This document shows positions 1 through 64,000 of a stretch of DNA of 64,000 bases, piece after piece. The notes beneath the pieces were generated by a model. It was given only the letters and a program-made list of their open reading frames with translations. It searched no databases and had not been told where the DNA came from. Every line of letters starts with the position of its first letter. Position 1 is the stretch's first letter. The position numbers and the translations under genes were made by a program. The stretch is taken from positions 8,835,407 to 8,899,406 of the forward strand of contig OZ026842.1 of the NCBI GenBank assembly GCA_964023205.1, given 5' to 3'. This DNA comes from Lutraria lutraria. Lineage: Eukaryota; Mollusca; Bivalvia; Venerida; Mactridae.

Positions 1-646
1 AAGATGATACTCACCTCTGACCAAATTCTAACATTAAAATGCTTTTATATGCTGCTTTGAATCATTTAACCTTTCTAATATTAACATTAAGTACATATAG
101 TCAGAATTTTAAAGTTGGTTATACAATTCCAAAAAAAATAAATATAAAGTTCGATACTATTAGTTATACTGGAAAATCTAGCAACCCAATACATATCTTC
201 GGTTACTACTTAACTCCACTTTCTGGTATTATTAACTGACGCGCTGTCAATGCATGAGAAAGAATTTTTACTAAAATACTGACAATGACACGATAATGTA
301 ACGAAGCGAGAATGACAAACAGTTAACAGTGTTAAATATACAATGTACAAACAAGAGTTATGAAATCAAGTTAAAACACATGTAACAAAAGTATAGAGCA
401 CAGTGTAAAAAAGACATACATCAATTATACCAATGAATTTTTACATAATTACAATAACTGCTGCATACAGTGAACTACATGCAAATAAGTGAGTAATCAT
501 AGAGATATATTCACATATCTAAGTCATGGGAATATACATGTATTTATAGTGTCAACATCATTGTATTCTTCAAACAACACAATCTAGACATGCTCAAACG
601 AGTACAAGTTCTAAAACTCTCGAAGAGAATAATACCTTAAAACTCG
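1..646. other. 3' flank of the gene, no gene seen
   Basis: AT-rich sequence beyond the last exon and putative poly(A) signals. The only open frame (39-239, plus strand) is short, low-complexity and has no recognisable domain. Confidence 0.5.
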
Positions 647-668
647 TTTAATGTGCAAAGGATTTAAT
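647..668 (-). terminator. Possible ATTAAA polyadenylation signals
   Basis: On the minus strand ATTAAA occurs at 668-663 and 652-647, about 60-80 nt after the stop codon. No AATAAA is nearer. ATTAAA is the common second-choice signal; use of these sites is unproven. Confidence 0.35.
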
Positions 669-726
669 CAGTGAGTTTATACAAGTCATGGAATATAAAT
701 AACATGAGATACGTTCATATCAAACA

Positions 727-920
727 TTATGGTGAACAGCTGGGACATAATGTCGAATCGGGAAGACAGTTTACAGTAGTAATGGAACTTGTGTTGAAGC
801 AACCACCACCAGGACATGTTTGTACAGCTAAGGTTCCTTCTGAATAACACCATAAATACTGATGACAGTCTACCGGATGGGGAAGGTAGATATATTCATC
901 TGTATCGGTTGGACATTCAT
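727..920 (-). CDS. Last exon: C-terminal CBM14 module and stop codon
   Basis: After the acceptor TTTATGCAG, 63 residues lead to TAA at 727-729. The module NECPTDTDEY, LPHPVDCHQYLWCYSEGT, TCPGGGCFNTSS, TVNC is the clearest CBM14 in the window: HP-x-D-C-x-x-Y-x-x-C, then C-P-x-G-x-x-F and a final Cys. A Cys-rich tail (STLCPSCSP) ends the protein. There is no GPI-like or second hydrophobic segment, so the chitin-binding end is free and farthest from the membrane. Confidence 0.85.
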
Positions 921-3900
921 CTGCATAAATAAAATAACAAACAGACTAATTTTCATCCGTAGTGCACAAGTTAGTTTAACTTAGATTTCGAAATCATTAT
1001 GTATAATGAATTACGATTATCAGTTCTGGAAATCAATGCGAAATAACATTATTCATTTTGGTGAAGTAAATAAATATGACTTACTTGCATAAACATCTAA
1101 GGTTGTTGTAATTGACTCATCTATCGTCTCATTTTCGACGGTGTCGAAGACAATACATCTGAATTCTGATTGATCATCAGATAGTTGAAATGCGAAAGAA
1201 GATTTTGACACTTTTGTTTCATTAATTTCGCATTGTTCTGATGCCTGGAATTCAACAAAGTCCTTAAAATGTGCATTAGAGTTGGTCCTATTTTGTATTT
1301 TAAGCACACGATTGGTTGATGGGTAACCGACATCTGCAGAACAATACAACGAATCCTGAGAAATCTGTTTTCCTTCAAACGCTATTGGTAGAGTTAGATC
1401 TGGTGTGTTACCTTGTCCTGAAAAAAATGTATTTACCTTGATTTGATGATGCATTTATGAAAAGGTATTTCTATTTTTGTAATCCAGAGAGCTTTATTTC
1501 CAAAGTTTGTTAGCACGTGTTGGCCATGCGGCGCTGATAAATAATTCTAATAAATCAGATAAGATATGAATACATGTTTTACTGCAAAAATAATCATTTT
1601 ACATAACACATTATTTGACAGGGGATAAGCACAATCATGTAAGAATAAGTGTGGAAGTGAAAACTCCTAATAGTATCATCTAATACATACTTTTGACAAA
1701 TTTTATTGTGCATTACAAGTTTGTTAATTATATTGAATATTGAGATTGTTGATTAATTGAACTTGAAATTGAAATTTAATTTCTGTAAGAACGGACAATA
1801 AATCTTTACTAGACAAATATTCACGATTTGTCTTCCAATGTGAAGGGTTTACTTACGTGTTATAACTATTTGAGAGCTAGTTTTGAGCTGGCTGTTGTCT
1901 GGAGAGTAACAGTAGAGTGTTCCTTCATGTTGACATGCTGCTGTGGCTGAAACAACAACTGTCCTGTTATCACCGTCGTCTTGTACCGTTACATTATACC
2001 CAGGTTGGTCACATGTACCTGTTCCTGAACTGTCAACTTGGCACAATTCAATAGACGTTCCATTAGATTGTGTAAGCGATATGGTCGCTCCTGAAGCGCC
2101 ACTTCCACCACTAAGGACACACGTCGATTGAATGACACCACCAATTTCAGCACGGACTGTGCCATCCGTGAAGTATATGTCTGATATACAAAGCAAATTT
2201 GTATATACGTTATGTGTATACTTTTTATATGACAGACACAATCAATATCCATCCTCCAATATTTTATGCATTCGTCGGACAACTTGAGTACATAAAATTT
2301 CCACTACAAACTATATAGAATTCGGCATTGATTACCGGTTAAGGTATTAAGCAATATTTTAAAATACTTTTAAGTGAACACAGTCTATAATACAATAATT
2401 TACGGTTTAAAGAAATTAGTAATGTAATATCATTAGAAAATACACAAAATCGTTCTGATTACACAATTGAATAAAATCACCAAGTAGGCAACATATAAGT
2501 CAATCAGTGATTGTAATTTCAGGAATATGGAATGTTTCAGTGTTATACATAATTATGGTCAACTTTCAATTGCCTGCTCCCTACACTTCTATCAGAATCA
2601 GTTAAATGATTCTCTAAATGTATGCAGATGCTTAGAACCAAAGATAAAAGGTCGTTTAGGGATCCAAATAGATAATTCATTATAAAATTGGAATGATATC
2701 GACATATTACCTGAATTCTCCAAAATTACTTCTTTTATACTTGATACGTATTCTGCGCCGTCTTCTCCAACTGACTTACACTGATATTCAAAGCCCTCGA
2801 TGTCATCACTTACAACGAACGTGTAGTTCACTCCAGATATAAATGAACAATTGTCAGCATCATAGTTGGAGTCTTCCTCGGTAAAAGGAGAGGATTCAAA
2901 ACTGTCAGACGACGACCTTCTAAACATCAACTCTAGGGACCCCTCTGGCTTCCCAACAGGCCCATTGCATGCGACAGTCATCTCCACTCCTCGATAAAAG
3001 CTATCACTGGATGTTGAGATTGTCGGTGCAGACGCACTGCCTGAAATTAGAAATTCAAATTGCCAATTCCAAAACAATGCATTCACCAAATTTCATCAAC
3101 ATTATCATTTTACACAACAATAAACTGCACTTAAGCTTACACATTATATGTGTTACAGATCTAGACATACGTGCATATGTAAAAGACCGTCAAATAGTTC
3201 AGACATGGATAATGTTGTACCTAAACAATACTATGAAACATCAATCTTAAAATGAGAAACAAGGGCGAATAACCAATTCCATGTATAAAGCATATAAGAA
3301 ATTTGAAGCAGATAGAGACATCAAAGAAAAAGTTTAAGCAAGTAAATTGACAGCCATATCTTATAATTTTTTGAAAGATCTTAATATATATATTTAATAA
3401 AGAATATTGTTGATAATTACGTTAAAAAGCAAATAACATTTCCAATGAAATAGAACGGTCAAGAAAATTGTTTTCGAATTTCACCAAACAAAGAACCGGT
3501 CGTAAATCTATGACGTCATGTTAATTTGTTGGCGAGATCTATTACTATTCCGATAACACAATCTTATTGAAATCGGAGAAAGTAAGAACATTCTTAATTA
3601 TGAATGAACGGCATGCGATCATTTGAATATCTTGTTAATAAAACGTACTATGAACATCTAGTTCTATCACAGCCTCGATTTCACTCGTCCCGTTATCATA
3701 TACCATTACATACTGTCCTTCGTGAATACAAATGACTGGGTTAAATTCAGCTTTAATCGACGATGTACCGACTACTAATGAGACTGCACCATTTATAGAC
3801 GATGTATATGTAGCCTCACTAGCGTCACCTGATGACGTGTCCGCGGTTGTGTCAATAAAAGAAGTCCCGCTATTTGATAAAGTAATATCTGTAGCAGATG

Positions 3901-6900
3901 CGTCATCTATTGTAATGTGATATACGCTGCAATCTATCGAAGCTGTTCCACCTATCTTCGCCTCAGTCTTTGTACAGTCCATGTCTGAAAGTTTATCACT
4001 AAGCATGTTATTTATGGAATTACATTGAGCAGCAAATGAGTTCAATTGTACCAGTGTAAATAACCAAGTTTATCTTTCAAAGGTAGGTGAAAGTATAATA
4101 AAAAATCGGATTAAACAAAGAATAGTTGATATACAAGTATTATGATCTTAAGACCCTTTTGGCATTGGCGTCCAGGGAATACCCTGAAATAGGCGAAAAC
4201 ATGAATAAATTAGGTACTAGGAATGAGTTTTTGGCAAAGGTTAGGAAAGCCTCGCTCAACGGCTACTTCGAACAGCATGCACACTTAAGTCTTGGATGCA
4301 CTCTGTCTATGGAAGTGTGATACTGATTGTATCAGCGTTTTGTAAGATGGCAACTTCCTACTATATTGTACATTTTCACTTATTGATATACGTATTTTTT
4401 TGCAACTGGTCAATGTATATTTCAAACACAGGTCGATGCTTGTAATACAACATTGACCAAATGTCTGCTTTGTTGTGAAATAGTTTCGTTTGAACACTGG
4501 ATAAAGTTTGAGCCTCGTTCATTCTGCTGCTAACCTGTCAAGGATTATGTAAGTGTATGTTTACGTTTAAAACTAGAATAATGATGGGTCATAATACCTA
4601 AGTTATTGTGTAAAAATCAACCATCGATATCCAAAATAAAATACATACATTAATACCCGGTTATCAACAGCACATAGTACATCCGTAAAAATATCACATT
4701 TTGTAACAGGTTTTAATCAAAGCACTGATAGTACTATCAGAAGCGAACTTTAAATGTGTTAGGTAAAACATCTTTAAAATTTAAAGCCTGTGCTATCATC
4801 GTTATGAATAAGAATTGTAATGTCAAGTATCTAAATTATAGACTTGACGCAATGTACATATTTAGGCCAATTAACCACAATCACAAAAGGAAAAGCTGCA
4901 CATTTTAACTATTTGACTAGAAGAAATAATTTTATTATAATGCTAAAAGTCATGATATACATTGGCAAATTACAAGCTGCTGCACATTTTGAAAACCAAA
5001 ACAAACTCAGTGCTTTGATCTGTATACTATTACTATGTAAACTATATAAATCATTTGTTATACTGTATACTCAACTTCTGACCTTGGGCCATAATGTAAT
5101 CTCACTACTCTCAGAGAAAATAAAGTGTTACAGAACTACTTTACGGAATAAAACAATTTTCAATATGTAGTATTTTTTGTTACCTCAACAATTTATTAAT
5201 GACTCTTTTGTGTGTATGCATATTTAATTGTAATATTTGTTAGATTTACATTTTGAATTGCCAACCTATTTCCTATGCTTTCTAAATCAACATATTGGAA
5301 CTAGGAACATTGGTGTATAGCTATAGGAGCTTTCGCTCCTAAAAATGTGATCACATTGTTATAGGATATACGGAGTCTATTTGACTTCACGATCCACCCA
5401 TTAATATCCGAATTACGGTCATCACAATTGTTAATTCTACAATGTTAGGTTTTTAACACACATTTACATCGACATCACATGGATGCATGAGTTATTTCTA
5501 AAGTTCATGTTTTGAGAACAATGCACTTTTATTGCCTAAAACCTCCTAGGCGGAACCAGCGAGAAGGCAGTCTTGTGTATTTAAAAAGGTAGGACCCTTA
5601 GAAGTCGGGTCAACGAGTTTGCCCTTTTACCAATGTACAGCATTCCCGTTTGAAACAGCTGTCAATAGCTGTAGAAAGCCATACTGACTTCGAAGCAACG
5701 AGGTCGGCACCGATTGAACACTTACACTTAATAACTCGACATGTTACATAATAGTATATGCTTTTCACGCTAACTCTCATATCGAAAAAAAACACATCTG
5801 TACTAGATTTTACCTATTACGAATGTAATAGTATTCGAAATAAATATGTTACAAATGTGGTTGATACTGTATCGTACATAGTTGATATATTATACAAAGT
5901 CATGTACTTACAAGGATTAATGTCCAAAGGATCTTCCCTACCTGCAGTATATAAAATCATTTAATATTCAATCATGCCAATTTAATTCCGATGATACTTT
6001 ATTATAAGAAAATAAAAATATATTTCGAAATTCATACTTTACAGATATTATTTATATTGCACATAGTGTCATAATTTGTCTGATCTCCACAGTAGACACA
6101 GCGGGACAATAAATTTCATTAAATTGTTACAATTATTTACACATACTAATAAAAGAAATACCGTACATTTTCCAGCGTCTTCACAATCAACACACACTCC
6201 GTCATGGTAACACTCATCAGCTCCTGCACAAAACCTGAATGGCTGCAGTTTCTTAGTTTCTGAATCGGTGCATGTAAATCTCGATCTGCAATCAAATGTG
6301 TTCATTACGGTCGTACCACTTGTTTTGTTGTCGCAGATACTTTCTGAAATATAATTTAACAAATCATTAAATGCATTTAATCGACTGTAGTGCTATCATG
6401 AATACATTCCCGGGATATTTCAAATAATATAATTCAAAGACCCATTCGCTTTTTATATTTTCAAGAATGTTATACAGAACAATAGATTGAATGAAAGTAG
6501 AATATGAGAAACATATTTTATTCATTTAAAAACAATTCTAGTATTTAATAAATAATGCTTTTTTCGGAATGTTTACACTGCAAGTAACAGCCTGTTTCAC
6601 TGATGAGATATCTTTCTAGTTAAGATAAGACTTACTTTAATTTTAACATCCAAAACCCTAATGGGCTTTAAAATAGGCTCAATGTACTTACCATTTAACT
6701 GTTGTTTTTTATAGTGAAGAAGAAAAATCTTACATATAATCAAAGGCCCTTTCATTTGAATCTGGTAATATCATAAACGGTAACAGATCTCGTGTTTACA
6801 AAACAGCAAACTAGTACCTGGTACAACGTATATGACTTCTGCGTCCATGAAAGTATAGTCAGCGTCTTTAACAACACATCGAAATATAGTTTCATTCCAT

Positions 6901-9900
6901 TCTGCTGAGTAACTTCGTGCAAATGCTATCGAATGCACGTTGGAGCACTCCGACGGTTTGTATTCAACTATTGGATAATTTTGATTCACAGTTTGGGTTA
7001 AATTTTCGAACACTCCGTTTTTGTTTGTTTGGATGAAGATAGAGGCATTGTTATATCCGATTTCCGCGGAACACACCGTCTCATACCCGGCCCACAGAGG
7101 AGCATCTTCTACTATATCATATGACAAGTTTATAACTGGAGTTCCTGGTTTCCCTGAAATTAAAATTCTCATCACTAAGTTTACCGATCAAAACCACACG
7201 AACAAGCACGGGAATGAGAGCTAACTAAAATGTTGGTGTTGTCAAGTTCAAATTGAGGTGACAAAATATAGTTAAATAATTTAGAAGAGGCAAAAAAATT
7301 ACATTCTTATTATCAACTTTCAGAAGCTATCATCAAAAAATTTAATAGTAAACAATCACGCATCTTTTGTCATAGTATTTTCAACTGTCATCCATACCTT
7401 CTAGAAACATGAGTACACGTGTTGTTGGCTTTATCTGACAATACATTTTAAGTACAACATCTAGCATTAGCTTATATTATTGGAATACTGTATTTTCATT
7501 TATTTTCGTTGGGCTCAAATTTCGTGTTTTTTTTTACTAAAATGCTATTTTGTGGGCACATAAATTCGTCGATTTTGATTTTTGAAAAGAAATACCTTAC
7601 TACGAAAATTAATGATTCCAGTGTGTACTATATAGTCAACGTTTGCTGTCATGATAAAAAGCTGTTCTATATATAACTTACACTGAACTGAAAGAAACAT
7701 TTCTGCTTGACTTGTAACAATAGTCCCTTTAGGTCGACAATAGTAAACTCCATCATCTCCACATTTCACCGTTATCACGATGGTTAGATTCGCAACATCA
7801 CTGCTTATATCTTTATTAATAACGTATACGTTCTCTTTGTCCTTCATATCGTCTGTACTGTCGCCTTTATTTATTACTATGTCAGTCAGTCCCGACATAC
7901 CGTCAACAATACAAATCATTGTGTAGTTTTCGTCTACCGTTCCTATTCCAGATTCATTTTCGAAATAAACAGCTGAAAAACCAAACCCATGTACATTATT
8001 TTTCCAACAAAGTAAATTTTAACTAAATGTATTTTTCAAATAATAAAACAACAATGTATTGATATATAACCAATAGACAACACTGGGTTTCTTAAAAAAG
8101 ATAAACGACGTTTTATTAAGCAATGCAAGATCATAGTCATACCATCTTCTTATTGTTAAATAAATGAAAAGCTCCAGACTAACCTTCAATCGATGGAAAT
8201 TCTCAAAACTAAACGTCTGCTATAATGATCGTTTGTACAAACCAATGGTACTATAATTTATATTACCCCCCCCTAAAAACAACATTCAAACACCCAACCA
8301 TTCCACAATACTTCCTTTACCCAAACACACCAACCTGCAACCCTTTAAATGCATGTCCTACACATTCACAAAACGGAGCTCAAAACAGAGCCACGGAACG
8401 GTCTGCTGCTAAACGAAATTCATACAAGTAAGACGGACCACCCTCACACTTACGATGTGTAGTATACATTGCTTTGTGCTTCAAAAAGCCAAAGCGCTAA
8501 TGGGTTAACCTACAAACACTAGTAAAAAATTAGCAGATGTTCATAAACTAGAGATACCTGAAGGTTTCAGCACAAGTGTTTCCTCCGCTGATACGTTGTA
8601 TGTGTTGTTTCCATCCCTTGTAACACAACGAATTAAGGAATTGTTCCAGCTCCCGTCAGGATAAAATGATAGATCTAAAACGCCAACATGTTTACAATTG
8701 CTGTCAGTACTTGACGATTCAACACTTTCCGTGTATACTGAAAACTCCGATTCGTCCTGAAAAAAAGAGAATCTGCTTAAACGGAAACAAGTTAACAATT
8801 CATCTTTTTGTATTCAATTATAATGGATAACTATAAGAAAATGATCACCAAGAAGAACATAAACGTACAAAAACCCTTTCTTCAATATATCGTTCCCAAA
8901 AAACCATCGACCAAAATACGACTAATATACACTTCCAGCAGATGGATACAACTTACGTAGACAAGTTGGTCAGTGTATACTACATCTATATGAATGTATC
9001 AAAATAATCAAGATTCCATTGGTATTATGTATTATTTAATAGTCGACCGGTTTCGTCATTTGACGCATCAGGGCAATAAAGCTAAAATGCCCTGATGAGT
9101 CTTATGACGAAACCGGTCGGCTATTAAATAATCTATAATACCTATGGAATGTTGATTATTTTTCATTATTGATTCACTTGACTCGGATAATTTTTATGAG
9201 TTTATATTATAAATTATAATATGATTGTATTTGTATATACATACATGTAGTTCAAGATTGATCCGATATCTGGTTTTTATGGAAAACGAAAAAGTAATTA
9301 CCTCAAACTGTAATTCAAGAAAAAGTTCCGAACGATTCAACCCTTTGTTGTCACGGCCGAGTTCTGCCGTGCAGTTGATTTGCAGGTGTTGATTTACACT
9401 AGCATTACTCTGTACATATAATGTTGGTACGGATGGGGCGGCTGTAAAAACAAGTTACATAATTATATTCTATAATTACGAAGAATGAATCGAACCCGTA
9501 AAACCGAAAAAAAACCGGGTTTCTAATCATTCGATTTTTAAAATCCTTTCAAATGTTAGTTGTTGGTGTCGCGTCATGAAAGAACATTTTAATTTAATAA
9601 CTACAATCGCAAAGTACCAAAGAGAAAGTATTGAGTTTTGAGTGACTCGGTTCAGGAATCTACACTTTTTTCAAACATCAGCTATTTGCTTCAATAACTG
9701 GACAAAATGAGAAAGTGTAGATGTTGTTGGTAAAGTTACTCAAGGATGATAGAAAAGAAATGAGTAACAAATAAAGACTTGGAAAGCAAATTCTGTTCAT
9801 GATCATTCCTATCAACCATAAACTCAATTATTAAAATGATTCGCATGAGTTAGATGTGTTATTTCTGCAAACTGTCTTTTATGTCATTTTCATGGCAGTA

Positions 9901-12900
9901 CGATGTCCCAAATCAAAGCTTACACGTTTGGCTTCATGTGTTCTGCAGCTCATAGATGAGACTTGAATAATCAAGCATAAAAATTACTTAATATAAAATT
10001 GGAGGGTAACAGGAATAATAGAAGAGTGTAAGATAAAGACCTCAGGAAATTTACATTACTTACAAACAATTCGAAGTGACATAACTGCTGTCGATGCATC
10101 ATTTATATTTACAGTATAGTCTCCTTCATGAACACACGAAATATTATCAAAACCCAATGTTAAACTATCCACACTGGGCACAGAGACTGACAAAGTATCG
10201 TCATCATTAGTCCATGGTAAATCATTAATGGTTGCGTTAATGACGACTTGTATGTTATTTCCGTTGTCAGCTCGTTGGACTTCTATGGTAGTTATGTCTG
10301 TAATATCCTGAAGCTCACATTCAAAGACTGCCGCATCTTCAAGAAGTTTCATTGCAGTTACCGGGTTACAATAAACATCTAAAGAATTAAACGAAAATGG
10401 GAGTAAGCACAATCAGTGCATCTTTAGTGAGACCGAAAGTATTATTTTTCTCTGCGGAAAATTAACTTTTCGGACCAGAAAAATTACTTTTTTTATCATT
10501 TTAATCAATCTGACAAGTTATTAAACAAACGTCATCATTTCATTGAGCATTTTACTGAGTACATTTAAGGTCAAGTTTATGAGCACCGAATATATCCGAC
10601 CATCTATGTCTTTTTACTTTTTTATTTATATTATATACTTATATATTTCACTCAGGATCTTCATGGGGAAATAACATGCTTCAATACATTATAGCATAAA
10701 TGGAAATAACACTTATCCATTGCATATCACTCACTTGGCAAACCTAATGTAATTAGATGACCAGATGTGGTTTCATACACCATAGAATCATCTTTAGTTG
10801 TACATCGCACGTAAGTTCCATTCCAATCTGAACCTGGAATGATGTTGTGAGTGACTGTTTCAATGAACGTGCAATCAGTTTCTATACTTTCTTTCTCAAC
10901 ATCGTCCGTATTGTCATAAATGAGATAGGCATTTTCAACCTGAAACCGAATACATATGAAATGAATAAGAATTATGCAGTACAAAAGGTACCCAAATTAT
11001 TATCACAGCATGAGTCTGCCAATCATAATCAGCAATCATTACAGTTAATACTGATTTAAACGTATGTTTTAATAATCCAATTCAATTTAATTCCGACAAG
11101 AAAATCATTAAGCATTTTATTGATTCGAAACTATCTCTCACATCTTCATCTGCAACTTCTAGATAAATAGAAGCCCTTTGATGTCCATCCCCATCTCTTC
11201 CAACAGACCCATTGCACACAATTATCATCTCCTCGTTGGCATTTGGTGCTTCGGGTAATTCGATAGAAGGCAGACCAGGTTCACCTGAAGTAAGATAATG
11301 ATAATACACATTTTATGCATATAATCAAATATAAATCAAAGATAAGATTTATAGATTAAAATAAATCTCAAAGTAATTAAAAGTTAACACTTGTTTCCTA
11401 ATATAGATATTTTCATAATAATGCATACCCAAATCAATACTTCTTTATTTACTGCGAATCATCTATCGTAATCGTAATGTATAAGCGCCCAATATTGGAG
11501 TTAGACATCGTACCGACAGCCTGGAGGATAATAAAATGACTTCCAGTTTTCAACATCAGAGGAAGACCCCAGGTGTACACCAGGCAAAATTCGCAGACAT
11601 TCCATTGCTAGCTAGACAACTCCTCACCAATGAAATTCTTAACCCAGTAAGGATTCATATCTGACCACTCGAACACAGAAGCGAGTTTTATGATATCAAA
11701 ATCAAACAACATCACTACAACACTTACTTTCAACGCCGAGTTCCAATGTAGTGTTCCATTTTTCGTTAACAATGACAGCATAATCTTTATCATTATCGCA
11801 AGAAACATTCACCACACTAAGAATGAAATGCTCTTCAGTTATCGTTAAGTTGACATTATCTGTAATAGCTTGGTCGTCCGGAAGTTGTTCACTGACATGA
11901 ATGTTAGCTCCATTAACTGAAACATCTGTTACGGATTCGCCAATGTCCTGTGTATTACATTTAAACTGCACTGACGTACCTTCCAAGGTTGAGATGGATG
12001 TTCTGTCACAAACGATTGCTAAAATGTATAGTCAAACACTACTGCTAACATAAAAGCAATTGGAATTGTAATAGTATCCAAAACATGAACTTTTGAATAC
12101 GACTTCAGTTGAATATATCATTATTATCTGTGACGTTTTCATGTGGAAAAATACTGAACTTTAAAAAATAAAAGCAAAAAGAAAACACAACACATACTAT
12201 GATACAAGATAAAACATGGTATGAAATATTTCGTTTTGTATGTTGAAGCCCCATTAGCGTTTTGCTGCAGAAAAAATATATACAAAAACATATAATCGCT
12301 GATATCATCCCAAGATAAATATACCGACGAAACAAGTCCTTTTTCGTCTGCAAACACTCATTTCACTGTGATTTTTGCTTTTGTAAATATGTGGGGCGCG
12401 TGACGTCACTTTACTACGTGTGCAAAGCTTGACTGCGGGAAAGCACAGGTGTTCTTAGTTGATATTGAACAAAAAATACGATAGTGGTTTCGGAAACAGT
12501 TTTTCTTGCTATGAAGTATGCACTGGAGGAAAACACCGGATTCCTCTGTTATAGAACAAACAGAAACTATTAGGACCAATACATTTATAAGCTTATGGGA
12601 CTTTAAATAACAGGTCTTTTCAATCAAACAACCGTATCACATTTAATAATTTTACAGTATTTAGAAACTATAAAAATACGACCGTACGTTCAAACATGCA
12701 TCCAACACTGGCACAATCGTCGGTACATTGTATGGTACTATTATCGAAACACTGATCATCCGCACATTTCGGCGGAACTCCTTCTACAGTTCCATCAGCG
12801 TAACAGGTAACAGCCGAGTGACAATAAAATGGATGTTGAATAGTCGTATATTTTTCATAACCTCTACATACCGTTTCTGAAATATGCACGATTGTGATCA

Positions 12901-15900
12901 ATTACGTTAATGTGTTACAACTTTATATAACATTATTCAAGAAATTAAATCTAATCGAATTACATTTTCATTGTCAGAGTTTTAATATGATTAGATGCAA
13001 TCACATGATTGTGTAAATGATTGTTGTATCGATACATTTGTGACCAGATGTTCGGTATTCGAGTTAATCTTAAAAGCAAATGTCCTATGTTTGCGATCAT
13101 TCTTTACTTGATTTAGCTTCAGCAGAGTTGTCGTAAAATAAAAACAATTTCGAAAATAGTATAACCCTCAATACGTCAGTTTAAACAGAACAACTATGGC
13201 AATGTTGGAGTTTGACATTATATTTACATTAATCTAATTTGATATAACAGTAAAACCTGTGTAAGCGACCACCTAAAAAAAAGGTCATGAAATGACCTTC
13301 GAATAACGGACACTTGTAAATAAAGGTCACATAATATACATTTCTCAGGTTTGGCTGTATCTATTTACACACTTCAGACATTTGGGTATAACATATGCAT
13401 TTGAAAAGCTTGTGGAACAAAATGTCGTTCAGCATTAGCATTAAATATTGCAGAATAAAATTCAACCGTTCGGCTTTGGTTACCAACCACTTTTATGAAC
13501 AGGGATTCTAATTTTGTTTTTATTTCAACCAGTGTAAGGCAATAAAAAGCATTTTGATACCTAAAGATTCTTGTTTCAACTTTTGTGACATACATAACAT
13601 TGATATACCTTATAGTTACAGACAGCTTGTTTATTACAAAAACTTTACCTTTGACAACTTTTATTACTTTGGATTCTGAAACCTGTGTATTTGACGTGTT
13701 ATCAGGTGGCCTAATCACGCCACGCATACTTGTAAGATGCATAGACATAGAAACAGCTTTCAAGGCAAACGTGATTGTCTGTTCGACCCCGCATTCGCTG
13801 ATCTCACTTGTAGAATTTACAACCCAAGCACTCTCCGTGTCATTCATTCCGTCGGCTAACGACAAGAAGGTTACATATTCGTTATTGACAAGAATGTCAA
13901 CTTCCAATGATCCTGGTGGATTTCCAAGTTCTCCTCGAACCCAAAACAGCTTTTCTGCAGTAGTATCTTTTCCTTCAACGATCTCTACAGATGTTTGGAA
14001 ATCAGGTACACCACCTAGTTCTTCACGAAACAAAACATAATTATTATTTAAAACAACACGCAGAATTGAACGATGTTGAAAATCAAATCACCCACCCATA
14101 GTGGTAGAGAAAGAGAGACAGAGAGAGAGAGAGAGAGAGAGGGGGGACCTTCAGCAACTTAAGACCGCATTTGGACCAATAACAACTAAGACCATGTGTT
14201 TGTTTTATTCCATGTACAATAAGGTGCTTAGTTGTCAATTTTAACATTACAATAATTATAATGAAATTGATTTTACTACACAGACGAAGTTCCAATGTAT
14301 ATGTCATGGAGAAGACAAAATAATGAGATATATATCATACTGTCAACGTTGTCTAGTAAGACCGCTATGGTGGTTGCTCGGTAATGGGATGGCACCTGTT
14401 TGGATGGACTAATAGAGTTCTTTGTTCGTGATATATTTACCATAGTGCATTATATCAATGTGTCTTTATAAGCCTATATGAGATTGTATGCAATTGTATA
14501 TGGTAATGGTATTATTTCTGGAGACGATAATGCTCGTCCACATACAACCATTATCCACAGTATCGGAGTAAGTTGCAACTAGCCTTGTCAGTCCATCAAA
14601 TCCAGTCAAGAAGTGTTTAGGAGCACAATGAAAGACTTGAATATCGATGGATGACTATAAGAACCTGTTTTGTTTCATGCACAGGAGTTGCAAAAACCGA
14701 ACGGACGGCTATATTTCTAATATGCAGAAAATGTTCAGTTTTCATCTGGTACCAATTCGATCCTCAACTTTTTTCGGAATTTCGAAAAAAATCATATCAA
14801 AGTGTCCATTTTTAATTTTTTGTCTCCGAAAGACGAAATGACATGAAACGTAAATTATACGATCCAACAAAAAAGACACAATTGAACATAGATGCTTATA
14901 ATAATGTACTATAGAGAGAAATATTTTGCGTTTGTCTATCTTAAATATAATAGTTAATTTTCATTACATGACACAAAGCTTTACTGAGTTTGATATGTCT
15001 GGAACATTGTGCATGATACATACTTGTTACTTTAACAGTTGTATCCGTAGACCTTGTTTTCCCACCGTCGTATATAATTTTGCAGGTGTAAGTATCTTCT
15101 CCAATGACTCCACCATTTGAACACCAGTCTAGCAAACCCAAATCAGCAACAACCCGGGTATGCATGTCCCCCAAAAATGTTTTGTCAGCGTTGAGAGTTA
15201 GTGTTCCGATTTCTTCTTTCGTATCATAATCAGTAATATTAATCATATTCGTTTTGTTAGTATCGTATATAATAACATATTCTACATCTTCGCCGTAAAA
15301 ATCACACTCAATAGCATTTTCTTCGCCCACAAAAACCACATACGATTCATTACTGAATTCAGCTGAAATCATAAAAAACAAGTATTTTTGGACAAATGTA
15401 AATACCGAAATTTATACATGTATTGATTCTTAAAACAAATAATGTTGATAATTCAAACAGTAATGACTTTTAAAACTTGCCAATGTAATCATTTCCATGG
15501 CTACTAAGTGGAATGCGTGGAAAGCTAATAACTGGTTTGGACGGCAATTACGTAATATCCCTGGCGAAATTAACATGATCAGAACATTATCAAACATGTT
15601 TTAAACATGTTTGAACATGATATAAAAACATGTTTGACTGTGTTTTAACCATGTTATGAACATATTCAAACATGTTTAAACATGTTCGTTAAATGGCACC
15701 ATTGTCAAACATGATCGAATATGATCATGAATGATCACGTTTCACCGCTAAAAATAAACATGTTTGAACATATTTAAACATGTTCCTGCAACATGATTGG
15801 AACATGTTCAGACATATTCCAACACTTTTTTTCCATTATCTAAGAATATGTTTGAACATATTTAAACATGTTCCTGCAACATGATTGGAACATGTTCAGA

Positions 15901-18900
15901 CATATTCCAACCCTTTTTTCCATTATCTAAGAATATGTTTGAACATATTTAGAACATATTTGAACATGTTTAGAACATGTTTGGAACATGTTTTTGCTTC
16001 ATGATTCAAATGTGTTTTGTTTTGCTTCATGATTCAAATGTGTTTTGTCCATTATCTTAGAACATGTTTTAAACATATTCAGTCATGTTTGCCCTTGTTC
16101 TGAACCAATGTCAACATGACCAAATATGATCACCCATGTTCATGTTACAACACTCAAAATTAAAATGACATTAAAATCACAATGAATACAGCAGGCTATT
16201 TCTTTATTATTATATACATGTATTATTATAAAAGAAATTCTAACATAAATTCCAAAAGCCTAAGAAGGGTGTGTTAGTGACTTGTATTTCCCTAACGGTT
16301 AAATGCTTTGACTAAATTAACCTATTACCATTATAATAAAATCTGACCTGAAAAAAAAGAAACGGGGCAATGTATGCCTGAATGCAAATTTGTTTGAGCA
16401 ATCAGATACAATATCTTAATTAAAATAGTGAGTGACCTGTTCATGAAATTTGTCCCAATTGTATTATATCTGAATCATCCATATTATGATCAGAAATTGC
16501 AACAAAACAAAGTTTATATTTAACCTGTCAAGTAACTTATTGATTCTCTTACTTTCTAATAAATATAATCCTATAATGATAAATATATTTCTGAATACAA
16601 AAAAATCCAAAATTTTATTCATAAAAATCATAATATAAAAAAGCACAAAGAAACAAGGGCTTAGTGTGACCATCACCTTGATCTCAAGAAGACCAAACCT
16701 AGGTACTGTCAAGGACAATAATAGTGATAAATAATATAATCTGAATACATAAATGCTGTATGAATCATTTTTTTAAAAACAAACATTTGTATAAATAGTA
16801 CAATTATGAATTGAATATTTATGGAAACATTTTACACAATACTTAATCAAGATCTTCCATACAAGTGACAAGCAAATTATGTCTTTAATAATATTGTATT
16901 CTTCAAAAAAAAATTGTCTTCATAATGAAAGCATAAAAACAAAATTACTGTGAACAAAAATAGACTTTAACTGTAAACAAGAAGTGTTTCACTTCGTGAA
17001 ACACAGATGCTCCCCAAGTACAACTCAGACAGTTAAGACCTTGACCTTTGGTTACGGTCAGACTGACTGGCCATTTGACCGACCAATGTGCGCAAAGCAA
17101 TATAAACCCTTTTTCTTCGAAAGCGGCATACATTGTAATTTAAATTATTGCAAGTACCTTAGAGAATTATACTGCTGAGTATTCACTGATTAATATAAAT
17201 TTCAGAATTATGTATCATAATATTATAGTAATTGTAACATATAAAAACTTAAATTTTGAATAATAATAAGAACTGTGATATAAAAATTACTTATTTAAAA
17301 CATATTTCAAATTCTGTATACAAATAGGTTAATTGGTACAGTATTGTCAAATGAAAATAGAATATTAAATTGAAACCAGCAGTTCAGCAATGATTTGAAC
17401 TAGAAATTTATACAAAATTAATGTAATCAGTTCCAACATCCAACACTGCACTATATTCACGGAATTTTCATATTTGCATTACACTTCCAGATTATGTCAG
17501 TTATTGAGAATGGACACTAACACTTGCTGAAGCTTTTTCCAAGGTTTCATTTTTTCTAGAGTCAATGCAGCATCTTTAACAGGGGACCAAAGTTTTTCTC
17601 ATTCCTGGTTTAGTTGAAAACTGCATTCATGGCGAGAGAGCATTCCAACAAACAACTACAGTACCACAAGACAAATCTTTTAGGGTGTTTCTTCTCATTT
17701 TTGAATGTTTTCGAAAACTTTTTCATCTTAGAGCCACTGAACCACTCAGCTCCAAAGCCATGTTGCTGCTGAAATTGAGAAATGTATTCAAGTTAATTTT
17801 CACCTAGTACACTTAGCACATATAATGTAGTTCATCACAAAGAATATTGACAGTCAAAAAGTGTACTGGGTAATAACATGCCAAGAAATGTTGATTTAAC
17901 ATTAGGATACAGTACCCAGCTTCAATCTATTCCACGGTTTTTTTCTGGCTTTTAACAGGCATCTTCCCCTTAGGAAAATTCTTCAAAATCATGCAGTTTT
18001 CCACTTAAATTAAATTTACATCAATTATTTCTTCCCCTTTTTGTAAAAATCATGTTTATTTAAAAAAGGCCCCATCCCCTACCTGTGAAAAAAGCCTTGT
18101 AATTTGTATTCTTGAGAAGATCTAGTCTGAGTCACTGTCTATTTTGAAATTGTTTAGAAAAAATTACTCTTCTGTAATAGTCCATAGTACCATTTATAAT
18201 AGTAATTCCATTAGATGAGAGTAAAAAAAATTGTACAACCTGTGTACTGAGTATTGATATCAAGAAAATATTAATAAAACAGTGACAAGAAAAAGTCTAA
18301 TTCAAATGCTAAGACGTATTTAGAAAGGAAAATTCACTCACTCTGCAGTTGGTCATGGCGTTGTTTATTTTCTTTTCAAACGACACTCGAACAAAATATT
18401 CTTTTCAATAGACGAAATCTTCATTTTTTTGAAACAATAAAACACTTAAATTCGACAGTGCTGTTCTAAAATATCTTCACTTGGCAGAAGACAATAGGAA
18501 TTCTAATATTACGCGCAACTTTCACTTTCGCCATTTTGTCCTTGAATTTACTCTGCATCATTCAGACGTTTGTGATTAGATTACGTCATCCAGATGTTTG
18601 TGATTACGTTCAGCACTCCAGCATGCACATCAATATTCAATTAGGCTACTTAAATCGTGTTATCAATGAACAAACATGAAAGCAAGTCATATTCATTCAC
18701 ACTACGTTTCAAGACAGGTCATGTCAGTGGTGAATTTCGTACTCAAGCATTTTCGTACTCATGCATTTTCGTACCAAATGTTTAAATAAACACATGTGTT
18801 TTCTTGGAAATTTTAAAAATCTTCTTGTCATAAACTACAATGCCTAGTGCTTAGATAGTTTGTGTGTAGCATTGTATAGTGGACCTCTAGACAACTAAGT

Positions 18901-21900
18901 TTATTCAAATAATGGCCCTGTGGTAAAAATTGGTACCACTCGGGTATAAAACTGTACTTGATTTTGCATAGGCTTATTTACAAGAAAATTTAAACAATCT
19001 TTTTGTCAGAAAAGCTTAGATATTTAGTGTGTAGTATTGTCTAATGAACCTCTACCAAGTTTGTTCAAATTATGGCTCAATAGGGTCAAAATTAGTACCA
19101 CCCAAGTATAAAAATCTACTTGATTTTGCATTAAAAAAATATCTTTTTCAGAAAAGCTTAGATATTTGGTTTGTAGCATTTTCTAACGAACCTCTACCAT
19201 TAGTTTGTTCAAATTATGGCCCTGGGGTCAAAATTGGTCCTGTCCTCGGGGTCACTTGTTGGCTGCATGTTCAATTATTATTCTCCTGGAATACCATACG
19301 ACTGGGATGGAGTGGCAGGGCCCTAGCTGCACTTCAGGGGAAGGGGCCCGGTGCCCTCTGGTAGGGGAATTTCGCATCATTTTTTAACTTTTTCATACTT
19401 TTAACTTGCATGATCAGAACAACATATTTGGCAATCAATAACTTAACATGATTATTACACAATCATACATAACATGGTCATAACACATCCATATATGATC
19501 ATGCAAAACATAGTCATAACACAGTCATACATGACAACAGTTTAGATTTCAGATTAATTACTCCACACTTCTTGTAATAGTTGTGAATACATGTCAACAC
19601 ATTGCTATGACAAATTTAAGATAAACTAAAGCTGAAAAAATGATAAGTATGACTGATCATGTTTTGGTCGTCAAACATGTTCTCATAACATGATCCCTCA
19701 TCATGACTGAAAGATAGTCAAACATGTTCAAACATGTTTCAACATATTCAGTCATGATATCATGATCAGGATTTCGCCAGGGATATGTTGTTATAAAATA
19801 TTTGATTATAACATTCTTCTAGTAATAAGAAACTTATTTTTACCGTATGCTCCTAGTGTTACGTTCACTTCTATATCGTTAGATGTCAATATCACATCAT
19901 CCGAATTTAAACCACAACGAACGACCAAGGAGTCTGTTACATTTTCTGTTGGTATAGCGTACGTTTTCGTTGTGATAAATGTACAACCCAAAATCTCAAA
20001 CGCAGATTTACTTGGGCTGGTGTTATTTCTAAACGACGTATTGGCCTAAAATGATAATGACAAAAAAAGATTCTGAATGACATAGACACAGTAGAGACAC
20101 AAAAGAATGCGACATTCGCAAAATTTTTCAGTATTTTATTCTTTGCGTAGAAAAAGACGCATTTACTGATTTTAAATGTAGTATAACATACATAAGAACA
20201 AGCACACATTGTGTAAATGACGAAAGTAACAAGATCAAAGAGTATACCTGGTACTGAACTTCAAGGTATAATTCGTCGTCAGACATATCTCTGTCAATAT
20301 AACCTGAACAATCAACGACCAGTTGTTCGCCAACTTCAACAGATGGGGATGATACAGCGATAATAGGACTTGAAACATCTGCAAAATGTGTTGTGTGAAA
20401 ATTTATGTCGGACTTTTATTTAGCAAACAAAAGACCTAAGCTTCTGATGATTACGAATTATTTTAAAACAATATATTTAGGAATCTGGCAAGATGGATAT
20501 TATTCTGTGCTGGTATGTTTACACTGGTGAGAATAGATATAGAAAAAATGCTATGTTAGCAACACGATTACCTGCTACTGTTATATTTGTCATGTTGAAT
20601 TTCGATACAATTGTTCCATTATCATCATTTACTAATATAGCACACGCATAAGTACCGCAGGTGTTGTTACCGACAGAAGTAAATTCTATATCAAGTACAA
20701 CAGCATCTCCCTGCATTTTGTAATTGACCTGTATTTCAGAAGAGTGTGTTGCCACTGATACCGTTCCATCGGTAGACGTTTGGAAAAGATACAAAAGAAT
20801 CTGCTGGCCTGTGGCACTATCTTTTGCGAATATAATTTGTTGCGTGTTCTTGTACTTTGTAGCAGTAAAACTTATCGAACCTGCCTCCCCTTTCTTCAGA
20901 GAGTAGTTGCTTGAGTCGAATTCTACGTAACCTAAGGGCAAAATAAAAAATACCCATTATTGTTCATTTTGACCCATTCTTGAAATAAAAATACAATTGT
21001 GCTCATGTTATCCAGAAGGTTACACTACAGATAAATTAAATACTTATGTAAAAAAGTAAATTTGTTTACACATTCTTGTACTATTTATTAATATAAAATG
21101 ACAAAACATAATGCCTTAACGTGTCGGAATTGGCTATAATCGCTAAAATAACGTAAACTGTTATTTACAAAGGTTAAAAATCATACTTTAATACCAAGCA
21201 ACAAAAAAATCTAACCGAACGCTTTATTGCGATAAATACTGCACCCCTTTATCGACTTTTCCTTATCAGCGATAAACTTCGCCAACGTAATGTGTATTGT
21301 ATTAGTACGATATGATACTATTAATTCATTAATGACCAAAAATGTTATAAAATCTCTAGCTAGACATCAAACCAGGGCATGGTTTCAATTATTGAACCGT
21401 AAACATTAGCATTTTGATTGGCTATCAAAATTGGAAGGGGTACGTCAAATTCGTTGATTTCATGAGACGATAATGATCCGACACTTAAGATATTTACCCG
21501 GTATAATGCAACTCTCCACCGATGACCACATATCTGTTGCATCACAGGTCACTATTGTGTATATACTTTCATCAGAAAATGTCAAACCATCTACACATTT
21601 AATAGTATAATTGGATCCGAAGGGATATTTAGTTTCAGTCATATTATTTCCTGTAATGGTGTCGTCAGTTGTTGAAAATGCAACGCAGGTAATTTCAGAG
21701 CATGTTGCATTATGGCTCCACGTTCCATTTTCCATACATTCTGCAGAAGGCGATGTGCCATTCTTGATTTCGAAACCCTCGTAGCATAAAATTTCAACGG
21801 AAGCACCTACTGAAAATTCTATTGCACCGTCATTTTCCTCGATACTTCCATTGTTTACTTCTAACGGTTCACAGGACATATTGTTACAGATCGGCGGGAT

Positions 21901-24900
21901 TTCCCAGGTTCCATTTGCTAGGCATCTAACCGTCACATTTGAGTAATCGTTACATTCTATTGTTACGTTGTCATTGTACTCAGTGCCAGTCGAATGTATG
22001 ACACGGCCAGCTGAAATTGTATCGTTAAACGTGCTGCAATTAACTTTACTACATGATGGAAGTTCTGTCCAATTTCCATTACTTTGACACCTTAGTTCAG
22101 ATTCTCCTGTTAAATCATAACCATCATCACAGGAGACAGTTATCGTTGAATTAAACTGGAGTTCTTCTGTCTGATTGTATTCGGTCGGATTAGCTAGCAC
22201 CATATTGTCAGGCAATTCTAACATTTCACATTGCACAAGGCCACAGGTAGGACTTTCACTCCAGCTACCGTTCGTACATATAACTGTGTCGTTACCATCT
22301 AATTCATAACCATCGTTGCAAGCTAGAAATATTGTGTACATGCTTGATGAAGTAGTATGACTGTTAACAGGTAATACAAACTCGTCGACACATGCGTCAC
22401 TGGTATCATTTATTTCAATTGTACTTGAGTGCAAAATCATTCCATCGTAATCCAAACTGCAACGAAGAGAAACGTTTCCTTGTAGAATTTCGGGTTGTAT
22501 CGTGTGAGTTATAGTTGCTACATACATGCATCCGGTAAAGTTGGATTCCAACACAGATGCATTTTCTAATTTGTTATACGAGTCATCTCCCTGGAAAGAT
22601 ATTTGAAATGTTGACATTGCATTCGTGTTTAATTTATTCAGTATTTAACTGGACCTGCAAGACATGGAATCAAAAATAAAGCAAACAGATCGTTAAAGCA
22701 CACGACTGTATTATTTACACCTTTAACTTTTATTAGAATGACAGCGAATTATGAATTATAGCAAAAATTTGAAAACAAACTTGTACTCGAAAATCAAGAT
22801 ACTGAACCGAAATCACCTAGTATGTGAACTTCATTCTGTTTGTCGTCATCGGCCTTTGATAATATTTTACTTTATTATACTTAATAACAAACTTTATTGT
22901 GAACTGAACCACGGGTTTCTTCCGATATTAAATTTCTATTCATAGTATGTTTCGACCATTGGATAGGCAACAGTGCTGCCATGGCTTCTTGTATATGCTA
23001 ATGTTTAACTCATCATATGTATATGTAAGCGATTACAATGAAGAACCAAACCTGATACTTTGCTTCAATATATAGATCATCGCCGGAAATCTCTTCTCTG
23101 TAGTATCCTTTGCATGACACATTCGTATCGCGGTTTGAAATCGACGAAACAGTAATGTCTGGTTTGTCATAGCCTAGAAAAGAATCAAACTTTCTTGTTT
23201 TATTATGTACTCTATCATTTTATGTGCACCAACGACGAAACCCGTTGATAAATACTCGCCATTTGTTGCAGTCGTATTCGCATAGTGTCGTTTCATTTTT
23301 TATTATTATCATGTCAATATTTTGTGTAGTCATCCATGCGATAGCTTCCTCTTGTGCGCTACATATTTATTATATGGGTACGCGATAGATATTACATGAT
23401 CCCTCGATAGCTACCTCGTGCACACTCTGTTAAATACCTATCGTCTGGTCACGTAATGGCGATCGCGTTGCCATGTAATAGCTATCGCATGCGCACATTG
23501 AAGCTATAGCGTAGCATATCATTTTTAGCCTACCATAGCACGAAGTACTCAAGTTGAGCTTTTGTGATCGTGTGTAGTCCGTCGTCCGTCCGTGCGTTGC
23601 GTCAACAATTGCTTTTAACAACATCTCCTTCTTAAGCAATTGGTCAATTTCAACGGAACTAAATAGGGACGTTCATTGCATGAAGCTCTACTAAAGGTGT
23701 TAAAAAATTAAATTTCATCAAAAATTCTGGTTGTTATGGCAACCAATTGGAACAATCATAGAAATTTTCTTGTCCAAACCGGAGTGCTAAGAGCTTAGAT
23801 ATTTGATGTGTCGCATTGTCTAGTGGATGTCTACCAAGTTTATTCAAATTATTTGCCTATGGTCAAAATTGGCTCCGCTCCATGGGTAACCTGATATTAA
23901 ATAGATTTATATAGACATTTATTAAAAATCGTCTTATCAGAAACAACAATACATAAAACTTAGATATGTTTTGTGTAATATTGTCTAGTGGACTTCTACC
24001 AAGTTTGTTCAAATTATTGCCCTGGTGTCAAGATTGGCTCCGCCCTGGGGTTAACACTACTTATACAGGCTTATATAGGAAAATTTAAAATATATTCTTG
24101 TCCAAACCACAAGGCCTACAGCTGAGATATTTGGTATGTAGTCTTGTCTAGTAGACGTCTATCAAGTTTGTACAAATTTTGGTCCTGGGTTAAAAATTGA
24201 CCCGCCCCGGCGTCACTTGATTTATGTAGGCTTATATAGGAAAATGTAAAAAATCTTCTTGTCAGAAACTACAAGGCCTAGACCTAAGATATTTGGTAAT
24301 GTAGTATTATCTAGTGGACCACGGCTTAGTTTGTTCAAATGATGGCCCCGGGGTCAAGAATGAAAATAGGTGAAAAATATTGTTGTCAGGAGATATTTTT
24401 TTCTGGTGAGCAATATAGGTCCATCATGGCCCTTTTATCTTAAATAGTGTTGTTTCCAACTCATAATGGTACAGTTATGGGATTGTGTTGTTAATGATTT
24501 CTACGCAATGTTTTTGCTTATTGTTGTGATTATAACAAATTGTATCAAATATGTATCACATACATTTTAAGCTGTATGATCGGCCTTATGTCGTATTTTC
24601 CAAAACATTATCACATGTGGATTCATTGCAACTCAAACTAAAGTTTACCTGTTACTTCTACATTTGTTATACTATGTTTTTCATCGAGTTGAACATCGCC
24701 ATCAAACACTGTAACTAGACATATGTATGCTCCACAATCTTCTACAGCGACTGATGTGATTTTAACCTCGACCGATATATTAGTGTCTTGCACAACGGGA
24801 TTGAATTCTATCCCATTTAGAGTAGATGTGGTAGCATTATCGCCAGGAGCTGTTATTGTATACAGCCGAACAGGCATGTTTGTTTCATTAAACTTAGCTA

Positions 24901-27900
24901 TGGTCACATTCTGGGGAAAAGTGAAGTCTGTTACATTGCAAACTAGCACGCTGTCTTCACCCCTTTCAAACGTGTAGTTTGTCATACCAAATGCAACACT
25001 TCCTGTCAATATAAAACGTTCCACTTAACACTATGTTTATATTTATGTAATACATGTACTTATATTATACAAGTCCTGCTAGTTAAACGGTCATTCAATA
25101 TAAAACGATTACTGAAAAATATATATTGTTGTATTGCATTAATTCTTCATTAATGTGGATACCTATATCGGCATGTGTAACAGTACAACGCTCTACCTTC
25201 ATGGCACGTTATTTTGATGCAACGATAATGTAGGAATGATTTGCAATATAGGACATCGAGTTGACTGAATTTCTAATAGTCTTGACTGATATACATGTAT
25301 GTAGAGTGAACCAAACATAAATATCAATAAAGTACACTTACCATGCAGTGTACAGTTTTGCCTTCCGCTCCAACTTCCAGTTGCATTGCAGGTTACAATT
25401 GTGGTTGGTGTTCCATCAGTGGAAAATAAGCCATCTTTGCATTCAATTGTCAGATTGGATTCAACTTGATGTTCCATGTCATTGCCTTCAATTTCTTTAA
25501 TGGTGTTGTCAGATGTTTCATACGCACCACAAGTAACTGGCGAGCATGTTACATTTGCACTCCATGTTCCGTTTCCAAGGCACTCAATTGTCGAGATATC
25601 ACTACCGATTTCGAAACCATAGTCACATACAATTTCAACGGAATCACCTACTGCTGTTTTACCGTCATTTCCGTGGATACTTCCATTGATTACTTCGAAA
25701 GGTTCACAGGACATATTGTTACAGATTGGAGGGATTTCCCAGGTTCCATTTGCTAGGCATCTAACCGTCACATTTGAGTAATCGTTACATTCTATCGTTA
25801 CGTTGTCATTGTACTCAGTGCCAGTCGAATGTATGACACGGCCAGCTGAAATGGTATCGTTAAACGTGCTGCAATTAACTTTACTACATGATGGAAGTTC
25901 TGTCCAATTTCCATTACTTTGACACCTCAGTTCAGATTCTCCTGTTAAATCATAACCATCGTTACAGGAGACAATTATCGTTGAATTAAACAGGAGTTCT
26001 TCTGTCTGATTGTATTCGGACGGATTAGCTAGCACCATATTGTCAGGCAATTCTAACATTTCACATTGCACAAGGCCACAGGTAGGACTTTCACTCCAGC
26101 TACCGTTCTTACATATAACTGTGTCGTTACCATCTAATTCATAACCATCGTTGCAAGCTAGAAATATTGTGTAAATGTCTGATGAAGTAGGATGACTGTT
26201 AACAGGTAATACAAACTCGTCGACACATGCGTCACTGGTATCATTTATTTCAATTGTACTTGAGTGCAAAATCATTCCATCGTAATCCAAACTGCAACGA
26301 AGAGAAACGTTTCCTTGTAGAATTTCGGGTTGTATCGTGTGAGTTATAGTTGCTACATACATGCATCCGGTAAAGTTGGATTCCAACACAGATGCATTTT
26401 CTAATTTGTTATACGAGCCATCTCCCTGGAAAGATATTTTGAAATGTTGACATTGCATTCGTGTTTAATTTATTCAGTATTTAACTGGACCTGCAAGACA
26501 TGGAATCAAAAATAAAGCAAACAGATCGTTAAAGCACACGACTGTATTATTTACACCTTTAACTTTTATTAGAATGACAGCGAATTATGAATTATAGCAA
26601 AATTTTGAAAACAAACTTGTACTCGAAAACCAAGATACTGAACCGAAATCACCTAGTATGTGAACTTCATTCTGTTTGTCGTCATCGGCCTTTGATAATA
26701 TTTTACTTTATTATACTTAATAACAAACTTTATTGTGAACTGAACCACGGGTTTCTTCCGATATTAAATTTCTATTCATAGTATGTTTCGACCATTGGAT
26801 AGGCAACAGTGCTGCCATGGCTTCTTGTATATGCTAATGTTTAACTCATCATATGTATATGTAAGCGATTACAATGAAGAACCAAACCTGATACTTTGCT
26901 TCAATATATAGATCATCGCCGGAAATCTCTTCTCTGTAGTATCCTTTGCATGACACATTCGTATCGCGGTTTGAAATCGACGAAACAGTAATGTCTGGTT
27001 TGTCATAGCCTAGAAAAGAATCAAACTTTCTTGTTTTATTATGTACTCTATCATTTTATGTGCACCAACGACGAAACCCGTTGATAAATACTCGCCATTT
27101 GTTGCAGTCGTATTCGCATAGTGTCGTTTCATTTTTTATTATTATCATGTCAATATTTTGTGTAGTCATCCATGCGATAGCTTCCTCTTGTGCGCGTCAT
27201 ATTTATTATATGGGTACGCGATAGATATTACATGATCCCTCGATAGCTACCTCGTGCACACTCTGTTAAATACCTATCGTCTGGTCACGTAATGGCGATC
27301 GCGTTGCCATGTAATAGCTATCGCATGCGCACATTGAAGCTATAGCGTAGCATATCATTTTTAGCCTACCATAGCACGAAGTACTCAAGTTGAGCTTTTG
27401 TGATCGTGTGTAGTCCGTCGTCCGTCCGTGCGTTGCGTCAACAATTGCTTTTAACAACATCTCCTTCTTAAGCAATTGGTCAATTTCAACGGAACTAAAT
27501 AGGGACGTTCATTGCATGAAGCTCTACTAAAGGTGTTAAAAAATTAAATTTCATCAAAAATTCTGGTTGTTATGGCAACCAATTGGAACAATCATAGAAA
27601 TTTTCTTGTCCAAACCGGAGTGCTAAGAGCTTAGATATTTGATGTGTCGCATTGTCTAGTGGATGTCTACCAAGTTTATTCAAATTATTTGCCTATGGTC
27701 AAAATTGGCTCCGCTCCATGGGTAACCTGATATTAAATAGATTTATATAGACATTTATTAAAAATCGTCTTATCAGAAACAACAATACATAAAACTTAGA
27801 TATGTTTTGTGTAATATTGTCTAGTGGACTTCTACCAAGTTTGTTCAAATTATTGCCCTGGTGTCAAGATTGGCTCCGCCCTGGGGTTAACACTACTTAT

Positions 27901-30900
27901 ACAGGCTTATATAGGAAAATTTAAAATATATTCTTGTCCAAACCACAAGGCCTACAGCTGAGATATTTGGTATGTAGTCTTGTCTAGTAGACGTCTATCA
28001 AGTTTGTACAAATTTTGGTCCTGGGTTAAAAATTGACCCGCCCCGGCGTCACTTGATTTATGTAGGCTTATATAGGAAAATGTAAAAAATCTTCTTGTCA
28101 GAAACTACAAGGCCTAGACCTAAGATATTTGGTAATGTAGTATTATCTAGTGGACCACGGCTTAGTTTGTTCAAATGATGGCCCCGGGGTCAAGAATGAA
28201 AATAGGTGAAAAATATTGTTGTCAGGAGATATTTTTTTCTGGTGAGCAATATAGGTCCATCATGGCCCTTTTATCTTAAATAGTGTTGTTTCCAACTCAT
28301 AATGGTACAGTTATGGGATTGTGTTGTTAATGATTTCTACGCAATGTTTTTGCTTATTGTTGTGATTATAACAAATTGTATCAAATATGTATCACATACA
28401 TTTTAAGCTGTATGATCGGCCTTATGTCGTATTTTCCAAAACATTATCACATGTGGATTCATTGCAACTCAAACTAAAGTTTACCTGTTACTTCTACATT
28501 TGTTATACTATGTTTTTCATCGAGTTGAACATCGCCATCAAACACTGTAACTAGACATATGTATGCTCCACAATCTTCTACAGCGACTGATGTGATTTTA
28601 ACCTCGACCGATATATTAGTGTCTTGCACAACGGGATTGAATTCTATCCCATTTAGAGTAGATGTGGTAGCATTATCGCCAGGAGCTGTTATTGTATACA
28701 GCCGAACAGGCATGTTTGTTTCATTAAACTTAGCTATGGTCACATTCTGGGGAAAAGTGAAGTCTGTTACATTGCAAACTAGCACGCTGTCTTCACCCCT
28801 TTCAAACGTGTAGTTTGTCATACCAAATGCAACACTTCCTGTCAATATAAAACGTTCCACTTAACACTATGTTTATATTTATGTAATACATGTACTTATA
28901 TTATACAAGTCCTGCTAGTTAAACGGTCATTCAATATAAAACGATTACTGAAAAATATATATTGTTGTATTGCATTAATTCTTCATTAATGTGGATACCT
29001 ATATCGGCATGTGTAACAGTACAACGCTCTACCTTCATGGCACGTTATTTTGATGCAACGATAATGTAGGAATGATTTGCAATATAGGACATCGAGTTGA
29101 CTGAATTTCTAATAGTCTTGACTGATATACATGTATGTAGAGTGAACCAAACATAAATATCAATAAAGTACACTTACCATGCAGTGTACAGTTTTGCCTT
29201 CCGCTCCAACTTCCAGTTGCATTGCAGGTTACAATTGTGGTTGGTGTTCCATCAGTGGAAAATAAGCCATCTTTGCATTCAATTGTCAGATTGGATTCAA
29301 CTTGATGTTCCATGTCATTGCCTTCAATTTCTTTAATGGTGTTGTCAGATGTTTCATACGCACCACAAGTAACTGGCGAGCATGTTACATTTGCACTCCA
29401 TGTTCCGTTTCCAAGGCACTCAATTGTCGAGATATCACTACCGATTTCGAAACCATAGTCACATACAATTTCAACGGAATCACCTACTGCTGTTTTACCG
29501 TCATTTCCGTGGATACTTCCATTGATTACTTCGAAAGGTTCACAGGACATATTGTTACAGATTGGAGGGATTTCCCAGGTTCCATTTGCTAGGCATCTAA
29601 CCGTCACATTTGAGTAATCGTTACATTCTATCGTTACGTTGTCATTGTACTCAGTGCCAGTCGAATGTATGACACGGCCAGCTGAAATGGTATCGTTAAA
29701 CGTGCTGCAATTAACTTTACTACATGATGGAAGTTCTGTCCAATTTCCATTACTTTGACACCTCAGTTCAGATTCTCCTGTTAAATCATAACCATCGTTA
29801 CAGGAGACAATTATCGTTGAATTAAACAGGAGTTCTTCTGTCTGATTGTATTCGGACGGATTAGCTAGCACCATATTGTCAGGCAATTCTAACATTTCAC
29901 ATTGCACAAGGCCACAGGTAGGACTTTCACTCCAGCTACCGTTCGTACATATAACTGTGTCGTTACCATCTAATTCATAACCATCGTTGCAAGCTAGAAA
30001 TATTGTGTAAATGTCTGATGAAGTAGTATGACTGTTAACAGGTAATACAAACTCGTCGACACATGCGTCACTGGTATCATTTATTTCAATTGTACTTGAG
30101 TGCAAAATCATTCCATCGTAATCCAAACTGCAACGAAGAGAAACGTTTCCTTGTAGAATTTCGGGTTGTATCGTGTGAGTTATAGTTGCTACATACATGC
30201 ATCCGGTAAAGTTGGATTCCAACACAGATGCATTTTCTAATTTGTTATACGAGCCATCTCCCTGGAAAGATATTTTGAAATGTTGACATTGCATTCGTGT
30301 TTAATTTATTCAGTATTTAACTGGACCTGCAAGACATGGAATCAAAAATAAAGCAAACAGATCGTTAAAGCACACGACTGTATTATTTACACCTTTAACT
30401 TTTATTAGAATGACAGCGAATTATGAATTATAGCAAAATTTTGAAAACAAACTTGTACTCGAAAACCAAGATACTGAACCGAAATCACCTAGTATGTGAA
30501 CTTCATTCTGTTTGTCGTCATCGGCCTTTGATAATATTTTACTTTATTATACTTAATAACAAACTTTATTGTGAACTGAACCACGGGTTTCTTCCGATAT
30601 TAAATTTCTATTCATAGTATGTTTCGACCATTGGATAGGCAACAGTGCTGCCATGGCTTCTTGTATATGCTAATGTTTAACTCATCATATGTATATGTAA
30701 GCGATTACAATGAAGAACCAAACCTGATACTTTGCTTCAATATATAGATCATCGCCGGAAATCTCTTCTCTGTAGTATCCTTTGCATGACACATTCGTAT
30801 CGCGGTTTGAAATCGACGAAACAGTAATGTCTGGTTTGTCATAGCCTAGAAAAGAATCAAACTTTCTTGTTTTATTATGTACTCTATCATTTTATGTGCA

Positions 30901-33900
30901 CCAACGACGAAACCCGTTGATAAATACTCGCCATTTGTTGCAGTCGTATTCGCATAGTGTCGTTTCATTTTTTATTATTATCATGTCAATATTTTGTGTA
31001 GTCATCCATGCGATAGCTTCCTCTTGTGCGCGTCATATTTATTATATGGGTACGCGATAGATATTACATGATCCCTCGATAGCTACCTCGTGCACACTCT
31101 GTTAAATACCTATCGTCCGGTCACGTAATGGCGATCGCGTTGCCATGTAATAGCTATCGCATGCGCACATTGAAGCTATAGCGTAGCATATCATTTTTAG
31201 CCTACCATAGCACGAAGTACTCAAGTTGAGCTTTTGTGATCGTGTGTAGTCCGTCGTCCGTCCGTGCGTTGCGTCAACAATTGCTTTTAACAACATCTCC
31301 TTCTTAAGCAATTGGTCAATTTCAACGGAACTAAATAGGGACGTTCATTGCATGAAGCTCTACTAAAGGTGTTAAAAAATTAAATTTCATCAAAAATTCT
31401 GGTTGTTATGGCAACCAATTGGAACAATCATAGAAATTTTCTTGTCCAAACCGGAGTGCTAAGAGCTTAGATATTTGATGTGTCGCATTGTCTAGTGGAT
31501 GTCTACCAAGTTTATTCAAATTATTTGCCTATGGTCAAAATTGGCTCCGCTCCATGGGTAACCTGATATTAAATAGATTTATATAGACATTTATTAAAAA
31601 TCGTCTTATCAGAAACAACAATACATAAAACTTAGATATGTTTTGTGTAATATTGTCTAGTGGACTTCTACCAAGTTTGTTCAAATTATTGCCCTGGTGT
31701 CAAGATTGGCTCCGCCCTGGGGTTAACACTACTTATACAGGCTTATATAGGAAAATTTAAAATATATTCTTGTCCAAACCACAAGGCCTACAGCTGAGAT
31801 ATTTGGTATGTAGTCTTGTCTAGTAGACGTCTATCAAGTTTGTACAAATTTTGGTCCTGGGTTAAAAATTGACCCGCCCCGGCGTCACTTGATTTATGTA
31901 GGCTTATATAGGAAAATGTAAAAAATCTTCTTGTCAGAAACTACAAGGCCTAGACCTAAGATATTTGGTAATGTAGTATTATCTAGTGGACCACGGCTTA
32001 GTTTGTTCAAATGATGGCCCCGGGGTCAAGAATGAAAATAGGTGAAAAATATTGTTGTCAGGAGATATTTTTTTCTGGTGAGCAATATAGGTCCATCATG
32101 GCCCTTTTAGCTTAAATAGTGTTGTTTCCAACTCATAATGGTACAGTTATGGGATTGTGTTGTTAATGATTTCTACGCAATGTTTTTGCTTATTGTTGTG
32201 ATTATAACAAATTGTATCAAATATGTATCACATACATTTTAAGCTGTATGATCGGCCTTATGTCGTATTTTCCAAAACATTATCACATGTGGATTCATTG
32301 CAACTCAAACTAAAGTTTACCTGTTACTTCTACATTTGTTATACTATGTTTTTCATCGAGTTGAACATCGCCATCAAACACTGTAACTAGACATATGTAT
32401 GCTCCACAATCTTCTACAGCGACTGATGTGATTTTAACCTCGACCGATATATTAGTGTCTTGCACAACGGGATTGAATTCTATCCCATTTAGAGTAGATG
32501 TGGTAGCATTATCGCCAGGAGCTGTTATTGTATACAGCCGAACAGGCATGTTTGTTTCATTAAACTTAGCTATGGTCACATTCTGGGGAAAAGTGAAGTC
32601 TGTTACATTGCAAACTAGCACGCTGTCTTCACCCCTTTCAAACGTGTAGTTTGTCATACCAAATGCAACACTTCCTGTCAATATAAAACGTTCCACTTAA
32701 CACTATGTTTATATTTATGTAATACATGTACTTATATTATACAAGTCCTGCTAGTTAAACGGTCATTCAATATAAAACGATTACTGAAAAATATATATTG
32801 TTGTATTGCATTAATTCTTCATTAATGTGGATACCTATATCGGCATGTGTAACAGTACAACGCTCTACCTTCATGGCACGTTATTTTGATGCAACGATAA
32901 TGTAGGAATGATTTGCAATATAGGACATCGAGTTGACTGAATTTCTAATAGTCTTGACTGATATACATGTATGTAGAGTGAACCAAACATAAATATCAAT
33001 AAAGTACACTTACCATGCAGTGTACAGTTTTGCCTTCCGCTCCAACTTCCAGTTGCATTGCAGGTTACAATTGTGGTTGGTGTTCCATCAGTGGAAAATA
33101 AGCCATCTTTGCATTCAATTGTCAGATTGGATTCAACTTGATGTTCCATGTCATTGCCTTCAATTTCTTTAATGGTGTTGTCAGATGTTTCATACGCACC
33201 ACAAGTAACTGGCGAGCATGTTACATTTGCACTCCATGTTCCGTTTCCAAGGCACTCAATTGTCGAGATATCACTACCGATTTCGAAACCATAGTCACAT
33301 ACAATTTCAACGGAATCACCTACTGCTGTTTTACCGTCATTTTCGTGGATACTTCCATTGATTACTTCGAAAGGTTCACAGGACATATTGTTACAGATTG
33401 GAGGGATTTCCCAGGTTCCATTTGCTAGGCATCTAACCGTCACATTTGAGTAATCGTTACATTCTATCGTTACGTTGTCATAGTACTCAGTGCCAGTCGA
33501 ATGTATGACACGGCCAGCTGAAATGGTATCGTTAAACGTGCTGCAATTAACTTTACTACATGATGGAAGTTCTGTCCAATTTCCATTACTTTGACACCTT
33601 AGTTCAGATTCTCCTGTTAAATCATAACCATCACCACAGGAGACTGTTATCGTTGAATCAAAGTTGAGTGGTTCAGTCCGATTGTATTCGGACGGATTAG
33701 CGAACACCATATTGTCAGGCAATGCGAAAATTTCACATTTGATTCGAATACAGGTTGGAAACTCGTCCCATTCTCCTGAAGAATTGCATTGGACAGAACG
33801 GTTGTTGGAAATAACGTAGCCATCATGGCATGACAGACCTATCTCATCACCAAAGAAGAACACGGCACTAGTATTGGCATCGGTCTGAGCATTTTCAGGG

Positions 33901-36900
33901 GTTGGAAATGTTCCGCAACTCACAGGTAAACACTCGCCCAAATCACCCCATTCGCCGCTAGGCAAACACACAATCTGAGAATTACCGTCAAGTTCATATC
34001 CGTCGTCACATGATATCTTTGAATTATTTACGACTGCATTTTGTGGTATGATAAGATCCCCACAGTCTGTTTGCTCACATTGTGGCCTTGATTCCCAAGA
34101 TCCATCTTCTCGACACGTAATATTTGATTCTCCAATCATGACGAATCCATTGTTGCATTCAAACACAGCATAATCCATGTATCTATTTCCAGACATGTCT
34201 ACAAGTGTACCATTTGATATATCGTCTATATCTTCACATACTACGAGCGTACAATTTGGAGGAGAAGACCACATTCTGTTTTCTTCACAGATTACAGTAT
34301 TGATACCTATCGGTATGTAACCCTCTTCACAACTAACATTTATCTTATCTTGAAACACACGTTCTGTCAGTATCGCTGTTGAAACCGTTGTATGATCAGG
34401 AACAACAAAGTCTTCGCACACAACAGGCGAACAGTCAGGAATATTCTTCCATGCGTTTGGTGTCTTGCACACTGTAGTTTCTACGTTGGAAAGCCATTCA
34501 TATCCGTCTTCACATTCAACTTTAAGTATGGATCCGTACGTCGACCCGTTCGTTGATATGTTTCCGTTACTAATGTTGGAGATTTCAGAACATACGACTG
34601 TAAAGATTATCAAAATAAATCAATTAAATACCTTCTGTGTCCGACTTTGAACCAAATATAACTGTTCTTTTGAACTATTACATAACACAGCTGTTGAAAT
34701 ATCGAGTTTAAGGAGTGATAGATACTTATAGTTCAGTCTAGTGTACAGTATGTTTTTATGCCTTAAAAGAAAACCATCGACTCTTTTGTTGTGCTAATGC
34801 CATTATATAAATATCACATTTCTAAGAGGGCGTTATTAAAAATTGTCAGCACCAGAAAAATAATGTTGACCAGGCAGGACCGAGGTCAACATTACTTTTT
34901 CGAGGTCTGGCGATTTTTAGAACGCCGTCTTAGATATGTGATATATATTTTATTATACCGATGATTTCATAGAAATGTTACAAGATTAATGATGTCAACA
35001 TTTTGATAAGCAATGACATTACATAGACTATCAAGCTTTTACAAACGGTTCAAACCCAGTAAACAAAACTCTGGTATAATCAGAAGTATTTTTCAAGTAG
35101 AATGTACAACATATTTTATTATGAACAACTCGTCAAATAAACTTGAAATAATTTAAAGCCCATTAGCTTTTTGCTGTAGAAAATACATGCTAAAACCTTC
35201 AATCCCAAGATAATTATTACCGACGAAACAAGCTCTTTTTCGTCTGAAAACACTCATTTCACTGTGAATTTTGCTTTTGTAAACTTGAAATATGTAGAGC
35301 GCGTGACGTCACTTAACTACGTGTGCACAGCATGACTGCGGGAAAACTCAGGTGTTCTATAAATAGTATTTATGTCAATGATATTTAAAACAAGAGGGCC
35401 ATGATGGCCCTGTATGATGGTCCTGTAAATGCTCACCAGGAAAAAAGGAGACGAACATTGTTAAAATATTTCTACACGAGTCCAAGCAAAATCAAGTGAG
35501 CCTAAGGTCAGGGCCAATTTTTACCCCAGGGCCATAATATGAACAAATTTGGAAGAGGTCTGCTAGACAATACTACATACAAAATATCTTAACTCTAGGC
35601 CTTGTGGTTTCGGAGATTTTTTTAAATTTTCCTATATAAGCCAATGTAAATCAAGTGACCCCCGGGGCGGGGCCAATTTTGACCCTATTGAAATAATTGG
35701 AACAAACTTGATAAAGGGCCACTAGAAAATGCTACATACCAAATATCTTAGCACTAGGCTTTGTGGTTTAGGAGAAGAAGGTTTTTCAAATTGTCCTATA
35801 TAAAATAGAATAAACTTTAGGGCAGGGCCAATTTTGACCCTGGGGCCATAATTTGAACAACCTTGGTAGAGGTCTACTGGACAATGCTACATACAAAATA
35901 TCTAAGCTCTAGGCCTTGCGGTTTCGGAGAAGAAGGTTTTTTAAATTTTCCTATACAAGTCTATAGAAATTAAGTGACCCCAGGGGCGGGGCCAATTTTG
36001 ACCCTAGGGCAATAATTTGAACAGACTTGGTAGATGTCCACTAGACTATGCTACACACCAAATATCAAAGCTCTAGGCATTGTAGTTTTTGACAGAAGAT
36101 TTTTTAAATTTCCTATATAAGTCTATGTAAAATCAAGTTACCCCAGGGCGAGGCCAATTTTGACCCCAAGGGAATAATTTGAACAAGCTTTGTGGAGTTC
36201 CATTAGACAATGCTACATACCAAATATCTCAGCTCTAGGCCCTGTGGTTTTGGACAAGAAGATTGTTTAAGTTTTTTTATTTGTTGCCATAGCAACCAGA
36301 GTTTTTAATGAAATTTATTTTTTTGAACAACTTTAAAAGGGGACCTCCAAGGATCATTTCAGCAGAGTTTGGTTGCAATCGGCATAGCGGTGTAGGAGGA
36401 GATGTTGTTTTAAGTAAATATGGACGCCACTTCACGACGAATGACGCATGATGGTCGCAGGGCGATCACCAAAGCTCACCCTGAGCACATTCGTGCTCTG
36501 GTGAGCTAAAAAGTACAATAGCCGTTTCGGAAAAAAATTCCTGCTATAAAGTATGCACGAGAGGAAAACACACCGGATTCCTCTGTTATAGAACAAACAT
36601 AAACTATTAAGACCAATACATTTATAAGCTTATTGGACTTCAATAACCGAAACTTAGTTTGAACTGTAAGCGCGCATGTGTTATTACCTTACAAAGACAT
36701 TAACGCCCGCTCAGGTATACGAGACTTTACATTGGAAACGGGAGCGAGGTATAATAATAATTGTTAATAAAACGTGTATCCACACACAGTAATATAATGT
36801 TCACCCCATAGATAGATATATGTATATTCATATAAATAAATTGAACGTGCCCCCTGAAGGACGAATTCATATCTAAAATGTAACATTAATATATCTTTAT

Positions 36901-39900
36901 CTTACTTCTATTGCACGAATCTTGTTCTGCAACATACATTTTGCCAGTCGCACATACACAAGTGCTTTCGATGCAATCTGATCGTTTTGTTTTACAACGC
37001 TTTTTCATTGCATTTCCACAAGTTGTATTGTAGGCAACGTCTGAAAATATACGACAAAATCGACTTAATAGCGAAATTACTTCATTGATTTTGCTTTAAT
37101 TCTAAATGCACCAAGTTGTAGGGTATGCCCCTTTAAAAGAAAGTTTGAGGTTGAAGAGAACTTAAAAAACCTACACTTTGATATAGACCGAACAGGCCGT
37201 ACTCATCGGGAGACTGTTATTCCTCTATTTCTTGTATGGTCCTGTGTGGTGGTTTGGTTTCGGTTGAGGAATATTGTGTGGTGGTTGGGATTCGGTTGGG
37301 GAATATTGTGTGGTGGATTGGTTTCGGTTGGGGAATAGTGTGTGGTGGTTGGGTTTCGGTTGGGGAATAGTGTGTGGTGGTTGGGTTTCGGTTGGGGAAT
37401 ATTGTGTGGTGGTTTGGTTTCGGTTGGGGAATATTGTGTGGTGGTTGGGTTTCGGTTGGGGAATATTGTGTGGTGGTTGGGTTTCGGTTGGGGAATATTG
37501 TGTGGTGGTTGGGTTTCGGTTGGGGAATATTGTGTGGTGGTTGGGTTTCAGTTGGGGAATATTATGTGGTGGTTGGGTTTCGGTTGGGGAATATTTAGGA
37601 GAATAGTAAGGTTGGATGTTTTGTATGTGAATCACTTTCATACTCGTATTTTGAATGCATGTTTACCTACTGTTTCTACAATTTGAATGAAAATGTTTAC
37701 CAACTGATTTCAATACGTACATGTTGGCAGGGGACTTGGATCACCATCATTCAATTCTTTAAATGGAACAATGACGACAACAGCAGTAACAATAAAACGT
37801 CCAAGTTTACTGGAAGTACCCGGGTCAGTTTTTATCCCAAGCCTGACGAGAATCACATATGCAGAAGGGGGTGTTTTACCATTCCTTAAAACGATGACGA
37901 TTGTAAAACTTACTACAACGCTGCCGTTTCTGAAACAAAGACAATAGTTATATAACCGGCTCATTCGATTTCGCAACATATAGCTTCTATTTCTAAGTGA
38001 CACGTTGATTTAAATTTATCGATTAAAATTATCAATCGTTAAAAATTAGTATCAATTGAAAATAGGCAATTGACATTTGATTCCGATGTAGATAGATACC
38101 GACCTATCTTGTAAATCATCATCCAACTTAAAGGCCCATTAGCTTTTTGAATTTAGTTAAACAGAACAATAGATAAAATGATTGTAAAATATAAGAAATG
38201 TATTTCATTTGCTCTAAAACAACATTTATACAATGCAATTCTTTAGCCACACCACATACAAATGCTGTCACATGCTTGTTCTTATATTTTGCAATATCAT
38301 TGAAAAAAATACTGTGCTACATTTCTATATGTACTTCGTGATTAAAAAGAAAATTTCAGAATGTTTTTTTATAGAAAGTTAAAGTCATTTTCACTGATAA
38401 GACATCTTTCTAGGTAAAATAAGACCTACTTTAATTTTAACATCCAAAATGCTAATGGGACTTTAATATTTACTAAAAATCGACATAAGATCGAATGTGG
38501 AGCTAGCACATGCACCGTTATCTAAGAGATCTTAGTTTGGTGTTAAATATTCCATCTGAAACATGCTTATTAAAACATAAACATAGACGTTTTGCTACGT
38601 TTAGAATTCTTTAAATTGTCTTAAGTTTTTAACATTTTTATTCTTTTTCTTACTTCAACTCATTAACGACACATCCTTCAAGATCTAGGTCATCGATATT
38701 GCTTGTTTTCGCCTTTTGTGTAATCTGGAACAGAAGAAGATTATATCATTTTTCATATTGCTCACAACGTCTGCAGATAACTGCTTGACGAACAGGTTAC
38801 TGAATCTCTGTGTAATAACATCTGATTCAAAAAAGTAAAATTGGAAATGACATGTATAAATATCAATGTTGCTAATTACTCTTTTGACGCAACATAAAAG
38901 GGAAATTAGTATTGTTTAGTATTGTATAACTGATTACGGTCGGCATGACTTTGTTGACTTAACAATCAAATTATATAAAGATGTTTTTTTTTACAAACGC
39001 CATTTGAATGTCATTTATTATATTGGCGAGCAACGAACGTCAAAAGTAAAGCGAAAAAATATGTTAACAACACAAAATAAAAAATGTCAATACCTCGTCA
39101 CAGAACGCGGTCGAATAATTCTGGAATGTACCCGAGTTAGTGTCTGCCATGTCTGCAGTGTATTCTAAGTTACTGACAGTGGCTTCAAAGTTGTAGGTTC
39201 CTCTCACAGTGTCTGAAATAAGTTTGTTACTGACTTTTTCTGACCGTTACTGCCGTTACTACCTACTAATTTAGATTGTATTAAAATGACTTCACTTATG
39301 ATAAGTTTTAAATGACTTCGCGTTCGAGAAGTGTTACAATATCGTAATACAGACCTAGTTCTCCGAGCACTGACATGTCTGTTATTACAAAACGGTCATG
39401 ATCTTGTATATATTTCCAAGTTCAGGTTATCTGTTCTTTTTTACGAAACGTTTATGCTAGTACAATTATAAAGGAAATACAAACCATCTTCTTTGGATGC
39501 AGTCACTAAAACAGCAACAATAACAGCAATCATAGCCAATAAAACGACAACAAGAGCTGCTATTATCGCGACCTTACACTTCATGCGTGAGCGGCGAGAG
39601 GGTTGTTTATCGTAACTATTAGTTCTGTTTGTTTCATCGGATATACCGCCTGTCGGGTCGTCATAGCCGGAGTGTCCTGTCCATTTCGTGCGTATCTAAA
39701 ATAACAAAACAAACGGACTTCAAAGACGCAGAAGATTGAAAACACTTTAGAATTCCATATGCAAGTATGAAACGTATCCTGAAGGGATTACGAAAGGTAG
39801 GGTAAACTTTGAACGCGAATCCTAATAAGATATCTAGTAAAAAGTTTCATTTTGTTGCAGGAAAAATGAAGACTACTTCATGCCGAATAATCTGCCCAGA

Positions 39901-42900
39901 ATGATTTGGATCGGGTAAGTAATTAAAGAGCAATAATTATTAAAGGGTGTCACTGTAATCTGAAGTCGAAATGAACTGATTGTGAGAATGAGATCGTCGA
40001 TACCGGGTATTCTCCGAACCCAGTTTCTCTCTCCGTGGCCCTTATCCACCATGGCATGGGGTCCATGAGTGAGTTAATCATCCTCATTGGGATGTTGTCC
40101 CACTCTTACAAGCTGGCTTCTGTCATTTTGGACGGAATGTCAAAGGTTGGTTGGCGTTGTTGAACCTCCTTATCTAGTTTGTCCGACTAATGATCAACAG
40201 GAGATAGGTCGGGGTGTATAGCGGACAATTCAATGAGAGGGTGTTGTTGTTAATTTGAAAGTTGCGGCATTAACTCGATATATATAGGAAATTGCTGGAT
40301 ATAGGGATGTTTTGGTGCAATAAAAAACACATAGGGACGAAGGATCACATTCCTATACCCAGAGACAATTGATATACCCGCCTCCACAGCTAGTGGTGTA
40401 ATAATCCAATGTTAGATTCCTTCTACATCATAACCGACCACCTCCCGAATATATCCTTCTCTACAGCATTAAAAATAAACACACACAAAAGACGTTTTCT
40501 ACCCGACACAGAGAACATAAACACATCAAGAGTAACGGATATATTCTATGGGCAAGTGCCGCCACCAAAAGTACGAGTGACATGCCGATAGACCATCTTC
40601 TTACAAAATTTTCCTTACAGTCTTGAACAGCATGGATATGACAAATTTGAATACTGAATAATTGCGTCAACACAAATCAGCCTGTCCTGACGTTGTGGCG
40701 ATACACGTAGATAGACATGTAACCTTCTTCATAGACAAGTAACCTTCTTCATAGACAAGTAACCTTCTTCATAAATAAGTAACGTTATTCCTAGAAAAGT
40801 AACCTTATTCATAGATAAAGAACCTTCTTCATAGATAAGTAACCTTCTTCATAGACAAGTTACCTTCTTCATAGACAAGTAACCTTCTTCATAAATAAGT
40901 AACGTTATTCATAGAAAAGTAACCTTATTCATTGATAAAGAACCTTCTTCATAGATAAGTAACCTTATTAATAGATAAGTGACCTTCTTCATAGATAAGT
41001 AACCTTATTAATAGACAAGTAACCTTCTTCATAGATATGTAACCTTTTTCATAGATAAGTGACCTTCTTCATAGATAAGTAACCTTATTAATAGACAAGT
41101 ATCCTTCTTTATAGATAAGTAACCTTCTTCATAGATAAGTAACCTTATTAATAGACAAGTAACCCATCTTCATAGATATGTAACCTTCTTCATAGATAAG
41201 TAACCTTCTTCATAGATAAGTAACCTTATTAATAGACAAGTAACCTTCTTCATAGATATGTAACCTTCTTCATAGATAAGTAACCTTCTTCATAGATAAG
41301 TAACCTTATTAATAGACAAGTAACCTTCTTCATAGATAAGTAACCTTATTAATAGACAAGTAACCTTCTTCATAGATAAGTAAATTTATTAATAGACAAG
41401 TAACCTTCTTCATAGATAAGTAACCTTCTTCATAGATAAGTAACCTTCTTCATAGATATGTAACCTTCTTCATAGATAAGTAACCTTCTTCATAGATAAG
41501 TAACCTTCTTCATAGATAAGTAACCTTATTAATAGACAAGTAACTTCTTCATAGATATGTAACCTTCTTCATAGATATGTAACCTTCTTCATACATAAGT
41601 AACCTTCTTCATAGATAAGTAACCTTATTAACAGACAAGTAACCTTCTTCATAGATAAGTAACCTTCTTCATAGATATATAACCTTCTTCATAGATATGT
41701 AACCTTCTTCATAGATAAGTAACCTTATTAATAGACAAGTAACCTTATTCATAGATAAGTAACCTTCTTCATAGATAAGAAACCTTCTTCATAGATATGT
41801 AACCTTCTTCATAGATAAGTAACCTTATTAATAGACAAGTAACCTTCTTCATAGATATGTAACCTTCTTCATAGATAAGTAACCTTCTTCATAGATAAGT
41901 AACCTTATTAATAGACAAGTAACCTTCTTCATAGATGTGTAACCTTCTTCATAGATAAGTAACCTTCTTCATAGATAAGTAACCTTATTAATAGACAAGT
42001 AACCTTCTTCATAGATATGTAACCTTCTTCATAGATAAGTAACCTTCTTCATAGATAAGTAACCTTATTAATAGACAAGTAACCTTCTTCATAGATAAGT
42101 AACCTTATTAATAGACAAGTAACCTTCTTCATAGATAAGTAACCTTCTTCATAGATATGTAACCTTCTTCATAGATAAGTAACCTTATTAATAGACAAGT
42201 AACCTTATTAATAATCAACTGACCTTAATGGATAAGTAACCTTCATAGATATGTAACCTTATTCATAGATAAGTAACCTTATTCATAGATAAGTAACCTT
42301 ATTCATATATAAGTAACCTTCTTCATAGATAAGTAACCTTCATAGATAAGTAACCTTATTAATAGACAAGTAACCTTCTTTATAGATAAGTAACCTTCTT
42401 CATAGATAAGTAACCTTATTAATAGACAAGTAACCTTCTTCATAGATAAGTAACCTTCTTTATAGAAAAGTAACCTTATTAATAGACAAGTAACCTTCTT
42501 CATAGACAAGTAACCTTCTTTATAGATAAGTAACCTTCTTCATATATAAGTACATTTGTAACCTTATTAATAGACAAGTAACCTTATACATAGACAAGTA
42601 ACCTTCTTCATAGATAAGTAACCTTCTTCATAAATAAGTAACCTTATTAATAAACAAGTAACCTTTTTCATTGATAAGTAACCTTCTTCATGGATAAGTA
42701 CTCTTCTTCATAGATAAGTAACATTCTTTATAAATAAGTAACCTTACTAATAGATAAGTGACCTTCATAGATAAGTAACCTTATTAATAGACAAGTAACC
42801 TTCTTCATTGATAAGTAACCTTCTTCATAAATAAGGAACCTTCTTCATAAATAAGTAACCTTCTTCATAGACAAGTAACCTTATTCATAGATAAGTAACC

Positions 42901-45900
42901 TTCTTCATAAATAAGTAACCTTACTTATAGACAAGTGACCTTCATAGATATGTAACCTTATAAATAGACAAGTATACTTCTTCATAGATAAGTAACCTTA
43001 TTCATAGATAAGTAACCTTCTTCATAAATAAGTAACCTTATTCATAGATAAGTAACATTCTTCATAAATAAGTAACCTTATTAATAGACAAGTAACCTTC
43101 TTCATAGATAAGTAACCTTCTTCATAAATAAGGAACCTTCTTCATAAATAAGTAAACTTATTATTAGACAAGTAACCTTCTTCATTGATAAGTAACCTTC
43201 TTCATAAATAAGGAACTTTCTTCATAAATAAGTAACCTTATTAATAGACAAGTAACCGTCTTCATAGATAAGTAACCTTCTTCATAAATAAGGAACCTTC
43301 TTCATAAATAAGTAACCTTATTATTAGACAAGTAACCTTCTTCATTGATAAGTAACCTTCTTCATAAATAAGGAACTTTCTTCATAAATAAGTAACCTTA
43401 TTAATAGACAAGTAACCTTCTTCATAGATATGTAACCTTCTTCATAGATAAGTAACTTTCTTCATAAATAAGTAACCTTGTTAATAGACAAGTAACATTC
43501 TTCATAAAAAAGTAACCTTACTAATAGACAAGTGACCTTCATAGATAAGTAACCCTATTCATAGATAAGTGACATTCTTTATAAATAAGTAACCTTCTTC
43601 ATAGATAAGTAACCTTCTTCATAGATAAGTAACCTTCTTCATAAATAAGTAACCTTGTTAATAGACAAGTAACCTTCTTCATAAAAAAGTAACCTTACTA
43701 TTAGACAAGTGACCTTATTCATAGATAAGTAACCTTATTCATAGATAAGTGACATTCTTTATAGATAAGTAACCTTCTTCATAGATAAGTAACCTTCTTC
43801 ATAGATAAGTAACTTTCTTCATAAATAAGTAACCTTGTTAATAGACAAGTAACCTTCATAGATAAGTAACCTTATTCATAGATAAGTGACCTTCTATATA
43901 GATAAGTAACCTTCTTCATAGACAAGTAACCTTCTTCATAAATAAGTAACCTTAATAATAGACAAGTAACATTCTTCATAGATAAGTAACCTTATTCATA
44001 GATAAGTGACATTCTTTATAGATAAGTAACCTTATTCATAGACAAGTAACCTTCTTCATAGATAAGTAACCTTCTTCATAGATAAGTAAACTACCTCATA
44101 GATTCTTCATACATAAGTACTCCTTCATAGCTAAGTAATCTTCTTCATAAATAAATAACCTACTTGATAAATAAGTAACCTTCTTCATATATAGGACCTG
44201 TGGAAATTAGGGCTACCTGATTGGTTTACAATTTATAATAAGCGCATAGGTAACATAACATGACGAATGCAAATTATTTTGAATACGTCAGTACTTTTTG
44301 TTGTTATTCATCACAACCTCACCGACTACGACTATAAAAGCATCATAATATGGTTTGTATTGCTTTCATCCACGTATCCAGACGTTTTAATGAATTCCAA
44401 AGTAGTTAAATAATGCCAACAAGAAATGAATTACTTGAAGCAATTCATATGTTAACAATATGTCACAATGATATGCTAATATAATCATCAATATCAAGCA
44501 TTTCAGTCTGTATTTTTACATCAATGAATAGCTATAGGATTGATGAAAACGACTTGCATATTAATACTTATATTGGTAATAATGATATGCTGTGATTTTG
44601 CTCGCTAAACGCTGCATTTACATTAACATTTCTTGAAAGCCCTGCTTTGGCACACCCTTTTAAAACTCCACCACATTCCACCATTATATTTCTTTCCATA
44701 TTTTGTTATGATAATATATAATACTGTACTTGGGTTGAATGATTTGGTGACAAATTAGATAAAATGTAACCTGAACTATGATATTCCGTTCTAGCCTACT
44801 TGCTAAGTTTGGCTTTCTGGATTTTGCGTGGTTCGGTAAAGGTTTTTCCTCATGAAAATATGCAACCCCACGTTGATTTATAATACAGGATCATCTGCAT
44901 TGATTGTCGTATAGACGCAAATGCACTGTTTAATGAATCATATCTTATTCAAAGACTTCCTCATCCCTTCGCCAATTTTGATCTGATATTTGTTTAATAA
45001 GTTTCTGTTACGACTTAAAATAAGTAAGGGCAGATAACTGAAAAACGAGATCTGTGACCCCAAATTTTTCTTCGCTCAATATGTTTCTGCAATCATAAGC
45101 TATGATCATGCAAAGTTTTAAACAATATGTTGAACAGTTTTCATTCTGTCTACATGTCTATGTGAACACTATAGGAAAAGTCCTACAGCGAACGAAAATC
45201 GAAAAAAAACACGCCTTTAATGACGCAGTAAATTCTTTTATTTGGAATCGACCAATGAGATTTCAGTATCACTTCCTCGTTCTATTCATGCTTTAAGTAT
45301 ACAAAAAACCTATTATGTTTTAAAGTTACATGTAGATTGTTTCTATTGAGTATACAAATGAACAGGTCAGAACGGGGTTATGATATTCCTTCATGAAAAA
45401 AATATGATTGGATTATTGAGTAATTCAACACCTTGGTTTTCGTATATCAAACGAATGTATTTATGCAATTATCTATATATTGAATACTAGGTTTAAGCCA
45501 GTTTTATACAGTACAGTAAAACCTTAGTAAACTGCGACCTTCCACTAAAAGTCAACCTGTGAAATGATACTATTATTTTTAAACCCGACATTGATTATTG
45601 AGAATAAAATCCTTCCGAATAAAGGCCAGCCGTTAATTAAGACCATATTTTGTCTTTACCAAGGGTGGGCGTTGTTCACAGATTTAAATGTATTTAGAAT
45701 ATATCCACCCGCGGATAGTTGACTTAAGTACAAGTAGTGAACCTAGATCCAGTACCAGTGTTAATATGTGAGGTTACGCCCCTTTTCAACAGAGGCATCG
45801 TTCCTGGGAAGGATCTGTACTTTTCAACAGTCCCCCGACCCCCCCCCCTGAAAACCCAAACGGTTTACCAAATTGACACGACGAGGATTATACTTTCGTT

Positions 45901-48900
45901 TATGGTAACGTTCACAAATAAGATCCCTCATCCCAACCTCACCCCACTTCCTAGTAACCCAACCGATCTACCAATGAATCCCAACATTAGCAGATTCTGA
46001 ATAGAAATATAAATATATTACTTAATACTCGTACATACACACAGTATAACTACTTGTATTCTACCTTAAACATGAATATTTTACATTTTGAGAATTATAT
46101 AAATGAATGTACGATTATCGTAATCCATAGTCACGAAATTGATACTGTAACTTTATAAGCGTGTGTGTTATTTAGATTTGTTTGTTTAAGTTTTTACGCC
46201 CCTTTTCGACAGTCAGAGTCAAATGAGGCGGACAGTTCACCTAACCATCGTTCCTGGAAAGAACCAGTACTAGACTCCCATCCTTCGTACTTGTAGAACT
46301 TACATTATTTTGATGCGTTTTATACATTGTGTCTTTGTCATATTTCATTTAATATGTTATAAATGGCCAAAGCAAACTATTTTGCTGATTTGCCAATAAA
46401 GTTGAGTAGAATAACCGAACGTCCGTTTATTTTCTGCGTTTTTTATTTTTTTCTTCAAATTGTTTGTTAAATGTTTCGTTTCTAAATTAATAGCTGAAAT
46501 TCAAGGAGCTTGTATAGGACGTAATATGAGTTATCATGGTGATGTAATTAAAAACACAGTCGTTGATAACAATACTTTATCTTGACAAATAATTGGTGTT
46601 AAACTGCCGAAATACTTTCATGAAATAATAAAAAAGTCATAAATCACCATTTGGTGTTATCTGTTCATTGGTGTATAACTCTATCTAATAAATTAGCTGA
46701 CTGAGACATCCGTGATCGAGTGGCTCTCCGACAAGTAATCATTACCTACCCACCGCTGTTAGTACGAATCACATCCTGGTTGGGAAAAAAACTACAGAAA
46801 AGACGCACTTTTGACACAAAATAACACACTTTTACAAGAAAGAAAACTCAGAAAACCCCATTTAATAAAGGAAAGACACAGTAAAAACTCAGTTTCGCAA
46901 AGAAGATTCCAACTTAAACTCACTTAGACCCACAAAAATTAATTTTCACTCAGAAAAAATACACAAAAACACAATAAAACACAGTTTTGGTATAAAAGTG
47001 AGCGTTTTTTTTAGAGAAGGGAAGCTATACCCGGGTTGCTTACGGAAGGTCTGTGTACGCACGGGGTCTTCCTCCGCCGTTAAGGATGGAAATCTTGCCA
47101 AATGACACTAGTTATTTGGGCGACGATTGCCCCCTATTGAGCTAATAAAAATGTCGAACAACGCTTAAAATCTAGCCCTGTAAATATTTGAACGGTGCAT
47201 TTTTAAATTTACATGGTATCTGATATATCATGTTTTATACTAACTCATTCGTTCAGACAGCATTATATCAACACACTTATTAAACTGATTTAGTAATAAA
47301 AGAAAAAAGAACCGATTGCTTCAACTATAGCAATCTTATCTTGACTTAGACGATATACACCAACGTTGTGTTAAAAATAATTTTTGCATATTTATTAAGT
47401 GCATACCAAAATAAGGTCCTTGTTAGTACCGAATGCAAGAAAAACTATTAAGAGCTCGTATCGCTTGCAAATATTCTTTTCAACGTGAATTTTGTACCTT
47501 AAATAGACGCCGTTTTTGTGATTAAATTTATGTTTGCGCGATTGTATCCTGAACTCGACACTTTTATGTTTAAGGAAAATGTCTTGATGACATACAGGTA
47601 AAAAGAAATTTTTCATGAACCTTGTGTGCATAACCTGCCAATTTCTATTGAAATAACGACTCTGTATATAATTACTAATGCTTTATGCTTTTCAGAAATA
47701 AAATTATGGCTCTGAAATCGGTAATACGTCAATTATACGTATACTCAATTATTAGAACGTAATAAACAACCGTTTGATATCATCGTATACAGGCGCGTAG
47801 CTGCCTATACGCGAGTACGCGGCTGAATCCACATGATTCTGACAAAAAAAAAAAAATCAGGAATTTTTTAAAATCACAAAAATCTACTTCATTAATGTAT
47901 AAACCCTTGACGCCTTAATGTATTCTATTTGTCCATATTCTTTATGGTACCAAAACTGACTTCTTGAGAACTACATTAATGACCCTGAAATCGCCTAGAA
48001 TGCACCAGATTGCACCATTATTCTCAAAATTTTCCGGGGGAGCATGTTCACATTCAATAAGCCGATGACTTCTTCAATTATGGAGGAAACTTGACAATTT
48101 TGTAAAATCTTCATAGAAGTGTATGACCTGCTGCGACCGTGATTCGAACCCGGCTTTTCGGGTAACAAATCAAGCCCACAAACTGAGCCTGAACCACGGC
48201 CGTGGTCGGCTCGTTTGTTAATAGAAACACAATCAAATACTGTTTTCATCCATCAACATCATTCGACAATCCAAAGCTTCCATCCTCAGTTGTCGAGTGG
48301 ATGTGGCCTCTGACTGGCTATCACATGCGCCCTCATCGCTGAGTGTTAAAAAACAACGGGGTTACAAAAATCTTATGTTGGGAAGCAGTCAAGCTAGCTA
48401 AGGTATGTGATTCTACCAAGTGATCACCTGGGGTGTTCCTCAACCTTTAAAGCTTAAGAAGTTTTGGTCCCGGTGAATTATTTTTTACTCATGTGTTTTA
48501 TTCTTGAAACATGCACATAGTTTTTTTCGTATATTAGTTTTATCATGTGGCTACTATAATACAAGAAAACTGGTAGACGTGAACTCGCTGTGCATAAACA
48601 TGATCGATATTTTGTATTGAGGTTATTATCAGTATTCATATTTCAACTATTTCTAAAACATGGTACATAGGAAATATATTACAGAAAATGGGCGTATAAA
48701 GTTACAGTGTTCAAACATACAATATATTACTGAATATACAAATTGAGATTGTAAAATTATTAAAGGTAAATAACATCAGTAAAAAATTGAAACCATGTCA
48801 AAAACGTTAAAATACAAGGATAACACAAAAAAGAATTAATTCCTTGTGGTCCTTTATAAAATTAATGTAAATAACCAAGGAAACAACAACAAATTATAAA

Positions 48901-51752
48901 AAAATATGAAAAAAGAATATCGGACATCCAAAAATAATTTGCACATTTTATTATGTAACTGACTATAAGTATTTTAAAATCGTGATGCAGAATGGTGTGT
49001 TGATATTAAACAGGACTGGTATATTTGATGTCGAAGTCGTTGATTTATATAAAATATATTCTGAAACGTGTGTTTCCACATTACTAGACCGAATCAGTCG
49101 CCTGTAGAGACCGCTGCCAATTTTGAAAACTATAATACACCGTCTAGTATGACATTTTAAGATATTCAACTAACTGAAACAAATACAGTAACTGTATTTT
49201 CATTTATTTTCGTTGGGTTCAATTTTCGTGGTTTTTGCTAAAATTGTTATTTCGTTGGGACTTAAATTCGTGGATGTTGATTTTTGAAAAGAAATGCCTT
49301 ATCTCTGCATTTACATTCGTGGTGGTTTGATTTTGTGGATGAGCCACCACGAAATCCACGATATTAAATCCCAACGATAATAAATGATTCCACAGTACAT
49401 TGAACATTTTTAATCGTAGACCCTTTGACAATTTAGTGAATAAACATTCTGATTTAACAGCATTTTAGTCTGAAATATTTTGTCTGAAATGCGCAAACTA
49501 TGTACAATGCAACAGCAAACTTTAATAAAAAATGTATGTTTCTGGTTATATTAAACGTATGATAGAAAGGTACGTGCTTTTTGTGGTTCTTGAAAGCGGG
49601 TGGAAAGGTAAAAATAGTGAGACAGTAGATGTACCGTTACTCAGACCTAATAAAAATCTAGGGTTGCGTAAAAAATTAGGGTAGGTCGGGTAACGAAAAA
49701 CAAACAATTTCTTACGCCCCATAGAAACAACCCCCAAAAAAGCATTTTGATATTCAAATCACCAGCTACGCCACGTGACTTCGATATTTAAAACGTGTTC
49801 TTGTATCGAGATATATGATGACAGCGACATAAAATGAATGATAAAGGAGATGCGATTTCAAAATACCCGGATTTATTGTGAAACACGATGAATGGACGAA
49901 AAAAAAGCTTAAAGTGTGCCTACAATAGCTGATGCAGTAAATAACACGGAAATAGCTAACACATTTGGCCACATCCGTGCACCATAATTGTATCACAGTG
50001 TTTGATGCCAGTACACTGGTGTGGGATAGCCCTGGTATTACTGGACCAATCCCTTCATTTTATTCACAGTCTTTATAATTTTGATATTAAGAATAAAATG
50101 ATATACCCAATTTGTCCGAAATAGGAACATACTAGTAGCCCTTTATAGGCTGTCTTTGTTGCTTTGTTTGTTTGGATTTTATGCCCCTTATAAACAGTCA
50201 AAGTCATATGAGGCGATTAATTCATCTAATCAGCATTCTTGTGAAGAATCAGTACTAGACTCCCCTCCTCCGTAAGCAACTACACATACCTACTTTCTCA
50301 CATATATTGTGATGGTCGGTAGCGGGGCTGAAGCCCACGGCCCTATATCAGTGAGAGGTTACAGTGATTTGAAGTCAGCGACCACAAACCACTCGACCAC
50401 GGAGGCGGGTCTATATTAATAGGTACACTTTGATCAACTTTGTTTCAGGATAAGGGCAGGGAAATACGTGTAGGTGAAACTCATGAAAATATATAATTAT
50501 GAACTGAAACGTCTATGGTTATAGATATGTATGTATTTTGTATTTAACGCTATAATTATAGTACAAAATAATTAAAGTAGCAAGGCCATACTAGTATTCA
50601 TAAAATCGAAGATCATTGAAGGCCTGCTTCACAATGTACATTATCATAATGATTTTTATACCGTCTAGTATGTTGTGAAAATAACAATCTTTGTATTACT
50701 TAAAGTTGTAAAGGGTATAATTATGGATTGCTTTGATTGATTGACCGATATTTTAATTATTGTAAATTTATGCGAGGAAACCAAATAGTCCTTAAACGCA
50801 GTCTGATATCCTATTACCTACAGTGTAAATGCAGGTTAGAAAATATTATTGTATACAAACACTTAGGAATACCAATATAATTGTAGTCGTAGTGAAATTA
50901 GATTTCTTCAAACGGTGAATAGTGTGAAAAACAAACTTTTCGACATAGGCAATATTTACTTGATATGTTTCTCAATTATGACCAAGCCTAATGCGAATAG
51001 CTAACAAAATAGTCATGGAAGAAATGACTTACCTTGCCGAACATATCATGCCATCCCGTCATCAAATCTCTATCAGCAGCCATGCTTGTCCAGCTTCGGT
51101 TCGAGTAACTATCCTTCCGAGATTGGGTCTGGCGAGGCACATATCCGTGCTGTCTGTTATATATATAGTCATAATTGGGCACTTTGTGCTCTATAGAGTG
51201 TGTTTCTCTAAGATCACTTCCATGATGATATGAACGATCAGAAGTATCCACGTCACTGTGAAGCTCTTCTGATAGAGGAACACGACGAGTAGCCCCTGGG
51301 CGATCTAACTCGTTTGCTCTGTATGGATTGTCATTCACGTATTTGTCATTTCTCCCCGAATATGCAATTTCCTCCCTTCTGGTTTGACCAGGTACTCCAA
51401 CATCTTCCTTTCTTGCTGCTCCAAAATTGTCATATATAGTTCGCCCCGTCTGATTCCGAGACGCTTGTTCAGCTGGATCCTTCTTTGCTGCTCTGTAACG
51501 ATTCGATCGTCCGTAGTTCTCAGTTTGGCTTTCATTCAAGTCATAGTCTTTCTTTGGAATGGTATGGTCAATCCAATCAAACCCATAGTCATAACTGTCG
51601 TCGGCTCTTGTGGCACCATACTCATTACGGAGCCGGTTTCCGTCAAGTTTTGACGCAGCTACGTCATTTCGAGTGGCTCTCATTCCTTCTTGGATATATC
51701 TAGAATCACGTCCATAATCGTCATTAGTTGCCCGCCTATGTGGAGAAGCCAT
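727..51752 (-). CDS. Giant type II membrane protein: SEA, EB, 24 Sushi, 10 Ig pairs, 3 CBM14 (36 exons)
   Basis: Exons, minus strand, in order: 51752-51033, 39695-39485, 39212-39094, 38724-38654, 37929-37721, 37040-36906, 34597-33014, 32674-32321, 30845-30724, 30261-29178, 28838-28485, 27009-26888, 26425-25342, 25002-24649, 23173-23052, 22590-21498, 20931-20572, 20378-20248, 20045-19844, 15362-15024, 14014-13649, 12876-12688, 12018-11728, 11284-11142, 10939-10735, 10378-10064, 9441-9302, 8756-8558, 7972-7682, 7153-6818, 6343-6167, 3984-3649, 3040-2711, 2180-1857, 1417-1085, 920-727. All have GT-AG borders and the phases chain to one stop, about 4,312 residues. With no signal peptide and one basic-flanked span, the ectodomain should be C-terminal. 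I do not recognise a named orthologue. A role in recognition at chitinous or mucosal surfaces is inference from domains. Exons may be skipped or missed; transcript evidence is absent. Confidence 0.83.
1085..2180 (-). CDS. Ig pair 10 (two exons)
   Basis: Exons are 2180-1857 (Ig-A: VIQSTCVLSGGSG to ACQHEGTLYCYSPD, with both the early Cys and the canonical Y-x-C-like Cys) and 1417-1085 (Ig-B in one exon: TPDLTLPIAF, SLYCSADVGYP, EQCEINETK, EFRCIVFD). Residues are about 4030-4248. The terminal CBM14 follows. Confidence 0.83.
2711..3984 (-). CDS. Ig pair 9 (two exons)
   Basis: Exons are 3984-3649 (Ig-A: ASIDCSVYH to VICIHEGQYVMVYDNG, with the shifted-cysteine pattern of pairs 6 and 7) and 3040-2711 (Ig-B in one exon: APTISTSSDSF, VACNGPVGKPEG, DNCSFISG, FEYQCKSVG). 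Residues are about 3808-4029. Both exons are phase 1-1. Confidence 0.82.
3985..6166. other. Long intron between CBM14 module 2 and Ig pair 9
   Basis: About 2.2 kb with no supported exon. The open frames at 4126-4497, 4844-5170 and 5758-5964 lack domain content and sit in AT-rich sequence. Confidence 0.5.
6167..6343 (-). CDS. CBM14/peritrophin-A chitin-binding module 2
   Basis: A 59-residue phase 1-1 exon (about 3749-3807): ESICDNKTSG, NTFDCRSRFTCTDSE, PFRFCAGADECYHDGVC, DCEDAGK. The spacing C-x(n)-F-D-C-x4-F-x-C-x(n)-P-F-x-F-C follows the CBM14 layout and matches module 1, including the extra C-terminal cysteines. The HP of typical members is replaced by NTF, so chitin binding is less certain than for the terminal module. 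Confidence 0.75.
6436..6669. mobile_element. MITE-like element, shorter copy
   Basis: Bounded by AAAGACCCATTCGC and CCCTAATGGGCTTT, with the interior ACAGAACAATAGATTGAATG shared with 38130-38464. It lies between Ig pair 8 and CBM14 module 2. Confidence 0.5.
6818..7972 (-). CDS. Ig pair 8 (two exons)
   Basis: Exons are 7972-7682 (Ig-A: TMICIVDGM to VKCGDDGVYYCRPKG, a near-canonical V-set-like DxGxYxC motif) and 7153-6818 (Ig-B in one exon: GTPVINLS, ETVCSAEIGY, SECSNVHSIAF, TIFRCVVKD). Residues are about 3540-3748. The pair is directly followed by a CBM14 exon, completing an Ig-Ig-chitin-binding cassette. Confidence 0.83.
7480..7625. repeat. Interspersed repeat shared with 49185-49395
   Basis: TTTTCATTTATTTTCGTTGG, AAATTCGT and TTGATTTTTGAAAAGAAAT recur in the same order at 49185-49395. 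The copy here is shorter and ends just before the Ig-A exon of pair 8. Confidence 0.55.
8558..10378 (-). CDS. Ig pair 7 (three exons)
   Basis: Exons are 10378-10064 (Ig-A), 9441-9302 and 8756-8558 (split Ig-B). Ig-A has VFECELQD and ISCVHEGDYTVNI, again without the Cys two residues after Tyr. The 9441-9302 exon codes SAPSVPTLYVQS to LFLELQFE with INCTAELG. The next has SNCKHVGV and LIRCVTRD. Residues are about 3322-3539. The short split exons are recognised by homology to pair 6 and by phase, not by length. Confidence 0.8.
9003..9160. repeat. Foldback element (long inverted repeat)
   Basis: Two arms of about 70 bp: TTTAATAGTCGACCGGTTTC on the left answers GAAACCGGTCGGCTATTAAA on the right, with GCCCTGATG/CATCAGGGC near the centre. 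It lies in the phase-0 intron that splits Ig-B of pair 7. Confidence 0.75.
10735..12018 (-). CDS. Ig pair 6 (three exons)
   Basis: Exons are 12018-11728 (Ig-A), 11284-11142 and 10939-10735 (split Ig-B). Ig-A has VQFKCNTQD and VNVSCDNDKDYAVIV; the F-strand Cys after Tyr is absent and a Cys lies seven residues before it. In Ig-B the donor GAAGAT|GTGAGA was chosen because it gives phase 0, as in sister exons, and joins YLEVADED to VENAYLIYD. Landmarks are IVCNGSVG, DCTFIETV and YVRCTTKD. Residues are about 3109-3321. Confidence 0.8.
12245..12604. mobile_element. MITE-like element with AAAGYCCCAT ends
   Basis: About 360 bp with imperfect inverted ends (AAGCCCCATTAGC and GCTTATGGGACTTT) and an internal GCGCGTGACGTCAC. 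It lies in the intron between CBM14 module 1 and Ig pair 6. Related copies are at 35155-36640 and, inverted, from 54697. Confidence 0.6.
12688..12876 (-). CDS. CBM14/peritrophin-A chitin-binding module 1
   Basis: A 63-residue phase 1-1 exon (about 3046-3108). ETVCRGYEKY, IQHPFYCHSAVTCYADGT, PPKCADDQCFDNSTIQC gives the type-2 chitin-binding pattern: HP-x-x-C-x-x-x-x-x-C with an aromatic residue, followed by CFDNST..C near the end. Extra cysteines (TDDCASVGC) extend the C-terminal side, as in the module at 6167-6343. Chitin or GlcNAc binding is inferred from the family; the usual aromatic positions are partly changed. Confidence 0.78.
13649..15362 (-). CDS. Ig pair 5 (two exons)
   Basis: Exons are 15362-15024 (Ig-A: ENAIECDFYGED to EDTYTCKIIYDG, with an extra LDWCSN) and 14014-13649 (Ig-B in one exon, no internal intron). 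The Ig-B is degenerate: the B-strand position reads KLFWVRGELG where its relatives have Cys, and the last Cys is replaced in TFALKAVSMSM, leaving only SECGVE. It still has family landmarks (GVPDF at the start, ESKVIKVV at the end) and is open. Residues are about 2811-3045. A CBM14 exon follows. Confidence 0.77.
14100..14145. repeat. GA-rich microsatellite
   Basis: A run of GAGA with a GGGGGG end, in the intron between the two Ig exons of pair 5. Confidence 0.8.
17510..17775 (-). pseudogene. Decayed coding-like fragment inside the transposon
   Basis: On the minus strand one frame reads HGFGAEWFSGSKMKKFSK and on to a stop at AVFN. A shifted frame then reads EKLWSPVKDAALTLEKMK, KPWKKLQQVL and stops. 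The composition looks protein-like and lysine-rich. It could be a transposase remnant or a captured host exon; I do not recognise the family. Confidence 0.3.
18780..19385. repeat. Interspersed repeat with about 120-170-bp internal units (nested copy)
   Basis: Reiterated phrases such as CTTAGATATTTAGTGTGTAG, TTTGTTCAAATTATGGC and GGTCAAAATTGG recur in this block. They match the blocks at 23545-24440 and 35387-36512. Confidence 0.6.
19844..20931 (-). CDS. Ig pair 4 (three exons)
   Basis: Exons are 20931-20572 (Ig-A), 20378-20248 and 20045-19844 (Ig-B split by a phase-0 intron). Ig-A resembles the triplicated Ig-A (YVEFDSSNYSLKKGEAG) and ends NTCGTYACAILV, but the B-strand Cys expected near SISFTATKY is missing. 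Ig-B keeps VVDCSGY, EILGCTF and LVVRCGLN. Residues are about 2580-2810. No Sushi domain follows. The next intron holds the 4.2-kb transposon. Confidence 0.82.
21498..25002 (-). CDS. Repeat unit 3 of 3: Ig pair 3 plus five Sushi domains, last two diverged
   Basis: Exons are 25002-24649, 23173-23052 and 22590-21498. The Ig exons and first three Sushi domains match units 1 and 2, but below about 21880 the last two Sushi domains (from MSCEPLEV to SCIIPG) are clearly different in sequence while keeping the CCP cysteines. A one-base intron indel upstream of the large exon separates this copy from the others. The exon ends CCGG|GTAAAT in phase 1. Residues are about 2057-2579. Confidence 0.85.
23545..24440. 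repeat. GGCCATGATGG-family interspersed repeat, copy in unit 3
   Basis: Runs from TTGAGCTTTTGTGATCG to CCATCATGGCCCTTTTA with degenerate internal units (AAGTTTGTTCAAATTATTGC, GGCTCCGCCCTGGGGTTAAC). It is carried along in the triplication at 27381-28276 and 31217-32112. The preceding 23330-23510 is rich in CGATAG/GCGCAC phrases. Confidence 0.65.
25342..28838 (-). CDS. Repeat unit 2 of 3: Ig pair 2 plus five Sushi domains
   Basis: Exons are 28838-28485, 27009-26888 and 26425-25342, exactly 3,836 bp below their counterparts in unit 1. The Ig-A exon is identical in translation to both other copies. In the large exon I see two amino-acid changes from unit 1: Pro for Thr in SHPTSSD, and Lys for Thr in ICKNGSW. 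Residues are about 1537-2056. The structure is the same as unit 1. Confidence 0.87.
27381..28276. repeat. GGCCATGATGG-family interspersed repeat, copy in unit 2
   Basis: Copy of the block at 23545-24440, shifted by 3,836 bp through the tandem triplication. Confidence 0.65.
29178..32674 (-). CDS. Repeat unit 1 of 3: Ig pair 1 plus five Sushi domains
   Basis: Exons are 32674-32321 (Ig-A, phase 1-1), 30845-30724 (first half of Ig-B, phase 1-0) and 30261-29178 (second half of Ig-B fused in frame to five Sushi domains, phase 0-1). Ig-A has VLVCNVTDF and ends in EDCGAYICLV, close to the DxGxYxC F-strand motif. Ig-B has NVSCKGYY, FTGCMYV and SLRCSLDY. The Sushi domains begin at DACVDEF and end at RQNCTLHG. 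Residues are about 1017-1536. The unit is nearly identical to the two that follow. Confidence 0.87.
31217..32112. repeat. GGCCATGATGG-family interspersed repeat, copy in unit 1
   Basis: Third copy of the same intronic block. It differs at single positions, for example TTTTAGCTTAAA for TTTTATCTTAAA near 32110. Confidence 0.65.
33014..34597 (-). CDS. Exon 7: nine consecutive Sushi (CCP) domains
   Basis: One 1,584-nt exon, phase 1-1, codes nine Sushi repeats (about residues 489-1016). Each has the CCP pattern of four cysteines with a hydrophobic-Gly-Tyr/Phe motif before Cys 3 and a conserved Trp before Cys 4, for example ECEDGYEW, SCEEGY, DDGYEL, NGTWEIPPIC and NGTWSANVTC. Repeats 1-5 are unique in the window. 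From about 33640 to 33014 the exon matches the last Sushi domains of the triplicated units almost base for base. Sushi domains bind complement proteins, glycans or protein ligands. NxS/T glycosylation sites are frequent. Nine Sushi domains in one exon is unusual, since many animals keep one per exon. Confidence 0.88.
34811..34944. repeat. Foldback element near the nine-Sushi exon
   Basis: ATATCACATTTCTAAGAGGG at the left pairs with the right end CGTCTTAGATATGTGATAT, and AATGTTGACC with GGTCAACATT near the centre. It is a hairpin-forming palindrome in the intron between exons 6 and 7. Confidence 0.75.
35155..36640. mobile_element. MITE-like element interrupted by a nested repeat
   Basis: The left part begins AAAGCCCATTAGC (35155) and the right part ends TATTGGACTT (36640). 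They match the uninterrupted element at 12245-12604, including CGCGTGACGTCAC and CCGGATTCCTCTGTTATAG. Between about 35387 and 36512 lies a GGCCATGATGG-family repeat in the opposite orientation to those at 23.5-32.1 kb, so it inserted later. Confidence 0.65.
36906..37040 (-). CDS. Exon 6: EB/EGF-like cysteine-rich module
   Basis: Forty-five residues (about 444-488) carry the spacing NTTCGNAMKKRCKTKRSDC, then ESTCVCATGKMY and DSCNR, six or more cysteines in an EB/EGF-like layout. It is a symmetrical phase 1-1 exon between the SEA domain and the Sushi array. The exact family (EB module or degenerate EGF) cannot be fixed by eye. Confidence 0.72.
37244..37595. repeat. 32-bp minisatellite, about 11 copies
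   Basis: The unit is close to GTGTGGTGGTTGGGTTTCGG followed by TTGGGGAATATT. Most copies differ by one or two bases. No frame contains a stop, so long spurious open frames appear on both strands. It lies in the intron between SEA exon 5 and the EB exon. Confidence 0.92.
37721..39212 (-). CDS. Exons 3-5: SEA domain with GSVVV cleavage motif
   Basis: Exons 39212-39094, 38724-38654 and 37929-37721 code about residues 311-443. The first has the SEA-type opening GTYNFEATVSNLEYTADM and ...STAFCDE. The second links ITQKAKTSNIDDLDLEGCVV. The third begins in the KNGSVVVSF strand, matching the GSVVV strand of self-cleaving SEA domains such as mucin MUC1, where cleavage falls between Gly and Ser (here G376/S377). 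After it come further beta-like segments rich in Val and Ile. The donor of the third exon was chosen as ACAT|GTACGT because only that phase keeps the next exon open. SEA domains next to a membrane helix typically act as a shedding or force-sensitive break point. Confidence 0.8.
38130..38464. mobile_element. MITE-like element with AAAGGCCCATTAGC ends
   Basis: Inverted ends AAAGGCCCATTAGC and GCTAATGGGACTTT bound about 335 bp in the intron between SEA exons 4 and 5. The interior (ACAGAACAATAGAT) matches the element at 6436-6669 and not the TGACGTCA version, so this is a second subfamily sharing the ends. Confidence 0.6.
39485..39695 (-). CDS. Exon 2: juxtamembrane segment and transmembrane helix
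   Basis: This exon codes residues 241-310. A polar stretch ends in the basic cluster RRSRMKCK, followed by about 24 hydrophobic residues (282-305, mostly Val, Ala, Leu and Ile) and then TASKED. Positive charge before the helix and none after it predicts N-in/C-out, type II topology, matching the lack of a signal peptide and the extracellular modules downstream. It starts in phase 0 after TTTTAG and ends in phase 1 at GATG|GTTTGT. Confidence 0.85.
40706..44195. repeat. 20-bp minisatellite, roughly 170 copies, in intron 1
   Basis: The unit is TAACCTTCTTCATAGATAAG with variants (TTATTAATAGACAAG, ATAGATATG, ATAAATAAG). In 41.2-42.2 kb the variants recur in a fixed order, giving an 80-bp higher-order unit of four. 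Copies below 42.7 kb are more uniform, and those above it carry ATAAATAAGG variants. Confidence 0.93.
48110..48215 (-). repeat. tRNA-derived SINE-like sequence
   Basis: On the minus strand GGTTCGAATCACGG fits a Pol III B box, and CAGGCTCAGTTTGTGGGC upstream fits an A box. The flanks do not make an acceptor stem, so it is not a tRNA gene. Confidence 0.5.
49185..49395. repeat. Interspersed repeat with inverted TTCGTGG/CCACGAA parts
   Basis: Contains TTTCATTTATTTTCGTTGGG at the left and CCCAACGATAATAAATG at the right in inverted form, with ATTCGTGGTGG and CCACCACGAAAT at the centre. Related to 7480-7625. Confidence 0.6.
50180..50410. repeat. SINE-like repeat
   Basis: CAGTCAAAGTCATATGAGGC and GAATCAGTACTAGACTCCC match 46195-46290. 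The far end on the minus strand, CCGTGGTCGAGTGG, resembles a tRNA-Ser A box. Confidence 0.5.
51033..51752 (-). CDS. Exon 1: N-terminal cytoplasmic tail, residues 1-240
   Basis: The ATG at 51752-51750 has A at -3 and G at +4. The open frame runs 240 codons to the donor GGCAAG|GTAAGT and ends in phase 0. The product is hydrophilic, rich in Arg, Asp, Asn, Tyr and Ser, and has no signal peptide or hydrophobic run, so it looks intrinsically disordered. About 20 tyrosines are scattered through it. KYVNDN fits a YxN (Grb2-type SH2) pattern, and others such as TIYDNF and NYDYIYN are acidic or Asn-rich. There is no clean ITIM or ITAM. Basic residues are spread throughout. The exon is joined to the membrane exon across an 11.3-kb intron by matching phase; this is the longest jump in the model and the first to test with RNA. 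Confidence 0.8.
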
Positions 51753-51753
51753 T

Positions 51754-51762
51754 TTACAACAT
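51754..51762 (-). promoter_or_regulatory. Minimal upstream ORF (ATG TTG TAA) before the main ATG
   Basis: The three-codon frame ATGTTGTAA ends one base before the main ATG (TAAAATGG). If this stretch is transcribed it could reduce or re-route initiation. Another ATG followed at once by TGA lies near 51877. Its effect is inference. Confidence 0.35.
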
Positions 51763-51984
51763 CACTAGGTCAACTTGTTTTATTATCAGATTAAAACTGA
51801 CTTGAAGTTGAGTGAATAATCAATTAATAAACAGATTATTTAGTTAATAAACACGTCTTGTTTAAGAGTCAATTTATCACATTCAATGTGTTTCTGAACA
51901 GATATAAACTCTTCCTAATAGCGGACTTAAAGCCGACTATATGGCTTACTGAAATCTATTTGAAGTAACTTCCTTGTTTAGAGC

Positions 51985-51992
51985 CTTTTATA
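51985..51992 (-). promoter_or_regulatory. TATA-like box upstream of exon 1
   Basis: Read on the minus strand, GGGTATAAAAGGCTCT lies about 235 bp upstream of the ATG. A start about 30 bp downstream would leave a 5' UTR near 200 nt. Position and match are the only evidence. Confidence 0.4.
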
Positions 51993-54900
51993 CCCGTTTA
52001 TTTACGGTAGTAGACGTTTGTGACATAGTCAAAGCTGGTAGAGAAAAAGAACAAAATTAATGACACAGTGTCGTGGAGCCACTTAAAATAAAAGAGACCT
52101 TCTTTTATACTCGTTCATAGATCAATCATATTATAATCAATTTGATGAGCACAATCACGGAAGTGATAAATACTAAAACTTATTACGTCAGGCGATGAAG
52201 GGGTTCATTCAGGCGATACTCTGTTCTATTCTGTTCTAAGGGTCAGGCGTTTTAAGTTTGCTATTCAATAAAATTACATTATCTGCTGCCTTAACAATAT
52301 TTCATTATGCTTATTTGTTTCTGCGATCTGATTTCATTCTATTTTATTAAGTATTAAATTCAAACAAGGGCTGTATATAAAACTAATAAAGTTTGTGGTT
52401 AAACTTTATTTACAATGTCAAAGTCTTATACAAAATCTATATGACTTGCTATGTGATTATGATAATAGGTAAGTTCATGAACTGCATGGTTTTTAGTATA
52501 CCTTTAACAATGTATTACAAACAAGGGTTATATTATTACTTTATCCTCTAAAACGAACAAAATTAATGTAGTTTGCACATTATAACGATGTCGAATTTGC
52601 CTTTGTTTATTTAATATGTATATGTATTTCTTAACAGCCCTTTCGACAGCTATGGTCATTTCAGAGTCGTCCCACAGAGAAGGGAGAGAAGATACTGAAC
52701 ATTTACATCCCTACTCTTAACAAATATTTTATCGCGCTGTGTAAAGCACTGATACAAGCCTTGTCCTTGTTCCTGTGATTTTGTAGACACAATACCTGGA
52801 TCTGTAGTTGGGACACTGAAAATAGCCTACTATTTCTTTAAGCAACCCGTTTACTTGAGCGGGAACTTGATCTGTAGGTTCACAGACCTCAGTGACATGC
52901 GTTTGATTCTTGACTTGGAAAAGTTACTGTGTGGTGATTGGGCTTAAGAAAGTAAACCCGTGATTGTTCATTAGTCGTTGTCACTTACTCACTTACTTAC
53001 TGAGAACAGGTTTTGTACAATTGCTGAGCCCAATGGTTAAGAATAGTAAAGTGAATTACCCACCTGTATGCCTCGAAGCATAGTGTAATACAGACATAAA
53101 TCCAGAAAATGAATTATTTATATCGGTGAGCACAAGTTATCAATATAATGAGAGTGAACTGTGTAAAATGTGTTCAGTTGAAACTTCAAGCTTGTACTAA
53201 AACCTAACAGGTGAAGTATTTTTTCTATCCACAAATTATCTTTGGAATAACTTTAGCGTAGGAGGTTTGCTTTGCAATGAGCCGAAAACATGTATAATCG
53301 GCAACAATATGGAGCCATAATCAGTTAGTACCCAATAAGAAAAAATGGAAAGCATGTGATTGTGTTGTAATTTATATTTGACATTATGTTTGTCATAAAA
53401 ATAAAGCGAATGAATGAGTTAGGGTTGTGTAATATACACACATAATTATATTCGTCACCGGTTTGCAAACAAGAGTTGCTTATTTATTCTTTAAAATTAC
53501 AATATCTTTAATTTGTCATATCAATAGAATGATGTCTGCATGATGAATAGAAATGCATTTAAGTGGTCTATAAGTAAATATATTTAATGATTTTACAGTC
53601 CCTACATAAACGCATGTTGATTATGTTGTACCTTAAAAATAAAATGTTAACGTATTGAGTTGTATAAATGCGAAAAAAAATACAATGGGAGGTATGTGTT
53701 TTATTGAATATGATATAAAACTGCATGTTACATTACGTTTGTCATGTCTTGAATCGTGAGAAGAAATAATCGCAAAAGAAAAGTAGAAGAAAGGAAGAAA
53801 TGTTAACATATCTTGAAGCTACAGTGGTCACAAATAGCTACATGGGGCCAACATAACAATTCACTGAAATGAATTAAAATTAGATATGGATACACGTTAA
53901 TAAACAGAGAACAGTACAACTTCTGAAACAATGGAATTCCCTGAAAATCGGGCGATATTACATGTCCCTTTTTATCGGAATCTATCCAAAGTTTTCTGAA
54001 AACCGGAATACTCAAACGACCGGACTTTAGGCTCAGTCAGGAAGTGATCCGGGTTTTTAAGGAATATTTTTTTGTAGTTATAGTTGAAAGAAGATTATCT
54101 GACAGGTTGAATACTGTCATTCGTTTTAACTAAGCTCATCTTTTATAACACTTTTTTTTTCATTACAGCGTAATTCATTTTTTGTCAGATAAGGTTTCTT
54201 CCAAATGTATTACTATCCACCGATACAATTAGGACACTATTCTAAACCTTGTAACTTCTGGAGCCTGAGTTTCACGCAAGTCTATTCAATATATTTATAT
54301 ATGAAATTGTTTAACAAACTATTCAGTAGGTTTATGATGGTTACGTAAAACTTTACAACTTGCATTAAATTGCTGCATTGAATCTTTATAATCATGCTAG
54401 CACAATGAGCAGCCAAAAATGTTTAATAAACCATGTCTTCTAAAATGAGGATTTGAGAAAGAAAAGTATCATATAACTAGATAGAACGAACGCTTTATTA
54501 CGACTAACAGTATAATTAATATTCTAAATCATTGTTGTCATCACAATGAATATACCTAGGCTGATATCTCTTACCGTAGCATTTATAAGGTTTAATGTAC
54601 CATTGCTTAACAGTGCAATGAATAAGTTTGCATAAACATTCCGAGACATTCAATTGGCAAACAATGATGTGGCGATATTAATCACATACCATCCTTAAAG
54701 TCCCATAAGCATGTAAATGTATCGGTCGTAATAGTTTCTATTTGTCCCATAACAGAGGAATATGGGGTGTTTTCTCCCGTGCATACTTTACAGCAAGGAA
54801 AAATGTTTCCTAAACCATTATCGTATTGTTTTCAATATCATTAAAAAATACTATTTACAGAACAACAATTACTGTGTTTTCCCGCAGTCATATTATGCAC

Positions 54901-55784
54901 ATGGCATAAGGTGACGTCACGCGCTCTTTATATTTCAAGTTTACAGTGGTAAAACTCACAGCGAAATGAGTGTTTTTAGAAGAAAACGGGCTCGTTTCGT
55001 CGGTAATTATTATCTTGGGATAAAATCAGTAATTGTTTGTTTTTTTGCTTATATTTTTATATAATTTACTACCAAAATAACATGAGTACACCTAAAATAT
55101 CGAACGTTCCGAAAACTAGGACCGCCCTTGATTTCGGGTTAACTTGTCAGTAAAACTTAAACGCCGGAGACCAAATATGACGTAATTGCAAAGTAACCAA
55201 CAGAAATCGGGCTTTAAAAGCCTAAAGTTTTCCTACGTTTCGCAGCTACACCTCTCCTGATAAAACTAACATAGTTTTCTAGCTTTTCATGTTTCATAAA
55301 AATGTCTGCGATTAAACATTAGTTCTCATTCAATTGTAAACTTGCAGATGAGGAACACAATGTCGATACAAGCCCCAAGAATGACCAAGAGCGAGCTGAC
55401 CTTGTTTGATGTTGCATAATGTTTTTTTTTAATGTTATTATATATTAAGTTTCAAGTTTCATGAACAATTGTCTTATACACATAAAATAATTACATACGT
55501 AATTCGGTAACGTTATTTCATAAATAAGTACTCTACAATGTATCTGTTAATATTATTACAAGTTCCCAACCAGCTGATGCACATGTAAATAATACTTTGT
55601 TAAACTTGGTAACATATTGGTCCAATGGATTGGGTGCCCATCTGTGTTTTGAAACTTATGTTTGTAAATAGTAAATATGTCCATGCACATGTTACATAAT
55701 AAATAAATTATTTATCTTTTATAATAGTAAATATTTATTTCCACAATACTAGTTTTGATATATTGTTTTATTTTACATTGAAAA
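51993..55784. other. Upstream region, no gene seen
   Basis: AT-rich sequence with a short repeat match at 52635-52690 (ACAGCTATGGTCATTTCAGA, also at 56905) and the inverted MITE copy at 54697. No convincing exon. Confidence 0.5.
54697..55030. mobile_element. MITE-like element, inverted copy upstream of the gene
   Basis: Starts AAAGTCCCATAAGC and contains GGTGACGTCACGCGC and TTTCGTCGGTAATTATTATC, the reverse complement of the elements at 12.2 and 35.2 kb. Its second end is not clear. Confidence 0.55.
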
Positions 55785-55786
55785 TA

Positions 55787-55935
55787 CAGTGTAACCAGTT
55801 AACAGCAGTATGTTTTTCCCACTGCAAGATTTAACTATTAAATTAACCTCTCTAGAGTAACAACCTTTCAACAACAAAAGCTTAATTTTGCTACTCCCAA
55901 AGGGTTTTGCTTTGGAGAGGTTGCACTGCAATGTC
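55787..55935. repeat. Repeat with an inverted relative at 58853-59050
   Basis: CTCCCAAAGGGTTTTGCTTTGGAGAGGTTG-like content here (55896-55925) answers AGCTCCAAAGCAACA and CCCTTTGGGAGTAG at 58877-58907 in reverse complement. Confidence 0.5.
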
Positions 55936-55984
55936 ACATGTAGTTGGAGTGATTGACTTTATCAAAAGAGCAACATTTTTGTCT

Positions 55985-56840
55985 GGTTCCCAGCCTAATG
56001 CTCCTTTGACATGTTGTGTTAGGGCAGGGTATACAGGCTAGGCTGATATCTTGTCTGGTTCCCCGCCTAATGCTCCTTTGACATGTTGTGTTAGGGCAGG
56101 GTATTCAGACTAGGCTGATATTTTGTCTGGTTCCCAGTCTAATGTTCCTTCGACATGTTGTGTTAGGGCAGGGTATTAAGGCAAGGCTGATATCTTGTCT
56201 GGTTCCCCGCCAAATGATCCTTTGACATGTTGTGTTAGGGCAGGGTATTCAGGCTAGGCTGATATCTTGTCTGGTTCCCCGCCTAATGCTCCTTTGACAT
56301 GTTGTTTTAGGGCAGGGTATCTAGGCTAGGCTGATACCTTGTCTGGTTTCCATTGCTAATGTTCCTTTACAAAGTAGTGTTTAGGGCAAGTAATCCATAC
56401 TTGGCTGATATCTTGTCTGGTTCCCTGCCTAATGCTCTTTGACACGCAGTGCAAGGGGCAGGTAGTCTAGACTAGGCTGATATCTTGTCTGGTTCCCTGC
56501 CTAATGCTCATTTGACACGCATTGCCATGGCAGGTAATCCATACTTGGCTGATATTTTGTCTGGTTCCCTGCCTTATGCTCCATTGACACGCAGTGCCGG
56601 GGGCAGGTTATCCAGACTAGGCTGATAAATTGTCTGGCTCCCTCCCTAATGTTCCATCGACACGTAGTGTTAAGGGCATGTAATCCAGAATAAGCTGATA
56701 TCTTGTATGGTTCCCTGTCTAATGTTCCTTTGACACGCAGTGCCAAGGGCATGTCATCCAGACTTTAAAGAAGCTGATATATTGTCTGGTTCCCTGCCTA
56801 ATGCTTCATTGTCACGACACGTAGTGTCAGGGTTCGGAAT
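55985..56840. repeat. About 73-bp minisatellite, about 12 copies
   Basis: Each unit has GGCTGATATCTTGTCTGGTT, CCCTGCCTAATGCTCCTTTG, ACAYGYWGTG and AGGGCAGGTA. The first five or six copies carry ACATGTTGTGTTAGGG and the later ones ACACGCAGTGCCAGGG, so two variant blocks adjoin. It lies upstream of the gene. Confidence 0.85.
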
Positions 56841-57239
56841 CCAGAGTAAGCAGCCAGTCATACCTCGCTCATTTCAATTGATCTATTTGTTGTTAAACGG
56901 CCAATTTGACAACTATGGTCATTTCAGAGTAGCCCGAAGAAAGGGAAGTTATATCCAAGGTTACTCTTTTCTCGCCACTTGCCTTAACAATACTAACACT
57001 ATTTAATATTTTTGTGAAGAAGGTATGTTATGCAACTTGTCTTTGATGTGTATCTTTGTCATGTTTTAAATTCAAAATAACGTTGCGCATGATAGCCATT
57101 TGATTCATGCTATTACTTCCTAAGAGACACCTTGAAACTTTAAACTGTATTTTATGAGTTTGCATTTTTCTGGTATGCTATATGAAAGCGATGTTTACCT
57201 TTTGTTAATTTGTTTTATTTCACAGATGCAAAACATTTA

Positions 57240-57450
57240 CGTCGGTGGTATATTGGCTGTAGTCTCTTGCGCTAGTATCCACTAGCCTCTTACCGCTGTG
57301 AGTTCTAATCAAACCTGGTACCGAACAATGTTCATAAGTGAGGGAGCTGTCCAGCTAGCTTACATACGATCAATGGTTCTACCTAGATGTATGCCTGGGT
57401 CATTCTCGGCCATTAAACCGGACTGTCAGCTGGATGTTAAACCCCAGTGA
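57240..57450 (+). repeat. SINE-like repeat
   Basis: GTGAGTTCTAATCAAACC resembles a decayed B box, and the tail (CAGCTGGATGTTAAACCCC) is of the kind seen in mollusc tRNA-derived SINEs. Partly similar text lies at 48330-48470. Confidence 0.45.
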
Positions 57451-59936
57451 AAAAAAATGCAATGATAATGCAGTTAACCACTGTTACAAACTACACCCCT
57501 TTTCAGTTCCTTAACAAGTCAATTTGAAACCTTATCTACGAAAGGTTGAATACTATTCAAAATTGATCTGGACGATATAAGCCGCTCAGCCGTTCCTAGG
57601 TATGACTGTGCTTATTTAAATACAGATATAAATTTTAATTACATGTATTATACGCAGGTTTACCCATACAAATAATAAGATATATGATACAGATATTTTC
57701 TGGAAAATGTATTCTAAACACGTCATTTAGTAATAAACCGAATTTTTACTTAAAGTTTAACGTCTCTTCAATGAATGATTTAGAGAAAATCATTACCATC
57801 CTCATTATGTAAAACAGGATAGTTTACAGAAAAGACATAAACAGCATAAACATACCTATATGTTTTTAGTAAATTTTCAATGAATGCAGAATTGTAATGT
57901 CTTACATAATACAATGTGACCTCCCAACAACAGCCACCAATAGGGAGGGCAAATGCGACTGTTGTTGAGAGAGTAAAAATAGAGTAAAACATGCATTTTG
58001 GTTGCTAGTATACTGGCTGTAATAGGGAGGTGATTATTGTTCAGAGGTGACCGTTCATGGAGGTTACACAGTAACTTCATTATGTAGATTCTTACAATAT
58101 TTAGACGGATACTGATAGAAAATCGTTTCTTTTCATGAATGATTTATATAAAGGATGTTGCTCTACAGATGTTGTACTGTATGTACAATGATTTTCAACT
58201 TCACGATAAAATCATTCATTTGAATCTCCGGAACAAGTAAACAATTTAAAATCGTAGGCGTTACTCTGGATGTTCTCTTTAAGACTTCTCTCAGGTGGGT
58301 TAATGCTATTTCTTATGTAATTATTTTCCATATTAATACATTACAGGGCAACAGACACTTAAACGGCTATGTCATTATTTGCAAATAGACAAATCTCGCC
58401 CAACTATTATTATCTTTGACAGAAAGCATTTGCACAGGTTTTATGCAAACATGAAAACAGGCATACGTCATTTATGTTAATTTATTCATGGAATCATTGG
58501 AATGAATCGTTCTTTTCTATAAGAGATTGTTATCAAGAGGCGTATGTAATGCATAAATCATTTATTTGTCATCTGCTATCAATATAAGACATCACATTAT
58601 TATTTATTATACAAACAGTTGTTTAGTCAAAGATATATTAACAAGTTATGTAACACACCTAAAAGTCGTCTCTATGGTTGTAGGAATTAACACTCAATTA
58701 AGATACAATAATATATAAACAGATAATACTTGTCTTAGACAGTGAATTAGCTTGTATAGTTTGTATTAACAATATGAATCAAGTTTCCATTGAAATAAAA
58801 GACAATATTTAACTGTCTTCATACCAGTATTTACACTATAATTATATTTGTTGAAGATTCAGTGAAACCTTTCCAAAGCTCCAAAGCAACAACACCCTTT
58901 GGGAGTAGAAAAATCTTGTTCTTGTTGAGAGGTTATTCCTCTAGCGAGGTTGAATTAATAGTAGACTCGTGCTGTGGGAAACAATCATTCTGTTGTTGAA
59001 GGGATGTTGTTGGTCAAGAGATGGACGCTTTGTAGAGGTTGTACTGTAATTGTCTACATTTTTAAATTTCACAAATAAGATTTCAAAATGTATCAATTAA
59101 TATACCTCACTGGTGTCTGTTGCAGGATAAATGGACACTGTTCACTGTCATACATTAATTTAAGTTTCAGCTTACGATTTTGACAGTTATATAAAGGTAC
59201 ACTTATTTTTCCCCATAACAGGGCGGACAAACTTAAAAACGTTTAAGAAATTTATAGGTTTACATGATAGAAAATTATTTACCGTGATATTTTTCAAAAC
59301 CGATATTTCAGTTATCTTTTCTTTAAATCTATGGTTCGAAGATTACAGAAAAAACATGAATCTCAATAAAAACTCATGGTATAAACAGACAACCACACAG
59401 TATCAATCTAATTTGATAAAGAAATGTATCGGTCACCATGCAGTTTCAAAATATTTGTTTTCTACTTTTTAACAAGGGCCACAACTCCTGCACAAATTTC
59501 AAAATGCTTCATGAAATAAGTTTATAAATAATATCCGAGGCAACTATCAATAAATTATCTTTGAGTTATTCTATTTTTGTAATAGATCTAATAATATTTT
59601 TTTAGCATGGATACATCAGAAAGTTACGGTATTATGGTCTACGTATATCTTAATTAAGTAATGCATTTTGATAATATAAATCATTTAAAACATATTCACA
59701 TTTACATATAAGTGAGAAAATTGTTGGATCACTTTGACAGCGCACGTTAGATTTGAGTCCCCGATCCAGACATGTATATTTTAATATATGTGACAAAATG
59801 AATCTAAACACTGTTAAAAGTAGAAACTATTATATTGAATAGAATACTGTGAATTATCTATACCGATTTATACTCGTCAAACATTACAGAAAAAAAGGAT
59901 AGGCTAAAACAGGTTCATGCATATGACAGCTTAATA

Positions 59937-60267
59937 TAGATTATAATATTATGCAATCATATGTATGCAAGTACAAAGGCATGCTTTTATTTTAACTTCC
60001 TCATTCATTGTGTATTAGTCAAAGTCATTTTCTTTCAAACCTAATATAATCATGTCATAATGTTATAAGTTAGAAAGCGTAATGATATCGTACATCACAT
60101 ATAGATTATAATAGTATGCAATAATATGTATGCAAGTACAATGGCATGCTTTTATTTTAACCTTCTCATTCATTGTGTACTAGTCAAAGTCATTTTCTTT
60201 CAAACCTTAACATAATCATGTCATAATGTTATAAGTTAGAAAGCGTAATGATATCGTACATCACATT
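59937..60267. repeat. Two-copy tandem duplication of about 165 bp
   Basis: The block with AGATTATAATATTATGCAAT and AGAAAGCGTAATGATATCGT is repeated at once from about 60102 with a few changes (for example TAGTATGC for TATTATGC). Confidence 0.85.
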
Positions 60268-61654
60268 TTACGAGAGTTTTGTGAAACATTAGACCCTGTA
60301 ACATTTAGGTCATTGTATCAATGTAACACTGGATATGTTTTACATATATTAACGTACTGACTGAGGCTTGCAGTTTATAAGATAATTATCCATATTGTAT
60401 AACACGTGTTTTGTTGACATTACGTTTCTCGCAGTATTTACGTAACGCCGACTTACCGGCTGTCTACTATTCAACATAACGGATTCCTAATTCTCATAGA
60501 ATCAAAGTAGATTATGAGTCGAAAATGAACTTTTTTTAGAAGTTGTGTATTAATTTACTTTAAAACAATTTTCACTGCAATATGGAGAAAACGTAGTCCG
60601 ACAACGACCTGTGAATGATCAAAGATCAGCTAAGTCCATTCTGTAGGGTGAGTGGCATTTCGGAACGTTTCGGTGGTTTCCGTAATATATAAATATTTTA
60701 TTATTTGAATCGAACAAACCTCAATATTTCGTCACGACTCACTGCACGATTTATATCCGTCTCTAAAATCGCCTGCTGGCAATTGGTTACAGCCTGTTTT
60801 TCCTCAATTACTATTACACGTGCTTCACAAAGATCGGTTTAAGGTAGTAGACGTCTAATTAATACACAAAAAAATTAATATTTCAAAAAAAGTATTGCCC
60901 AACTGTCATTATTTATTTGATAGTTATCTCAAGTACGAACATATAATTATTTTACAAAATTTTGTAAGAGTTGAACATTGCCCTCGTTAGAAAATAGAAA
61001 CATATTGAGTTCTTTTGATACTGCATGTTAACCTATACATATTTCTGTATCAAATTGTCCTATTGCATCCTTTTACTATGAGTTTATATTGAACTTGGAT
61101 GTTCTTTTTTTTCTTTCATATTTCAAAATGTCTTACTTCTCATTGACTTCAAAATAAGTTTAAAGGGAAGACAATGCAAAGGAATGTCATTGATTTTTTA
61201 AATATCATGGTAAATCATTTTCTACCACGAAAATTGATACACGATTTAAATATTTCCTAAATCAGTACACCCAATTTTGAGAAAAATTTGGTGTTAGGAT
61301 ACAAAAGCTTAAATCATGAACATGCTATACTTCTGTTGGCGGTTCTTAGTTGTTTGTTTGTTTATCAGAACAAAAAGAACCGCGAAAATACAGACGTTCG
61401 GTATACTGTTACTTGAGATGACCAATGCGAATCAAACATAATTATTCGGTTTAAGATAAAGGTTTTGTTTGATATCATAGCGCCATCCCTACTAAAAAAA
61501 CAGCCGAGTTGGCTTATGATCAGACACCTATCTTTTGTGTACGCATTACCTCCGGAATCCCGTCTGTTTTTGTCGGGACCTGACTGAGACGGGCCTACGG
61601 TAACCATTATTTAAATAGCAGGCGGCTCACCCACAGACAGTATCAGTTCTAACC

Positions 61655-61735
61655 CAGTCTCCAGTGGGCGTCGAACCTTATATCTCCCGCTCCGAAAATG
61701 GACACTCTAACCACACGGCCACGGTTGCGGTATAT
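61655..61735 (-). repeat. tRNA-derived SINE-like sequence
   Basis: On the minus strand GTGTGGTTAGAGTGTCC (A box) and AAGGTTCGACGCCCAC (B box) are about 30 bp apart. No complete cloverleaf is seen. Confidence 0.5.
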
Positions 61736-62109
61736 TATCTAACAAAAGAAATCCGCATATGCAATAACTTTGTTTATGAGCTTCCGCAAGTGTAGGACAT
61801 TTTATTATTTATATAAGCATGTAATAAAAGTCTGTAAAATATTTATGAATGCATAAACAAGTATTAAATTCAAACATCTGGGCTGCTATATTTTTGGGTG
61901 CATCGGCGACGGAGATAAAATTTAATTATTCATGGAATGTGTAAAACGTTGACTATCATTGACTACTCGTATTGTAAGTTAGTATAGATCGGGCTTTGTG
62001 ATACTAAAGCTTGATACCAAAATTTAACTCGAGTGAAAGTTATAGTGAAGTAATGTCAGTTGTGTCGATTAAACTCTTTGTGATAATTTGGCTCTAATCC
62101 AATCCACAG

Positions 62110-62990
62110 TGGTACCCCAGTGTAACGTTTTCAGGCTCCCCATTTTTTAGGTTACCCCCCGCTAACTTAAAAACGTTTTCAAAGTACCGGCCCGGTAGCA
62201 TTTAAACGTTTTCATACTCCCTCCCCCGTTCTAATAATCCCTCCCCGGTAACTTGAAAACGTTTTAAACGTTTTCCCCAACCTATATATGTTAACTCTTC
62301 ATGGAGAATACGTTTATATTTCAGGTTATAATGCATACTAAATGATTCACAGTAAACATGGTTTATTGACATATATATCCCTTTACTTCTAAACTTACTT
62401 AACTTTTAAATAATTATTTAAAGCTATGGAATCTTATTAGGGTCACGGAGAGTATACATCCATATTCAATTAATGAACACAATGCAAGACACGACCTTTG
62501 CAATCCCAAACTTACTTGTGTTCAGAAAACCTACAATTAACAGTAATTGTTTTTTATCTACTTGTTTTCGTCATTAAAACCACAATATTTGTTAAGACTG
62601 AAAGATGCGTATATGTGTCAGCTCAGACCTCTTTGGGTAAAACTAGAGGTTCATAGAATCTCCAAAACACACACATAAGAGGAAAGCACCTAACATTAAT
62701 ATTTATTATTAACGTATGACCGTATTATGCAATAAGAGGGAATGGAACTCACTTTATGGTTGCTAAATGACCAGTACATTCGTGTATGTGTTTGTAATCT
62801 CCTTATTCGTGTGAAAGCTCTTTCTTATTATGAATTTTCAAATCATTATCCGGGGGTAATTGAAAACGTTTTCAAAGCGCCCCTAGGGGTAAACTGGAAA
62901 CGTTTTATGATAACCAGGTAGGGCATTTGAAAATGGAGGGGGTAATCTCCAAATTTTATAATTGTACCCCTCCCGGTAACTTTTGAGTAA
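62110..62990. repeat. AACGTTTTC-rich repeat clusters
   Basis: The palindrome GAAAACGTTTTC and halves of it recur with GGTAACTT and CCCC-rich spacers at 62125-62275 and again at 62845-62990, with about 570 bp of ordinary AT-rich DNA between. Confidence 0.6.
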
Positions 62991-64000
62991 TCTCTTAGAG
63001 TAATGCAATATTTGAAATAAGAAGATTCTTCGTCAATCCCAATGACAAATATTATTAGTGGGCAAATAATGGCGCCAATGTTAACAAATCATGATATTTA
63101 ACGTGACAATTAAAGTGGCCAATTTAACACATTTCAAGTTGTGTAGTCATTTTAAGGGGCAGTCGAGCAGCTAGAATTTGTGTGTAAATACATTGTAAGA
63201 TACTTTAAACGTGCCTCTTTTCAGCAGGTACAACGCGAGTTCTTAATGTATTTGCATGACAGCCCTCGATTTAAAAAAAAAATGTAAACGGAAGAATAAA
63301 TACCATTAGACGGCGCTTTTTGTGAAATTTTCTTTTTCATTCTGAAATACAATTACGACAATTACATAATATACTTGCTTTTAATGGGTAAATGTCCATG
63401 GTGCATGATTGATAGTTATTTTATGTGTTCGTAGCCATGAAATCGTATATCTTCATGTATGCGCATATTAAACTATCACCTTTCAATAGCTAAGGTAACA
63501 AATCGGTCAATTAGTTATCCATTACAAAATGTTCATAATTTTCAGCGACCGCCTTCGCATTCATGCAAGTAAAGTACAGTCAAGGCATTGAACGAAGGCA
63601 ACCCTTCGGAAAGACATAGTGTGGTATTTATTGGCCAGGTTTTAAAATAATTACCTTTATTCATATGATGGTCTTTAATCGGAGGTGGTCGCTAACATAG
63701 GTTTGTATATGTAATGGTGTTTGTTTCTATGCAATAATAAAGAGTGTATTAAATTTCTCATGAAAATTAACCATCCACACTGGTAAAATTGTAATGAATG
63801 TGCAGACATATCAATGTGGGCCAATGGGTATCTTTTACATTAACTTTTCTTTAAATTTGATACACGACGTTTAAATAAGAAATGAAAGAGTATAGTTTTA
63901 ATTGTACGATTATTCAGACTCACTTTCGAACAGTTTTTTTTGGGGGGGGGGGGGGAAATCAACACTTTGTTTAGTGTTTTGTGAAAAGGGCAAGTAAAAG

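Follow-up and report, generated by a model that had tools for sequence, protein, structure and literature searches.

A predicted 36-exon gene of Lutraria lutraria for a type II SEA protein with Sushi, Ig and CBM14-like modules

Analysis of a 64,000-nucleotide stretch of the Lutraria lutraria genome (the window, C11:8835407-8899406; assembly of 728.5 Mb in 71 contigs) revealed a chain of 36 exons on the (-) strand, which we read, with a probability of about one half, as one gene for a self-cleaving type II SEA receptor of ~4,300 residues, a sheddable recognition molecule with V/C2/CBM14 heads. The exons were chained by a dynamic programme using splice matrices and codon log-odds, without homology; the ATG at 51752 was supplied by hand and training was on hand-picked open frames. 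Three exon ends were also set by hand (the exon 2 donor after the TM helix, the exon 32 donor, and exon 36 extended to the stop). The final model had 36 exons, 4314 aa, no internal stops and a stop codon at 727, thus bearing out the 36 exons and about 4,312 residues of the preliminary description; GT/AG exon ends are true by construction of the model. Over 51000-700 the chain (35 exons) scored 1206 versus 26 for the opposite strand, 36 and 29 for the 30-kb left flank, 25 and 24 for another 50 kb on the chromosome and 2.6-16.6 for shuffles (n = 8), these controls being disadvantaged because the codon table was derived from the gene itself. Chance was rejected as the source of the chain on these scores (1206 against at most 36). 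When exons were picked singly without chaining, 20 were obtained, many with in- and out-phases fitting the later chain, and some small picks dropped out. Since phase-1/1 modules chain easily, phase consistency is no proof of one transcript, and the result favours the exons more than a single transcript. The features are listed in Table 1; neither the Rfam nor the tRNA scan matched anything in the window.

Table 1. Features of the gene model in window coordinates
Feature	Position	Strand	Content	Basis
Exon 1	51033..51752	-	Start codon and 240-residue cytoplasmic N terminus, out-phase 0	Gene model
Exon 2	39485..39695	-	Basic juxtamembrane stretch and sole TM helix (residues about 282-306)	Hydropathy
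Exon 3	39094..39212	-	SEA domain, first part	
Exon 4	38654..38724	-	SEA domain, middle	
Exon 5	37721..37929	-	SEA domain, rest	
GSVVV	37911..37925	-	Putative SEA autoproteolysis motif (G376/S377; residues 376-380)	Sequence motif
Exon 6	36906..37040	-	Six-cysteine EB/EGF-like module	
Exon 7	33014..34597	-	Nine Sushi repeats (9 stretches at E<=10, 7 at E<=0.001)	
Tandem array	21766..33739	.	3,836-bp unit: V-Ig exon, two C2-Ig exon parts, Sushi exon	
Unit 1	29178..32674	-	Exons 8 (32321-32674, V-Ig), 9 (30724-30845), 10 (29178-30261): C2-like Ig, then 5 Sushi	
Unit 2	25342..28838	-	Exons 11 (28485-28838), 12 (26888-27009), 13 (25342-26425)	
Unit 3	21498..25002	-	Exons 14 (24649-25002), 15 (23052-23173), 16 (21498-22590)	
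Exons 17-19	19844..20931	-	V-Ig (20572-20931), C2-like Ig (20248-20378, 19844-20045)	
Exons 20-22	12688..15362	-	V-Ig (15024-15362), C2-like Ig (13649-14020), CBM14-like (12688-12876)	
Exons 23-31	6167..12018	-	Three V/C2-like Ig pairs (11728-12018; 11142-11284 + 10735-10939 / 10064-10378; 9302-9441 + 8558-8756 / 7682-7972; 6818-7153), then CBM14-like (6167-6343)	
Exons 32-35	1085..3984	-	Two V/C2-like Ig pairs (3649-3984, 2711-3040; 1857-2180, 1085-1417)	
Exon 36	727..920	-	Terminal CBM14 and stop codon at 727	CBM_14 profile
Poly(A)-signal-like hexamers	647..668	-	Two ATTAAA, at 668 and 652, past the stop	

Hydropathy analysis gave a single TM peak (3.45 at residues 284-302; next best 1.58), and RRSRMKCK lies on its N side, which argues for the N-in, type II topology proposed earlier. 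The proposed SEA stalk was likewise found, at residues 317-387 (E 1.3e-6; 29 bits against a Pfam cut-off of 26.4), the match covering profile positions 3-74 of 106 only. In SEA domains GSVVV is a site of autoproteolytic cleavage, after which the halves remain together until parted by force, as a passage of PMC6954182 has it; from the presence of this motif we infer that the window protein may cleave itself there, and to that extent the earlier idea of a molecule at the cell surface, or shed from it, gains support. By eye, exon 5 has a nearer alternative donor, use of which would shorten the exon in phase. The EB module survives as an EB-like six-cysteine exon whose Pfam score is below the cut-off (E 0.12). 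A GSVVV-type SEA site is common to the window protein, MUC1 and adhesion GPCRs with SEA; in the type II SEA serine proteases, too, SEA adjoins a type II TM and has a site of the GSVVV type. No protease family was among the Pfam matches of six scanned pieces of the model (one of the three tandem units included), and an adhesion GPCR with SEA and Ig was rejected on finding one hydropathy peak above 1.6 where seven TM helices are expected. In the same genome, exon 1 matched itself only, and exons 2-6 gave their 5 own matches followed by C17 (E 0.11) and C11:21.87 Mb (E 5.2), with no full paralog. The latter is a SEA-like half exon (C11:21871680-21871853, E 5.2) ~12 kb from CBM14 exons on the opposite strand. 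It was also noticed that intron 1 holds a 3.5-kb minisatellite (window 40711-44193; 20-bp unit, 175 copies), and that further tandem repeats lie at 37243-37595 (32 bp), 55979-56805 (72 bp) and 59934-60266 (165 bp).

A Sushi array follows the stalk. Pfam detected 9 Sushi stretches in exon 7 and 5 in one tandem unit at E<=10, so that the expected 24 (9+3x5) are reached with weak stretches included; at E<=0.001 there are 16 (7+3+3+3 in exons 7, 10, 13 and 16). Of the three tandem units, two are alike at all but 4 of 3,836 positions; the third has 49 differing alignment columns against either of them. Each unit keeps the reading frame. The 4 differences point either to a very recent in-frame expansion or to an assembly artefact, which the near-identical 3.8-kb units could be. 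When one unit pair was searched against the genome, all 11 matches were inside the window, with no full paralog.

For the ten Ig pairs of the preliminary description, paired Ig-like exons were recovered and the predicted structure of exon 34, the one exon so modelled, is a V domain, but no clear Pfam Ig match was obtained. In a scan of 12 single-exon Igs, V-set matched three (best E 0.008) and Ig_3 one (E 3.8e-4), and unrelated families scored about like V-set on Ig exons (DUF6296, 0.0096). By eye, the usual core Trp is missing from most of the aligned Igs. The predicted C2-like structure was poor (pLDDT 63.3; no Foldseek match at E<=0.001), the C2-like profile found no Ig in the PDB, and phmmer of one Ig pair against the PDB had a best E of 0.079. 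Of the three CBM14 modules claimed, the terminal one passes its cut-off: exon 36 alone scored 23.9 bits against 22.1 (E 4.8e-5), and 17.6 bits within a longer piece. Exons 22 and 31 had no CBM14 match in Pfam and are assigned on a shared cysteine pattern (five invariant columns in the alignment, four of them Cys). The CBM14 profile gave one match in the PDB, at chance level (E 6.3).

Exons 32-36 had seven matches in the genome, namely five own, C11:6425497 (74%, E 3.9e-32) and C11:34038353 (40%, E 0.37), and through the last of these a second gene was found at about C11:34018982-34039000 (+). It has a stop-to-stop frame of 5,554 aa (34018982-34035644) with 224 N-glycosylation sequons, 3 Cys and a heptad period of 3.5 at 42 times mean power (coiled coil); the coiled-coil frame is up to 5,554 aa long. 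After this frame come a V-set domain (29.0 versus 26 bits) and a C2-like Ig (C2-set_2, 17.7 versus 21), and at the C-terminal end two CBM14 (23.6 and 24.1 versus 22.1 bits). Profiles built from window exons only matched it at E 1.7e-5 (V), 1.3e-7 (C2-like), and 9.3e-6 and 0.0033 (CBM14), against best values among 1489 decoy ORFs of 0.38, 0.30 and 0.023, the last within a CBM14 locus; here the second-gene domains were spliced by hand, the decoys were raw ORFs, and the window and second-gene loci were excluded from them. In the decoy scan with the CBM14 profile, the segmental copy of exon 36 described below stood apart at 7.2e-20. Thus homologous V, C2-like and CBM14 domains stand in the same order at the C termini of both genes, whereas in the second gene the head follows a coiled-coil frame, has two CBM14 and shows other intron positions in V and C2-like. 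The second-gene V-C2 pair matched CD80 best in the PDB (E 7.8e-5), V then C2 being also the order in CD80/B7 and nectins, which are vertebrate proteins without CBM14, Sushi or SEA. Searched against the genome, the second-gene cassette gave 12 matches: 5 own, 3 weak ones on C16, exon 36 and its copy, and CBM14 at C11:4123621 (E 3.0e-4) and 34079334 (E 0.0038). At C11:4.12 Mb a C2-like piece (E 7.1e-5, no Pfam match) occurs together with a CBM14-like exon (E 6.2e-6; 16.5 versus 22.1, under the Pfam cut-off), and the CBM14 exon at C11:34.08 Mb scores 26.8 bits, over the cut-off of 22.1. The recurrence of the cassette in the second gene, and of its parts at C11:4.12 and 34.08 Mb, puts the window protein among several with the whole cassette or some of its parts.

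That the same head stands on quite a different stalk in the second gene, and that phase-1/1 modules chain freely, both speak for more than one gene in the window. Exon 1 could belong to a transcript other than that of the Ig/CBM14 exons: through their uniform phase-1 modules at least two genes might have been joined in the chain. Upstream there would be a membrane protein of type II SEA-Sushi(-Ig) make-up, and downstream a secreted protein with V/C2/CBM14, whose own leader exon would then probably lie in the 4.5-kb gap 19844-15362. This gap does hold a hydrophobic ATG exon with a phase-1 donor (16444-16348) and overlapping ATG starts at 16673 and 16622. Leader candidates number 5 on the gene strand and 0 on the other, against 2.7 per 64 kb in a 240-kb control, but they are few and low in specificity, with two overlapping. 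V/C2 pairs, moreover, flank the gap on either side and are interspersed with the Sushi exons, so that the upstream part already holds the Ig pairs of the head. We consider two or more genes unlikely, though the most probable of the rival readings.

Exon 36 and its 3' flank lie in a 17.9-kb inverted segmental duplication (C11:8818530-8836453, window -16877..1047, and C11:6425413-6444777). Between exon 36 and its copy there are 12 differences in 194 positions, with 10 amino-acid changes from 11 substitutions and 1 silent change; the near flank differs at 10/841 (Fisher versus exon 36, 1.5e-4) and the rest of the segment at 331/15,686 (p 0.0011). Between 9 and 19 differences are also seen in other 250-bp windows of the segment (and 87 in one that is probably misaligned), and the Ig exons of the gene found no match in 80 kb around the copy, which argues against reading much into the change of exon 36. 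A full-length paralog at C11:6.43 Mb was rejected, tblastn of the whole protein over these 80 kb having found the terminal CBM14 exon only, together with a weak cross-match of exon 22 to it. By eye, two copies of flavin monooxygenase-like frames lie beside the orphan CBM14 exon (C11:6415001-6425000), and TNF-ligand-like frames lie inside the duplicated segment (window -16744..-14253, + strand). Also by eye, the next gene downstream (window -3585..-8351, - strand) has the look of a signal peptide, PAN and SRCR protein, and repeated SLC1/EAAT transporter-like frames occur at window 67165-78071 (+ strand).

Mollusc FREPs are invertebrate recognition proteins with Ig domains. Such domains are found in both, whereas the window model has no fibrinogen domain, none being among the Pfam matches of the six scanned pieces. 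The VCBPs combine a leader peptide, two V-type Igs and one CBD (a passage of PMC7947342) and bind host chitin and bacteria (a passage of PMC4757023), and both papers present V-type Ig with a chitin-binding domain as a gut immune design in Ciona and amphioxus. Passages of other papers place VCBPs in echinoderms (the review PMC5877582) or name VCBPs for cephalochordates and FREPs for molluscs (PMC13428168); among the open-licence papers found, none describes a mollusc VCBP in its title or abstract. What the window protein appears to share with VCBPs is V-type Ig with a C-terminal chitin-binding domain, here the CBM_14 match of exon 36 (CBM14/peritrophin-A type), and a likely use at chitin-bearing surfaces. 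It differs in having a type II TM, SEA, 24 Sushi, ten V/C2-like pairs and three CBM14-like modules. In place of a leader the model has 280 cytoplasmic residues at its start, then one TM helix; the first Ig is V on the one exon modelled, and the second is poorly modelled, its second-gene relative being C2-set_2 below the cut-off. As the leader is thus absent and a V-V pair probably so, the gene was not filed as a VCBP. Judged from the second gene, the pair looks like V plus C2 (CD80/nectin-like), unlike the V plus V of VCBPs, and by analogy the product may work like a membrane-held, multi-headed VCBP counterpart.

Protein searches, which reach only relatives with exact shared 5-residue words and similar length, found 1) none of 7990 scored candidates at E<=10 for the C-terminal 1734 aa, 2) seven matches at E<=1 among 6189 candidates for residues 241-1015 of a 1016-aa query, all seven with Sushi and none with SEA, and 3) none of 956 candidates for residues 241-490 of the full protein; a homolog of matching architecture was absent from all three. 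No open-licence paper was found on the SEA/Sushi/Ig/CBM14 combination either. Overall, the gene model and modules of the preliminary description were confirmed and its interpretation stands in part: the whole architecture still appears undescribed in that literature, and the V-type Ig and CBM14 end agree with the VCBP likeness, while the Ig/CBM14 part is shared with another gene (the cassette recurs at C11:34.02-34.04 Mb) and the pair does not look like V plus V.

If the exons form one gene, a tyrosine-containing N terminus of about 280 residues would lie in the cytosol, followed by one TM helix and a SEA domain that would cut itself at G376/S377 (GSVVV). The ectodomain, ~3,900 residues of Sushi, Ig and CBM14, would be held noncovalently and released under force or on engagement. 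A CBM14-like module ends a run of V-type/C2-like Ig pairs at three points, and these pairs may form a series of recognition heads that bind chitin or related glycans; the Sushi arrays may serve as a spacer and possibly also as a binding surface. Like the secreted VCBPs, such a protein would have a recognition or opsonin-like role at surfaces that are mucosal or bear chitin, both while anchored in the membrane and after shedding. A structural extracellular or shell matrix protein with Sushi, Ig and chitin-binding modules would instead be no recognition receptor. The literature on these module names does include mollusc shell-matrix proteome papers, but the type II TM, the 280-residue cytoplasmic part, the SEA cleavage motif, the V-type Ig and the greater change of the terminal CBM14 exon than of its near flank between duplicates make this improbable. 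Least probable, by a shade, is an alternative promoter by which one gene would yield exons 1-36 as a membrane form and exons 20-36 as a secreted, VCBP-like form; the leader candidates near 16.4-16.7 kb have donors in phase with exon 20 but are near background in number.

Beyond the single self-cleaving receptor, we tentatively propose, as a possibility that we still regard as doubtful, a protostome VCBP-like family in which one order-conserved V/C2/CBM14 head would be carried by stalks of more than one kind (the cleavable Sushi array of a type II protein, and a giant coiled coil with glycosylation) and diversified in the germline, perhaps by near-identical in-frame triplication of modules within the gene and by rapid change of the terminal CBM exon between duplicates. 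If the reading is true, a mollusc genome with VCBP-kind heads on unlike stalks in at least two genes would allow direct tests of whether the design is old or evolved on two occasions, and of whether the secreted form was preceded or is replaced by a membrane-held form that cleaves itself. By means of the in-frame module triplication one could likewise test whether a recognition receptor varies in copy number.
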